Shown here piece by piece: positions 1 to 64,000 of a stretch of DNA of 64,000 bases; the first letter of the stretch is position 1, and each line of letters starts with the position of its first letter. The stretch lies in assembly GCA_905221605.1 (NCBI GenBank), contig CAJNDS010000209.1:1-64000 (forward strand). The letters run 5' to 3'. A model generated the notes under the pieces. The model was not told the origin of the DNA and did no database searches. It worked only from the letters and a program-made list of their open reading frames with translations. Origin of the DNA: Symbiodinium natans (Eukaryota; Sar; Dinophyceae; Suessiales; Symbiodiniaceae). The translations under genes were made by a program, and so were the position numbers.

Positions 1-455
1 GACGACAATGCGCGACGACGCCGACAACGCCGACGACGACGCGCGCGACGACGACGACGCGTCACGACGACGACACGCGACGACGACTTCGCACGACGAC
101 GACGACGCCGCACACGACGCACGACGCGCGAGACATGCGACGCCCGAAACACGACGCACGACGACGACGACGACGCCCGACGACGACGACGATACCCGAC
201 GCCCGACGCCCGACGCCCGACGCCCGACGAAAGACGCCCGACGCCCGACGCACGACGCACGACGCACGTCGCAAGACGCACGACCCACGACGCGCGACGC
301 ACGACGACGACGCCCGACGACGACGACGACGACACCCGACGACGACCACGACGACGACGACTGACGACGACGACGACGACGACGAACGACGCACGACGCA
401 CGACGCACGACCCACGACGCACGACGCACGACGGACGACGCGCGACGGACGACGC

Positions 456-523
<68 letters not shown>

Positions 524-581
524 CACGACGACCACGACGACCACGACGACGACGACGACGACGACGCACGACGACGACGAC
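1..581. repeat. ACG/GAC triplet and CGACGCM heptamer low-complexity tract
   Basis: Nearly 580 bases consist of GAC/ACG triplets interrupted by runs of the 7-mers CGACGCC and CGACGCA. Long open frames here encode only Asp/Arg/Thr or Val/Ser homopolymer-like strings, so I read it as simple-sequence DNA rather than a gene. It runs off the left edge of the window. Confidence 0.9.
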
Positions 582-766
582 CTGGTAATGCCAGGTAATG
601 CGCTTTGTAATGCCATAAAACAAAGCACGCTCGTAATATCCTGGTAATGCCAGGTGATGCGCTCATCTTGGAAGTGAAGTAAAAGTCCTGTTTAATATTT
701 TAGCTTTGTAATGCCACAAAACAAAGCACGATTGAAAACAATGAAAGCATGCAATGAAAGCATGCA
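582..766. repeat. Duplicated small hairpins (CTGGTAATGCCAG and GCTTTGT...ACAAAGC)
   Basis: CTGGTAATGCCAGG, itself an inverted repeat (CTGG/CCAG), occurs at about 582 and 641. A second unit, GCTTTGTAATGCCA followed by ACAAAGCACG, occurs at about 602-629 and 703-730; its ends (GCTTTGT and ACAAAGC) are complementary. ATGAAAGCATGCA is then repeated twice at 741-766. It is a cluster of direct repeats whose units are hairpins; no coding content is visible. Confidence 0.7.
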
Positions 767-844
767 GCAACATGGCACATGATCAACACCTGAACTCAAC
801 GGTTCAAGCGGTCAACAATGCTTCGACATTTTCGGCCACCCAGC

Positions 845-1192
845 ACCCTAAATTTTCCGGAAATTTAGGGAGCTGGGCCGTGGCTTCTGAACATGATCAG
901 GCTGCATCCGTTTCCTAAATTTCCTGAAAATTTTGGGTGTGTAAATTTTCGGAAAATTTAGGAAAGCGATGAAGCAAATTTTCCGGAAATTTAGGGACCG
1001 AGGCTTCGGGCTACCCGGAACCAGAAATTTTCCAGAAATTTAGGGGAGCGAATCCGGCTTGCGGCCGTCGAAGAGGCCCAGCCTTTCAAAGGGCACAGCC
1101 CAAGCCCCAAAATTTCCCGGAAATTTTGGGTCCCGGGTAGGCCAAAGCGGCTTGCTCGCCGGGGTCCAGAAATTTCCGGAAAATTTTGGGGC
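845..1192. repeat. Seven clustered copies of an AAATTTTCCGGAAATTT palindrome
   Basis: Variants of CCTAAATTTTCCGGAAATTTAGGG centre near 859, 925, 952, 986, 1034, 1118 and 1179. Each is an imperfect palindrome around CCGG (or CTG, CCAG, TCGG), and the outer CCTAAA/TTTAGGG ends resemble telomere heptamers. Spacer DNA between copies is GC-rich and unrelated. ORFs across this block exist only because the repeats lack stops. Confidence 0.8.
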
Positions 1193-2523
1193 TGGGGCAC
1201 TCCGAGGCGTGACGCACCGCATAGGGCTGGTTTGACCGTAGCGTTTTATAGAGTAGATATTCCTAGAAGATCTTATAAAAAGAATCCCCAAAAACAAGGA
1301 TACAATCTTAGGGGTCCAAGATAGAGTCCCATTATTTTATTAGAATTTCTAGGAAGGAGAAGCTCAAGTTTAAGCTTTGGGGTCCAAGAAAGGACTATAT
1401 ATCATTCTTACCGGTTAGGTTTCCCTCATTGAATTCATAAGTGGCCCAAGCAGTGCACACTTTCAGTTCTATAGGGGGGGGATTATAATATCCAAAAAAG
1501 TGTAAAGTGCACTCACTCAGGTACTAAGGAGAGAATCAAATATAAATTTTGTGCTAATAAGGAAAAGGGGTTGCAAATCATCAATAATAAAAGGATCAAA
1601 GTCTGTCTGCTCAGAACCGAAGAATCTTGTTCTTGCCATCCCAACACGCCGTCCCTTCCAAGCAGAAGGCGTCGAAGCGCATGGACCCCTGGCGCCCAAG
1701 CGTTTGGGGTCCATTCCGCTGGGTGTCGGCATGGCCTGCACCTGCTTAGTTGTCCAGTATCCCAAGAAACCCTAAGCCCTAAACCCTAAATCCCTTCATA
1801 TTCCCAAAGGTTAACCTTTGGGATTAAATAGGGATTACAAGGCACCCAACAGGGTAAATGGTTACATGTTCTACCTCTAAGCCCAGGTTCCCCAGTAGCC
1901 TGAAAATAGACAGGCGTTTTTGAGGGCTAAGAGCTCAGGGTTCCCGAGGAACCCAGAATGAAAAGAATTTGTTGATAGGGTTTGACGGTTTGACTGGGTC
2001 AGTGATCCTAAACCCTAAACCCTAAATTGCTCACCCCAAAAGCAAAACTCATTCCACAAAGGTAAACCCTAAACCCTAAACCCTAAACCCTAAACCCCAG
2101 GGTTTGGGGTTCAGCGTCTCAGGGTTCAGGGTTTAGGGTTCGAGTTTATGGTTTGGGAGGTTTGGGGTTTGGGGGGTTTGGGGTCTCGGGTTTGAGGGGG
2201 TTTAGGGCTTAAGGTTGGGACTTGGCGTTTGCGTGTGACAGGGTTAGGGGGGTATTTAGGCTTCGTACTGGTTTTGGGGGCCCACAATCCCGCTTGCAGG
2301 GAGAAGAGCTGGACTGCAGGAGTTGCTTCACCACGGTCTGCAAATATAATACAGGTCCATTACCTCCCCGGGCTCCAAGACAACCCAAATCAAGGGACTA
2401 AAGGAGGGACCCTTAGAAGGGACCAAGGAGTTGGATTATAGGGGCTATAGAAGGTATATAGAGAAGAACAGCTCAAAGGAGGTACGGTACCCTAGACCCT
2501 AAACTTGTGATGTCCACCCTTTG

Positions 2524-2620
2524 TACTAACAGTCCTTAATAGGATTACAATAGGGGGTATGACAATCCCTATTAACAGGATCATAATAGGGGTATGACAA
2601 TCCCTATTAAGGACTGTTAT
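2524..2620. mobile_element. MITE-like element, family 2 (AACAGTCCTTAATAGG termini)
   Basis: AACAGTCCTTAATAGG at 2528-2543 is mirrored exactly by CCTATTAAGGACTGTT at 2603-2618. Inside, ATAGGGGTATGACAATCCC-type sequence is present twice as a direct repeat. About 95 bp with 16-bp perfect inverted ends and no ORF, so it is best read as a miniature non-autonomous inverted-repeat element. A second copy lies at about 25220-25283. Confidence 0.6.
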
Positions 2621-5600
2621 ACTAGCCCTAAACCCTAAACACTCAGCAGACTAAGCCCCCCAAAAGCAGGCATCTTGGAGTCCCAAAGGCACATTAAAAT
2701 TGACCTTGCTGCCCTCGAAAGAAGGGAAAGTCCTTTAGGGTTTAGGGTTTAGGGTTTAGGGTTTAGGGTTTAGGGTGTGGGTTTCGGGTTTAGGGCTTGG
2801 GGTCGACTCTAGAAGAACAGCTCAGCCGCAGCCTGAGTACGACGACACTACGCCTGTCATCTGCTAGCCTGCTCCAATTAGGGAAGAGCAGAACTTTCCA
2901 GTTCGAGAGCCTCCGCACACTGTACAAGTTGGCACCCTATCTCCTCAAAATGGCCGGAGTCGGAGTGAGAAACGGGTGCAAAGGGGCTGAGACACAAGCC
3001 TTTCTTCCCTGCCCAGCCACTGAGGGAACTCAGCAGCACTCTTATCTGCAGCCAGGTTTGGCAAGGTGCTTCGGAAAGCAGTCGGTCATCATAAGCCTGC
3101 TGTGCGGATTAGGATTTAAGCAACAGGGCGGGGGAGCGGGGGAGGGAGGGCCAGCTTATCTTATACTAAACCCTAAACCCTAACCCGCAGACCATAAAGC
3201 CCAAACTCTAAACCCCGGAACCCCTAAACCCTCGACCTTACCCCGTCCGCCCCGGGTAGGTCAGGAGGCATGATTTCGTTCCTAAACCTACTAAACTGCT
3301 AAACCATAAACACCCTAACAAACCCTAACCCAGAATCCGAAGCCCTCACCCTAAACCCTAACCCCTAAACCCTAAACTCTAAACCCTAAACCCTAAACCA
3401 ATCCCAGCTGCAACATGGCTGTACCGGGCTACAGGTCCGGCCACATAGAGGGCCTAACGAACAATACAAAACACTCTTGGGCTGCAGGTTCGCACAGCCC
3501 TTTGCCCTAAGGCTCCAAATAGCCCAAAGTAGGTAATACCCTAATCCCTAAACCCTCACAGAAATTTTGCTGGGAGCCTTGGGCGTCTTGCATGCACTTT
3601 TATTGAACTTGCAGACGAATTGCTACACCGCGATCTCTGACATACATGGCTTTCTCAGGCTTTGGTTTCGGGAGCTGATTTCAGACCTCTGGGTTTACCC
3701 CCCTACAGACCCTAAACCCTAAAACCTGAACCCTTAACCCTATAGAAATGCATGAAAGTAAGGATCCCTAACTGGGCTCTCTTTGGGTAGGGTGTTGAGG
3801 TTTTTGGCGGGTGTTGTGGATGCCTTTCACGTGTTGGAAAGAGGTTGCCAGCAGGTCAGTTTCGGGCACAGGGTTTCAGTTTGCGGGTATAGATGCACTT
3901 TGCGCTCAACTCCCCCCCCGACCCCACCCGGTAGAGCCCTAATCCCTAAACTCCTCTCTGCCGCTTCACGGCAACGAGGCCGCAGCTCGAAAATGTTTGG
4001 GGCTGCCCAGAAGGGCCTCAAGGAACATACCTTGAACAATACTGAGGATCCTATGATAGAATGGGAGGTAAATTCCTTCCTAGAGGGGCATCTTCGGGCC
4101 CTCTGCGTTAGTGTTTAGGGTGCGCTGGAGACTTCATTCACGCCTAGGCGGATTTGGGGATTTAGAGCTGGGTAAGGTCTCGGGTTCCGAGATTAAAGCT
4201 CGGATTGATCAATCGGTTGCCGGGCAATCGACATCACCCCGAATCCAAATCCTGAATCCTAAACCCTAAATCCTGAACCCTAGGCACCCTATAACCCCAA
4301 AAACCCTAAATTAGACCCAAGAGTAACCTAGTAATAGAAAGGGTACCCTTTTTGGTTTTAAGGGGACTTTAAGGGAACCCCAACCCTAAAACAAGGAAAT
4401 GAGGGCCTACTCCGGGTCCTAGCAACATCCCTCAGCGCGAAAGTCGAGTGCGTACCCGAGTTTCGCGGGTTTCGGGGTGACGCGATTTCTAAGGGTCCAT
4501 GTACCTAAATTGGAGGCTGCGAAAATAAGGGGGCCCTAATAAATACAGAGTAGGATTCCCTAAAAGAACAAGGAGCCCAATAAGGTGCCCGTAATTTCGG
4601 AAAACCCTCAAGTAGGAATTACTTTCTCAGGTTGGAGCCATGGGCCCTTAGTTGTGTGGTTCCCTTACCCTTGTTTATGTATAGTGTATTGTACGGTTAT
4701 ATAACAAGGGACCCACATTAAGGGCCCATACTTGGAACATGCGTCCAACCCTCAATCTTAAACTTCGAAATCCTAAGCCCTAAACCCTACGTGGACGAGG
4801 TTCATGGTACTTGTTCAACCCAATTAAGACTGCGCTTATCACTCAAGTATAGCCATGTTAGGGCACTTAAGGGGCTTAGAAGTGGGTTTTAAGTGCAGTT
4901 ACATATACCATACTACTACAGGGTTTAGGGTTTAGGGAAACCTTTAGGGTTTAGGGTTTAGGGTCTAGGGTTTAGGGTTTAGGGATACTTGGGCCGCAAA
5001 GTCCCTACAGTAAACTCCAGCAAGTTGGAACCTACTTCACCCCATACCCCAAACGGTCTACTAAAGGGAATCCTAGCTCTAGTCATCCTTAAACCATGCT
5101 CCCACTTTCTGGAGTTTACTGTATATAGGAAGCACTTTAAGGCCCAAGTATCTCAGGTTTTCAAATTAGGGCTTTGGGCTTCTTTGGGGACGGTCCGTCC
5201 CTTCATCGCGAGCCTGGAGCCAGAATCCAGAGACGCGGCACTCCACACGTGTGTCGCACTGTGGGAACTTCTCCGGCTTCTTCGGCTTCTTCGTTTCCCT
5301 ACTACCCCCCTCTAGACTACCCCCCCTCGCTTCCCCCTTAAATTTCCTCAACTAGGCTTAGTTATCCCTAAATAGTCTTGATTATGGGGGGGACCTGAAG
5401 GGGGTTGTATAGAGGGGGTAGTTGGGGAATCCATGACTCCAAGACCCTCTGCTATCCGGGCTGCCCACTGTCCGGCCCCTGCGACTTGTCATGAGTGCAG
5501 CTACTTTATACTGGGGGGTTTGTGATTCGGGGGCTTAGGGCAGTCGACGTAAACACTGCTGTCTAAAACCCTAAACCGCTCACATGCAAGTTGCAGGGGC

Positions 5601-6558
5601 GTGCCGAACGGCAGAATTTTTCAGTTCTGAGACCTGCTGCGCAACACCTTCTACGTCTACCGAGCCCTAAACCCTAAACCCAAGAGCCTTAAACCCTCAC
5701 CTACATGGGGCCCTAGAAACCCTGCACCCCTAAATCCCTTCCCGTAAACCCTAAACCCGAAACCCTAAACCCCAAATCCCTTCCCCTAAACGCTAAACCC
5801 TACATGACAATCCCCCAAGGGACCTTAAGATGTTGAAGCTGCCCCTCAGGGTCTTGCGGCAGTTGCCTTGGTGCTGGCATGGGTTTAGGGCATAGGGTTT
5901 ATTCGAACTGTGAAGCAACGAAGCTTGCAGGTCTTTACGGGCTAACATACCTAATTATCATGGCCAATTAAAACTGTAATTACAAGGTATAACTGGTTAA
6001 TAAGTACCATGAACTCCAAGTAGTAGGGAACCCTGAGGGGGGGTGGTAGGGGAACCCATGAAACCACCTTGGCTGCGAGTCCGCCTTCGCCGCTAGGGTT
6101 TCTAGGTTCAGGGTTTGGCGCTAAGGATTCCGAACTAAGAGCCTTTAGGGTTTTCGGGTCTTAGGGTTTAGGGTTTGGGGTTTGGGGCTTCTTAAACTCA
6201 ATCAGAAAGCTACAAAATACCCCCCAGAGGGAGCTCAAAGTCTCTAGCTTATGAAGTTTAAGCTGTTCCGGGGTTTCTTCTACATGAGACTCAAAGAACG
6301 TACCAATTCAGGGATTGACTAGTCGTGCCCTCAGACGTCTGTGGGGCACCCTAAATCCTAAACCCTACGAACCCTAAATCCGACAGCCTCTACCTAAACC
6401 CTGTCGAGCTTCGGGTCCAACATCACCCTCGCCACCCCGGGACCCTGAATTTTCACACGCTGAACCCCTAAACCTTGAAGCCCCCCCCTCCTCCCTAAGG
6501 CCCAAAATAGCTCAAAAGCCGCAGTCTCGCTGGTTTAGTTGCCCTAAGTTCTGGAGGA

Positions 6559-6669
6559 ACCCAAAGAGCCGAATACCCCTCAATACACGAACCTTCCTTA
6601 ATTTATTTTGTTATCCTTAATATCAGCTACGGTAGATTCCAGATGTAAGGGGTATTGGGCTCTTTGGGC
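6559..6669. mobile_element. MITE-like element, family 1 copy A
   Basis: The left end CCCAAAGAGCCGAATACCCC and the right end GGGGTATTGGGCTCTTTGGG are inverted repeats (one mismatch in 20) around about 70 bp of AT-rich DNA. Two related copies are at 7399-7483 and 10266-10420, so the inverted ends belong to a family and are not a chance palindrome. Confidence 0.6.
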
Positions 6670-7398
6670 AGAGTATCTCTGTGTCGTGTGGCGCCTCGGC
6701 CTCAGTAACTCAACCCGAAACCGTAACATTCTCAACTTTTAAGCCCCATTTAGGTTTTAGGGCCACTTTGGGGTACAGGGGTTAGGGTTTAGGGTTTAGG
6801 GTTTAGAGTTACTTGGAAGCCCTTTCGACTTCGCAAGTAGGGTTCGGAAGGCCCTTTCCCTTGCAGGACCCCGTCAGCCTTTCTGGCCTTCAAGTCCCTC
6901 AGGCTCTAACCCTACCGAAATCTGGAACTCTTGGGCCCCAAAGTACCTCCTATTTAGGGACTTTGGGGCCCAAGTACATAATACTGAGGCACATGGACTT
7001 TTAGGATAAGGACGCTTATATTTTAGGGCTTTTGGGTTTACAGGCCCTCTGAAATGAGCTTGCAGAGCTGCCGTTTAGGGTTTAGGGTCCATTTTGTGGA
7101 ACTCTCTCACAACATCTCCTGCGAGAGCTACCATAGTCCCGCAATTTTCCGAGAGTGAGGTTCGAAGAAATATCTGCCATACACAACATGCCAACTATTC
7201 TAACGAAATTGGACGCACTATATCTATGTGATATATATATATATGTATATAAATGAAAAATACATGAAGAAATAAATGAAATAAATAAAAAAAATAACTG
7301 CAGATGTTGGCAAAAAAGATCTAACATGATTCGGCGAAAATCACTGCATGACGTGGACCTGTGTGGAAGATATAACCCATTGAAATGCCAAGTTTTCT

Positions 7399-7483
7399 AA
7401 GAGCCCATACCCCTTAATTTAATATCTCAAGTCATGTTAAGGATCCCAAGGTATATTCCTTAATTAAGGGGTATTGGGCTATT
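7399..7483. mobile_element. MITE-like element, family 1 copy B
   Basis: The left end AAGAGCCCATACCCCTTAA pairs with the right end TTAAGGGGTATTGGGCTATT. The interior is about 40 bp and includes AAGGATCCCAAGG. It shares the GAGCCCAATACCCCTTAA terminal consensus with the copies at 6559 and 10266. Confidence 0.6.
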
Positions 7484-9160
7484 TGGTTACCAAAACATGT
7501 CAGCTTGATCCCTGGCCCGCGGAACCTGCGGAAGCGGTGGCAGCATGTGGAGACGCGAGGCTCGGGCGGATAACCTCTTGGAGTACCTTCGCAGATTTCG
7601 ATGTTCAAACTTTTCGTAGCCCGGCAACCGTATGCTACTGGGATGGCCCCTAAGACTCTCTGACAGGGTTTGGGGTTTAGGGTTTAGGGTATATTCCTAA
7701 ATCTGATCCTCTTAAACCCAAGGAGGGAAAATATAGATCTCCCAAAGGCCTACGTATCACAAGGGTGCCCTGTTTGGGGTTGGTTCCTGTATACGGGAAC
7801 CTTGAACCCCAAAAAAAGGGCAAAAGGGTACCACTGGGCTATCAACTAATCCTAAACCCCCAAACCTCCTAAATCCTAAACCCCTTAAATCCTGAACCCT
7901 AAAATGCCCTAAAAACTCTTTGTAGGGTATAGGGAGATCCCGCAAAGGTATGAGGCTGTGCAAGAAGTGATTTCTTCCGATTCTCCGACTCCCAAAGCCC
8001 CAAGAAACTAAGCCTCAAGCGCTCCACCCAAAGCCCTGCTTAAGTTCGGCTAACATCTCTATAAGCCCCCGCAAACCCTAAACACGAAACAGTAAACCCT
8101 GAACCCTAAACCCGAAACAGCAAACCCTTAACCCTAAACCCGAAACAGTAAACCCTCAACCCCAAGATTTGGGGGTGCCGGCCGCACGTCCGAGGGCTTG
8201 GGAGGGGGGGCGGGGGGTGGTGGCGTATCAAAGACGGGGCCCTCACGCCAGGTTTAGGGTTCTTTGGGGCTTAGGGCTTAGTGCTTGGGGTTTGAAGGTT
8301 AGGATTTGGGGGTTTAGGGGTTTGGAGGTTAGGGCTTAGGGTTGGGGGGGGAAGGAATAGGGTCTAGGGGTTAGGGGCTAGTGGTTTGAGGTTGGGTGTT
8401 TGGTGCAGGTGCTCCCTAATTATCCGCAAGTTTACAGACCCAAACCCCTAAACCCCAAACCCTAAAGCCCCTCTATGTTAAGGGGGGGGGGGGGGGCGCC
8501 CCCTCACTACAACCTTACGAGCATGCTACCCTTTATGCCAACATATAACATTGAGTCCTAAACCCTAAACCTACACCCCTAAACCCTACACCCCTCAACC
8601 CTACGACCATCCACTTCCGTGCCAGGTTTTTGCTGAGCACTGCTGCTTTACAGGGGATTCGGGGCTAGTATGGGGGGTCGGAATAACTACTAATAGTATT
8701 CCCTTAAGGTCCCTCTTGAGTATACTATAATAACCCCCAAAACCCGATTCTAATTATTAAGGATAGTACCCCAATCCGTAATCTCCCCACCCCCCACCCC
8801 CGTCCCTTCTTCTCCACAAAACAGCGTGATGATGATTGCGATGAGGCTTTTTTGATTGTCACTATTATTCAGAATGCGTATATTAATATGCGTATCAATA
8901 TGAATGTACATAACGTAAAAAAGGGAAAACAAGAAATCAACATACAAACAGGTTTTAGGGCTTTCTGGCGTTTCTTGGAAGGGTAAGCAACCAAAGGGCA
9001 GGAGGCTTAGGGAAACCACTCTAAATCCTAGATCCCAAATCAAAAAAACCCTAAACTCTACACCCCAAACCCTAAACCCAATGCCCTTGGCACTCAATGC
9101 CCTGAGCTCTACTGCAAGCCGAACGTCTCTGCCGCTGCGAGGACATCCTCAGTCTGAACC

Positions 9161-9292
9161 CCCTAAACCCTAAACCCTAAACCCTAAACCCTAAACCCTA
9201 AACCCTGAACCCTGAACCCTGAACCCTGAACCCTGAACCCTGAACCCTGAACCCTGAACCCTGAACCCTGAACCCTGAACCCTGAACCCTGA
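9161..9292. repeat. Telomere-type array switching from CCCTAAA to CCCTGAA
   Basis: Six perfect CCCTAAA units (9161-9202) are followed without interruption by 12 perfect CCCTGAA units (9203-9286) and a partial one. The abrupt switch implies that a single-base variant heptamer was amplified in place by unequal exchange or replication slippage. Confidence 0.95.
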
Positions 9293-10265
9293 GCCCATGT
9301 CTGGATGACTCTCTGGGCTGCTGAGGTGAAGGGTTCGTGACGGGGCACGAATGCAGTGGAGCTAGACGTTGACTAGGGTTTAATGTTTGACGGTTTTAGG
9401 GTTAGGGTCTTAGGCCGGAGGAGGCTTTCAGGACTTTAATCCTAGGGGTTTAGGGTTTAGGGTTTGGGGTTTGGGGTTTTAGCATCTGAGGGCTTAAGAG
9501 TCTACGGATTTAGGGTTTACAGGCATAAAACGGTGAGCTTTAGTACACGCCACCTGCCCAATCGAGCTTGGCCCCCTTGCGGGGTACCCTTAATCTAAAG
9601 CAAGAATAATATAGTCTTGCTATTCCCCAAAGTGTTAGGCAAGCGAACAAAATCATGATATAGCTAAGGAGACCCGGCTGGCTGGGATTTTTGAAGTTTA
9701 GGGATTGAGGGTTCCAAACCCTAAACCCAAAACCAAATCCCTCAAGCCGTGCTGCTTCCCCCGGCGGGCCACCACCCACTCCCCTGTTGGAAGTAGGTCC
9801 AATTCATTCTGACTGTGAGCAAAGTCATAGGTCCCTTGTTTCGGGTTTATGGAACATCCGCGTATAGAGTTTAAGGAAAATGGCAGACCCCGAACCCCTC
9901 TGGCCAAATCTCCAGCGTCATGTCGGGGCAGAAGTCTGGGCTCTGGCGCGGAGGCTCGCTTTGGGCACGCCTCTCAGTGGGTGGCTCCTGCACCAAAGTG
10001 GAAGGAAACATGGCCTTCATTTACAAGGGCAATGACTGGAGGGTTGCAGGGTTTGAGGGCTCAGGGCTAAGGACCTGTGCGCCTAAGGCTACAGGGTTTA
10101 GGGTTTAGGGTTTGGGGGTTAGGGTTTGGGCTCCAGAGAGGTGGGGTTTAGGGTTTGGGCGCCAGAGAGAGGTGGGTGCACGAAATCCCCTGCGAACGCG
10201 GCCAATGTCAGCCTCTTTGAAGTCAAGGAAGGTGCGCTGAAGCTCCATCGCTCGTGGAGGCTGAG

Positions 10266-10420
10266 AGCCCAAAGAGCCCTTTGTACCCCTTAATTGCGGA
10301 AGATTCCTTATGAAGGATATCTATACATAATTTAAGGTGTATTCCTTAAAAGTCATATGAAGGATCCCTCTACAATCTAAGGTATGTTTCCTTAATTCAA
10401 GGGGTATAAAGGACTCTGGG
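10266..10420. mobile_element. MITE-like element, family 1 copy C
   Basis: The left end CCCAAAGAGCCCTTTGTACC and the right end GGTATAAAGGACTCTGGG are imperfect inverted repeats. They extend inward through CCCTTAATTGCGGAA and TTCCTTAATTCAAGGG. The interior (about 90 bp) holds further ATTCCTTA/TATGAAGGAT half-repeats. This is the longest of three related copies. Confidence 0.6.
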
Positions 10421-10997
10421 TATGCTTCCACGGTTCGAGATGGCTGCCGGTCCAGAAGATTCATGCGCACAACAAAGCCTAAACCCTCAGGGTTTAGGGT
10501 TTACTGTGTGGAGGCACCAGCCTAGGCACAGACGGGCAAGATAAACTGCTGTATAATTTCAGGAAGGTTATGGCGGGGGGCGGCCCAGGGTTTAGGGGTT
10601 TTTTTGGCACCCGACTAGCCACAGCACAGCGGGGTTTGAAGGTCGGCTCGGGAAAAGCTCGGGGAAAACTTAAACCCCAAGGCCAGGTTCAGGCTCGCCT
10701 CGAGGAAATCGCCCTACGGCATTCAGAGGAGGAAATACTAACGCTGATGGGGGCCCCCCTTTACTCCTCCTAACCAGAAACCAGAAGGACATCAAAACGA
10801 ACCCAAACCACCAAGCACAATCCGGTGAGGGGGACCAGGGGAGGCAGAATGTTCCAAAGCGGCGGCTTCGCAAGGCTTGATTGAGGTATCGTCTGAACCC
10901 AAGCCGCCCCCATAGCACCTAGCCCACTAGGCAGCAGACTCTCTCAGGCCTTACCCTCCAAGGTTTAGGAGGTTTAGGGTTTAGGGTTTTGGGTTTT

Positions 10998-11345
10998 GAG
11001 TTAGATTTCTCTCTATTTCATTTGAGAAGATTTGTATTCTAAAACCTGCATTAATAAGGGTCCTGTATCTTCTCATGATATTCAATCCTTTTCAGATAGA
11101 TCGCCCATCAATTCATCTCGATCATCCATTTTCCCAACTAATTTCTCTAGAAATAAATATCGTATCTGTCATAGCCTTAATATGACAAACTCGAAGGAAA
11201 AGAAACAAATCTGATTCCTTCAAATACCGTAATAAAAATCTTTTCATAACGAATCAAAAGACATAAGATTAAGAATCTCAAGAATCTCCGATTCGAGATC
11301 ATCCTAATTGAGAATCAAGCAGATTCATTAACAAAATAATATATT
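10998..11345. other. AT-rich block without recognisable gene
   Basis: Base composition shifts abruptly from the GC-rich telomere-repeat field to AT-rich sequence containing ATTCA, GATTC and AGAATCTC motifs. A 60-codon open frame on the plus strand (11032-11214) has no recognisable motif and a composition expected from AT-rich DNA. An organellar or foreign insertion is possible, but nothing in it is diagnostic. Confidence 0.4.
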
Positions 11346-11719
11346 TACGAATTGGGCTAACGAAATATCATCCACGAATGCCATATCCTGATTCCAAAAT
11401 ACCACGAACACGATTTTCTTCAATTGCCAAAGTTCCCGCACCATTTTCTGATGAGAAAACCTCCGAGAATTTTCCATATGCAAGATCGCCATGGCCCTCG
11501 GGACAAGCAACACATCTGGAACAGTGGGGGACGAAGCCACACCAAAAAGACTTGGACGGATTTTCCAATCAACTTACCACCCACTTACCTGGACTCCACG
11601 CTAGAATGAAAACACTCCTTCCCGCAGCAGGCCCGCATGTCACCCGAAACAACAGAACTAGCGCTAAGCCTCTAGTGCTAAGCCTCTTGTTGTCGAAGAA
11701 TTCTCACTTTGGTATTCGA

Positions 11720-12700
11720 TGCTGAGATTGAAATCTTCTGGAGTCCAATAAATTTTGCCCTCGGGGATATTGAAGTCATCCATCATGCAATAGTCGGAGG
11801 CTATCGGGTCAAAGGTCTCACCTCCCTCACATTTGGCGTAGAGCGGAAGCCGGCACGGCTGAGTTGTCCTCCATGGTCCAGGAAGAACTGCTTCGCCACT
11901 TGGTCGCCCTCCAGGCTTTCAGGGTTCCGATTCTCGCACTCGCGCGCAGCAGGCGAGGGGGTTTTGCCGCCCGACTTAAACCCTCAAAAACCCCAAGCAT
12001 GAGCCTTGAGGTTCTCGGAGAAGTCCAAGTCGTCTGCATCCGGTTCCTAAGGGTCCTCGACTCAACTTCGACCAGAAAAGTGGGACGTTTCCTTGAAGTG
12101 CTTAAAGTTCGGGCTTTGGGAGATTTATCTGTAGGGTTTAGGAGTTTTGCGGTTTAGGGTTCAAGGGCTTTGGGCTGAGAACATACTGTCTTCGATCAAT
12201 TTGGACCTCGTCAGAATCGTCAGCGGGATTTTCGAAGTCATCTCCATCGTCACAGTCTGGAGTGAAGTCGGCATAAACGAACCCAACAATAGCATACATT
12301 TGGCAAACGTTGAAATCTTTGCTCCCCACGTAGTCAGAGCCTGCGTAGCAGTAGCCATCGCGGCCCCCACCTCCGCCCCAGCTGTTTCGGACGATGAAGA
12401 CTTGCTGTCGGCCGTTGTAGCTCGTCATCCTTGCCGGGTTTGCTGGGCTTACAGGAGGCTTCGGCCTGCTTTGGAATCTCGTCCAACGTGCCCCGCCGAT
12501 GGTCTTCAGATACCCAATCGCTGGAGATCATCTCTTGGAAGCGTATGGGCGTCCACAGCTTCGAGGGTCAAGCAGGTGCTTGCTTGAGTGGGGAATCGAT
12601 AGCGCTGCAATAACAGCAGCCATGCTGTAGAAGCAGCTGTACTTGTTCTCACGCAATCGTCCATGTCATCAGGCGGTCGATAAGTCTCAAAGATGGAAGG
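11720..12700 (-). CDS. Papain-like (C1 family) cysteine peptidase, partial, several exons
   Basis: The clearest exon (about 12205-12428) encodes QQVFIVRNSWGGGGGRDGYC followed by AGSDYVGSKDFNVCQMYAI. FIVRNSWG plus GYCY is the C-terminal active-site Asn segment of C1 peptidases, with the usual GWG of NSWGxGWG replaced by Gly-rich sequence. It continues into an acidic tail (DFTPDCDDGDDFENPADDSD). An upstream exon near 12650-12700 reads ETYRPPDDMDDC, as expected in the region preceding the catalytic His. A downstream exon at about 11720-11815 reads SDYCMMDDFNIPEGKIYW. The catalytic Cys and His exons were not located, so activity is not shown and the gene may be incomplete. Secreted or lysosomal proteolysis is the family's usual role. 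The family call is fairly safe; exon limits are not. Confidence 0.55.
11921..11961. repeat. Dispersed ~38-bp element (TTTCGGCTCTCGCACTCGCA type)
   Basis: AGGGTTCCGATTCTCGCACT then CGCGCGCAGCAGGCGAGG matches the short element also seen at 16062-16136, 47561-47600, 57333-57367, 57395-57430 and, partly, 39246-39275 and 25015-25055. Consensus parts: GGTTTCGGCTCTCGCACTCG followed by CACAAGGCAGGCAAGG. Most copies fall in presumed introns or spacers. Confidence 0.5.
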
Positions 12701-13129
12701 CCATGCATGGCCTTACCGTTGATACAGCTGCACCTCTTCTCGCCACTTTTTCATTCAGTTGGAAGAGTCGGAGACCTTCTTCTGGTTTTTGCCTCCAGAC
12801 AGAAGCTAATGCTCACATTCGGCTGCACCTCTTCCGATATCTGTATCTTGTCTCCAGCTAGGTCTCTGAAGAGGTGCATGCCTTCAGAGGAGTTGGCCTC
12901 GAAGGAAGCCTTCCTTGTGTCGGCATTGAATGTTAGGGCCACGCGTGCACGGCGAAGCCACAGTCTTTGCGCAGCTGGGAGATTAGGTCGAAAGCCTCGC
13001 GGCGAGTATGCCGCTCATAGGCCCAACCGATCCTTGGCCGTTGAGGCATAACCCAAGACAGCCTGGAAATCCCGTGTGCTCACATATATCTACATATAAA
13101 CATGAATACAGCATACATCTACGTGTATA

Positions 13130-13575
13130 TGTAGGGTTTACATGCATACGAAAAAGGTATATGTGTGGATATATATATATATATACACATGCCTATATAT
13201 GTATGTACATATATGTATCTATATATGTGTATGTATGTAGGTATGTAGGTATGTAGGTATGTAGGTATGTAGGTATGTAGGTATGTAGGTATGTAGGTAT
13301 GTAGGTATGTAGGTATGTAGGTATGTAGGTATGTAGGTATGTAGGTATGTAGGTAGGTATGTATGTATGATTATGTATGTATATGTGTGTGTCTGCGTGT
13401 CTGCGTCTCTCTCGTTCTGAGTGTCTGTGCGTCTGTGTGTGTCCGTGTGTCTCTATGTCTCTATGTCTCTGTGTCTCCGTGGTCTGTGTCTGTTTGTCTC
13501 TGTGTCTGTTTGCATCTGTGTCTCTGTGTCTGTGTGTCTCAGTGCACGTGGTCTGTGTCTCTGTGTGACTTTTTA
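13130..13575. repeat. Microsatellite block: TATA, (GTAGGTAT)n, then GTGTCT-rich DNA
   Basis: TA-rich repeats (13100-13230) pass into about 15 units of the 8-mer GTAGGTAT (13232-13353), then into GTGTCTGTGTCTC-type sequence to 13575 and a poly-C run near 13600. Translated frames are Cys/Val/Ser or Tyr/Ile repeats typical of microsatellites. No gene is seen. Confidence 0.9.
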
Positions 13576-13689
13576 GGTGTGTATATACATATGGTCACCC
13601 CCCCCCCCAAGATCTACACCCTCCTTGTCTACACTACTCTTCTGCTTGCTTCCACGCACTTGTGAACAAGTAGTGCACGCCGAAAACAC

Positions 13690-14745
13690 TGTAAATACCG
13701 ATAAAACCGTACTTGTCGAGTATTTCCGGGACTATTTTACGTAACACATCATGCATGCAAAATGTCTACAAATCTGCAACCGAATTTCGGTTTAAAATTA
13801 TGTGACCTTCTATACTCCGAAAGCCAAAAAACCTCAAAAAACTTACTGTGCGGTGTGTCCCAATAGCTGTCCTTCATTGCTCACTCCAAGCAAGCTGAAA
13901 AGGGGAATTCCTACTAAATCGACAAAACCAGTATGTACTTGGTATTGAATTTCTATGCAATGAGTATTGCATTGGTGTGCTTTTAACATGTACCAGGTGT
14001 TTCAATAGTATTTAATTTGCCTATTAAATCAACATTTTGCTTGGAAAAAGGCGTTGCTTAGGAAAATTGCATTATTTGTGCCGAAACACCTGAAAACCAA
14101 AAGTCCAAACTTCGCCAGAGATTCTCCCTAGGCTTTAGGATTTGGAATTTCCGAGTACTATGATCTTCACGAGGCAAATAGGCTTCTAAGAAAGAATATG
14201 TATTCTTGAGCTTGTCTATGCGAATTGCGCGCTTGAGACAGAATATCATCTGTACAAGTGGTATTTATTTAGTGCCCGAGCAGTGCTTCATCACTATGTG
14301 ATGAAAACTGCTTGTTTTTAAAGTCAAATCTAGTACACATAATCGCTGTGCTAAAGTCGTGTTTCTTTAAGATCTCTACGAGACTTATGCATTTGTACGC
14401 TTGTCTATGCTGTTTAAGAGTTCGTAATTCAGTATTTTTGCCGCACTATGTGCTTAGAAGAGTATTTTTGTTGGGCTTGGGACAAGCACTGCTTCTCTAG
14501 AAACAGAACGAATTGCTTTTCAAAAAAGCATCTTGTCTCTAAGATTGCAGTATTTGTCTAGATTGCCGAGCGCAATCGCTACATTTTGCAATGGATATTC
14601 TATGAGTGACCAAAAACTAGGATAGTTCACTCGGCCTCTTTCGTATAGTATTAGTTCAATATTTGCCTAGTGCAGGCACTATGCATCTGAAAAAGCACAG
14701 TATTTCCCTAGTTTTTGGCACGCACTATTCTCTACAAGAGAAACA
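13690..14745. repeat. AT-rich field of degenerate TATTT-CTAG-hairpin repeats
   Basis: Phrases such as GTATTTATTTAG, GTATTTGTCTAG, ATATTTGCCTAG and GTATTTCCCTAG are each followed by a short inverted repeat: TGCCCGAGCA near 14275, GATTGCCGAGCGCAATC near 14562, TAGTGCAGGCACTA near 14669. The copies look like a degenerate family, not exons. No ORF with recognisable motifs is present. Confidence 0.45.
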
Positions 14746-14754
14746 CAAAATCAG

Positions 14755-15180
14755 ACAAACCAAGAACCCACAAACCAAAAAAACCAAAACCAAAAAAACC
14801 AAAAAGAACCAAAATGACCATTTTTCTGAGACTCTTGGAAACCAAAAAAAACCCCAAAAACCAAAACCCAAACCAAAAAAACCCAAACCAAAAAAACCAA
14901 AACCAAAAAAACCAAAAACAACAAAAACCCCATTATTCCGAGACTCTTGGACAAAGGGAATCAATACCCCGTGCCGTCAAGAGTTCGAAAATAATCGTTT
15001 TTTGGTTTTTTGGGTTTTTTAGTTTTGTTTTTTTTTGGTTTTGTTTTTTGTGGTTTCGGTTGTTTTGGTTTCACCTGTCCAAGAGTCTCAGAATATATTT
15101 TGTTTGGGTTTTGTTTTTTGTGGTTTGGGCTTTTTGGCATCCTGATTTTGGCGTTTTTGACCTTTTTTGGGTTCTGGAAA
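14755..15180. repeat. Fold-back: CCAAAAA-rich arm and TTTTTGG-rich arm
   Basis: The left arm (14755-14935) is almost entirely AACCAAAAAACC. The right arm (14998-15175) is TTTTTTGGTTTTGG. Each carries the embedded phrase GAGACTCTTGGA (about 14827 and 14939) or its complement TCCAAGAGTCTC (about 15079). The arms can pair over roughly 170 bp around a 60-bp loop. Lys/Pro and Phe/Gly-rich frames are by-products of the repeat. Confidence 0.65.
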
Positions 15181-15725
15181 CCTGTAAACGTAGATCTTGG
15201 GGGGGGGGGGGGGGCTGAGCCATACATATAAATATATACACACAGACAGAACGCTGTTTTGCTGACGGAGTGTATGTATCTATATATGTTTCTATCTCTA
15301 CATCTATGTGTAGATCTGCGTGGTACTCTTATCAATACAACGACAGGAACAAATGCACGTATCAATCTACAGAATTATGTGCATAGAGGATATGCCCCCC
15401 ATGGTCCAACCTGTCCCTGAAAACCTTGTGTATGGGTTCGAATATGGATTCTGCACATACTACTAATGCTAGCGCAGGCCCTTGTGAATTCCAAACTTGT
15501 TGTAGCAGAAGGCGGGAAACGATTATCTACCATGCTTCACTAACTGCTAAATGATCAGCGCAAGCCATCCAAGCGGTGAATTCCTGTGCTGCCGCTATGA
15601 AAAGCTTATTGTTGCTGTAAAGGTCTTTGAAGTGTAAATGCATGTGTCTGTCGCTTTCACTTCGACAGTGTATGGGAAATCTGGGAACACTGGGAAACTA
15701 ACTTAAACAAGGTGCCAAACGGTGT

Positions 15726-16028
15726 TCATTCGTAGCTCGATCCGTTAAACTCCTTCAAGCTGAAGTGATCCGGAAGGAATGTGTCATTCAAAGATCCCTC
15801 GCGTTCTTTCAACCTGCCTGACTTAGCGAACTTCCGGGGCGACAAGCTAAACTTAATTTCTGTCGGGTCAGAAATATGCTTCCGGAACCCTTTGAGCTCT
15901 ATAAATTGGTCGACATTGCACCTGGATTCGATCTGGGATGCTTTTTGCCACCTGTCTCGCCAAGCAAAGACAACATCGCCCAACTGAGGAAACCCAGCTT
16001 CAGACACTTGAGGACCGAGGGCAGCCAA
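15726..16028 (-). CDS. Possible C-terminal exon of an unidentified gene
   Basis: An open frame of about 100 codons ends in a stop at 15726 and has normal mixed composition (for example RDRWQKASQIESRC and FIELKGFRKHISDPTEIKFS), unlike the repeat-derived frames around it. I recognise no family. The strand agrees with all neighbouring genes. The frame upstream at 16150-16600 could belong to the same gene, separated by an intron that holds the dispersed repeat at 16062-16136. Confidence 0.3.
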   Translation of the reverse strand: MAALGPQVSEAGFPQLGDVVFAWRDRWQKASQIESRCNVDQFIELKGFRKHISDPTEIKFSLSPRKFAKSGRLKEREGSLNDTFLPDHFSLKEFNGSSYE

Positions 16029-16061
16029 CTCAATAATTTATGCCACCCGTCTAGCCAGGGT

Positions 16062-16136
16062 TTAGGGTTTCGATGCCCACGCTCGCACACGGCAAGGCTT
16101 CCTCGCTTACACTCGTGCAAGGCAGGCAAGGCTTCG
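16062..16136. repeat. Two tandem copies of the dispersed ~38-bp element
   Basis: TAGGGTTTCGATGCCCACGC then TCGCACACGGCAAGG (16062-16097), followed by a second copy ending in ACTCGTGCAAGGCAGGCAAG (16098-16136). It belongs to the same family as the copies at 11921, 47561 and 57333 and lies directly after a TTTAGGG heptamer. Confidence 0.5.
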
Positions 16137-16149
16137 AAAGTCAGTCTTG

Positions 16150-16610
16150 CATGGCTATAATATGTCTCATTGGACACCACAAAGACGATACGGCAGGGTT
16201 CATGGGAGAGGGCTTTGGGGCTTCAATTCCTCCCCGATATGCCCCAACTTGCGATTTCTGCTTATCGGAAACCGCAACAAGGGCAACACTATTTTCTGAA
16301 ACCTCCTTTCCAAGGAGCTTGAGGGATATAAAGCCTTTGCAAAGTATGAACAAAGCCCCAAATTCAGATGGCCTCTGGGAGATATTTAGACGCAAAAAAT
16401 CTGTAACTTCTTTAAACTACGCAGCTGCGTCATCTTCAAGGCAGCCGTATGTTCAGCTTCATGGTGCTGGCAGGCTTTGCTTCGAACAAGCCCCGGGTCC
16501 GTAGTGTTTCCGCTGCGTTGGTTCGGCGAGGGCATCGCATTTTCCATTGAGAAAAGTTCTAGAATCTTCAAAATTGTAGGGTAGTTGTCCAAGTAGCTGT
16601 TCGATGTTGT
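16150..16610 (-). CDS. Possible internal exon(s), unidentified
   Basis: Two overlapping minus-strand frames look protein-like. One contains FGALFILCKGFISLKLLGKE and SENSVALVAVSDKQKSQVGA. The other contains LASKTTSNSYLDNYPTILKI. No motif identifies a family. The frames may be adjacent exons of the gene whose possible last exon is at 15726-16028. It could also be chance coding potential. Confidence 0.25.
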
Positions 16611-17279
16611 CTTCGAAGCTAGCTTCCTTCTCTTGCAAAACAACAAAAACGAAAATAGACCCAATAGACTGAATTGGCCCTGATTGGGCCCGATTGAATC
16701 CCGTCAGGGGCGGGGAGGCAGGGGGCTGAAGATTGAAGATTCCCAAAGAAGAAGAGTCTGCCCAGAATCTTCGATCTGGGCCTCCCGGATTGTAGAGCAT
16801 ATGCTGACGGACTACTAAGTGCATATATATGTATACATATATATATACACGTATATATGTATATATATATATGTGCTTGTACTACAGTTATTTCAACCAT
16901 CTCTGTCCACGGTTGTTGCGGCTCATGTCCTTGTCGCTGTTTCCTTTCCACTTTCCACGACATGTTTTGCTGGGTATGCAATGTCCGCGTTCCACTTTCT
17001 CTTCTTTTCTTCCTCTTCTTTCTTTTCTTGGGGCTTATGTTCCGCTCCTCTCTTGAGCCTGTATTTGCTTTTCACTTTCCCACTTTTCTGTGGCAAGGGT
17101 TCTGTCCACTGCACACCTATGCCTGAGACCCACGTTGTATAACTGTCTACTTTAACGTTCCACTTCTTCAGCCTCCTGAGCCTTTTTCTCTGCCCCACTT
17201 CGTTTGCCTACTCGCGCCCTACTTCTCACTTTCTATCAAGACTGGTGGGTGAATCCGGTCCGCCTAAGCTGCTTGTACT

Positions 17280-18534
17280 CGATGCAGAAACTTTCTGCAC
17301 AAAGCCTTCCCAAGTGTATCCCGAGATCGACTTGTATGCAAAATGCAGCTCAATGTACAGCTCATCCACGAGCTTGAGCGGTTGCGACAGGAGGTCCGCC
17401 AAGAAACCCCACTCAAGGGTCACCTGAATGTGATTCAAGTCCGTGTCCCACATGAGCACGACAAAGTCCGCCTCTCTGACCTTATAAGACAGCCAGAAGC
17501 ATAGCAAAAGCAAGCCCAGCTTCGCTAAAGCATCAATGAGGACCTCACAATCTTCCTCAACCCTCAACCAGAAACCCCGAACCCTAAGAAGCCTGAGCAA
17601 ACAACATCCCAGGGGCCATTGAAGGCAGCATGTAGACCAAATCAGACTCATCTCGAGTTGCGATGTTCATGGCTCTTTGCCTGAAGGTTATTCTGGTCTT
17701 ACTCGTGTTGAAAACGGCTGGAACTTCAATGAAGTGGGCATCGAAAATCATCACTTCATCGAATGAGAAGTACGGACTGTACATGTCAAGCAAATACTTT
17801 GTGGCACGGTTGAACTCGTTGCCGCCCACAATGATGAGGATCCGCCGCCCAGCGGAGGCGAATCCCGGGATTGCAGGTAGTGGCAAGTAGGGGGTGAAGT
17901 CGATCAGTGCCCCGTGCTCGTGATACCACATGTTCCTAAGATCTGGGAACAACGGCTCCAACATTGAGGATTGAGGATATGGCATCATCCCCCCACACAG
18001 CCGTCGAGGCAATGGATATTTAAGACATGCTGGCGCTTCTACCAACTGCTGCTCCGCCATTGCACTTGCCTTGGTTCGCTCAAGAATAGCTGCTGACTTA
18101 GTTCTTGATTGGTCTTCGGTACCATCTGCAATTCTGGGACTTTTTAGGAATAATTCTGTAGAAGAGATCCAAGCTGCAACGTAGTGAAGAAACAGCTCGT
18201 GCTGCCAGCGCACCACTGCTTCGAGTTGGGGCACAGGACGTCCCCAGGCATATGTATTAAGCACATTCCAGGCCGATGAACAAGCAGACATTTGCGCGCA
18301 TGCTTCGCTTGCACGTATCTTTGCCGGGTCCCAAGTCTTAATGCAAGCTCGACTCAGGTCCTCCACGTTGGACATGTTGTACATGTTGTGTTCGTGGACC
18401 ATTCCAAGCTGCCCAATAGTCTGGAAAGCTACCCCAGCACATCTTCTGCGTTGCTTCTTCGCCGGTCTGTCACTAATGGGACCAGCAAACTTCAAACCAC
18501 TGCAGGCATAAAGGTGCTCAGCCGAAGAAGCCAT
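17280..18534 (-). CDS. FkbM-methyltransferase-like protein, two exons recognised
   Basis: Exon 1 runs from an ATG at 18534 (MASSAEHLYACSG) towards a likely donor near 17645; the open frame itself continues to a TAG at 17584. It carries a KKQRRR basic patch and, near its end, RRILIIVGGNEFNRATKYLL then DMYSPYFSFDEVMIFDAHF. This fits the SAM-binding 'GxN...YFDEVxxFDA' region of FkbM-like enzymes, although the usual IDxGAN is degraded to IIVGGN. Exon 2 (about 17280-17478) reads EADFVVLMWDTDLN and LVDELYIELHFAYKSISG, matching the family's 'DFVVLKxDVEG...LxDELFxExHF' segment. The intron between them (about 17479-17644) begins with telomere-like GGGTT repeats. No catalytic claim is made. Further 5' exons may exist. 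Confidence 0.5.
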
Positions 18535-18699
18535 TTGGAGGGGCTCTGTATGCTTTGGAAAGGGAAGGCCGCAGTTTTTTTCAGCTTTAATGTTCTGTCG
18601 TACTCCCTTCGCACAAAGCGGAAGTCCCGGGCGCACTAGCGAAGATGGCGGCGAAGACTTTGATGGTGCTGGTGGTGGGTAGAGCAGGAACCAAGACAC

Positions 18700-20400
18700 C
18701 GTGCATCCGAACGCCCATGCCGCCCAAATATGTGCCTTACTTGTCCAGCTTTGTCTAGGGCAAACTGGCGTTCAACCTTCGGAATTCCATAAATGGGAAT
18801 GCTACTCTCCCGACGCACGCCCCCCCCCCCCCGCCCCAATATCAAAAGTCATCACTCGACCAGCAAGCTGCTGCACGCATCAGTGATTGAGTACTCCACG
18901 CCAGAGATCCATGTGCCTAAAGCCTTCGAGCCGAGTCAGATCACGCAAGCATGCACCCAACGACATTGGGATTGCGGCATTGGGGAATTCCTTATGTTGG
19001 CACGTTCCCTTGGAAATTTCTGATTCTTCGTCAACACCGAGTCAACACAGGCAAGGCAGACAGCGCGACTGCAGATAACACTTGGGCCGGCTGATTCGCT
19101 GATTCGCTCATGAAGTCGAGGGCAGAGTTGAACAGCCGGCCCAAGAATAAAGTGAGTCACCCTGGCTTGATGCTGCTCGTGCTTTGTTTGCAAACATGTC
19201 ATGCAGTGACCAATGTTTGACTGTTTGGTTCCCTGCTTCTCAAGGATCTGTCTGAGGTTGGCCTTGGCTAAGGACACCGACCCTGCTTCGCCGACTTTGC
19301 GACGGAGCGCATGAGAGGTGTCTCGGGAGATATATATATATATATATATGTCTATACGTCTATATATATATATGTCTAAATGTCTCTATACATATAAAAA
19401 TATATATATATATACATATATATATATATGTACAATATGTTTACAGTGTGTTGAAAATACATTGTCGCTGTGGATTGCTCAAGGAGCTGACAAACGAAGC
19501 CAAAGCTTCAGAACCCCACTCCAAACAAACACGCAAAGTACCGCAAATTCAGAAGACATACATTGAAGAGGCCAGGGCCGAGAGATGGTGATGGTAGCGC
19601 CCATACGACTCTTAAATCCAAGCGCCCATCTTGACCCAACCCGTGGAAGTCTCTTGAGCAATCCTCGTACAGTCCAAGTCTGAACCGGTGAGGCCAGCCC
19701 AAGCACCTGAGAACATCCCATGAGGTATTAGTCACGGGACGACATTCGCAACGAAACTTGCACAGACGGAAGCCAAGATCTTTGCATGATTCAAAAAAGA
19801 GTCCGATAAGTAGGTACTCTAGTTCATGAGCCTTTTGACAGCCCGAAAAGAACCAGGCACCAAGAGTGCCTCGAGCAGGATGGTACACTCCTTCAAATGA
19901 ACTTGCAGACTGTGCATGCCCAACCCGCCTCAACTGTTTGACCTTGCTGCCGCCTAAAATGTTCAAGGGCCCGGTGCTTTCAGTGTAGCAGCAAAAGCGT
20001 CCCCCTGTAACATGAATCAAACGCCCGCATTTATCAGTCTCCTGCTTACCAGCAGCAGCACTCTTGTCACACGCGAGGAGGGCATCCTGGTGAGGCGTTC
20101 ATGAGCCATCTGCAGAGCCCCTGTGATTAGTCACTCGAATCACGCCAAGTACCGATGATTGTCGTGATAACGAGTGGACTCTCATGTGCAACCGATGCTC
20201 CTTTTCTCCACCCACATTTCCGCGACTCGGAAGATCTATACACACTCCTGTCTCTTGCATTTCTGGCTCGACGAGGACATGTGCATATTAACATTGTGAT
20301 TTAGTTGGAGCCCAGACTGCAAGACCTATAATCGCCAGACGGGCAAGCGTGACAAAAGAAATGGCCAGACATCGCATCCCGCCCGGCGCCGTCACGCCTT
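18700..20400. other. Spacer or unresolved exons between the FkbM-like gene and the retrogene
   Basis: Minus-strand open frames at 18936-19277 (SLAKANLRQILEKQGTKQSN) and 19508-20020 (STGPLNILGGSKVKQLRRVG) have plausible composition but no recognisable family and no supporting splice context. A poly-C run lies near 18823 and TATA microsatellites at 19328-19430. I cannot decide whether these frames are exons of an upstream part of the 17-18 kb gene or chance. Confidence 0.25.
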
Positions 20401-20555
20401 TTGTCGCCTAATCCATTATATAGGCCGATGCCGCAGGATGCCAAAAGGCTTCCAGGGCAAACCAAACTACCGAACTATAAAGGAGGCTGCGCTGCAGAAC
20501 GTCTACGCTGAGCGCAGCGCTCCTTGATTCATCGGGCAGAGGCTGCGGTGCGGCC

Positions 20556-23525
20556 TCACTTGGTGTTGAGGAGGTCGAACTTCTTCTTGAGGCCACTGCC
20601 CTGCATTGGCATCATGAGGGGAGTGCGGCCCAGGAAGACTGCCGGGCCGGAGTAGCGCCGAATGAAGCCGCCCCACTTGCCCTGGAAGCTTCTGCCAGTG
20701 GCTTGCTTGAAGGCAGACTTGATGTACTGCTTACGGGTGGAGAGATTCACACCACCCGGCACATTGCGGCTCATGTTGTCCTGAAGCGTCTTCAAGGATC
20801 GGACAGTGGTCTGCTCAAGGCAATCGGCAGTGAAGAGCAGCTTGGCCAAGGAGTTCCGATCTTCCAAGTTGGCAGGGTTCACCACGCATGTGGTCGCTCC
20901 GCTGGCCAGCTTCTCGGTGACGATCACGTTCTTGCTGGCTGTTTGGCAGACCATGTAGAAGTGGTGCGACTGCTTGTTTCCGTGCGCCTCACCTTCTGCG
21001 GCTTCCAGGTAGACCTTGCAGTCCTGGATCTTCTCGTTGTCGGAGATGTTCTGGCTGTTCTGGGATGTAGTCTTGGATGCCAGGCTCCAGGTCGGTGCAG
21101 ACCTCGAGAACAGTACCCCCACTTGCTCCTCTCCGAACTTCTCCTCTGTCGTGCGCACCTCAAGGCTGCCAATGTGGTAGATGCGGAAGATTGTTCCGTC
21201 CTCAGTGGTCTGCTTGAACTCCGGCGCGGCCGTGGGCAGGATGTCTGAAACCAGGACTTTGCGGAATGCGTCATCGAACTCGACCTTGGTCCAGCCGGAC
21301 TTGTTGGACACCTCAGTCTTGGGAGCCACTCCATCCTTCTCGATCTGGAAACGCGACGTCCAAGAGCGTGGAAAGTCAGGGCCCGGGTTGCCCTCCTTGA
21401 AGCTGCGGTCGAAGAAGCGCAGCTTGCGGCGCTCAAACAGGGACTTCTCCTCGTGGATGAGGCTTCGCAGCTTGGCAGCGTACTCCATGTTCGGATCAGG
21501 GGGGACGAAAGCATCACCCTCGCCCGTTCGGTCGCACTGGGGCGATCCGAAAACTTTTACCAGCAGCTCTCTGTACTCTGTCTTGAGGTCGTCAAAGTCA
21601 CGCTCCCGCAGGCTCTTCAGGAAAGCCCGTCCCAAGGTCACCTTGGCTTCCAAGGAGTCCGGGCCTCCGCTGCATGGAGGCAAGCTGCCAGCAAAACGCT
21701 CTGGCTTTGTCAGGTCGAACTTGTCCAAGTTCAGGTCCACACCCTGCGGCATCTCTGCCCGCTGTCCGAGCTGGAAGCGCTGAGGCATGAACATGGGTCG
21801 GCCCGACTGCCCCAACTGCATTCCCGTCTGGCCCTGAAGAGCGTGGCGCTGTGCCAGCTCAAAGCGATCCAGGCCAAACTCCACGCCACCATAGATGGCC
21901 TGCAAGCTTTTCTGGCCACCGGTAAACATGTCGATGAGCCGGCCATTCTTCAGCTGAATGCGGGAGTTGCCGCGCATGTTCCACAGCTGTGGGATCTCCG
22001 GGTGTGCTTCTTTCGGCGTGGACTTCACAATCTCGTCAGCAAGGCGGTACCAGGATGGGTCCAAACGAGTGTGAGAGTCTATCAAGTACTTCGCCAGGAT
22101 TGAGGCCTTGGCTAGTTCACGGACATGGTAAACCACGCTCTTGCGCTCCGCGATCAAGTCGAAGTTGCGAGTGAAAGCATCGGCAAACTTCTTCAGAGGG
22201 TGTGTGGAAGCCGTAACCGGCGCATCTTCCAAGCCCTTCTTGGTGACCACCTGCTCCCTGGCTTCCACACCCATCTTCACGAAAGGGACCAGCGTCTTGT
22301 CCTGGGCCAACCTCACCTCGGCCTTTTTCACCACGTACCACTCGCGCCCTGCCCAGGCCTTGTCCTTGTCTGAGAGTTCGGACCAGTCAAAAACACTCAG
22401 CATGCCGGCAACAGGCATCTCATACTCGCCCAAGGCCAGCTCCTTGAGGAAATAGTCTGCCTGGAACATGACATCGCCAACACTGGTGCCAGCCAGCCAG
22501 CTGGGTTCATAAACCTTCTTCTGGGGAGTCTTCTCCAGGTTCTGTGGGTCCACGGGGTCCAAGGAGAAGAGTGGCTCACGGCTGGCGGTTTTCCGCACCT
22601 TCAGAGCCAACAAGAGGTACTCCAGGTTGACTGAGGCAGCTGGCTCCAAAGTCGGTGCAACCTTCACCGTGCGGGTCACCTCATCGAAGACGAGGCAGCA
22701 CAGCCCCTGAGGAGCAGCGCTGCAGCCCATACGCTCTGCCCACGTCGTGTTCTTGGGAACGCTGTCCATAACCCAGCCAATCTCGAACTCCTTGCGGCTT
22801 TTCAGCTTCTTCTCTGCTTCCCAGCCCATGCGCCGGTCTTCCTGCCTTTGGGCATCTTCCACCAGGACTTGCGCCATACACTCTGCATGCACGCAGCTTC
22901 CGCGGCCTTCGCGACCCTCATAGGCAAACTCCCCAACGGGCATCAGGCACCGGCAGCACAAGGGTACCTCCTCACCATCGGAATCCACATCCACCGGTGC
23001 CGACTTGCGCTCCTTCTTCGGCTTTGATGCCAGGAGAGCTGCTTCGATTGCCTCCTTTGGAGTCGTGCGCTTTGCTGCATGGTTCACCGCCCAAGGGAAG
23101 GCCTTTCGGTTGAAGCCAGGGTTGGAGCCTGTCCTGTTTTCACCGAACTTGTCCAGGTACTGCTTCAGCGCCTCCTTCTCGTCGTTCGAGGGCTCCTTCT
23201 CCTTTCTCACAGTGGCGGTTGGGCTGGTCGCATCTTCACTGCTGGCGGTCTCGACCTCGCGGATTTCGACCTCGCTGGCGGACTCAGCCTTTGTAACTTG
23301 CACCAGGAGGTCCTTGCCTTTGAGGTTCACCGTGACCCATCCCTTGGCTGGACCCGAGCCCGAGACGAGCTCGTAGCCGAGCCGATCCTCTTGCCACTGG
23401 ACTTCTTTTACTGTGGCGCCCGTGGCCAAGCGGGTGTCCAGAATGGCTGAGGACAGGTCCGAGCTTTCACGGACGAGGATGCCGCCCTTGTCGGCTCCGC
23501 CCACGACCTTCCACATGGCGGCCAT
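20556..23525 (-). CDS. Intronless 989-residue protein with N-terminal SH3-like module (retrogene)
   Basis: A single uninterrupted frame runs from ATG at 23525 (MAAMWKVVGGADKGGILV) to TGA at 20556. The longer frame to 23591 starts at TTG inside the SL relic and is not the likely start. Residues about 4-76 match the SH3-like 'VVGGADKGGIxVR...GWVxxxLKxKxLL' module I associate with many dinoflagellate proteins. A Cys cluster (CCRC near 190, CVHAEC near 211) suggests a small zinc-binding fold. Basic runs (KPKKERK near 168-174) precede it. The middle is Gln/Gly/Met-rich (near 550-600). I recognise no catalytic domain in the remainder, so the function is unknown. Lack of introns among intron-rich neighbours, plus the SL relic about 55 nt upstream, points to origin from a trans-spliced mRNA. 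Confidence 0.9.
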   Translation of the reverse strand: MAAMWKVVGGADKGGILVRESSDLSSAILDTRLATGATVKEVQWQEDRLGYELVSGSGPAKGWVTVNLKGKDLLVQVTKAESASEVEIREVETASSEDATSPTATVRKEKEPSNDEKEALKQYLDKFGENRTGSNPGFNRKAFPWAVNHAAKRTTPKEAIEAALLASKPKKERKSAPVDVDSDGEEVPLCCRCLMPVGEFAYEGREGRGSCVHAECMAQVLVEDAQRQEDRRMGWEAEKKLKSRKEFEIGWVMDSVPKNTTWAERMGCSAAPQGLCCLVFDEVTRTVKVAPTLEPAASVNLEYLLLALKVRKTASREPLFSLDPVDPQNLEKTPQKKVYEPSWLAGTSVGDVMFQADYFLKELALGEYEMPVAGMLSVFDWSELSDKDKAWAGREWYVVKKAEVRLAQDKTLVPFVKMGVEAREQVVTKKGLEDAPVTASTHPLKKFADAFTRNFDLIAERKSVVYHVRELAKASILAKYLIDSHTRLDPSWYRLADEIVKSTPKEAHPEIPQLWNMRGNSRIQLKNGRLIDMFTGGQKSLQAIYGGVEFGLDRFELAQRHALQGQTGMQLGQSGRPMFMPQRFQLGQRAEMPQGVDLNLDKFDLTKPERFAGSLPPCSGGPDSLEAKVTLGRAFLKSLRERDFDDLKTEYRELLVKVFGSPQCDRTGEGDAFVPPDPNMEYAAKLRSLIHEEKSLFERRKLRFFDRSFKEGNPGPDFPRSWTSRFQIEKDGVAPKTEVSNKSGWTKVEFDDAFRKVLVSDILPTAAPEFKQTTEDGTIFRIYHIGSLEVRTTEEKFGEEQVGVLFSRSAPTWSLASKTTSQNSQNISDNEKIQDCKVYLEAAEGEAHGNKQSHHFYMVCQTASKNVIVTEKLASGATTCVVNPANLEDRNSLAKLLFTADCLEQTTVRSLKTLQDNMSRNVPGGVNLSTRKQYIKSAFKQATGRSFQGKWGGFIRRYSGPAVFLGRTPLMMPMQGSGLKKKFDLLNTK

Positions 23526-23565
23526 GGCAAATGGCGAATGAAGCAAAGTGATCCAGCTACAAGAT

Positions 23566-23573
23566 CTTGAGCC
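23566..23573 (-). other. Possible second, truncated spliced-leader relic
   Basis: Six bases after the first relic, the minus strand reads GAAGAA then GGCTCAAG, the last eight bases of the SL. Tandem relics with a 5'-truncated inner copy are the pattern expected after two rounds of trans-splicing and re-integration. Eight bases alone would be weak; position and order support it. Confidence 0.5.
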
Positions 23574-23579
23574 TTCTTC

Positions 23580-23601
23580 CTTGAGCCGCAATGGCTACAC
23601 C
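23580..23601 (-). other. Relic dinoflagellate spliced leader, full length
   Basis: On the minus strand the sequence is GGT followed by GTAGCCATTGCGGCTCAAG. The dinoflagellate SL is (N)CC followed by GTAGCCATTTTGGCTCAAG: 17 of the 21 fixed positions match, with mismatches at positions 2, 3, 13 and 14. It ends 54 nt upstream of the ATG at 23525, where a reverse-transcribed leader should lie. SL relics in genomic copies are established for dinoflagellates as signs of mRNA recycling. Confidence 0.85.
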
Positions 23602-24144
23602 AATCGAGTTTTCTGCTGTACAACGTATTTAGGCAGGCCATGTTTGTGCGTTGAGAGCTATCTCTGCTGCTTATCTAGCGATGCACCAGTAGTGTCTCCA
23701 GCCTAGAGTGCAAGTCCAAGACGAGCACGGACGAGAAAAGCCGCCCAGCCTGATAGGCGCCAGCTGTGCGATGCTCACTGGCATCTCCCGGCTTCCGGCA
23801 ATGCCATGGCGGCGGAGCTTGAGACGCCACTGGCTACGGCTACTTCTTGGAACGCGAGGCATGCTGCACCAACTGCAGCCTGTGGATTCTGGCAGGCTGT
23901 GGGAAGTGCACAGTGGGATGGGCGCAACTTCTCTTTTTGCCCAGACCAGGCCAGCATCATGCGCAGCAGCTCGGATCTTTTGCCCACAAACGCTTTGGAA
24001 GAGGGCTGAAAATTGGGCTTGGCAATCATTGACCGAAGCAGTCTGGGCTGATAACTGCCACCCTGCATCTTGCGTTTCAAGCTGGAAGGACATGCGAGAT
24101 TGACTCTATTGCTTGGGTGCTGCAGCCAGACCAGCCGCTCTTTA
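23602..24144. other. Spacer between the large gene's stop codon and the retrogene leader
   Basis: About 540 bases between the stop at 24145 and the SL relic. Open frames exist on both strands, but none continues the Cys-rich pattern of the upstream gene. It probably holds the 3' UTR of the large gene and the trans-splicing acceptor region of the retrogene. No terminator or polyadenylation motif is recognisable. Confidence 0.4.
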
Positions 24145-24872
24145 TCAGGGCTTCTGCCACCATGGCTTCTTTGCAGCACCGAAGCAAGTCACCGGGTAGT
24201 GCGCCATCTTGCTCGGGAGCTTCGGGACAGGAGCGACGATGTCGCCTTCCATGCTTCGCACACACTAGCCGTCACTAGCCTTTTGTGTCTTTGTCCGCGG
24301 TGCAGCAAAATGCCCCAAAACAGGCCGGGCCACCGTCGGGGCAGTGTGTCGAGGCAAGGCTGTCCGCACTCGCATCGCACCTGGGCAGGCGTCTTGGGAT
24401 CCCACACTTTCAGGGGGCCTGATGGGTTTAGGAGCAGCTCCTGGAAAGGTACGAGTACTTCGACGTCTAGAGCATCTCATCAGCTTAGGCTGAAGAATCC
24501 GCAGTTTGCTCACAGCTCTGAGACCCCCCACTCGCAGCCTTCCTTCTTGGTGCAGGCCGACTTGCTGCGCAGCTCGCAGGTCTCCTCTTTCTTCTGGTAC
24601 CTTGATGGAGGCTAGGATCATGTGATCGCAGTTGCTTCAATGCCCTGCTGCATGCTTCACCTCAACCTTTCATTCTACCACGGACTTAGGCCTGAGCCTG
24701 CATAGGCACTAAACGACGATACATGACATCCTACAGCCCTTCCCTCCCCAAATCCCAAACCCCACTCTGTAATCAACCCCCATAAACCTGTGTCCGAGCC
24801 CTGCACTGGACGGACCGGCATCTCTTCTCTCGGGTGCACAGGGCTTTGCAGGCGGCCAAGCTGGGGATGCCT
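24145..24872 (-). CDS. Large modular gene: terminal half-module (PAN-like, PSI-like, KKPWW-stop)
   Basis: Four conserved exon blocks appear in transcription order. A PAN-like motif is at 24785-24872 (SLAACKALCTREKRCRSVQC). A PSI-like Cys motif is at 24526-24601 (EETCELRSKSACTKKEGCEW). A Cys exon is at 24290-24395 (RCDASADSLASTHCPDGG then CFGAFCC). An exon at 24145-24254 holds KLPSKMAHYPVTCFGAAKKP and WWQKP followed by TGA. The same blocks occur at 34.3-35.2 and 41.1-41.9 kb, where KKPWWxQPG continues straight into a Thr-rich linker. Here the frame stops, so I read this as the C-terminus of the whole protein. Introns between the blocks are 120-190 bp. The protein is presumably extracellular, with disulphide-bonded modules. 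Confidence 0.65.
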
Positions 24873-25219
24873 CCGCGCTGGGTATTCAGGGGTGCTTTCT
24901 TTCCCTCCGGCACAGCTGGGGCGAATTTTTTAGAAATTGGAGTTCATCTGCACGGCGTGGGGCAGAGTTGACAGAGGGTTTAGGACTTACAGGGCTTAGC
25001 CTAAAGGCTGCGCATCGACCCGTCCTACACGGCAGGCGAGGCTTCAAACGCAGGTTCGGGTGCTAAAGGGGCTGAAGGTCCCCCCAAACTCGCAGACGCA
25101 TCATGTCTGGGCATAGGGTCAGGCCGGTTGAGGGCATCATGGCGCTGCGATCCCGCCTTCCTCATGCGCGCCAAACCTTGAACCCTAACCTATCAATTGG
25201 GATGCTCCCCCTTGTGCTG

Positions 25220-25283
25220 CCAGTCCTTAGTAGGAATTGATTAGAGTACCACCTATTATGATCCCTATGAAGGACTGTTAGTA
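25220..25283. mobile_element. MITE-like element, family 2 second copy
   Basis: CAGTCCTTAGTAGGA at the left and TCCCTATGAAGGACTGTTAG at the right are inverted repeats related to the ends of the element at 2524-2620 (AACAGTCCTTAATAGG). About 64 bp with no coding content. It lies between the terminal half-module and module 1. Confidence 0.5.
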
Positions 25284-25640
25284 TAAGGATGAACATCCCA
25301 ACCTATACCCCGAAAGCCTTGACGGTACATGACCACTGCGCGACAACAACTCCACGCGCTCGGGGGGGGGGGGGTGTTACGCCGTTCTCACTCCGACCAT
25401 CGGCCAGAAAAGAACCACCAAGTTCAATTTGGGAAGTGTTGGGAAAGCAAAACACACAATTTCTGCGGCTTAGGGGCCTTGGGGCTCATTTGGGGTTAAT
25501 GTTGACTTCGCGTTAATAAATCCCCCCCCCCCCCCGGTTGATCAATCTTTTCGGCCAGGGGCCTCCTCAATTGCATTCGCCTAAATCCTGGTAGGATTTT
25601 CTATTAGTTTTAGGTTTATGCCACTGCAAAAGAGAGTGTC

Positions 25641-25771
25641 TGCAGCCAGCAAGCTTTAAACTCCCCCCTTAAACTTATGAGTTTAAGCAACCTGGAGCAT
25701 CTCCCTGCAGCCAGCAAGCTCTAAACTCCCCCCCTTAAACTTATAAGCTTAAGCAACCTGGAACATCTCCC
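25641..25771. repeat. Tandem duplication, two 65-bp units
   Basis: TGCAGCCAGCAAGCTTTAAA through CAACCTGGAGCATCTCCC (25641-25705) is repeated at 25706-25771 with few differences. Poly-A and poly-G runs follow. It lies in the spacer or intron between the last LamG exon of module 1 and the terminal half-module. Confidence 0.9.
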
Positions 25772-26070
25772 TAAAAAAAAAGAGGGGGTGATTTTATAAT
25801 TGTGGGGGGGCGAGATTATTGTGTTCCGGCCCCGGGAAATTATAATTGTAGCGGGAACCGGCAATGTAAAGCCAACATTAGGGTGGTTCGGGGGCGAATT
25901 TGGAATGAGGGGATCATTCGGCAGTGGCCTTTGTGGGCGGAGATCGTGTCCGAAGAGCAGCGGAGCTCCTGAGGAGTTGACCACGCCACTTCCTTAGTCT
26001 GGGGCTTTGTGGGTTTAAGCCGCTTTTGAAGCCAAAACCTACTTTCTCTCACAACCTACAAGAAATTGGT

Positions 26071-26622
26071 TCACGCGGACCCGGGATTCAGATGTAGATT
26101 TGGGGTTGAGGCCTGTAGACGCGTCATAAGCACCCAGAGTGTTGAGCAGTTCCTTTTGCACCAGAAAATCACAAGACTTCCACTGGAGCTCACCCTGCAA
26201 CCCTGCGAGAACGCATGGCTGAGAATCTCGGTCTCATTGCTTGTACCGTAGCTTTGCTTATGGCAAAGCTTGGAAGCTTGCAAGGATTTTGGGGCTTCGA
26301 GTGTGACTTCCACGGCTTCAGCATCATAACGTCGGTGGCTGTTCTTACGAAGCCGGGCATCTTGAAGGCCCTGAGTACAAGTCATTAGCCTCCTCGACCG
26401 AACCCGGTTTTGTTGGACACAGTACTTTCTGCACTTTGCATCGGCTGGTGCTGTTTCTGCATCCTGTTTGGAGCGAAGCAGGGAGTACGCTTGGAATTTC
26501 ACTAGCCGTTGAGACCCAAATCGCGGCTCGAGCCGCAGCAGGGCTTCGGTTCGGGATTGACGGCTAAAGAATGTATACGACGGGCCTGCACTGAAGTTGC
26601 TGTTGCTGAGAGCCGAATACAA
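26071..26622 (-). CDS. Unidentified open frame between module 1 and terminal half-module
   Basis: A 180-codon minus-strand frame of ordinary composition (for example RFGSQRLVKFQAYSLLRSKQ and DAEAVEVTLEAPKSLQASKL). It has no counterpart in the equivalent intervals of modules 2 and 3 (about 35.2-35.7 and 41.9-43.1 kb). That argues against a conserved exon and for intron or inserted sequence. No family recognised. Confidence 0.2.
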   Translation of the reverse strand: MYSALSNSNFSAGPSYTFFSRQSRTEALLRLEPRFGSQRLVKFQAYSLLRSKQDAETAPADAKCRKYCVQQNRVRSRRLMTCTQGLQDARLRKNSHRRYDAEAVEVTLEAPKSLQASKLCHKQSYGTSNETEILSHAFSQGCRVSSSGSLVIFWCKRNCSTLWVLMTRLQASTPNLHLNPGSA

Positions 26623-26794
26623 CGTCTACAGTGCTGCCCAGGCATTCTGGCCAGTCAGCTGGGCTTTTGACATGTCCTACAGCTATAGTCTTCCCTCCCT
26701 AATGCTTTCAACGCCCAAGCCTAAACTTCAAACCCCCAAACTTTGAAGCCCTAGGCCGCCTAGGCCCTGATGGCGAAGTGCCAGCTCCTAAGTG

Positions 26795-29700
26795 CAGGCC
26801 ATGGGCGTGGGAGAACTGAGCCACAAGGTGGTCCAAATCCGCATCTGTCAGCGCCTCAGTGTACGGGACTGGCGAGGTGGGCTTGAATCAATGAAGTCCT
26901 GCGGGCAAGATGATGAAGGCCGCTGAAACCATCTTGACTTTGTCTGCATAAGAAAGAAAGATTCAAATAAACAAACAAACACACGCACTTACACACTCGC
27001 ACAGTTCCACACTTAGACACTTAGACAGACACTTACAAACTGACACTGACACACTGACACACTGACACACTGACACACTGACACACTTACACACTTACAC
27101 AGTTGCTTGGCTTGGCATGCTCATGAGACGAACTGCGACAGTACAAGACTGTGGGCGGGGGGGGGGGGGAATGTATGCATGAAGATGATGTGAACAGTTT
27201 AGTCCCAACTTGTGCCACACACCGGGACTGGCACAAGCGAAAAACGGATGAAATGATACCAGCAAGGGGTGTGGGCGTGGCCCCCTGTTGCACCAGACAC
27301 CGGGAATGATGCAACATGAATGAAAGGAAAGATATATGAGGTCCCCAGCAGCGCCCATGAGCGGATGGAGCGCAGGTACGTTTGCATGGGGTGGGGGAGG
27401 GGAGACGACCGGGACCCCCCCCTCCCCAGTCCCCTGGTCCCCTGCACGAAATTCACCATGTCCAGGTGTTGCCACACACAGACTCCTTTCTCATCACGCC
27501 TGGTCTTTGGCGCACAATCCTTTCTCGACTCAACTCGTCTGATTCGGTGCTGAGTGAGCACTCCAGTCAAAGTGTGGCCTCAGAGCTGGAAGCGTCCGGG
27601 ATCAAACTTCTTCAATATGGCTGACTGCTGCTCCGTGACACTGTTGTCTATCAAAGCGGCTAGCACGTTAGCAATGGCAGGTGCGAACTGGAAGCCAGAT
27701 CCCGAAAAGCCGCACGCGAAAACGATGGAGGGGTCTGCTGGATGACGGCCAAGAATCATATGCAGGTCTGGGGTACACTGGTACAGGCACCGCATGTAGC
27801 CGACATACTGCTCCGCATTTAAGCTCGGCATTTTCTTGCGCACAAAGTCCTGAACCCTTTCCCAGGCAAACGTGTCCAATTCAAATTGTTGCTCGCTGTT
27901 CAACTCCTTGCGGATGTGCGGCAGCTTGTCCACAGCAGCCTTGCCACCGGAAGACACTTGAAACTCGTCGGTGTTTAGCAACGGGCCCTGCCGATGGAAA
28001 CCAATCTTCACTCCACCCGATGGCACGCCTGGATGTGTTACATGTGGCGTGGTGTAGAAATATTCACAACCACCATCCTTGCCACGGCCCTTGTAACCAG
28101 CTTCACTCCAAGTGAACACCGGAAAGACGTCCCAGTCATAGGAGGGTGCACCAGGCCTAGGGCCAAGCTCAACGGTTTGCTCATTCGACACGATCATGGG
28201 AACGCCTGGAAGCCCTGCATTCGACAGAACCTGGTTCGTCCATGGCCCCGCGGTGATGATCAGATTGGAAAACGAGAAACGTCCTCCTCCTTTGGTCTGC
28301 ACCTCTTTCTTGTCGCGATCAATGTGCACCACAGTGTCCTCGACAATGTCTGCTCCGGATCGGGAGGCTCTCCAGTGAAGAGCAGCAAGACAGTTGTTTA
28401 CCAGCATGGTGAAGGCAACGGGCATGAAGATCAAACTCTCACCAGGATCCAACTTCAACTGTGGAAAACGTTGCTCCGCTTCACTCGCTGATAGAACTTC
28501 ATGCTGCGCCTCAGGTAGATCTCCCAACTCCCTTCTGACACAAACTCCAATGTTTTCAATCTGCGCTTTGGGACCCCCATCGCAGCCCCAGTGCAATGAT
28601 AAAAATGAGCATCTTCAACTTCTAGATCAGGCGATCTGCTCGCCTCTGCTTGGTACTCCTCCTGCAACTGCTTCCAGTACTTGCTGGATTCCAATCCCAT
28701 GCGCAACAGAACCGGATCTTCCATCCGAAAATGGCTCGCTCGAGTCACACCCCAAGATCCTCGAATAGGGTGAGCCGCATCAATCAGGATGACTTTCCTT
28801 CCCCTTGCTGCTAGCGCAGCAGCGGTGCTTAAGCCCATGACACCTCCACCCACCACGAGGGTTGGTGCTTGGCTTCTCTTATAGAAATACCAGCCAGCAA
28901 GGCCCAAACCTCCCAGGCCTCCCAGGCCTCCCAGCCGAAGCTTGGTGCGCAAGCTCATGGGCCGAAGTGGTGCCAAAAGAAGGTCACGGGGTGTGTCAGT
29001 GACACTCCAAGTTCGGACTTTTCTAGAACCTAGACATACATCGCAATCGGCTACCCAACCCTAGAACCCAAGAATGCACATTGCAATCTTTGTCAATGAG
29101 CATGCCACCTCTCAACCTTGCTGCCTGAGCGAATGGACACGCTTGCTCTGGTTGCTGCCGATGGCTGTCCATTAGTCGAGAAGAGAGGGGGGGGGATCGC
29201 AATCCTTTCTGGGCCACGGACGCCATCCCAGAGCTGCACCTGGGCTTGGGCTTTGGGGGGACCCAAGGTGGAGTACTGCATGCTGAACGACCAGTGCCTT
29301 CTGAACAACCAATGCTGGGACTCCGCTGCTTTATGCGCTTCTTGCGCTTAGGTACTGTATTCTACAAGGAATGCCTGCAGCCACAACTCGAGCCACAAAC
29401 CGAACGCCAATGGCCAAGTCTTAAAAGAGGCTCCAACTAACATCAACCTGATGCAGACTCCCCTCCCACCCCCCTGCCCACCCTAAACCGATCTGCATCA
29501 TGTCTCTCAGTCCACGCCCGGTGGCTCTTACGACCCCTGGCAAAACGACTTGTCACGCAAACTGGCCGCCGAGGAGCCGCATGGATGTCGGCTACAACAC
29601 CATCCCTCTGGGCGCCCGGGACGAAACCCAGATGAACCGGCCTCTCACCTGGTGACGGTAGCAACAGCAACCATAATCATGATATAGCAAGACCATACGG

Positions 29701-31715
29701 GGGATTACGCAAATAAGGGACCCCTTAATATGGACCCCCAAATAGCAGTCCTTTATAATACGAACCCAGTAAGGTACCCCCCCCCCCCCCAATTTGGGAA
29801 ACCCCCGTACAAGCAATAGGAGCAGTAAGAATAATAATGAAAGGTGCTGAGAGTGAGCAAGTGAGTGAGAGAGCGGTATCCACACTGGACTGGGAAGTGT
29901 GGCGCCGTGCCTAACGCACTTTCGGGGGTCCGAACACGTCATCGCCCCCTCGTGGAGATCTCAAATGGCTGGCCCCGGGCTCGGCAAACGTCATTGCCCG
30001 AATGAAGATCTAACGAGAGTACTAGGTACAGAAGCTCTATAGTGCAATAAAGTAGTAGGAGGACTGAAAGCTATGTTTCTTTTAGTCATAATTGTCTAGA
30101 TGTTGCCCGCTGGCGGTTTGGCACTGGGGTTCGAGGCAATTTCAGGCTGGGCGCTAGCTGATAGCTAGGAGAAATCCCAGGCGTCCTGACAAGTGCGAGA
30201 CATGAGAAGGAAAACTCCTGCCAGCAACGCCGACGCAACACGTCGTTGGGCAATTAACGCCGCCAGATGTGAGGCTGCCAAGTTACTTTTGCGCATTGCA
30301 GCATCAGACCACAATGGGTCCTCAGTTGCTTGGTCTGTCAGGCCTACCACTTTGCAGGTCCCCAGGCCAAGCAAGTTGGTTTGTGCCCAGCCGCTGTGCT
30401 GGCGGTGGCCTCGCAGCACACTTGACCATTCACCGCCAGCTCGAGCTTCTCGCCTTTGCCGTCGTAGCGGACCTTTGCTGTTTAGGGTTTGCTCGGCGCT
30501 GTGTCTGAGTCTAATAGCTGAGCAACTGGGCGCGACTGCCCTGTGAACCAGCACATCATCAACTCGCCAGCAGCACTACAGCCACAGGGCGACATCCCAA
30601 TTCACCAGCTAGTCCGACAGGACAGGGGCCCGAAAATTGATGGACTTTCTGCTGGGCCCTCATCCCTATGTGGCCAAACAACAGCTACAAGGTGAACCAG
30701 GTGACGGCCACTGATGCCCATTCATCTGCGTAGGAAGAGTTGCAGAAGCATCCGATAACGTTCTCCGACTTCCAGTCCTGAAGCCCATAGAGCTCAAACT
30801 TCAAGCAGGCTTCCATAATCATGTCACTAAGCTAGGCCAGCCCAGGAGGAGGCAAGTCAGGACCCGAACATTCGAACAGCGTTTCATCACGAAATGATGA
30901 GTCCTTGAAGGCTCGTAGCCGGAACTGTTTGCCTGGTGTTGCCACGAGCTCCCACGCCCCATGCTCATCTGGGACGCCTGAACCAAGGACTCACGCGGAG
31001 ACACTGCTTCGGGGTGAGATCAGAGCTTCAATGCAAACTGCATAGCACTTATAATATCGCGCGCCAATCATAAGTCCCAGCCTAACGACCAGCTGCCTTC
31101 CTTCAGCATCAGGGTCTCTTCGTTGGCATTGCCACTCCCGACGAGCTTCACGTAAGCGAGCGCCTGCAGTTGCAGATGTAGGGCGACAAAGAGAAATCGC
31201 ATGTCGCCGTTAAGAGTGAGGACTGGCCCAATGTCTGAGGTGACCGGTGAAAAGTCTACAAAAGGCGCTGATGAAGCCTCCTTTTTTCCCCCGAAACCTT
31301 AAACAAGAAGTTGTGCAAGGCAGGCTGCTGTGAACTCGACGGACTTGGTCTTTCCCAGCGAAAGGCCCGTCTTTCCATCCAGGCGATAGGAATTTCCTCG
31401 AGGTTCACTTGTTCTCAACTCTTGGGTTTAAGTGCCCAGCCCTGGCTGAACTGAGACACGCTACAAACTCAAAGCAGAAGGCGGGGGACTGGAGTTTAAC
31501 TTCATCGCGTCCCCAACGACAAGATCAAACAAGCTGTTGAAGAACTCCTCAAGAACAGACTGAAACTTGATTGCCGAGAAACGACCCCTTTCCACCTTCC
31601 ATTGCCTGACTCAACCTCAAGCCCCCCCAAAACCCAAGCGCCAAGACACCGCCTTCCGTGGATGCTGCCTTGCCGTCGAACTTCATCACTCCGCCGGCGG
31701 AGCCCCGGTTTGTCA
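26795..31715 (-). CDS. Large modular gene, module 1: laminin-G-like domain in nine exons
   Basis: Exon blocks in transcription order: 31660-31715 (GGVMKFDG), 31315-31400 (YRLDGKTGLSLGKTKSVEFT), 31093-31170 (AYVKLVGSGNANEETLMLKE), 30904-30980 (HGAWELVATPGKQFRLRAFK), 30692-30777 (DWKSENVIGCFCNSSYADEW), 30370-30470 (VRYDGKGEKLELAVNGQVCC), 29570-29652 (VHLGFVPGAQRDGVVADI), 29205-29255 (QVQLWDGVRGPERI) and 26795-26868 (EALTDADLDHLVAQFS). Together they give the order FDG, FT...VKL, W-x5-VTW, YDGxGxxLxLxVNG, W, LTDADL. This is the LamG/concanavalin-A-like jellyroll pattern, suggesting sugar or protein binding outside the cell. All nine blocks recur in modules 2 and 3. The last intron is about 2.3 kb instead of about 0.45 kb because it holds the FAD oxidase sequence. 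Confidence 0.65.
27580..28958 (-). pseudogene. Sarcosine-oxidase-like FAD amine oxidase, intronless, one frameshift
   Basis: It starts at ATG 28958 with a hydrophobic Gly/Leu-rich N-terminus (GGLGGLGGLGLAGWYFYKR, a possible membrane anchor). The Rossmann FAD motif follows (TLVVGGGVMGLSTAAALAAR ... ILID), then SWGVTRASHFR. The C-terminal half has LIITAGPWTNQVL, the RCLYQCTPDLHMILG segment with the Cys that binds flavin covalently in monomeric sarcosine oxidases, and ACGFSGSGFQFAPAIA, ending at TGA 27580. Length (about 460 codons) fits the family, which oxidises N-methyl or cyclic secondary amines. The frame breaks at the C-run 28574-28578: one fewer G on the coding strand than needed. This is either real inactivation or a homopolymer sequencing error. 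The C-terminus FQL is not a classical peroxisomal signal. There are no introns; it is nested in an intron of the large gene, same strand. Confidence 0.8.
29039..29060 (-). other. Weak candidate spliced-leader relic upstream of the FAD oxidase
   Basis: The minus strand reads GGTTGG then GTAGCCGATTGCGATG. This matches the relic at 23580-23601 over GTAGCC-ATTGCG with a one-base insertion but lacks the 3' GGCTCAAG. It is 81 nt upstream of the ATG at 28958. It could be a decayed leader or chance. Confidence 0.2.
30778..30903 (-). other. Intron with GA donor, module 1
   Basis: A 126-nt intron: exon ...TTCAAG^GACTCA and ...TTCAG^GACTGG exon. The phase-0 junction that joins RLRAFK to DWKSENVIGC requires a GA donor. 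AGGACT is duplicated at both ends. The homologous introns in modules 2 and 3 show the same boundary. Confidence 0.6.
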
Positions 31716-32424
31716 CCTTATTTACGGGTTCTTCCTCTTCAGGCAGACGTTCAAGGGGCGAGAGTCGCCCTCATCACAAGGGCAGCATGTAGCAAAGCCC
31801 AAGTGTAGAGACATTGCTCTTGTATATCGTGTTTGGGCTCACTCCATCTGGGGTCCTAAGTGGCAAACGTTTCCTACAGCCATTCTGTGGGATGGCTTTT
31901 TGTCGACCCCTAGGCGCGTGGCCGCGCTTGCCGCCATCGATCGCTTTTGGACTTCTGGGCTCGCGACATGCTGTGGACGTGCTCGCGAAATTGTCATCGC
32001 GTATTTCTGGGACCGCGCAAGTGAAACTGTCGGCTCTCGCGGATGTCCGCTTGCGAAATGCGATACTCATCACTTTTGGACGTCTGGGCACGGGTAATGT
32101 TCTTTGCTTCTCTCGGTCTGCCGTGCTCTTGGAAAGTTTGCATGAAGCCTAATCCTTAAAGGGCTTTGGGCAAGCTCTTGGCGTGCTAGGATCTTCCTCA
32201 AGTGCCAATGGGGATCGTCTGCAGCGCTTGGACTGGTCTCGGCAGACATGCCCTTAAACCATTAGAATGTTCTTTCATGTCCCCGGTCTCTGACTGTTTG
32301 GGCTCTACACTGGCAGACGATCCTCGCCTGAAGCACAGAAATGCAACTAGATAACGATTGAGTTTCAGTTTTCTCGCTGGGAAGAGCCTGACGCTGTGAT
32401 CTTCACAGAATCTACATAAGCTCT

Positions 32425-34090
32425 TTGAGGCCATGGCAGTCGAGATGTCCCCCTTTACGCGTACAGCCTGGATGCCGGCCACAGACCTGAGCTCCGGAGT
32501 CTCTAGGCGTCGGTAACTTTTGAGATATGTTGGGCATCTTGGATTTGGGTGCAACACTCTCGTGCGCTGCCGTGCTTTGATGTGAGTACTGTTAGGTCCC
32601 GGACCCACAAGCTGACACCCTGGGCCTTTCATGCACAGAAATAAGCAAGCCTGGGCATCAAATCAACCAAGCTGCTTCTTGCAGCACACTTGTCCTTAGC
32701 ACTAGGGAACACAAGGGTATGGTCTGCAAAGGTCTGGCATCTCTCGACAGCTTCCCCATTCCTTCGGACCACACTGGAAGCCTCTGCCAGGGAAGCCTTC
32801 ACAACTCAATTTGCGATCAACACAAGGACCTTGATTGTAACACAAGGCGTCGTGTGCAATTGCTGCCGCATGCTGGCGCGTCAGCGACGGGTACCTCGTC
32901 TGCGTGGCACTGGATGCCTGGGCCCAGCGTGGGATGGAGCCCCAGACTGTTGAACCGCAAATTAAACCCCCTGCCCACTTCGAACCGCAAACGATGGAGA
33001 CTACTGAACCCTCGACCGCTAACCCACGACTCAGGTCCCTTCTTGCCAATCGCAAGAGTCCTCCGCAGCTCTGGCAGTCTGCAGCGGCCGGGCAAAGCAC
33101 ACGTTTCGCCGCCGGCTCGGATGCTGCGTCGCAGGCGTCCCGACTCCTCGGATGCTTCTGGAGCAGCTTTAGGAATTACAGGCCTAGCCTAGCATTCTTC
33201 GATGGGGAGGCGGCAGCCCTCGCTGTTAAGCCCATAAGCCCATACTTGTGTGCAAAAGACCTGTTGCTTCTGAAGCGATTCGAAGCCACAGCAGTACCTA
33301 GGAAACCTCCATTCCAGCAGCCAGGAAGCACCACCTTTCCTGTGGCAGGCACCTGCATTGGCAGAAGGCATGGAACACAGATGCATCACTCTGCACCTAT
33401 CTTGGAAGGCACAGCCCCCCCCACCCCACCTGGCAAGTCACAGACCGCTTCTCAATAACCTCCACCAAGCCACAGCTGTCGTCGCACTCCTGCGCACACA
33501 GGCACCTCAACTGTTCCTTCTGGCAGTCTTCTGACTAGCCTTTGTGGCGTCGGCGCTGTGCGCTTGATCTCCTATCGGTCCACATCGGAACACTCAGCCC
33601 CTGGGCCAACTCTAGTACAAAGTCTGCAGCTTCAACCCTAGCAACATGCGCTGGGCAAGGACCCTCCTTCGTCTCATCCCAGCTGATGGAGATCCAGGAG
33701 GCCTCGTAGCAGCACTCTTCCGCCTCACGCGGCCGCAACGATGCAAGACCAGCCCCAAGTGCTCAAAGGCAGACATGCTTCACACCCATGGCCCATGGCC
33801 CATCAGTTCCAGCAAGATTGCTGCTCACCAGTCAGCCGGCACATCTACCAGCACCTCTGACCCCCCGTCTTGGACTGCCCAGAATTACAGCACCCGCGAC
33901 CCCAAGCCCTCAAACGCACATAAGCCCCAAACCCAAACCCTCTCCCGAAACCCAATTCCCCTGAATCCCAGTCATAGATGTTTCTTTGTGGCTCTAAAGC
34001 CGACATCCAGTTGCCTTGCACTGGTCCATCTTGCATGGCTCGGTTCTGTCGGCCGGCTTGGCCACAAAGCCTTCCATGTCAAAGCGTGGC
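32425..34090 (-). CDS. Large modular gene, module 1: TSP1-like and Cys-rich exons
   Basis: Blocks in transcription order: 34005-34090 (GFVAKPADRTEPCKMDQCKA); 33650-33728 (AEECCYEASWISISWDETKE, the Trp pair of a TSP1-like domain); 33428-33496 (QECDDSCGLVEVIEKRSVTC, the CxxxCG...RSVTC core); 33320-33355 (PATGKVVLPGC, the closing strand); 33050-33110 (LCPAAADCQSCGG); 32850-32935 (GPGIQCHADEVPVADAPACG then SNCTRR); 32425-32495 (AGIQAVRVKGDI). Each has a partner in modules 2 and 3. TSP1 repeats are extracellular adhesion modules. Here one domain is split over three exons and the first strand has a doubled Cys. A plus-strand frame at 32904-33458 is the shadow of these exons. Confidence 0.6.
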
Positions 34091-34334
34091 TTCGAGCTCG
34101 GCGCAGGGACTGCTCTCAACTCAAAGCAAAGTTTACTTAGTGTTGGAGTTGGCTGTAGGAGCTCAACGAGAAAGGGCAATGCCTTCTACTTCATATTCCA
34201 GGCAGGCAGGTGCAAGTACAACGCCCCGCTCCTTGCATTGCCCGCGAGTTGCCATTGCTGCTAGGCGCTTCATCATAGGGATCCATCTGAAGTTCAGCGA
34301 ATGTCACCCCCCCGAGCCCCCACCCCCTACAGTT

Positions 34335-35185
34335 TCTGCGCCTGAAGGACATGTGAAGGAATCGCAGGATGCCCGGACCGTCGTGGTGGTGCTTGTGGAG
34401 GTGCTCGTAACAGCGGGTGTGGTTGTGGCTCGGACGCCGGGTTGCTCCCACCAAGGCTTCTTTGGAACTCCGGCGCACGTCACGGGGTAGTGCGCCAGCT
34501 CGCCCGGCAGCTTCGTGGTAGGTGCGATAAGGTTTCCTCAGCTTATCTCTCCTTTGTGGGGGTGGGGTAAAGGGGTGGAGGGGGGGGGCACCTAATTAGC
34601 ACCGAGGGAGAAGGAACCCCGCAAGCAGCCCACCCTTTTGATAAGCCCTGGCGCCACTGGGGCAGTGGGTCGAGGCGAGGCTGCTGACAGATTCGTCGCA
34701 CCTCGGTGCTGAACATGATTTGCCCCGCACTGTGTGCCGAAATTGTGGGTTTGAGATGGCTTGAGCTTGAACTCACACCCTGAGTCCCCGGCGTGCATCC
34801 CTCCTTTTTTGTGCAGGCCTCAGCGCTGCGCAGATCGCAGGTCTGGTTCTGGTACCTCGGCAAGGGGGTGGCACGCGCGATCGGTCGCACACTGGTCGAT
34901 TCGATCGGTTGTTGAAGGAATTTTGCCACAGTCGCGTTGAAGGTTTGGGGCGGCTGGTGCGAAAGAACCCTGCACGCAAGCAGCGCAGCCCCATCATATC
35001 CCACCAACGTGACCGACCGACACCACGAACAAGCTCCCAACATCAAGCACCCGATTGTAGAAGCATGACACGATCATCGCCAGCAACCCTGCTGAGTGAC
35101 GCACTGAACCGACCTGCAGCGCTTCTCCTGGGTGCAGAGGGCTCTACATGCCGCCAGGCTCGCCACACCTGCCCAGAGGGGGAAT
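34335..35185 (-). CDS. Large modular gene, module 1: PAN-like, PSI-like and Thr-rich linker
   Basis: Blocks in transcription order: 35101-35185 (GVASLAACRALCTQEKRC then RSVQC, a PAN/apple-like Cys pattern); 34777-34860 (YQNQTCDLRSAEACTKKEGC, PSI-like); 34651-34712 (RCDESVSSLASTHCPSG); 34335-34530 (KLPGELAHYPVTCAGVPKKP, WWEQPGV, a Thr/Ser-rich linker TTTPAVTSTSTSTTTT, then ASCDSFTCPSG). The Thr-rich stretch is the kind usually O-glycosylated as a spacer in secreted proteins. It follows the last LamG exon of module 2 (35715) by only about 530 bp with no visible start region, which favours one continuous gene. Confidence 0.6.
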
Positions 35186-35714
35186 GATTCTTCACTCAGC
35201 TTGTGCGCCTTTGGGCGGTTGAGGATGTTGAGGCTGGGGTGGAGTGGTCCTGCGATGTGCCTGCGCGCTGTTTTTCCTGGCCCCATAACAACAATTTTGG
35301 GCTGCATTGCAGAAGGCGACGCTACGCGGGCAAGGGTCATGTGACGTAGATCGACCAACTGCAATGACGACAGCGATGGGTCCGATAGGGATAGCGAGTC
35401 TTCCGAGAGCTTCCGGCACTCCTGGCCCTCTTGCCTGTGTGGGTCGAGATGATGTCGTCCGGGCAATGGAGATTCTGGACCTTTGACCACGTTGCGGCCT
35501 CATAGTGCTGGGGCAATCAGAGTAGAATGTACAGGTCAAGCAACACAAAAAAATAGTAAGTAAACCCCCACCTTAACCTCTTCTTTGAAGGGCTTCCTAC
35601 GTTGGCTGTCTCTCATGATTATCTGAATAAAGCTCCTGTGAATCTCGTTGGCTTCGGCAATCTGAAGAATGAGACAGCGAAAGACAGGAAGAAACAACAG
35701 CCTTCATCTTGATC

Positions 35715-38320
35715 TCTGCCAAAGGAGCTTGTGAGAATTGGGCCCCGATGTGGTCGAGGTCCGCATCGGTCAGGACCTCAACACTTCGACTCTTGCAGTA
35801 GCCTGTAGCCTCAGCCTAGACCGAATTCAAGCCTGTGGAAGCCCTTCCGTTGAAACACCCCTAAACCCTAAACCCTAAAAAACCCTAAACCCTAAACCCT
35901 ACACCCTAGGGTTTGAACCCTGTTTGCGGCTAGGACTGCTGCACTGCCCAAACCCCAAACCCGAAACCGACTTCGCCAGTCTCAGATTGGACGTCACATG
36001 GCGAAGCGCCCCTGAAAGATTCGCGGGGCAAGCAAAAGTTAGAAGAGCTCCTACTTAAAACCACTTGAGATGTACGAAAACGGTCGCCCCTTATTCTAGC
36101 CCTTCTTAAAGATACATGTATATACATATATGCATGTATACATATTCATTTTATATATATATATATATACATGTATATATGTGTGTGTGGGGTGCGTATC
36201 CCAAGTTCTAGGGCCATCATTCAGAGTCCCAGCTCCCGATCTTCTGGGCCAAGGACTCCATCCCAGAGCTGGACCTGGGAATGTCGGATTTCTGTTTGAT
36301 TATATGTCGATATGTATATACATCTATGTGGTGAAAATCTTCAATCTTCGGTTTCTTGTGTGAATCCATATTGCGCTCTCCCATCTTCGAAAACGCACAA
36401 AAACAAATACAGTAGAGGGTCTGAAGCGGTCCTAGATCCCGCCACTACATCGCCATGACCCGACTGGTCATTCTAGGACTGCGCGAGGTCACTAGGTCAC
36501 TAGGTTATGGCCCTGCTGCCTGTCGTCAGCTGCCTAGCTGGGCCCATGCCTCAAGCTGACAAGCCTTCTTAGGCCCACAGTGAAACTTCGATAAGCTTCG
36601 TATAGCATTGCAACTGGCGGTGCGTTGGGATTACGAACCATCTCCTGGTGTGTGAACCACAGAAATGCCCAAAACACTTGTCCGCCAACCCAACACCCCT
36701 GAATAAAACCCCCAAGCCCGAAACCCAAACCGCCCCCCTCTAAGGTCCACCGAGACGCTGCATGAACCTCGGCAGAAGCACCCGGCCGCGAAGCACCCGG
36801 AACAAGGCCCATATGGACGGGCGCCTCGCCTGGGATTCTACATTATGGGCCAACTGTATACACACATATATATATATATATATAGAGGATCAGAATGTAG
36901 TGTTCATGGGGTCGCATTTTCGGGAGGATGGCTAGTTTGTCGGTGTTTTGTATGCGACTGTCATGATTGCGTTTCACAGGCGGAAGGCTGCCAAGGTATG
37001 CCGAGGTGCTGTTCTGCAACCCGACATCGGACCAGCCAGGCTCCTAGGCTCTCTACCATTCCGCAACGGCTAGCAAAAAAAAACAACAGGTAGTTGAGAG
37101 TTGCGACTTGCGCAAGCTGAGGCATCCCATGATGTCGCATGCAAACCATAGACCTGCACCTAGCTTCGGTGCTGGCCGAAGCAATGCAGCAGACTTTTCC
37201 GTTGACCACCAGATCGAGGTCTTTCCCCTTGCCGTCGTAGCGGACCTCGGCTGGACCGCTTTACAGGTAGGTGCTCTCTTGTCGCTTGCTTGCCCCGAAC
37301 TTAGCGGACCTACTGCCGATCCTGCCAATGCAAGGCGAAATCCAACAGTGCGGGTGACCACCACCGTCGCCCACTCATCGGCATAGGAGGAGAGGCAAAG
37401 GCACCCGATCGAGGCCTGGGAGTGCGAATCCTGCGGGACAACAAAGGACAGCGAGAAGACATTTTGCAGCTTTGTGAGGAACATCTACGCTAATTTAAGT
37501 TCTTACATGTTTTCTGTGACTTCGTTCCATTCTCGTTCTGGCTACGAGTGCACCGACTGCTCGAGTGGCGGTTGCTGTGCCGTCCTTGAAGGATCGAAGC
37601 CGGAACTGCTTAAGCGGTGTGGCCACGAGTTCCCAAGCACCATAATCGTCTGGGCCACCTCTGCACACACAACCCTAAACACAGGTCTACGATCTACTCA
37701 AGTCTCGACTGGTAGAACAGTAAGAATACAGTGACTACTACAGCACTTCCAAACTGCACGGGGCGAACTTCCCCATGACTGCGGACCTAGCCTTCCTTCA
37801 GCATGACAGTCTCCTCGTCTGCGTCGCTACTCCCGATAAGCTTCACGTAAGCGATAGCCTGAGGAGATGTTTCAACAGCAGTAACATGACCTCCGTCAGA
37901 AAGTCTCATGCTACCAGCGATGCCCCGATGTGAAATGATCGAAACCTAGCATATCTTGTAAGACAAGCTGCAGTGAACTCGGCCGACTTCGTCGTTCCCA
38001 GCAGAAGGCCCGTCTTGCCGTCGAGACGATACGAATGCCCTAAGTGGAGTCCCATGAAAATGTTCAACATCCGCCGTGATGCCCGGAGAAGACGGGATGA
38101 CACAATGGCAAGAATCGAAGCAGTCAAGGCCAAAACAAAACGCGAAACGACAAAGCGCAACACTTCCAGCTCAAGCTAGCATTTTGTTCAGCGAGCACAG
38201 GTACATGCACTTAAGCTGGGGCATGGAGCTTGGCCACCAAGTCGCCATCCCCTGCAGGCTGGGCCGCGTCTCCGTCGAACTTCACCGAGCCACCGGAGGC
38301 GCCCTCGTTCACCACCTGCG
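35715..38320 (-). CDS. Large modular gene, module 2: laminin-G-like domain in nine exons
   Basis: Blocks: 38221-38320 (NEGASGGSVKFDGDAAQP), 37960-38040 (YRLDGKTGLLLGTTKSAEFT), 37790-37865 (AIAYVKLIGSSDADEETVML), 37585-37661 (YGAWELVATPLKQFRLRSFK), 37340-37430 (DSHSQASIGCLCLSSYADEW then VVVT), 37150-37248 (VRYDGKGKDLDLVVNGKVCC), 36745-36833 (VHMGLVPGASRPGASAEVHA), 36238-36280 (SQVQLWDGVLGPED), 35715-35792 (EVLTDADLDHIGAQFSQA). Order and phase match modules 1 and 3. Introns are short and unrelated in sequence; one holds TA repeats (36119-36190), and telomere heptamers lie at 35859-35910 beside the last exons. The fold and likely binding role are inferred from the LamG pattern. Confidence 0.65.
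37431..37584 (-). other. Intron with GA donor, module 2
   Basis: A 154-nt intron: exon ...TTCAAG^GACGGC and ...CCGCAG^GATTCG exon. It joins RLRSFK to DSHSQASIGC in phase 0. The nearby alternative GC donor would shift the phase. Same position as the introns at 30778-30903 and 45447-45540. Confidence 0.6.
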
Positions 38321-38565
38321 GTTGGGTGCGAAAAACAAAAACCTGTGCCGTAGTCTGCGGTATGGATCTTACTTGACAGGACTGCCTAGCAGGCCGGTCA
38401 CCTGACCGGACGTACATCAGACCCCAACCCTCCAAGGTCATAAGTGTAAGATTTGAAGACGCTGCCCGAGCCCTTCCACTCAAAACACCCCTGCTTGAAT
38501 GGGCGACGTTTACTTCTTTAAAAAGGGCCAAGGAGATTGCAACGTCGGAACTCCACTTTCCGAGG

Positions 38566-40470
38566 CCGTGGCAGTCGATGCCTTTCTCTTCACATGCACT
38601 GCTCGGATCCCGGTCACAGACCTGCTGCTTAGGGTTTAGGCTCCGAGAGGATGAGAAACGCTTCGCTCTCGCTACTCAAGGCTCGCGTGGCTTGCGAGGC
38701 GGGTCGGCAATCGAGCTGTGCCACGAAATCTCAATTTGTCCAAGCTGCTTCTTGCAGCACGTGGTTCCTTGGCGGTACTAAACTCCTAAACTCCTAAACA
38801 CCTAAACTCCTAAACTCCTAAACTCCTAAACTCCTAAACTCCTAAACTCCTAAACTCCTAAACTCCTAAACTCCTAAACTCCTAAACTCCTACTCCATGC
38901 CAGTCTGGGATCCGCAGGCAAAGCACACCCACCAATGCTGAGAACATTTTGATTTTATCCGCACACTGCCTCTTCAGCCTAGACTGAAAAAGACCTCCGA
39001 AGCACGAGGAGTCCCAGCGTCTTGAGCAAGAGCTGCCGCAGGATTGCGTCTCTGGCACAGGCACCTCATCTGCCTCACACTGGATGCCTGGATCAGACTG
39101 GCTCTGATATTGCGTGGGCATGTGGCTGTTTCGAGCGAACGTAAATGCCGATGCGGTAGTTCTGCTGTTCTTGCAACAGTATGGGCTCACGTTGATCTGA
39201 CAGTCTGAGTTGCGTGAGGCCTGCCCGTTACCCAAAGGAACTGTTAGGGGTTCGACTCTCACTCTCCAGCGCGCTCTGGAACAAGCCGTACGAGCTTCCC
39301 TTGTGGTGGTTAAGGATTTGGGGTTGCTTGAGCTGCAGGCTTGAAGAGGTCAGTACCCAATGTACCCAGGCTCTCCTCCGCAGCCGTTGCAGGCCGCAGT
39401 GGCCGGGCAAAGCAGGCGATTCGCGTCAGGCTCAGTCGTTGGCTTGCAGTTGGCCCGGCTCCTTGGCGGAGGCGATCGGTACTTTCGATTCTGACACAAT
39501 CTGACTGCAGAGGCATGTGATTGGGCCTGAGGCTTGTGCTCAGAAACACGAACCATACACCCAGCAAGTGTTGCGAGTGAACTCCCACAAGCGTTGCATC
39601 CCCTTCACACCACTCCTTCCGCTCACTTCTTTCTTTGTTTCAACCGGCCTGGAGCCCCAAGCTCATCGCCACAACATGGATTTTCCAAAGAGGGCATGGC
39701 ATGTAGTCAGCCCTTCCTGTCACATTTATTTGTGTCTTCCCTTGTGGGGCTTGAGGACGAGGTCACCTACCCCACAGCCGAGAAGCACCTGCTTTCCCGT
39801 GGCAAGAACCTGCCACGGCCAATGTTGGCACATGTCAGCACAAGACAATGTGCTGCAATTAGCTCCTACAGTTCTACAGCTCAGCCCACCTGGCACGTCA
39901 CGGAGCGCGTCTCGACGACTTCCTTCAAGCCACAGCTGCTGTCGCACTCCTGTGGTGGGCCCCCCAATGGATCTTAGAAGGACAGGTGGGACCTGTCATC
40001 TCAGTGCCTGCAGTTTTGATATGCCTTGTGGGGATGGTGGAGCAATTGCAACATCAAGCCGCCTGAGACTGCCATCATCTAGCATCGAGCCCGGCATCCG
40101 TGTGCCAACAAAACCCTCAAAGCAACGGAACGCTGACTTCTCAAAGTCTTGCTCAGGTTGTGAATTGGCCTCTCCTTTGTCTCATCCCAGCTGATGTAGT
40201 CCCAGGAGGTCGCATCACAGCATTCCTCCACCTGCCACGCAACGCTGTCAAGCCTCGACAACAAGTAAAATCAAGAAAATAGTGGCTTGCCCGAAAAACC
40301 GGAACAACGTGGTTCCAAGACATTCTTGAATCCTACTGGCCTCCTGATAAACACCTTCAACCACAAGGATCTGATGATGTAGGTCTTGCCTTGCACGAAT
40401 CTGTCTTGCACAGCTCGGTCCTGTTGGCAGCCTTGGCCACGGAGCCTGCCCGCGCAAGCAAGGACTGCTC
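38566..40470 (-). CDS. Large modular gene, module 2: TSP1-like and Cys-rich exons
   Basis: Blocks: 40400-40470 (AKAANRTELCKTDSCKAR), 40171-40235 (VEECCDATSWDYISWDETKE), 39888-39957 (QECDSSCGLKEVVETRSVTC), 39781-39815 (LATGKQVLLGC), 39351-39425 (LCPATAACNGCGGEPGYIGY), 39010-39100 (DPGIQCEADEVPVPETQSCG then SSCSRRW), 38566-38625 (VTGIRAVHVK). This is the same order as at 32.4-34.1 kb, and the protein is visibly diverged from it, so the duplication is old. The intron between the last two blocks contains the CTCCTAAA array. Confidence 0.6.
38778..38893. repeat. (CTCCTAAA)n array, telomere-like 8-mer
   Basis: About 14 units of CTCCTAAA, one of them CACCTAAA, inside an intron of module 2. The unit differs from CCCTAAA by one inserted and one substituted base, so it may be a locally amplified telomere-repeat variant. 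Confidence 0.95.
39246..39275. repeat. Partial copy of the dispersed ~38-bp element
   Basis: GGGGTTCGACTCTCACTCTC followed by CAGCGCGC, related to GATTTCGACTCTCACTCTCC at 57334. It sits in the intron just downstream, on the minus strand, of the 39351-39425 exon. Confidence 0.35.
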
Positions 40471-41089
40471 ATGGTGCGAGTTCAGAATCAGTGGAATGAC
40501 TCTTATGCCAGGTCTTGGCGCAAAACACACCAGAAGTATGGACCTGAGTGGCCGAAGTGACGTCCGATCCACTGACCCCTGTCCCCCCGTACTCTGAACC
40601 TGCTACGACACTTCATGCACCTTGCCGTGAGGGCCCGTAAGCCCGAAGACCTAAGCCCCAAACCCGAAGGCTGAAGTGCCCGAACCCAAGCCCTAAGCCC
40701 TAAGCTCTAAGCCCTACAGTAAGCCCCAAAGCCCCAAGCCCCGATCCCTGCTGATCCAACATGCAAGGACTTGCCCTATCCGAAAGCGATGATCCCTCAA
40801 GTCCTGGAAAAATGAAGGTAGGGTCCCGGCCCTTCAAACAAGCCCTCGCCCGTGCCGACTCCAAGCCCGTGCGAGGTGGCGTGTGTCTATTAGAGATAGG
40901 TACATCTAAAAAGAATCATGTGTATTTTTATGCCTAGTAGTCCAGTAACCTGGCAAATTAAAGGTTAACCTTTGGGATTATAAGGGCATTATACTACCCC
41001 AAAATGGCTGAAGGTTACCTACTCTACTACTAGGTACGTAAGTATACACAGACACTGCCAGCATTGCCAAGTAAGCCCCACTGCTCCCA

Positions 41090-41936
41090 CACCTGCAGGG
41101 CAGCTGAAGGAATTGCAGGACGCGCGGACCACTGTGGTTGTGCTGGTGGTGGTGCTGGTGATGGTCGCAGCGGCGGAGGTGGCATTGGGCGTGACACCCG
41201 GTTGCTGCCACCACGGCTTCTTCGGGGTACCCGTGCAGGTCACAGGGTAGTGCGCCAGCTTGTCTGGCAGCTTGGTGGCAGGGGCGATGATGTCTCCTTG
41301 GTCATTTGTGATTTCCCCGATCTAGCATGCCGGGTTAGCACAGATATCACACACCTAGTCCGGCCCAGGTACCGCTGGGACAGTGATTCGAAGCGAGGCT
41401 GTCGCTAGCCTCGTCGCACCTGGGTACAGGGAGGACGTCACGGCTATTGCTGCACATGCGCTCTTGTCTTCATGTCCTCCACCTGAGAAAATTAGGTCCG
41501 TGCCAGCCCTGCAGCCCTGAGTAGATGCCGAGAAAATCCGAACACCCCTATACCTTTTGCTTGCCAACCTTTGAAAGCTTCCCAACCATAGAGAAGGCTG
41601 AGGCCCCGGGCGAACATCCCTCCTCCCTGGTGCAGATCTCCTCGCTGCGCAGCTCGCAGATCTGGCTTCTCGACTGATGCCTGCGCAAGCTAAGGCTTAG
41701 GATGGCTTACGGGCCTCCAGGAGTGCCCGAAGATCCCTGATGGATTGGGGACTTCGGGCCAGTGAAGTCTAGGAGGGGCTATGAAGGCACTGAGAAGGCA
41801 GGCACAACAGAACTAATTTGACTTGTCGATGTGCTCAACAGCAACGAAGCAAATGGGCGCCGCACTGAACCGACTTGCAGTTCTGGTCTTTGGTACAGAG
41901 GGCTTTGCAGGCAGCCAGGCTCACCACACCTGCCAG
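41090..41936 (-). CDS. Large modular gene, module 2: PAN-like, PSI-like and Thr-rich linker
   Basis: Blocks: 41857-41936 (LAGVVSLAACKALCTKDQNC then KSVQC), 41603-41672 (RSQICELRSEEICTREEGCS), 41355-41427 (PRCDEASDSLASNHCPSG), 41090-41300 (KLPDKLAHYPVTCTGTPKKP, WWQQPGV, TSAAATITSTTTSTTT, then ASCNSFSCPAG). It is parallel to 34335-35185 and to the terminal half-module. The Thr-rich tract differs from module 1 in length and sequence although the flanking Cys motifs are conserved, as expected for a spacer under weak constraint. Confidence 0.6.
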
Positions 41937-42069
41937 GAGTGTTAGAAAGGCTCTGGGATGAACAGCAACATGAGGCGGGCGGCTTCAATGGGACTTGCGA
42001 ATGCGTGAATGCTGCACTGGCTGCGGCCCCGGAATTCTGGGGCGGTCCAGGCGTTCTGCTGGGTAAGGG

Positions 42070-42500
42070 TGCTTTTTGTTTTTGTCACGGGTGCGGGGGG
42101 GGGGGGGTGCGTTCTTTGCTTTTGCTGCGGGAGCCGGAGGGGCGGGGGGGGCATTTTGTTTGTTGATGCGGGTTGGGGGGGGTGCCTTTTGCTACTTTTT
42201 GGTTAGGGGTGGGAATCCGAGAGTGGGCGGGGTGGGGGGGGGATATGGTTTTGTTTTTGCTGCGCGTGCGGGGGGGAGGTGTGGGCGTGGAGGTGTGGGG
42301 CAGCATGGACCTGGCTTTTTTTGCAACTTTGAGAGGAAAGCAATAATTTCTCTATGTTTTAAGAGAAAACCGACTTCCTCAGTGGGGGGGGAGAGTGGGG
42401 AGGAAGGGTGGGCGCGTGCTTTTTTGGCTGCAGGGAGGTGCGCTTTTGTTTTGTTTGCTGCAGGTGCGGAGGTGCATTTGTGTTTGCTGCGAGCGCGGGG
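42070..42500. repeat. Degenerate G-rich minisatellite, TTTTGCTGCGGGTGCGGGGG type
   Basis: Phrases such as TTTTGCTGCGGGAGCCGG, TTGTTGATGCGGGTTGGGG, TTTTTGCTGCGCGTGCGGGG and TTTGCTGCAGGTGCGGAGG recur about six times between G-runs of up to 13. The long plus-strand frame here is Gly/Ala/Phe repeat and not a gene. It lies in the spacer or intron between module 3 LamG and module 2 PAN exons. Runs of G of this length could form quadruplexes. Confidence 0.75.
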
Positions 42501-43099
42501 GCGACGCACGCCAGGTCACCCACTCACCGGGGTGGCCACCCAAAAACTCACCCACAGCCAAACAGCACCCACAACAACAAAGAACACGGGTTGCGTGTTC
42601 TGCTGTCGCCAGCTTCTGGCGCTGACTGCATTCTACTGCTGTCGGCATCGACCGGCCCAGCTGCTTGCGTCTAACTTCAATCGTGGAGAACAGGCCGGCA
42701 AACTCAACTCCTCTCCTCTTCGTCTACTGCAGCTGCACGACCAACCGCAACGACCAGCGCAACAACAGCCAAACCACTAAAAAACAACAGTGACCTTGAC
42801 AACGGCAACCGCATGTCTCAGTTTGCTGGGGCCTGAGTTGGAGTAGATGATGTTTGATTGGCAGCGGAGGTTCTTGGCCGGTGACCACGCGGCCGCCTTA
42901 TTAGACTGAGCATGTCAATTTCAAGCAGCGCTAGCAAAAAAAACATGTGTGTCAAAAACGAGCCCGCTTCTCTTTGTTCTGCCTCTCGCTCTCTATTGAC
43001 CCATCGTCCCTCAGACAAGTACCAAAGAGGAAAAAAACCCTAATTCAGAGCAGCTGACCGGACCCCTATCACGATCAATCATGAACCATGCGACTGAAC

Positions 43100-46000
43100 C
43101 ATGCAGTTCCAGTGGCCTGTGAGAACTGCGCCGTTATGTGGCTGAGGTCTGTGTCAGCGAGTACCTTCGAGGTGCCGGGATGTCGTCAAAGAGGCATGGA
43201 TTCTGAAATAACCGTCGTAGTTATACCTTAAGAACCCAAAGCCCCGACTTTCGTTTGAGGTGATTCCTGCAACAAGTCGGTGTTGGGTTCTGAAGATAGG
43301 TTGCACGGGCTTGAGGCCCAGGAGCTTCCAACAGGGAACCCAAAACCTTGAACCCTGAACCCGGCAACCCTAGTCCGGAGTCCGGAACACAAGAAGCCCG
43401 AAACACCACAAACTCCAAAGCCTCCACGCCCAAACAGATTCTAGGAGCTGCCCCTCGAGGACGGCGAGGTATCCCATATAGAAGCCCTTGAAAAGCAGAT
43501 GGTGTAGGTGGATACAGGTCGTCCCATTCCATCTCATTCCCTACTAAGAACCAGTACGTTGCGACCAGGGGACGACGTCCCAGAGCTGAACCTCAGCCCG
43601 CCATGTCATGCAGAGGTGCAAGTTTAAGGCTTCAGGTCTTGAAACGCTTGCCACGAGGGCTGAGGGCTCAAGGCCATTGTAAGATTTTACAGGGCTTGAG
43701 TGTGTAGAGTTACGGTGGTTTGGGGTTCATGGGTTTGGGCAACACCTTCCTAAGCCATCGGTGCTCACACTCGCAGAGGCAGGGAGGCAACTGTTCGAGG
43801 GTCCACACTACCAGAAACTACCGCAAGCAAAGCGGAGGTGTTACGAAACGGGACCGCCCCAGCTAAGCTTAATCAAGCCCTATGGCACGAAGGTGCGCAG
43901 CACAACGCCCGTGCCCCTCTACCAGGATGGCTTCATGAGGACTTCCGCCTCGTCGACCACTCTGTGTTTCCTCTCTTCCCTGTCTTGCCGGTCGCCACTC
44001 GAGTGGCTACTGTGCTCAGTAGCCTCGTACTTGGCCAGGAGATCAGCTTGGCCGATTCTGTTGTCAGGTAGGAAGCGATCGTTGGGGAAAAAAAGCTGTG
44101 CCCAACCTGTCAACTTGGACAGGCGCGATCTTGCCGTCGTTGGGAATCACCGACCGAGGTGAAATTATGATTACGATCCTCGACACCACCATGCACGTGA
44201 AGGTCCAGCACTCGGGCTTTGTCATGAAAAGCGCGTCGCTTGTTCTTGTGGGGCTCGTAAGAAGGGCTACACTTAGAGATTAAATGAGATTTCGGATGTT
44301 TTAGGGCTTAACGTGGGCCTGGATATGTCTGGATCGCAGAGGCAGAACTTTCCCATGGCATCGCCCGTGGTTGTTCAGCTACACGTGACAGTTGAGGACT
44401 TGCTGCTGAACTCTGTATCCATTTCCTTCAGGACAACTTCGGCTATCACACCGAACTCGCCTTGGCCCTGAATCTCATCCCGCTGATACGAAGAAAAAAG
44501 GTCCGAGCAGCTGTCGAGACCTCCCCAACCACGCCCGGCCGCTTGGAGCCCGGGACGAGGCCCAGATGAACGGGGGCACTGCCTCGAAAGATGCGGGACG
44601 GAGGGGGGGTCCGAGTTGGAGTTCGATTCCACCTACAGATGTGAGCGGAAGGCCCAAATACACCCGGACGGATCGAATCTAATGGCAATCCTTTTTTGCA
44701 TCCTGGTCTATGATCCGCTACCCGCGAATTCCTGAAGCCTTCGACCCAGCAATACGCTCCCCTAGCCCGCATGCAAACGCACGCAGGTGTCCCGGGCAAC
44801 ATGGAGCATGCTGCACCCTTCGTTCCCACCTTGCTGAGTCTACCCTCCTTACATTGAGTCCCTTGCTATAACAAGACCGTCTGCCAGGATGCCGTTGAGT
44901 AAAGCAGCGTCAGACCAGGACGGATCCTCACAATGGTCCAGAGATTTCAAGCCTAAATGCTGCACGCAAAGACCCCTGAAGCAACGACCTCAACAGTCTG
45001 AAAGCAAGCTCTGCAAGTTCATCTTCACGCTAAAAGCACAAAGCCATCAGATGCCTTCCGCTACTTTTGAGGGCGGCATGGTCACCGGGCTGTGCAAACA
45101 TTGCAGCTGGTGGTGCATACTACTGCAAGTCACAAAAGGTACTTATCGCTCTGCGCAAACGAATCAGCTTGCAATCACAATTGCGCCCAGGGACAGCATC
45201 GGCCGCAGCCTCACAGCAGACCTTCCCATTGACAATCAGCTCGATCTTCTTTCCTTTGCCGTCGTAGCGCACCTAGCAAACACACTGGCTGCAGGTGCGA
45301 GATAAGGGTGTGAGAGGGTTTGGGATGCATCTGAGCTCAAACTTTCCCGCCCCATGCAGAAAGTGCCAGGTGGCCGTCACTGCCGCCCACTCATCCGCAT
45401 ACGACGACAAGCAAAGGCATCCAATAGCAGCCTGAGTTTCCGAGTCCTGCGAGAAATGGCATTAGACGATGGCTGGTAGCAGTGGCGGGAGAACCACGAG
45501 CACAACCCAGTACTAGTAACATAATGCTGCGAAACCAGTCCTTGAAGGATCGGATTCGGAGCTGCTTAAGCGGTGTCGCCACTAGCTCCCATGCACCGAA
45601 GTCCTCCGGACCACCTGAATAGGTGCGGTCAAGAGATGTCATCAAGCACGAAAGCATTCATGGGACGCGCCCTGCCTTCTTTGAGCATCACCGTCTCCTC
45701 CTGAGCATTGTCGCTCCCCTGGAGCTTGATGTAGATCACAGCCTTTGAGGTCGTTAAAAATATCATCAAATGAGACATCTCGAGGCAAGCGCACGGAACT
45801 TCTATGTGGTATGGCGTAGCGAATCGAAAACAGTCTCCTAAGTCAAGCTCTTTTGCACATGGCAGTATTCTGCTGGACGGGCGACAGCCAAACTCGAAAA
45901 ACTTAACTTCTCTGGCTCTTGCAAGGAAAGCGGCCGTAAACTCAGAGGACTTGGTGCCTCCGAGAAGAAGCCCCGTCTTGCCGCCCAGATGATAGGAACG

Positions 46001-46180
46001 GCCTGGGATGAATGCCACACGGCGACCTGGAGAACCCCGAACCCCGCACCCTCAACCACCCAATATTTTGTCGACATTCTTCCACTTTGCCTCTGCCGAG
46101 ATGCCACCCTCTGATGGTTTAGCGGGTTCGCCATCGAACTCCACCGAGCCGCCCACGGAGCCCTGATTGGCCACCTGGCA
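43100..46180 (-). CDS. Large modular gene, module 3: laminin-G-like domain in nine or more exons
   Basis: Blocks: about 46100-46180 (VANQGSVGGSVEFDGEPAKP), 45920-46010 (YHLGGKTGLLLGGTKSSEFT), 45675-45760 (AVIYIKLQGSDNAQEETVML), 45541-45622 (FGAWELVATPLKQLRIRSFK), 45365-45446 (DSETQAAIGCLCLSSYADEW), 45185-45275 (VRYDGKGKKIELIVNGKVCC), 44515-44590 (VHLGLVPGSKRPGVVGEVST), 43560-43605 (AEVQLWDVVP), 43100-43175 (SKVLADTDLSHITAQFSQA). Between the last three lie extra protein-like frames (44375-44470 GEFGVIAEVVLKEMDTEFSS; 44110-44240 ECWTFTCMVVSRIVIIISPR; 43919-44060 RIGQADLLAKYEATEHSSHS) with no partner noticed in modules 1 and 2. These may be module-specific exons. Confidence 0.6.
45447..45540 (-). 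other. Intron with GA donor, module 3
   Basis: A 94-nt intron: exon ...TTCAAG^GACTGG and ...TCGCAG^GACTCG exon. It joins RIRSFK to DSETQAAIGC in phase 0. A GT four bases downstream would change the phase. GGACT is repeated at both borders. Confidence 0.6.
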
Positions 46181-46599
46181 AAGGAATCATGGAGAGTCAC
46201 TTAAGGGATTCCTGCTCAAGTATGGGGAGGCATGCCGACATGTCAGATCATACCAGTATATACCAGTATCAGATATGATATTCCTGAGTTCGGTTCCTAT
46301 ACCAGCTGATCGGCTGACATAACAACTTTGAGGGCCAATTCACTGAGGCTTCCGGCATTGTCTCACCATGTCTCTTACTCACATTTGTACTTGCATGTGC
46401 TTGTACATGTGTCTTCGAGACGGGCGCCGCATCTGCGTCGCTGCTGTGGCTACATGGATTTTCCTGACATAAGATCCTTCTGATGCCAGTCTATGGACAC
46501 AGTCTGGAAAGTTAGAACAGCCTAGTATATACCCTGGAGCTGCCGCGTTCGGTGACTCAAGGAAGCAGCGCTGAAGCTACTGGCGATCCCTTCCCTTTG

Positions 46600-49240
46600 G
46601 ACCTGCGCTGAGTTTTGCGCAGCCGCGGCATTCTCCGAGACATTCAATGCCGCGAAGCCTGTTGCAAACCTGGGCTCCGAGTTCTGCACATGCCGCATGA
46701 TCATAATGGACGGTACAGCTCCAGACCCCATCAAATGCAAGTGTTTCTGGGCTATGGCTTTGCGTGGTTCATCGCGAGAACAGCTATACTGGATGGAGTG
46801 CCAAAGGCAAGGAAACACCATAAGCACGCCTGATTGCATGCAGGTCACTTTCTGCAGCAAAGTTCTCCTTAGCATGCTGGACAGACGCTGCCAGTCTACA
46901 TCTCCTTCTCGGAGCACTACAACACGCCACAAGTACTTCTTCGAGTTCCATGCATCGCAACCCTGGAACACAACGCCGCCTCAAAAGCCGAACGCTCAAA
47001 ACCTCAAGACCCCCCGACATCCCACAAGCCCAAACTGCCGAACTGGGCGATCTTAGCCATGACCGTTTCCAAGCTTCGTGTGCAAGAGCTCCCACAATTT
47101 GGAGCCTCAGGCAAGGGCACTGAGTCGGCGCCGCACCAGATGCCTCGGACCCAAGGTTCCCACAATTTTGAGTCCCCACGTCACTTGGGGCACTGCACGT
47201 ACGCCATACATTCCGGGCCTGCATCATGTAGAACTACATGGGTTGTAAATAGACAATAAACTGAAATGTCAATATATATATATATATAATATAATATAAT
47301 ATATATATATATATACATATATCTATATATATATATATGTCTGCATGTGAGCTACACAAAAGCAGGCCGAAGCAAGGACTCTTTCGCTTGGGAAATGTAA
47401 ATGAGGCGAGCCTGTGAACATGCTCCGCATTCAAATCTGTTTCCTGCGTCTTCCTACGTCCTACATCTAGCAGGGCAAGGTAAGCCGGTAAGCCCAATAT
47501 CGCCAACCCCTATACAACCCTTTCCCATACAGGCCCTGGACGTGAAACCAAAAAGACCAGGAGGGTTTCGGCTCTCGCACTCGCACAAGGCAGGCAAGGA
47601 CGCGGTCGGAAGGTTCTCACTATGACAATCCGCCAGATTCCCACTCAAGCGCAGGAGGGTTTAGGGCTCAGGGCCTCAACCCTAAACGCGAAACTGCCTT
47701 TCGCTAACAAGCACAGAAACTGCCGCAGCCGTCGCAGTCTGCTGTGGCCGGGCAGACAAGGCGTTTCGAAGAGGGCTCTGCCTGCTGGCAGGTGTCCCGA
47801 CTCCTTGGACGGGCTTGAGGCTTTCAGGATTTAGGGAAGCGTCGGGAACCTCGGGGTGAAAGCTTGATGGGTTGTGGCTTTATAATGGGTTGTTCATGGT
47901 TGTTATTGTGTAATGGGTTAAAAAGTGCTGTAGGCTGTAAGTGCAGTACTTCGCCGGCATCAGCAGCCGTCCGGTGCTCCTTGCTCCTCGTGTTGTATAT
48001 TCTAGTGTACTTTATTGAAGTATACCATGATTCATTGTAAGGTCCGTTCTGGCAAATTGGTAAACCCCCCCCCAAAAAAAAGGCTCTGTCAGACTGCGGC
48101 CAGGGAGCATCTGCTTTCCGGTGGCTTTGACCTGCAATCGGCGAATGCTTACGCAGCAAGAATCCTTATTGGTTTAGGTTTGCCCAAACCCTAAACCCTG
48201 AACCCTGAACCCCAAACTCTTTTCGCAACTGAAACTTGGTGACTGCCAGAAACCCTTTTAAACTGGAAGCTGCTGCCAGAAACCCCGAACCCCTAAACAC
48301 ATGATTGGATACACTTTCACGCTTCCCGCCTGGCATGTCACCGACCTGGTTTCCTCGACTGTCGCCAAGCCGCAGCTTGGGCTGCACTCCTGCGCTTGGT
48401 GCCCATCGTAGGGCCTCTCGTATCGGGGCCTCAATAACTAGAATAGGGTTGGTCTTAAAGCGAAAGGTGAAATGACGAACTGCTCCATTTACCAAGGAGG
48501 GCTGAAATTCGAGGATGTTGGGGGAGAGGCGGGGGGGGTAGTGCAGACGGGGGGTACTGATTGGCCCACAAAGAAACCACTTGAAGCCGCAATCTGCCAA
48601 GCCCTTTTGGCTGTCCTTGGTTTCATCCCAGTTCTCGAAGACCCACGAAGCCATGTTGCAGCACTCGTCGACCTGGCGAGCAGGGATTTCCTGTCAAGTG
48701 TGGGCTCTGACCAAAGCTGAGACAGCCCTATCAAAAAACCAGTAGGGTTGCGAACGTCACTGCACTTGTGAGCAAAATCCAAGCGCTTCCAGGTGCACAG
48801 GAGAGAAAACCCGGAGCTAAGCCCTTTTGCCTCGCAAACGCCAGCGCACCGATCGAGCCGGTCCGCGACGGGCTTCAACAAGTAGCCTAAGTGGGGATAT
48901 GTGGAGATCTTCGGAAGTGCAGATCGTAAGTGGTCCGAAGTTTTAAGGTGTTGTCAAGTTTTCGTGCCCTTGTCGCTTCATGCCAGCTGGACCTACAAAG
49001 CAAGCAAGACCTGCTAGACAGCCATGGGAACTGTGAACCATTGCGAACCTGGTCTTGTGAAGCTTTCCTCCCCAAAGGCTGCACCCATCCGGCATGCCTC
49101 GCGGACAGAGGAAGAAGTCGCAGGTGGCGATGGTGGTGGTGGAGGTTGTTGTGCCAGTCGTGGTGGTTGTCGTAGTCTCCGTTGTAGTGGTCGTTGTGCT
49201 GGTGCTGGTGCTTGTGGTCGTCACCTGCAGCACATGTCCC
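46600..49240 (-). CDS. Large modular gene, module 3: Thr-rich linker, TSP1-like and Cys-rich exons
   Basis: Blocks: 49100-49240 (VTTTSTSTSTTTTTTETTTT continuing Thr-rich, then ATCDFFLCPRG; acceptor CTGCAG just upstream); 48775-48880 (DRLDRCAGVCEAKGLSSGFS, PAN-like); 48600-48680 (VDECCNMASWVFENWDETKD); 48330-48400 (QECSPSCGLATVEETRSVTC); 48105-48140 (KATGKQMLPG); 47700-47780 (RLVCPATADCDGCG); 47080-47155 (CGADSVPLPEAPNCGSSC); 46600-46970 (a long frame with WRVVVLREGDVDWQRLSSML and FATGFAALNVSENA). Unlike modules 1 and 2 there is no PAN/PSI/KKPWW set ahead of the Thr-rich tract. The preceding exons belong to the TSP1-like N-terminal region. Confidence 0.6.
47561..47600. repeat. Dispersed ~38-bp element, best-preserved copy
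   Basis: GAGGGTTTCGGCTCTCGCAC then TCGCACAAGGCAGGCAAGG. It is used here as the reference for the family (11921, 16062, 57333, 57395, partly 25015 and 39246). It lies in a presumed intron of module 3. Confidence 0.55.
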
Positions 49241-50136
49241 GAACCAAACATCATACTTCTGACAAATTGGAAAGCTAACGAGCTGACATCACAACCTCAG
49301 GCCCTAGACACGTGCTGTATGCGGCGGCGGCTGCTGCTGTTGCTGCTGCTCCTCCTCCATCATGTGCCCCAATGCCCTTATACTGTAGCAACTCAGCCCA
49401 TCTGTCGCTACAAAGCTCACGGCTTGAGGGAAAGGTTTGCATGTTCCGTTGTCATGCATTGGTCTTGGAAAGCATGCACTGGCAGCCATTGGCAGTTAAT
49501 AGTCACCCATCGGCCGGGCCAACCCCGGCTGCAGTTACGGATGGTCGGCTCTAGGACACAGCGCACTCTTGCTTCACGGGTGTCTTGGTGGAATCAAAGC
49601 CTAAACCCCAAAACCCTAAACCCTAAACCTTTTTTGCATCCGGACTTGGGCAGTCGACCCTTAAACCCTATTTTCTCAACCCTTGAAGATGAGAATCCCT
49701 CCTCCCTCTCACACCGCAAATGAAAGGCCGTGGGTGGCCAGACACACAGTCCGGCCCAGCGGCACACAGCGGGGTTGCCGGACAGAGGATGCGCGCTGTC
49801 GCCGGCTTCGGCCCTTTAGGGCTTAAGAGGGATTAAGAGGTTTAACAGGGTTTCGTAGGGCTTCATGGGGTTTGATAAGGTTTATTAGGCTTACAGGTTT
49901 TTTGTGGTTTTTGCGGCACCCGGGTGTAGGGTTTAAGGTGCCTCGCGGACTGTCACGCCACTCTGGGGTTTAGGGGTGTGTTCATCGAGCTCTAAAGGCT
50001 ACCAGCCTGCCTGGCCCTTGCTCACCCCACTTTCGTGTCTGCTGTGGAAACGCTTGTGCTTGGACTAAGGATTGGGCACTCACATTTACGCGAGCACACA
50101 CTGTATCATGGGATGTCATGGGCTTGAAACCCGAAT

Positions 50137-53100
50137 CTGCCTTTGCAGAGATCGTCGGCCACGACCTTTCCCGTGTCAGGCTCGTTGCAAGTCACAGGCC
50201 GCTCCTGCGTCTGCTGACCTTCATGGAAAGCTTAGGGCTCAGGGCTTGGGGCTTATATACGGCTTATAAAATTTAGGGGCGACTTCTTTAACTCCGATCA
50301 TCAAGAGACTTCCATGGCAAAGAGCCTCCGCGGTGCTGTGATGTGGTTTGGGAGCCCCGAGATTCTGTCGGATTCCTGCGCCCTCTCGAAAACTCCTTCA
50401 TTTCTTTTGCATCCTCCTTTCGGCAGCGTTCGGCCGCCAGCTCTTGCTACTTCAGATTTCGCCGTGTGACGGCGACTATGCAGAAAAATCACATCGCAAA
50501 TGGGCGATCGGGTAGGCTGCAACGAAGTGATTGTTCATCATCCTCTTCACTGCGGCATACGCAAATGTTCTGCATACATACGGCACCAAGTGCACCCTAG
50601 GCAAAACTAGTCCTACATTGTTTCGTATGAAGCTGTTCTGTGGAGAGCCGGGCGTTGCTTCCGCGCATCATGCATAACTGATTTTACCGCTGGCTCAATG
50701 TCACATCTAAAGGCATAACTTCTGCGGAATCCATATGCTTGTGTACAAAGCAACAACCCTTTCAATGGAGCATGCCGGTGTTGTGATTGTGTTGAGTCCC
50801 ATATTCTGCCGCTTGACGAAAAAGCGCTCCTTGTTCACGGTTCACAGACCCAAGCTACTGAAGCTACTGCACAAACGAGTTCAGAATCGGATGCATGTAA
50901 TTAACATAGTCCGGGCGGATGAGCCGACGCGACAACCCATGACAACTCATGACGACCAATGACAACCACATCAGCCACACCGCCTTGGCCGCAATCCTCG
51001 GGGCAGTCGTAGGTGGCGTTGCCCCTCGGGCTGAGATGCAATCTGCAAAAACACTGAAACTTTTGCCGAACCTGGGGACATGCCACCGGCCTGGACAGTA
51101 GTATGATATGCCACGTGCTAGCGCGCACAGGGGTGCCTCTTCTCAACCGTGCAGCGTACCGAGCCGTGACTGGCTCTGCATCACGCGGAGCTATGTCGAC
51201 AAGGCACCAGGGGCTGTAGATCCACTCCGGGCATGCCTGTGTCGCAGAACAGGCGACCTGGATGACGAGCCATGCAGCTACATGGGCTCGCCGAGCAGCA
51301 TCTCCCACAAGGGTAATTAACTCTTGATGAGCTCCTCTCTTGATTAAAGGCACCATGCTACGCAGACCCGTTTTCTGAGATGTTTGCTTCGTATGCGACA
51401 AACCCTGCAACCTCTATCCCGCGATGGATGGCAAGAGGCTGCCCAAAGCCCTGGTCAAGAATCGCTTACTATGTTTGGAGCTCTGGCCACATAAACCACA
51501 GGTGTCTCAGAAAGTCAACCTTAGTGGAGGGTGGGGGAAAGCAAGGACAAAGGGGGCAAGAAATGGGGGGGGAGCTTCGCAAGTGACGTGAGTTCTGACA
51601 AAGGGACTTTAAGCGTCCAAGCCCTGCAGGACATCGGGCTGGCAGAAGTAAGAACAAGTCTTTTCGGCTCCCCAATTGCAAGCTCACAGCCCTAAGTCCC
51701 TAAGCCTAAGCTTGCTCATCTCACACCCTGAAGCTCGGACTGCACCCAGATGGCAGCAAGCTGGCGCTCCTGCCCTTGCTCCTGCCCTTGAATGCCACCA
51801 GGCTAAACCAAAAAAATGAAACAAGGAAGCACATCAGTCACAGGGCAGGGCGGCCTTGCCGGAGGGCGGCTTGGCTTCGGCACAGAAGCGCTCCTCCACG
51901 GCGCGGCCGGAACCATCCTTTTGAGCGCCGGGACTTATTCCCTAACAGCAACCCTAAACTCGTAAACTCTAGGGCCGTCTACCTTTTTTGGAGGCCCAGG
52001 CTGTGTTAAGAAGTCTGCCCCTTCCAACTGGCCATGCTGTGTGCATCTTGCCTCGCAAGTCACTGTGCGATTGCTGATCCTTGGTGTGCACAGGACGTGG
52101 CATGCGCACCCATTGCGGCACAAAATGCGGCGGCAAGAACTGGCTCCTCAACACAAAGTCAAAACGACCTGAGTCAGCTTCTCTGCCGTTGAACCTACAA
52201 AGAATGAGTGTGCGAATGCTAGCGGCCCGAGGCTGAAAAACAACGAACCTGGAACCACTCTCTCGTGCGTGCAACACATTTGGAATCCAGCTATGAAAAC
52301 CTCTGGGCCCTAAACGGCCCTAGACCTCACCCTGAACCTTAGAAGCTCTTTGGCACAAGGGGCTTTTCCACCTCGCCACACTCAGTGGAGCACTTGCCCG
52401 TGTTTGACCAATCTCCGGTCTTCCACTTTGTGGCCGAGCAGCACACGGCCCTGGAGGTTTTGGACTTCAACTCACACTCAGGTGCACAGCAGGGGTGTTG
52501 CCTTGGTCAAGCTTTGCAGGGTGTCTCGGCTCTAGCGGCAGGAGGCTACGGGCTTTCGTGTTCAACGACTTTCGGGACAAAGAGCGAGAAGGAGAAAAGA
52601 GCTTGCAACCTCTAAACTAATCAGCCAGAAACCCAAACCAATCTTGCTCAGGACGGGTTCGCGAGTCGGCACTTTGCTGCCAAGGCGCTCTGAACACGTC
52701 ATGCCATCTTGGATTGAGGCACGTGGTATGTTCACAAAACTTGATTCGTTGTGTTGCTGCTGGGCATGTCAACACAAAGCTTGGTCGAAACCCATGGCAG
52801 TATCGTCTGGCAGGCTGGGAGGCCCGTGTCGCGGCTGTTCTAGATTCTACTCGGTGCTGTCTCTATAATCGATTCTGGCCGCTTCAGTTCATGGTGCTGA
52901 GAACGAGGCCTAATACCGAAATACCCGAATGCCCCAAGCCCAAACCCCAACCCTATTCTGAGGTATGTCTGCGGTCGCGCCGCCGCAGATGCGCGCCGGG
53001 AATCGCACCGTGGAACCCTCGGGGCAGTCTTCAGCTGAGCACACCTGCATGCGTTGCGATCTTTCCACATATTACAGAGAGAATGAGAAACAGAGAGAGA

Positions 53101-56100
53101 GAGAGACACACACACATTCAAGATCATGCAGGTCGTACTCTGAGCAGCATCCCATACACTTAGTGTAGCTCCAACTGTCGTGCTGGGCATGTCGTCTGTC
53201 TGCCTCTCTTCAAGCCAGAGACGCTGCGATAAAGACATGCTCACAACAAACCCCTCAGCCTTGTCGCAGCATTCCGCAGTGGTGCACATGGCACCTGGCA
53301 TCATTGGAGTTATGCGAGAATTGAGTGAAGAACCGGGAAGATGCTTTCCCTGTCACCTCGAACAAACCTGACGGGAAGACAATAGCACTGCACACTTGCC
53401 CAAGCTTCAAGCCCGTATAGGGTTAAGGGTTCCCTACACCCTTAGTTCGTTACTGTAGCGGCCGGTAACTTTAACAAAATGAAAAAGGTGCTCTGGGCGA
53501 TGGTGCTGGCAACTTTTATCCTCGCGTGTTCAACCACTTGCGCCCTGGATGTTTGACAGCAGCTTGAGGATTGAGGCTTGAGTTTGCTGTTGGGGTCCAG
53601 AGGGGTAGGTGTTTGAAATCGTGGGCTCACTGTGATTCTATGTTAAGGGGCATAATGGGCATATTAATATATTATGGGTTTAGGACTTGGAGCTTCTGGT
53701 TCCGGGCCTGTGCGGATGGACGAACGTTAAAGGAAGATGAGCTCCGGCTTCAGAGAGCTGAGAGCTTACGCAGCCGAACAACTGCCTTGGCAGGAGGCGG
53801 GAACCAAGTTTTTCAGCACATAGCCCCGGCTGCAGTCCGACTCCTGGGCAAGGAGGTCGAACTCATGCCCAAATCCTGAAACCCTTCTTGCGACCCCAGA
53901 CGGCTACAAAACTGCTGCAGAACCCTGAGCCTCAGAATGAACCTCAAACCCTGAGCGCATGGGGGCGCTTGTAGGCAGGCATACATACTTGAGAAGCAAG
54001 CCGCGGCGGCCGAAATCTGCGCTCATGCCAGTGTGAGCACACATGAGCAGACAGGAATACTCGACCAACCGTGTCGGGTTGTCTAGAGATTATGTATATA
54101 GTCTACGTGGTCAGGTATCTGGTGTCTCCCCTTTTTGTGGTATGGGCCGGCAGGGAGGTCTGGCCTCGCAGATGCCGCACTTGGGCGTCTCCTCGCACTT
54201 GGTGCGCGCCGTGCTTGGCTTCACTTCCCTGCAAAGGCTCTCGTCCTCCAAACAGGCGCTGGCTCAGGACTTTCAGAAGTGATGGCAACTCAGTGATCGC
54301 ACCTCCATGATGATGAAGGATTATGCCGATGCTAGAGGGCATGTTGTTATAGGGCTGCTAATCTCCAAAACAAGAAAAGTCACAGCCATGAACGCATGGA
54401 GGATGGTAGACTTGAACTGGCTCAAGCCTCCAAATCCCCCGAGGCCTCGGGCCGGAGGTGTATGACGGTTGTTCGAAATTGCTTCACGGCAAAACGACCA
54501 TTCTTCGCGAAAAGCAATTTGTCTTTCGCGGGCCCATCGCGGACTTTCGCGGAGCCTATTTTACACCCGTATTAGTTTCAGCACAAACAGTACTAACACA
54601 AAACTTCGCGAAAGCGTGATTTGTCTTTCGCGGGCCCATCGCGGACTTTCGCAGACCCTCATTTCCATCATCTGATGGTCGCCCCAGTATAACTCGAAGA
54701 CAAGGGGGGTTTTGAACAACCCTCGTATAGGTTGTCAGAACAGGCACCCCCCTCCAAATCCTCCCCACACCCAAAGCCCTTTTTTGGACCCCTTTTTTTG
54801 GGGAAACCGTGCTCCGCAAGCGGACGGTTCCGCAGGACCAGAGGCAGTTGAACCCCCCCTCCCAGCAGACCACCCCCCCCCCCCCACCCCCCACCCACCC
54901 CCCACCCCCCCCCCCCCCCCACCCACCCCCCCCCCCACCCCCCCCACCCCCCCACCCCCCCCCCCCCCACCCCCCCCACACCCCCCCCCCCCCCTCTTCT
55001 CCCCCCACCCCACCTCCCCCCCCCCCCCCCCCCCCCCCCCCCTCCCCACCCTGCCAAAGAGTCGCCTTAAACCTTAAGGGGCCTGGCTCCGAACCCTAAA
55101 CCAAAAAAAACCCTCAACCCCAAAGCGTGAACCTTGAGCCCTAAACTAACCCTCAACCCCAAACCATAAACCATAAACCCGGAACCCTCAACCCTCAACC
55201 CTCAACCCAACCCTTATTGCTTGGGGTCCAGCGACTTGGGCGCTGCGGAATCACCATGCTCACGCGGATGCGCTGGGCCGGGCCGAGGCGGGTCGCGTAG
55301 CGTTAAAATTACCTGCACAGGTGTGAGTTCAAAAGCCGACACCAGTGTCCAGCTTCAAGTTGCTGTCGAGGTCCCAGCACTCAAGCTTCCGAGTCTCGTA
55401 CCTCAGATGACAAGATACTTCCGAACCTATTCTCATCAGACGCCGCAGCGCCATCCCTGGACTCCTTGGGCAACTTCACGAGACTGGGGAAGTATGGAAA
55501 CCTTCAACCTCAAGTACCTCAAAGTCCGTCTGTGGTGCTACCCTGACCGCCTGAACCCAACCCTCCCGAAAAAAGCGGCGCTGAACTCCTGAACTCCTCA
55601 AATCTCTGTGCTTTCAGGGTGCTCTGCCGCAAGGCCACATTGCATGTCGCAGCTCGCCTGCGGCCATGCGTCCTGGGCGCAGGGCTGATGGAAAGGGGTC
55701 GCCCCTCAAGAGATGCAGGGGGTCTAGATGGAGGGTTCCACGGTCAGGGTGTTGGTGGGATGCAGAACAAGCTTAAGCTTCAACTTTGGTGACCTCAGGT
55801 GTCAGGGAAAGGCTTCTTCCGAACGCAGCCCTTTGCACGTCACTGTCCAAGTGGGCTGGAAGCCCCTTTAACTCCGAGCACGCCGAAACGCGGCCAGGCA
55901 ACATACTTCCAAGCAGGATTGGTCGGCTCGGCGCAGCACTCCTCCACACCCCATCTAAGTCGGGAGTGCGTTAACTATATCGAGGCACCTTCCGAACTCC
56001 CCACCCAAAAAACAACACTACACGTCATCATGAACCATGATGGGAAGAACAGCTTGGAAGCAAAGTTGTAGGAGATCGCTGCCTCCTGCGAGAATCCTGT

Positions 56101-56820
56101 GAGTTGCTGCTGGTTCGGCTTGGGGACCTTGCCATTCTTGGCAGAGCAGTCATCCTCTTTGGAGGCTACAATGTAAAATTCCATTGATAAGGGAACCTAG
56201 ACCTAGAATTTAAGAAAGGGCAAAGGGTACCACTGGGCTACTAGTACCCAGCAGCAGTGAGAGGCGATAGAAATTCTGGGCCTCTTTGGCACCCTGAAGT
56301 GCAAGGATTGTAGAGAACCAACGGCCCATAAATCAAGACCAGTCCGCCCATATGTCATATGTGAAGACCCCATGTGGCAGAGAGTATATACCCGAAGTTT
56401 ACTGTGTTACATCCAAGCCTCCTTTGGCCCTAATGCCCCAAGCCGAAAGTAGCGCCTGCTTCAGCCAAGGTGCAGTGGTGCTGTTGCCTCGGCTGGGCAG
56501 GCCCGGTGCATGTGGGGTAGATCTATGGACCCCCTGTTCGAGACCCAAAACAACTCTACGGAATAGACTATGTGACTATGTATGGAAACCCTCCAAAGTC
56601 TCCAGAGTTTGGATCGCCCCCTCCCCCCCCCGTCCCCCGCACACGCAATTCTGCACTCCTCAGCACCCGAAGGAAGAGGTGGCAAGCGCCTAATGTTGCT
56701 GACAGGTTTAGTTATTGCTTTCACACCTGCACAGCCACGCGAACCACACTGCAGGGCTGGTTCATCGCAAGTAGAAGTGGGCATCCAAGCCACAGGTGAA
56801 GTACCAGCACCTGGTACAGC
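50137..56820 (-). CDS. Large modular gene: N-terminal TSP1-like repeat region, multiple exons
   Basis: Cys/Trp exon blocks in transcription order: about 56720-56800 (STCDEPALQCGSRGCAGV); 56080-56165 (ASKEDDCSAKNGKVPKPN); 55870-55950 (EECCAEPTNPAWKYVAWPR) with WTVTCKGLRSEE near 55820; 55615-55685 (DAWPQASCDMQCGLAAEHPE); 54150-54265 (ACLEDESLCREVKPSTARTK then CEETPKCGICEARPPC); 53790-53870 (QESDCSRGYVLKNLVPASCQ); 53000-53050 (VCSAEDCPEGSTVRFPA); 52341-52450 (CCSATKWKTGDWSNTGKCST then ECGEVEK, a clear TSP1 core); 51990-52090 (NRTVTCEARCTQHGQLEGAD); 50960-51050 (GNATYDCPEDCGQGG); 50137-50222 (ERPVTCNEPDTGKVVADDLC). WxxGxWSxxGxCSxxCG and RxVTC...TGKVVxxxxC are TSP1 signatures. Exon limits and the number of complete domains are uncertain. 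Confidence 0.5.
54503..54655. repeat. Direct repeat of ~51 bp, period 101 bp
   Basis: CTTCGCGAAAAGCAATTTGT continuing through TTTCGCGGGCCCATCGCGGA (54503-54553) recurs at 54604-54655 with a handful of changes. TTCGCGAAA and TTTCGCGG within it are themselves complementary. It lies in a presumed intron. Confidence 0.9.
54850..55045. repeat. Poly-C / CCCCCCA tract (poly-G on the transcribed strand)
   Basis: About 195 bases of C-runs interrupted by single A or T. The Pro/His and Gly-rich frames across it are artefacts. On the minus (sense) strand it is nearly pure G, inside a presumed intron. The exact length should be treated as uncertain in any assembly. Confidence 0.95.
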
Positions 56821-57020
56821 AGTCTGCAGTGCACGTGTCCGCTGGCGCTGTCGTTGGCAAGGTTTCCTGGGAAGCAGGTGCGCATCGACCCGGCATCAAG
56901 CTTCTCATTCGCGGATGCAGGTCCCACACGCACGGATACCACCATGCTCATCTACTTCGAAGATCCACTTTCTGCTGAGCTAATCCGCCGAGCACTGGAA
57001 AACTCCCCCATGAGAGTCCC

Positions 57021-58338
57021 CTAATTTGCCAAGCAACATACTCGGCCTGCTTGTACGACTGCTTCCCTGGCCTCGGGCAAGTTACGAGCATGTGAGCTTC
57101 TGCCGTTCACTATCAAAGGCAGCACATCTGGCCACTTGGTTACACATGCCGAATCAACATGCTTGCTCAACCCTGAACCTATGTCCCAAGGCTTTATACC
57201 GCTGAGGGGCCTTTCGAAGTTGGGCTCCTCACAGACTTTGCCCACAGAGGGTAGCTGAGGCTTCCAGTCCTTGTTCGGTGTATTCTGGGCTAAAGCTCCT
57301 GGGTATAAGGGTATAAGATGCAGCCTGCTTTGTGATTTCGACTCTCACTCTCCTGCAAAGCAGGCAACTGCTCACCTGAGGCCACGCCGCAGTGCCGTTT
57401 TCGACTCTCACACTAGCAAGCGCGGGCGAGGATCTTGGTACGAGCTGAGGTGAACAGTATGGTGCCCCAGACTCTGAAACGAGTGCACTCAAGCAGGATG
57501 CAGGGCCGTTTAATAAGGTTTGTTGCCCCCACCTACCACACTGCCGAGGGCCAGACATTGGGACATGACGAAACCAACTAGTCGGTTAAAAGCTGGGGGT
57601 TTGGGGTTTTGGAGTTGGATTTCTCACATCTGCGACAGGCCAGGAAGGGCAGCCGGGACTGGCCCAACCCCTGAGGCCGTCCACGACGTACATGCTCAGC
57701 ACAACTTGCAGCTGCAAAAAGAGTGGTTTCGATTGTCGCTTCGGGTTTGGAGTCTGAATCCTGAGGCATCTTGCCAAAGCACCTTGTAGTACGGATATGA
57801 AAGCGCCCACGAAGTCACACTGTGCACCTTGTTCCTGCGAGCGCAGCTCCGTCTTAGCAAGAAACAGCTTGTGGAGCGAAAGGCTGCAAGCAATGAGTTT
57901 CCCCAAGCTCGATCCCTCAACCACGTTATATGAATCTTGCATGCCTGATGTCACTGGCTGAGCAAACCTGCCGGCGCGCCTGCACTCTGTGATGGCATCA
58001 CTAAGATCGTCTGCGTTCTTGTTGTGCTCCAAGGCATCCAGCAAGCACCCGATGCCTGGGTCAGTGAGTCTCAGGAAGCCCCTGGCACTCTCTTTGGTGG
58101 AGCCATTCTTTGTCTGCGCTCTTCTCTGAAGCGGTTGCCCATATAGCCACCAGTACCTTTCTTGCAACATTCTCCTAGGGGCCAGACGTTTCATGGCCCT
58201 CCACTGCAGCAGCATGGATCGATGCATGGACGTGGCTGTGGTGTTGGCCTCATCATTCATAAAAGTTGCACAACAAGCATGGGCAGAGCACAGAAAGACC
58301 CGAGCCAGCGACATCCAAGTAAGTTGTGGTGGCTTCAA
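57021..58338 (-). CDS. Unidentified exons upstream of the TSP1-like region
   Basis: One frame at 57021-57245 reads VCEEPNFERPLSGIKPWDIG and SACVTKWPDVLPLIVNGRSS. A longer frame at about 57790-58338 includes MSLARVFLCSAHACCATF (signal-like), then FLRLTDPGIGCLLDALEHNK, LSDAITECRRAGRF and LAKTELRSQEQGAQCDFVGA. Composition is protein-like with spaced Cys, but I recognise no family. These are either N-terminal exons of the large gene or a separate small secreted gene. A weak alternative start for the large gene is the MSLAR Met. Confidence 0.35.
57333..57430. repeat. Two copies of the dispersed ~38-bp element
   Basis: GATTTCGACTCTCACTCTCC followed by TGCAAAGCAGGCAACTGC (57334-57367), and GTTTTCGACTCTCACACTAG followed by CAAGCGCGGGCGAGG (57396-57430). 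Same family as 47561-47600. Confidence 0.45.
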
Positions 58339-58969
58339 CTAGGCAGGAGTTGTTCTGCGAGCAGTGGTAGTACCTGGGATGCGTTTCGGGCCACAGTTTA
58401 ACCTTGAACACCTAGCACCATAAGAGTATGTACGGCCCTAAGTCCTTTTTCACCTCTGACTTCCCACCCGCAAGCCCCAACCCCATCCATGCACCCACCC
58501 ACAAAAAACAGGTGCGCATCTGGGGCACTCAGTCCAGGCATCGCACGTGCTCATGTCCAGAGTCCTTCAGGGAAGGGTCTGGCGGGAACCAGCCACAGGG
58601 TGCCACTGCTAATAGTGATGCTGAACCACATGTCCTCTGGACGGCATTGCAAGATGAGCCTCAGAAAAGAGCGAAGGTGCGGTGCATGGAAGGGTCAGGC
58701 TCCCCCTTTTGCCAAGGCACGCTTGTCTCTCCAGGTTTCCTGGGCTCATGCAATTACTTCACATGCAGAAGAGGCCTAGAGTTTCGGAGGGCTTTAAGAA
58801 GTGTGGGGGGATCAACACCAGGCCGAGGTCTCGAAAACTAAAAAATGCACTAGTTAAAAAAAAAAAAAAACGCTTTTTTTGTCCCTCTAACGCCTTTGAG
58901 ACGCTTTTAAGTAAACAGCAAGTATTATCGTGAAAAAACCAAAAAAAAGAAGAGAAGGTGCGCCAAAAT

Positions 58970-60470
58970 CCCTCCAAGCATCGTTGCCGCTTTGGCAGGC
59001 ATTGACCTTCTCAGTTGCCCTCTGAGTGGCATTCGTGCAGGCCTCTTCTGTCACGACCCATTCCTGTATGGACAGGGCTCTCAATGTTCTGCTACACTTT
59101 AGCTTCAGGCTTTCAACGCAAGGTTTGCCAGATTGCTTCTCCACCGCATCCTACCATATGCAACCTCATCACCACCCCTCCAGGACTTAGATGCATGTGA
59201 TAGCTACACGGCAACCGTATGTCTTGTGCTCCGGAGCAACTAAGCGCCCGTCATGAACTTTCCTTAGTCCAAGCAAGCATACTTGGGCAGACTTCGGGCC
59301 CTGCAATCGGTCGTTCCAAGCGCGGGAATCACACGGTTCGTCAGAACTGTGCGAGCTTTGCGCCGAGCATCTGCATGTAGAAGTTGCGAATACGCCTGGC
59401 GTGCAGCTCGTAGGACACGTCGCTCGAGTCCTGACTGAACTATGGCACGAGCGAACTCCAAAGCAAGACGGTCCCGAGATGTCCCGTCACTTCCCCACGC
59501 CCCGCCTTGTCACAAACTGCAGGGGCCTCCTGTGGATAGGTATCGACACCTGGCAAGTTGTTGCGTGCCAAGACAGGACCCATCCTTACACAAGAAGCTG
59601 GCGCCTTTCAGTTTCGCACACTTCTTGACTTTTACCTCCGTGAGAGCTTGTGCTTCGTCGCAAGTGTTTTTCCTCGGTTCTTTCGGGTCGGCCGAGAACA
59701 GCATCATTCTCAGAGAAGCCGCACGCAAAGTTGACAGCGTACTATCAAGACCATAGACCAGCTGTGCAACGGTTCGGGGGAATCTAGCTTAGTGCAAAGT
59801 GGATAACGTACTAGCAAGACCGCAAGGGAAATCTATCTTCGCCTTAGCGCCCTATGCTTGGTACATAATCGCTTCCCCTGAATACCAAACCTCCCAGCAC
59901 TGCTTTGATCCCGCCCACCGCGCACTGCCCCTAAGCGGCTACAGCTCGGCTATACAGAAAACAAGGTTCGAGGCTAAGCAAACGCTTGAGACGAGGCTCA
60001 CTTGCGCAAAGATGTTGCTCTCGTCGCTCCGGCAGGACTGGTGCTTGTCCCGGACCTGGCTCACCTTCCAAGACGTTGGCGCGGAAGCCAACTTGCTGAC
60101 CCCTTACGAACTCAGAGCTCTCTTCGACCCCTCCGCGTCATCTGCGGCACTGGGCCTGCGTTGCATTCCACGGCTCCTTGCAGGAACCGAAGCCTGGAAA
60201 GGGAAAGCGCGGAAGTATGGCTGGTAGGCTCTTGTGCCAGAGAGCTCGACAACCAATGCCTCCTAAACCACGCACCAGGCTGTCCAGTCCAAACGCCCGA
60301 TGAACACAGGAAAGCTGAGTTCGTTGACTCAAATGGCCGATTGAGGATTCAAGATCCTGCCATGCTAGCTCCAGCCTTTGGCCGCGTCATCCAGCATCTT
60401 CTGGGCAAGGCCTAAAAGGTTCAAGGTCTGAATCAGAAAAAATCGCAGCTCAACTTGGAACATGACAGTG
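58970..60470 (-). CDS. Unidentified helical, Cys-containing exons
   Basis: Protein-like blocks in transcription order: about 60380-60470 (VMFQVELRFFLIQTLNLLGL then AQKMLDDAAKG); 59510-59680 (CDEAQALTEVKVKKCAKLKG then CKDGSCLGTQQLARCRYLS); 59264-59461 (EFARAIVQSGLERRVLRAAR, YSQLLHADARRKARTVLTNR); 58970-59130 (CSRTLRALSIQEWVVTEEAC, NATQRATEKVNACQSGNDAW). All suggest amphipathic helices with regularly spaced Cys. No family recognised. Position between the signal-peptide exon and the TSP1-like exons suggests the N-terminal region of the same secreted protein. Confidence 0.35.
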
Positions 60471-61019
60471 TCAGCTTGGACAGGCCAGGTGAAGCATGTA
60501 CCAGCTTCATGGGGTAAGGGCTCTGGACACTGGGATCTTGGCCTGGGGAACAACATGGGTGCCAGATGGTCGAGGGCATATGGTGAAGGGGCTTCAGGGG
60601 TTGAGGGGTTGAGGGGCTGAGGCAGACTCTGCTTGTTTTGTCTCCCGCCTGGCAGGGGCCCTGGGGCTGTTGGACTGGGAAACTTGGGAAGCAGGAGGGT
60701 GGCCCGCTCCAGGGTCATGTCTCCCCAATGCTCCGAATCATCTATGTGGCCGAAACCTGCTAAACCGACTTCCGTAAACCTGGTCTGCTGTGCTCCATAG
60801 TCTTTCTTGCCCGGTAGCTATACTGCCGTCCGATGTCGGGCAGCAGCTCCTGCGACGTGAACCAACAGTGCACTCACAGGCGCTACAACCGCTGCAGGCA
60901 TGCTGTCGCATCCTGACAACATGCCGTCATTCAGGACAGTATATACTAGCAGATCCACACAGCAGCAGGCTTGGCATCAGGTTCCTTCTCGAGCATGGTC
61001 CGGATACCTGAAAAATAGA

Positions 61020-62400
61020 GCAGCTTTGTACGGAACATGACAGGAGTTGTGGCCGAGCTGCTGTCGATCATCGGCTTGAGGTAGGACCGCGTGCTGTTGC
61101 TCGCATTTGTGAGCCGAAGCACTGATACCTGGTGGGAGAGATGGTCTCAAAATCTCTGGACAAGGCATGTTCAGCCCAAACACCACCAGCACAAACCAAA
61201 GACGTACAAAGACCACACCTTCCGTGGGGCAAAGTCACGTTCAGCAAACAAACGCACAAACAGGACCGCAACATTCAACAAACGTGAAAGGTAGCACATA
61301 TCGATGCCACTTTCAGCAAACAAAATCACCAACCGCACGGCCCGAGTATCACTGCCCAACACCGTCAACTGCAAGTTCAACATTAGAACCACCCTCGCTC
61401 AGCAAATAAACAGAACACAAGGAGCAAACGAGCCAACGACGAAGCCACAAGTGATCGCATGACAGGAATACCGCGGCCAAAGGCCGTAAGTAAATTCGAC
61501 ATGAAAGATCAGCTTCAACAAATGCTGAAGCCCGATCAAGCATACGACGCTACAAATCATGAGAAGTCACCAGCTGCAGGGCTCGAGTGCCACTGCTCGA
61601 CGCCGTTAATATTACAGCAGAAGATAACTTGATCCAGAAAATCTCAGGGATGGTAATGGTTTAAGATAACTTGACCCAAAAACTCTTGGGGACCAGGGCT
61701 TGCGAGTTGTAATGTTGGAAGACTGCTTGACCCAAAAACCTTAAGGATCCGGGCTTGCTACGTGCAGTGCCAGTGTCAACATACGAATTTTCTAAATGAA
61801 CTAGACGGGTTAAACTGGAGGTTTTGCGGCTTCTCAGACCTCGAATCGAAAACTGTGCTTTTCACTAATTTAGATGTTGTATTTGATTTAGTTAAACCAA
61901 TTAAGCGATTTAATTTAACTAGCTCTACTCTTATTTCGCTGATTCAAGTGTCGAACCCTCCAGGCGAAGTGTGGTGTCGCTGTTGCACTACATACAAACA
62001 TACGGGGCAGACACTCTGGTCCATACATTAGTGCTAGACGCACATACAGGAACGACGTCTGAATTCAACTTTAGAAAGAGCCACAGTCAGCAAGCGCAAG
62101 AGATTCTTTCTGGAAACGCCTAAATGCTGACGTTTGCACGTGGGTAGGACTCTAAATTAAGGTCCCTTTTGTAGGTCCTTGTTAGAAGAAGGGTACCGTA
62201 TTATATGAGGGACTCTAAAGGGGACCCTATTCACAGAACTATCTAGGTGCAAACGGGCTTGCCTGTGGCTCGCTTGCTGTTTGTTGACCGTCCTGTTTGA
62301 TGAACGTGGCTCTGCTGTTTGTAACTTTGGGGTGCCGTTTGCTGACCATTCTTTGTTGAATGTGGCCCTGGTTTGTTGAACGTGCCTACTCCTTACCTTC
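61020..62400. repeat. Spacer with opposed CATTCAACAAAC repeats and a ~50-bp tandem repeat
   Basis: Variants of CACATTCAACAAACGTG/CGTTCAGCAAACAAA recur at about 61240-61530 on the plus strand and, reversed (TTTGTTGAACGTG), at about 62255-62390. ACTTGACCCAAAAACTCTTG with following GGACCAGGGCTTGC is present about three times at 61627-61770 in degenerate form. The plus-strand frame at 61762-62031 has no recognisable motif. No gene is seen. Confidence 0.55.
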
Positions 62401-63333
62401 CAAACCTTCCCGCCTCCAGCGCATCGAGATCCAAGGGCAGCCTTGGCCCTTCATGGGCGGGCGCGAGGCCTGAAGAGGAGTATCGTGAGCACAGTCTTCG
62501 GACGTCAACACTCAAAGCTTCCCCATCTTCCCCCTCTCAACAGGGAATGAGGGAACTGGGTTCCTCGGGCCCAGAACTGATGGACTCCCGCCGAATGCGA
62601 TTCTACAAGGCGGGCTCGAACTCCACATGCTGCCAGGAGGGTGGGGTTTTTGGCTTCAGGGCTGGCTCAGCCCTGGCATGTGCTCCAAATGCGAGTACGC
62701 CCGAAGCCCTAAACCCTGTACGCCTCAGGTTCCAGTCATAGCTACGATTCTCGTCCCCACCCTTCTTGGCCTGATCGGGCTGCCTCCCCCTAATAGCCTT
62801 TTGCCTTAATCACAGACCCTGCATAAGGACATCACAGAAGTTAGGGACTCTCTGCTATGTCTAGGACTATGCTTGTATTATTCTCATCTCTGTCAATCTT
62901 ACTACTGTTTCTAGCGAGTGCAGTGGGCCCTGACTCGGGGCCCAAGCGGGCGGAGGCCGCCAGGGAGGTCGCAGCCCCGAGCTTCCTTCCGGAGTTTGGG
63001 AGATTGCACGAGGGTTACTAGGTTTAAAAAGGGGTTTGCAAGGCTTATAAGGGTTTGTAAGGGCTACAAGGTTTCGCCACCCGCACTGCACACACCATCG
63101 GGCGTTTGGCTTATATGGTTTGAGGGTTGCATCTGGGATGATCTGAGAGGAGCCGGGTTGAGGGGCTTCAGGGCTCAGGGATTGAACAGGGGGATCTGGA
63201 CCCGGCACATGACTGTCGCAAGTAATGCTCCACAGCCAAGGCTTACCCAGATCCCCAGCTTTCAACCAAAGTTTCCGGCGAACGCACAAAAAGTTTATGG
63301 TGCATGTGGGGGTCTCGTCCCCCCCAGGCCCAC

Positions 63334-63395
63334 CTGGTCTCTGCTTGAGGCAGACAGGCGATGACAAAAACGCCCAGCAGGGCGAATTGCTTCAT
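63334..63395 (-). CDS. Signal-peptide first exon (candidate 5' end of the large secreted gene)
   Basis: ATG at 63395 encodes MKQFALLGVFVIACLPQAET, a textbook signal peptide: one Lys, a hydrophobic core, then a polar region suitable for cleavage near PQA/ET. The frame then meets ACCAG^GTGGGC, giving an exon end at 63334 with a canonical GT donor. Downstream exons on the same strand are secreted-type Cys-rich modules, so it could be the first exon of that gene. The link is positional only, with about 3 kb of unresolved DNA before the next protein-like exon. Confidence 0.45.
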
Positions 63396-63399
63396 TGGG

Positions 63400-64000
63400 A
63401 ACCTCCGAGACGTCAAGTGCGAGCTGTTGCTTGGTACACGAAGCCTCAACGCAAGTCTGCCTGAGGCAACCGGCACGTGGCGGTGTTGCCTCAGGCGGCA
63501 CTCGATGGCTTACGCCATGTCCTGTGAGCCACATGGCTTGGGCACAAAGCACGTTCGCCCAGCCCTGGCAATGGTGAAGCTACCAGTGGCGCATGGGACC
63601 GGGTTTGATGTTCCTCCCCGGGTACTTCGGTACTTGCTCCAACTCCAAGCTTAAAAAAGTTCGCCGAAGCAGATGAGCAGCAACTTTTGATTCTGGAGGT
63701 CTGCATCCGGCAAAAGCAACTATACTTGGACCATTGGCTATTCCAAAGGTGCTTCCTCTCTTCAAGAGGATTTTGTGTGCGTCGCCGACAGGCCTAAAAC
63801 GGCAGTGAGACCTTGTGCAGCCTGCGGGCCGATGGCCCCGAGCAAAACTGCGTGTAATTTGTCAAAACATGCGAGGTTTTTGAGACAACGAGAAGTTTAC
63901 CCTACAAGTAAGATGTGCCTATACACTGGCAGCAATTCTATCGGTTCACGCTCTTTCTACAGTTCGTGCCCTATAATTATGGTCCCGCACATTGCCGATG
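63400..64000. other. Right edge, no gene recognised
   Basis: Short frames on both strands, none with recognisable motifs. On the minus strand this is upstream of the signal-peptide exon and may hold its 5' UTR and trans-splice acceptor. No SL relic or TTTT-box-like motif was convincingly seen. Confidence 0.3.

Follow-up and report, generated by a model that had tools for sequence, protein, structure and literature searches.

A putative 39 kb gene for a secreted, multi-module PAN/TSP1/LamG-like protein in Symbiodinium natans

The minus strand of the 64,000-nucleotide stretch analysed (the window) probably carries, between 63.4 and 24.1 kb, a single gene of ~39 kb for a secreted multivalent adhesin or coat protein; from the sequence, we estimate the probability of this reading at about 0.7. 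Its most certain part is a phase-continuous chain of 70 exons extending from 49,224 to a TGA at 24,145 (4,338 nt, 1,445 aa), with no stop codon before the terminal TGA. This chain encodes a Thr-rich linker, a six-Cys region, TSP1, a second six-Cys region and LamG, followed by two units in which PAN precedes the same series, and finally by a lone PAN and the stop. The chain would be spliced to an N-terminal part that contributes more TSP1 repeats and a signal peptide that is cleaved off, and the full protein would then reach very roughly 2,000–2,600 aa (Table 1).

Table 1. Features of the window, in the 5' to 3' order of the minus strand.
Feature	Position	Strand	Evidence or remark
Candidate first coding exon: ATG and signal peptide MKQFALLGVFVIACLPQAET..., donor AG|GTGGGC	63334..63395	-	hydrophobic core
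Draft six-Cys/TSP1-like exons	54165..56154	-	splice model and cysteine pattern; 0 Pfam families
N-terminal six-Cys and TSP1 repeat, draft exons 52501, 52079, 51917, 51257	51165..52501	-	TSP1_ADAMTS 39.1 bits
Second N-terminal TSP1-type repeat, draft hand-joined exons including 50218-50141	50141..51257	-	TSP1_ADAMTS 23.5 bits
Module C: Thr-rich linker, six-Cys, TSP1, six-Cys, LamG; 19 exons, e5-e23	43117..49224	-	
Putative C-to-B junction intron, 220 bp, GC-AG, phase 0	42897..43116	-	
Module B: PAN, KKPWW and Thr-rich linker, six-Cys, TSP1, six-Cys, LamG; 23 exons	35729..42896	-	
Putative B-to-A junction intron, 230 bp, GC-AG, phase 0	35499..35728	-	
Module A: 23 exons as in B; 2,367 bp intron before last LamG exon	26807..35498	-	
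FAD-dependent oxidoreductase ORF (DAO family), intronless, in module A intron	27580..28958	-	DAO 50.0 + 78.7 bits
Putative A-to-H junction intron, 814 bp, GC-AG, phase 0	25993..26806	-	
Half-module H: PAN and KKPWW, five exons, terminal TGA 24147-24145	24145..25992	-	
Next downstream ORF: intronless, 1,012 aa	20556..23594	-	0 Pfam families

Exon chain and module structure

The chain comprises 23 exon families (e1–e23), 19 of which (e5–e23) are present in modules C, B and A; the four PAN families (e1–e4) are present in B, A and the terminal half-module H, which also has e5. The first-pass annotation had described exon blocks recurring in the same order across the modules and a half-set. Comparison of the minus-strand stop-to-stop ORFs with each other confirmed this order, with collinear matches linking the half-set and all three modules at E values down to 3e-17, and with DNA-level repeats consistent with them. 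The 43–49 kb module, thought to be devoid of the PAN/PSI set, does lack PAN, but the six-Cys exons labelled PSI-like are present at 48,886–48,616. The half-set contains the in-frame stop attributed to it (TGA, then TAA), but extends over 25,992–24,145 rather than 24.1–24.9 kb. The first PAN exon starts at 42,896 in B, 35,498 in A and 25,992 in H. For the start of the first exon of module C (49,224), the other copies offer no equivalent, and e13 of this module is a weak exon.

The 69 donors comprise 38 GC, 18 GT and 13 GA sites; the GC/GA share (51/69) may be set beside the 25–74% given for Symbiodiniaceae in the relevant part of a review (PMC11453091). Exon ends were picked on the basis of AG|G and of phase agreement between copies, so the presence of AG|G at 70/70 exons and the lack of phase breaks are built in, whereas equal exon lengths and the substitution pattern are independent of these selection rules. 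The final ends of e12, e19 and others were fixed by comparing all three module copies. For six short exon families, each set against a background of 94–190 segments from 44 kb, 17 of 18 comparisons yielded no stop-free AG|G...G[TCA] segment with an equally high score, those of the homologous copies aside.

Divergence between copies

Exon length was identical in every copy for 17 of the 23 families. Five of the remaining six differed by multiples of three, and e5, which is cut in module C and terminated by the stop in H, differed more. On same-length exons only, dN and dS were 0.26 and 1.50 for C–B (278 codons), 0.32 and 1.35 for C–A (255 codons), 0.22 and 0.87 for B–A (358 codons) and 0.28 and 1.37 for A–H (56 codons). 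The weakest signal was that of B–H (dN 0.36, dS 0.74; 78 codons), with differences by codon position of 26, 22 and 28. Thus, dN was lower than dS in all five pairs of copies, with dN/dS values of 0.18–0.25 among C, B and A, which are ~62–67% identical over the exons compared. Introns were unrelated in 58 of 59 pairs, a single pair surpassing its 20 shuffles by the required margin; pairs with any intron of at least 1,200 bp were excluded from this comparison. The unit was most likely multiplied by old in-gene duplications and later kept by purifying selection. A 23-exon unit multiplied within a gene, with intron positions kept and intron sequence almost wholly turned over, would be useful for studies of intron and module evolution in alveolates.

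Domain identity

In a Pfam scan for which some queries had provisional exon ends, PAN_1 (PF00024, cut-off 21.4 bits) matched above the cut-off in H (27.5 bits) and A (23.1 bits) and below it in B (20.3 bits), and TSP1_ADAMTS (cut-off 23.8 bits) reached its highest score for hand-joined exons at 52.5–51.2 kb, upstream of the modules. All the module TSP1 scores fell below this cut-off (B 20.6, A 19.1 and C 20.4 bits), the second N-terminal repeat was marginally below it, and one of the five stretches matching TSP1_ADAMTS (PF19030/PF00090) passes. Laminin_G_3 (PF13385, cut-off 27.6 bits) scored 21.9 bits in A and 19.9 bits in C, both below the cut-off, and had no match in B. Early draft models had given weak PAN only, with TSP1 and LamG not found by Pfam. 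The TSP1/LamG/PAN/PSI labels of the first-pass annotation, for which an HMM search on the spliced model had been proposed as a check, are therefore sustained for PAN in two of three copies and for one upstream TSP1, but Laminin_G_3, module TSP1 and PSI do not pass.

With E 6e-4 and a probability of 29%, profile comparison by hhalign aligned the module LamG, end motif included, with this genome's own LamG domains; the TSP1 control for this comparison gave E 0.48 and a probability of 0.1%. The module LamG is likely to be a divergent LamG or concanavalin A-like member. Module TSP1 aligned with TSP1 of the same genome with E 0.001 and a probability of 21%. The six-Cys module, which occurs twice per unit, the 43–49 kb unit included, retains the same six cysteines (C, C, C, C, CC) in 6/6 copies and is left here without a family name. 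The PSI label was rejected, as none of three six-Cys/TSP1/six-Cys stretches matched any Pfam family at E ≤10, and kinship with TSP1 was rejected on the hhalign result (E 0.05, probability 1%).

Searches of solved structures with the LamG profile and with the six-Cys/TSP1 unit profile, again with some provisional exon ends, gave no match up to E 10, and an Rfam scan of the whole window gave no family. Neither vWA nor LCCL domains were matched in the stretches scanned, which took in part of the N-terminal region. The 1,445-aa part contains 96 cysteines; with a best 19-aa hydropathy window of ~1.2, it shows neither a membrane span nor a hydrophobic tail.

N-terminal region

The suggestion that the protein is secreted agrees with the strong signal peptide lying at 63,395, exactly the upper limit originally proposed for the gene. 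Its core (3.1) was the highest among 12 candidates in 64.0–49.3 kb. Over 64 kb, five candidates on the minus strand and four on the plus strand had a core of at least 2.8 and a net positive start; without the charge filter, 53,117 (core 2.96) and 61,560 (core 2.88) were also retained. The model is poor over 63.3–56 kb, with no Pfam match in the tested stretch. The exon structure over 63.4–49.3 kb and the link of the 63,395 exon downstream are a draft, far less certain than the model for 49–24 kb.

One gene or several

The smallest gap between LamG and the next PAN had been put at 0.53 kb, but the first PAN exon had been missed. The gaps are 220, 230 and 814 bp, are in phase 0 on both sides at 3/3 junctions, and are read here as introns. 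No in-frame ATG was found in the open stretch upstream of the first PAN exon in B, A or H, all three of which conserve this exon; it therefore needs an upstream partner. From the read-through stop after the last LamG exon to the next PAN acceptor, there are 98 bp for B–A, 178 bp for C–B and 715 bp for A–H. In Amphidinium, the smallest spacer parts given in the published account sum to 178 bp, with the signal-peptide exon and intron extra (PMC2488372), so that the C–B and A–H junctions are less telling than B–A. These junctions favour the single large gene proposed in the first-pass annotation, to which 63.4–49.3 kb may belong.

It seems improbable that the modules are separate trans-spliced genes that were duplicated head to tail. 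Arrays and short spacers are described as usual in dinoflagellates in parts of two sources (PMC2488372, PMC11453091), the published minimum equals the C-to-B distance, and closely spaced genes occur locally, the next ORF beginning ~550 bp past the stop. Module B could have an internal start in a signal-peptide-like ORF at 42,814, directly behind its first PAN exon. However, such a start would skip the conserved PAN exon, the 98 bp of B–A is short, the best signal candidate before A (35,616, core 2.66) reaches its core only behind 15 residues, most of them charged or polar, and the best before H has a core of 1.9; the final "gene" would consist of a PAN domain alone. The single gene is favoured over tandem genes. 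Unlikely, but deserving of more weight, is a division into two genes, an N-terminal TSP1 gene at ~63.4–49.9 kb and a PAN/TSP1/LamG gene from ~49.2 kb, the 70-exon chain remaining unchanged. The 50,141–49,224 join has no conserved counterpart, the splice model varies between runs, and the starts at 53,117, which is signal-like without the charge filter, and 61,560 lower the odds of a single gene and raise those of two. Nevertheless, net-positive candidates with a core of at least 2.8 are absent from the minus strand between 63,395 and 42,814, and TSP1_ADAMTS and the six-Cys pattern are common to the N-terminal part and the modules.

Two further readings have still lower probabilities. A single translation product might be cut by a protease into PAN-TSP1-LamG proteins, which would be compatible with a single gene but is highly unlikely. 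Copies within polyproteins are typically near-identical, whereas identity among C, B and A is only ~62–67% and unit C starts differently. In favour of cleavage, the units share an equal plan, and tandem-unit polyproteins (Rubisco and other arrays) are recorded for dinoflagellates in a section of PMC11453091. We give very little credence to a decayed gene or a misassembly caused by recent module collapse or duplication: the frame break in the nested FAD ORF indicates that local errors or decay exist, but about one third of residues differ among C, B and A, with the low dN/dS values and unrelated introns reported above, and the 70-exon chain is free of stops up to its terminal TGA. These readings overlap and their odds do not sum to one.

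Nested and neighbouring ORFs and genome context

To the earlier description of the locus can be added an unrelated FAD ORF lying between 29,222 and 26,854, where conserved LamG exons of module A flank it. One frame change separates its first part (DAO 50.0 bits) from its second (78.7 bits). Its inclusion as an extra domain of the giant protein was rejected, given its own ATG and stop, its lack of introns and its position between two conserved LamG exons. No parental copy was found in the genome, where only a 41% fragment occurs elsewhere. The next downstream ORF bounds the giant gene. A possible spliced-leader relic at the 5' end of this ORF corresponds to one match against a chance expectation of 2.93, its position at the ORF start being the sole point in its favour.

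The genome contains 205 exact spliced-leader copies (reversed control, 0), which, together with the GC/GA donors, point to a dinoflagellate nuclear gene, AG|G being a selection rule. All 13 genomic matches to the module B LamG unit, and all five to its six-Cys/TSP1 unit, lie in the window; these searches were run for each exon separately with E 0.001 as the threshold and missed some sister-module exons, so diverged or finely split relatives could escape. Genome-wide Pfam searches for TSP_1 (89 matches) and Laminin_G_3 (21 matches) gave none in the window, as would be expected of domains divided among short exons, although this is not proof.

Proposed product and relationship to known systems

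Judged solely from its domain names, the product is most likely to be a secreted protein that binds glycans, either an adhesin or a component of the coat. It would be exported via the ER, its cysteines forming small disulfide-knotted domains and its Thr-rich linkers probably serving as O-glycosylated spacers. With no membrane span in the 1,445-aa part, it may be released or retained in the cell coat, where repeated PAN and LamG could bind glycans or partner proteins at high avidity. A more speculative and unlikely proposal is that the product is a giant filament or coat protein outside the cell, restricted to this lineage, with tandem PAN-TSP1-LamG units, multiplied within one gene, that polymerise or bridge surface glycans; if true, this would be an undescribed architecture, possibly central to sticking to hosts, prey or the cell's own coat. 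Literature searches among open-licence PubMed Central papers turned up no PAN-TSP1-LamG architecture. To our knowledge, dinoflagellate surface molecules, including those of coral symbionts, are poorly known. Genes of this kind may be fragmented by gene predictors, because most donors are GC or GA, and a curated exon-exact model provides a testable gene.

The adhesins of apicomplexans and chromerids (TRAP, MIC and kin) are likewise alveolate and secreted, with TSP1 and/or apple/PAN domains and Thr/Ser-rich stretches. The relevant sections of PMC4501334 and PMC6176090 record chromerid and Amoebophrya proteins that combine TSP1 and vWA, and mucin-like Thr/Ser stretches in chromerids. The likeness described is one of domain types. 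The vWA, TSP1 and transmembrane tail of a TRAP/MIC2-type gliding adhesin do not appear together here, there being no vWA in the stretches scanned and no such tail in the 1,445 aa, and LamG is added. LCCL-lectin adhesive-like proteins (LAPs) are also large alveolate lectin-type assemblies with LamG, and their modules mostly have carbohydrate-binding features (PMC11285972); LAPs/CCp are defined by LCCL, which was absent here from the scanned stretches. LAP orthologues are reported to be absent from dinoflagellates, and LAP-like proteins are reported from Symbiodiniaceae. Mdl1p of the Tetrahymena mucocyst docking complex is another alveolate secretory-pathway protein with a signal sequence and LamG, but has one LamG and a predicted transmembrane helix, and the portion of the report describing it mentions neither TSP1 nor PAN (PMC9159632). 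The best TSP1 repeat resembles the ADAMTS-type repeats of animals (39.1 bits with TSP1_ADAMTS), but no protease domain was present in the stretches scanned, and the PAN and LamG partners differ. Finally, dinoflagellate luciferase and the Rubisco polyprotein also have homologous units within one ORF, as outlined in part of PMC11453091, whereas the units described here are multi-domain and old, each with 18–22 introns.

Modular organization of the candidate gene

Translated self-comparison of the window yielded ordered minus-strand matches between three modules (C, B and A) and a terminal half-module (H), with E values down to 3e-17, confirming the three homologous modules and half-set, in the same order, described in the first-pass annotation. 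Exons were drafted with a purpose-written splice model, and their ends were then set by comparing module copies. The resulting chain, from 49,224 to 24,145, contains 70 exons and 4,338 coding nt, with no phase breaks and a single terminal TGA. Its introns range from 61 to 2,367 bp (median 206 bp); the donors are GC (38), GT (18) and GA (13), and all 70 acceptors are AG|G. As AG|G and equal phase served as selection rules for exons, neither the acceptor count nor the phase continuity constitutes independent evidence.

Independent support for the chain was provided by exon lengths, the codon-position pattern, dN/dS, unrelated introns and a background test on short exons. Exon length was identical across all copies in 17 of the 23 exon families, and differed by multiples of three in five of the other six. 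The third codon position differed most in all five module pairs; the excess was clear in four of them and marginal in B-H (26, 22 and 28 differences at the three positions). Over same-length exons only, dN/dS was about 0.18 (C-B), 0.23 (C-A), 0.25 (B-A), 0.21 (A-H) and 0.48 (B-H). The preset margin over 20 shuffled versions was reached by one of 59 intron pairs. The background test covered six short exon families: within 44 kb, no non-homologous candidate segment scored as high as the homologous copy in 17 of the 18 pairwise comparisons, and the query and the third copy account for the counts of one or two recorded there. The sole exception was the C versus A comparison for family e13, and the e13 exon of module C is therefore weak. 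We consider it highly probable (about 0.87) that the chain from 49.2 to 24.1 kb is one coding sequence.

Coordinates of the modules, neighboring ORFs and repeats
Feature	Position	Strand	Remarks
Module C	49,224-43,117	-	
Module B	42,896-35,729	-	
Module A	35,498-26,807	-	
Half-module H	25,992-24,145	-	PAN only
Signal-peptide-like ORF	42704-42814	-	Intronic, between PAN exons 1 and 2 of module B
FAD-dependent oxidoreductase ORF, DAO family	27580-28958	-	Intronless; Pfam DAO 50.0 + 78.7 bits, two parts
1,012-aa ORF	20556-23594	-	Intronless; downstream of giant gene; starts 23,594
Four ORFs, 149-395 aa	16619-20098	-	No Pfam match at E 0.01
Long C-rich tract with scattered A	54853-55051		Inside draft 5' part of giant gene
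Run of 8-bp repeats, CTAAACTC	38778-38897		Within module B intron
Telomere-type repeats, GGGTTTAGGG-like	near 35.87 kb		

Domain content

In early draft gene models, a Pfam scan found no TSP1 or LamG, and PAN was weak. With the spliced model, PAN (H and A) and, once, TSP1 were recovered from the domain set proposed in the first-pass annotation, but LamG remained below the cut-off and the six-cysteine module was unmatched. PAN_1 scored 27.5 bits in H, 23.1 in A and 20.3 in B (cut-off 21.4). TSP1_ADAMTS (cut-off 23.8) reached 39.1 bits for the repeat at 52.5-51.2 kb and 23.5 bits in the following one, and was below the cut-off in modules B (20.6), A (19.1) and C (20.4). Laminin_G_3 (cut-off 27.6) scored 21.9 bits in A and 19.9 in C, with no match for module B. 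In profile-profile tests, each a single comparison of shallow alignments, the three-copy LamG profile matched LamG domains elsewhere in the genome with E 6e-4 (probability 29%; TSP1 control, E 0.48 and 0.1%), and the module TSP1 profile matched the TSP1 of the genome with E 0.001 (21%). These sequence comparisons provide moderate support for the putative LamG and TSP1 identities. A whole-genome Pfam search gave 89 TSP_1 and 21 Laminin_G_3 matches, none within the window, in keeping with domains divided among mostly short exons.

TSP1 is flanked in each unit by two copies of a six-cysteine module (pattern C, C, C, C, CC), which retains all six cysteines in six of six copies and has no Pfam match. 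It is this region that had been labeled "PSI-like", a name that we do not retain. Likewise, the 43-49 kb module, reported to lack the PAN/PSI set, does lack PAN, but contains both six-cysteine modules.

One gene or several genes

At each of the three junctions, phase 0 is found both at the end of the last LamG exon and at the beginning of the first PAN exon; the gaps are 220 (C-to-B), 230 (B-to-A) and 814 bp (A-to-H). The open stretch upstream from the first PAN exon extends over only 6, 6 and 21 codons and contains no Met; this exon therefore needs splicing to an earlier exon. If the modules were tandem genes, that earlier exon would have to lie between the read-through stop after LamG and the next acceptor, a distance of 98 bp (B), 178 bp (C) or 715 bp (A). 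The smallest 3' UTR, spacer and 5' UTR given for tandem arrays of Amphidinium in the part of PMC2488372 used here are 42, 85 and 51 bases. With these minima, the 98 bp at B-to-A could not accommodate a first exon with its intron, and the 178 bp at C-to-B would leave them almost no space.

The tandem-gene reading is kept alive at the C-to-B junction alone, by the signal-peptide-like ORF starting at 42,814, which may be an alternative start or a chance occurrence; a start here would, however, bypass the conserved first PAN exon. The candidate before A (35,616) has a hydrophobic core score of 2.66 but is late-placed, and that before H (25,296) scores only 1.9.

The single-gene chain can probably be extended upstream to 63.4 kb. 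The ATG at 63,395, which coincides exactly with the upper limit given in the first-pass annotation, opens a strong predicted signal peptide running into a donor. It has the top core score among 12 candidates between 64.0 and 49.3 kb, and is one of nine in the window, on both strands, passing the filter (core 2.8 and a net positive start); removal of the charge filter adds candidates at 61,560 and 53,117. Draft exons of the six-cysteine and TSP1 types recur from 56.2 to 50.1 kb. Confidence in the extension is lower than for the chain, because splice model quality is poor between 63.3 and 56 kb and there is no conserved copy with which to compare the 49.2 kb junction with module C.

Genome setting and neighboring ORFs

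The window is the beginning of its contig in an assembly of 759 Mb (759,417,921 bases, 2,543 contigs), and long ORFs are present upstream of 64 kb. The 21-nt dinoflagellate spliced-leader motif has 205 exact copies genome-wide, versus none for the reversed control, which identifies the genome as that of a dinoflagellate. A spliced-leader-like 15-mer with two mismatches lies exactly at the start of the 1,012-aa ORF, for which there was no Pfam match. As the number of such matches in the window does not exceed chance expectation (1 observed, 2.93 expected), only the position of the 15-mer suggests that this ORF is perhaps a retroposed gene. In module A, the intron separating the last two LamG exons (2,367 bp) contains the FAD-dependent oxidoreductase ORF, which has the same orientation as the giant gene. 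One frame change separates the two parts of this ORF, and a genome search with the second part identified only a 41% fragment elsewhere.

Proposed function and comparison with other alveolates

The signal peptide, small disulfide-rich domains, Thr-rich linkers and repeated PAN and LamG point, by domain type, to a secreted protein that would act as a multivalent binder. Such a protein would most likely be released, or retained in a coat through binding, because hydropathy analysis of the 1,445-aa part revealed no membrane span and the C-terminus is hydrophilic. TSP1/vWA proteins are known from chromerids and Amoebophrya (passages in PMC4501334 and PMC6176090), LAP-like lectin proteins from Symbiodiniaceae (a passage in PMC11285972) and a LamG protein from Tetrahymena (a passage in PMC9159632). 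TSP1, PAN and LamG, the domain types of the giant gene, are known from alveolate proteins; its exact domain order was not found among the papers listed by searches of open-licence PubMed Central articles.
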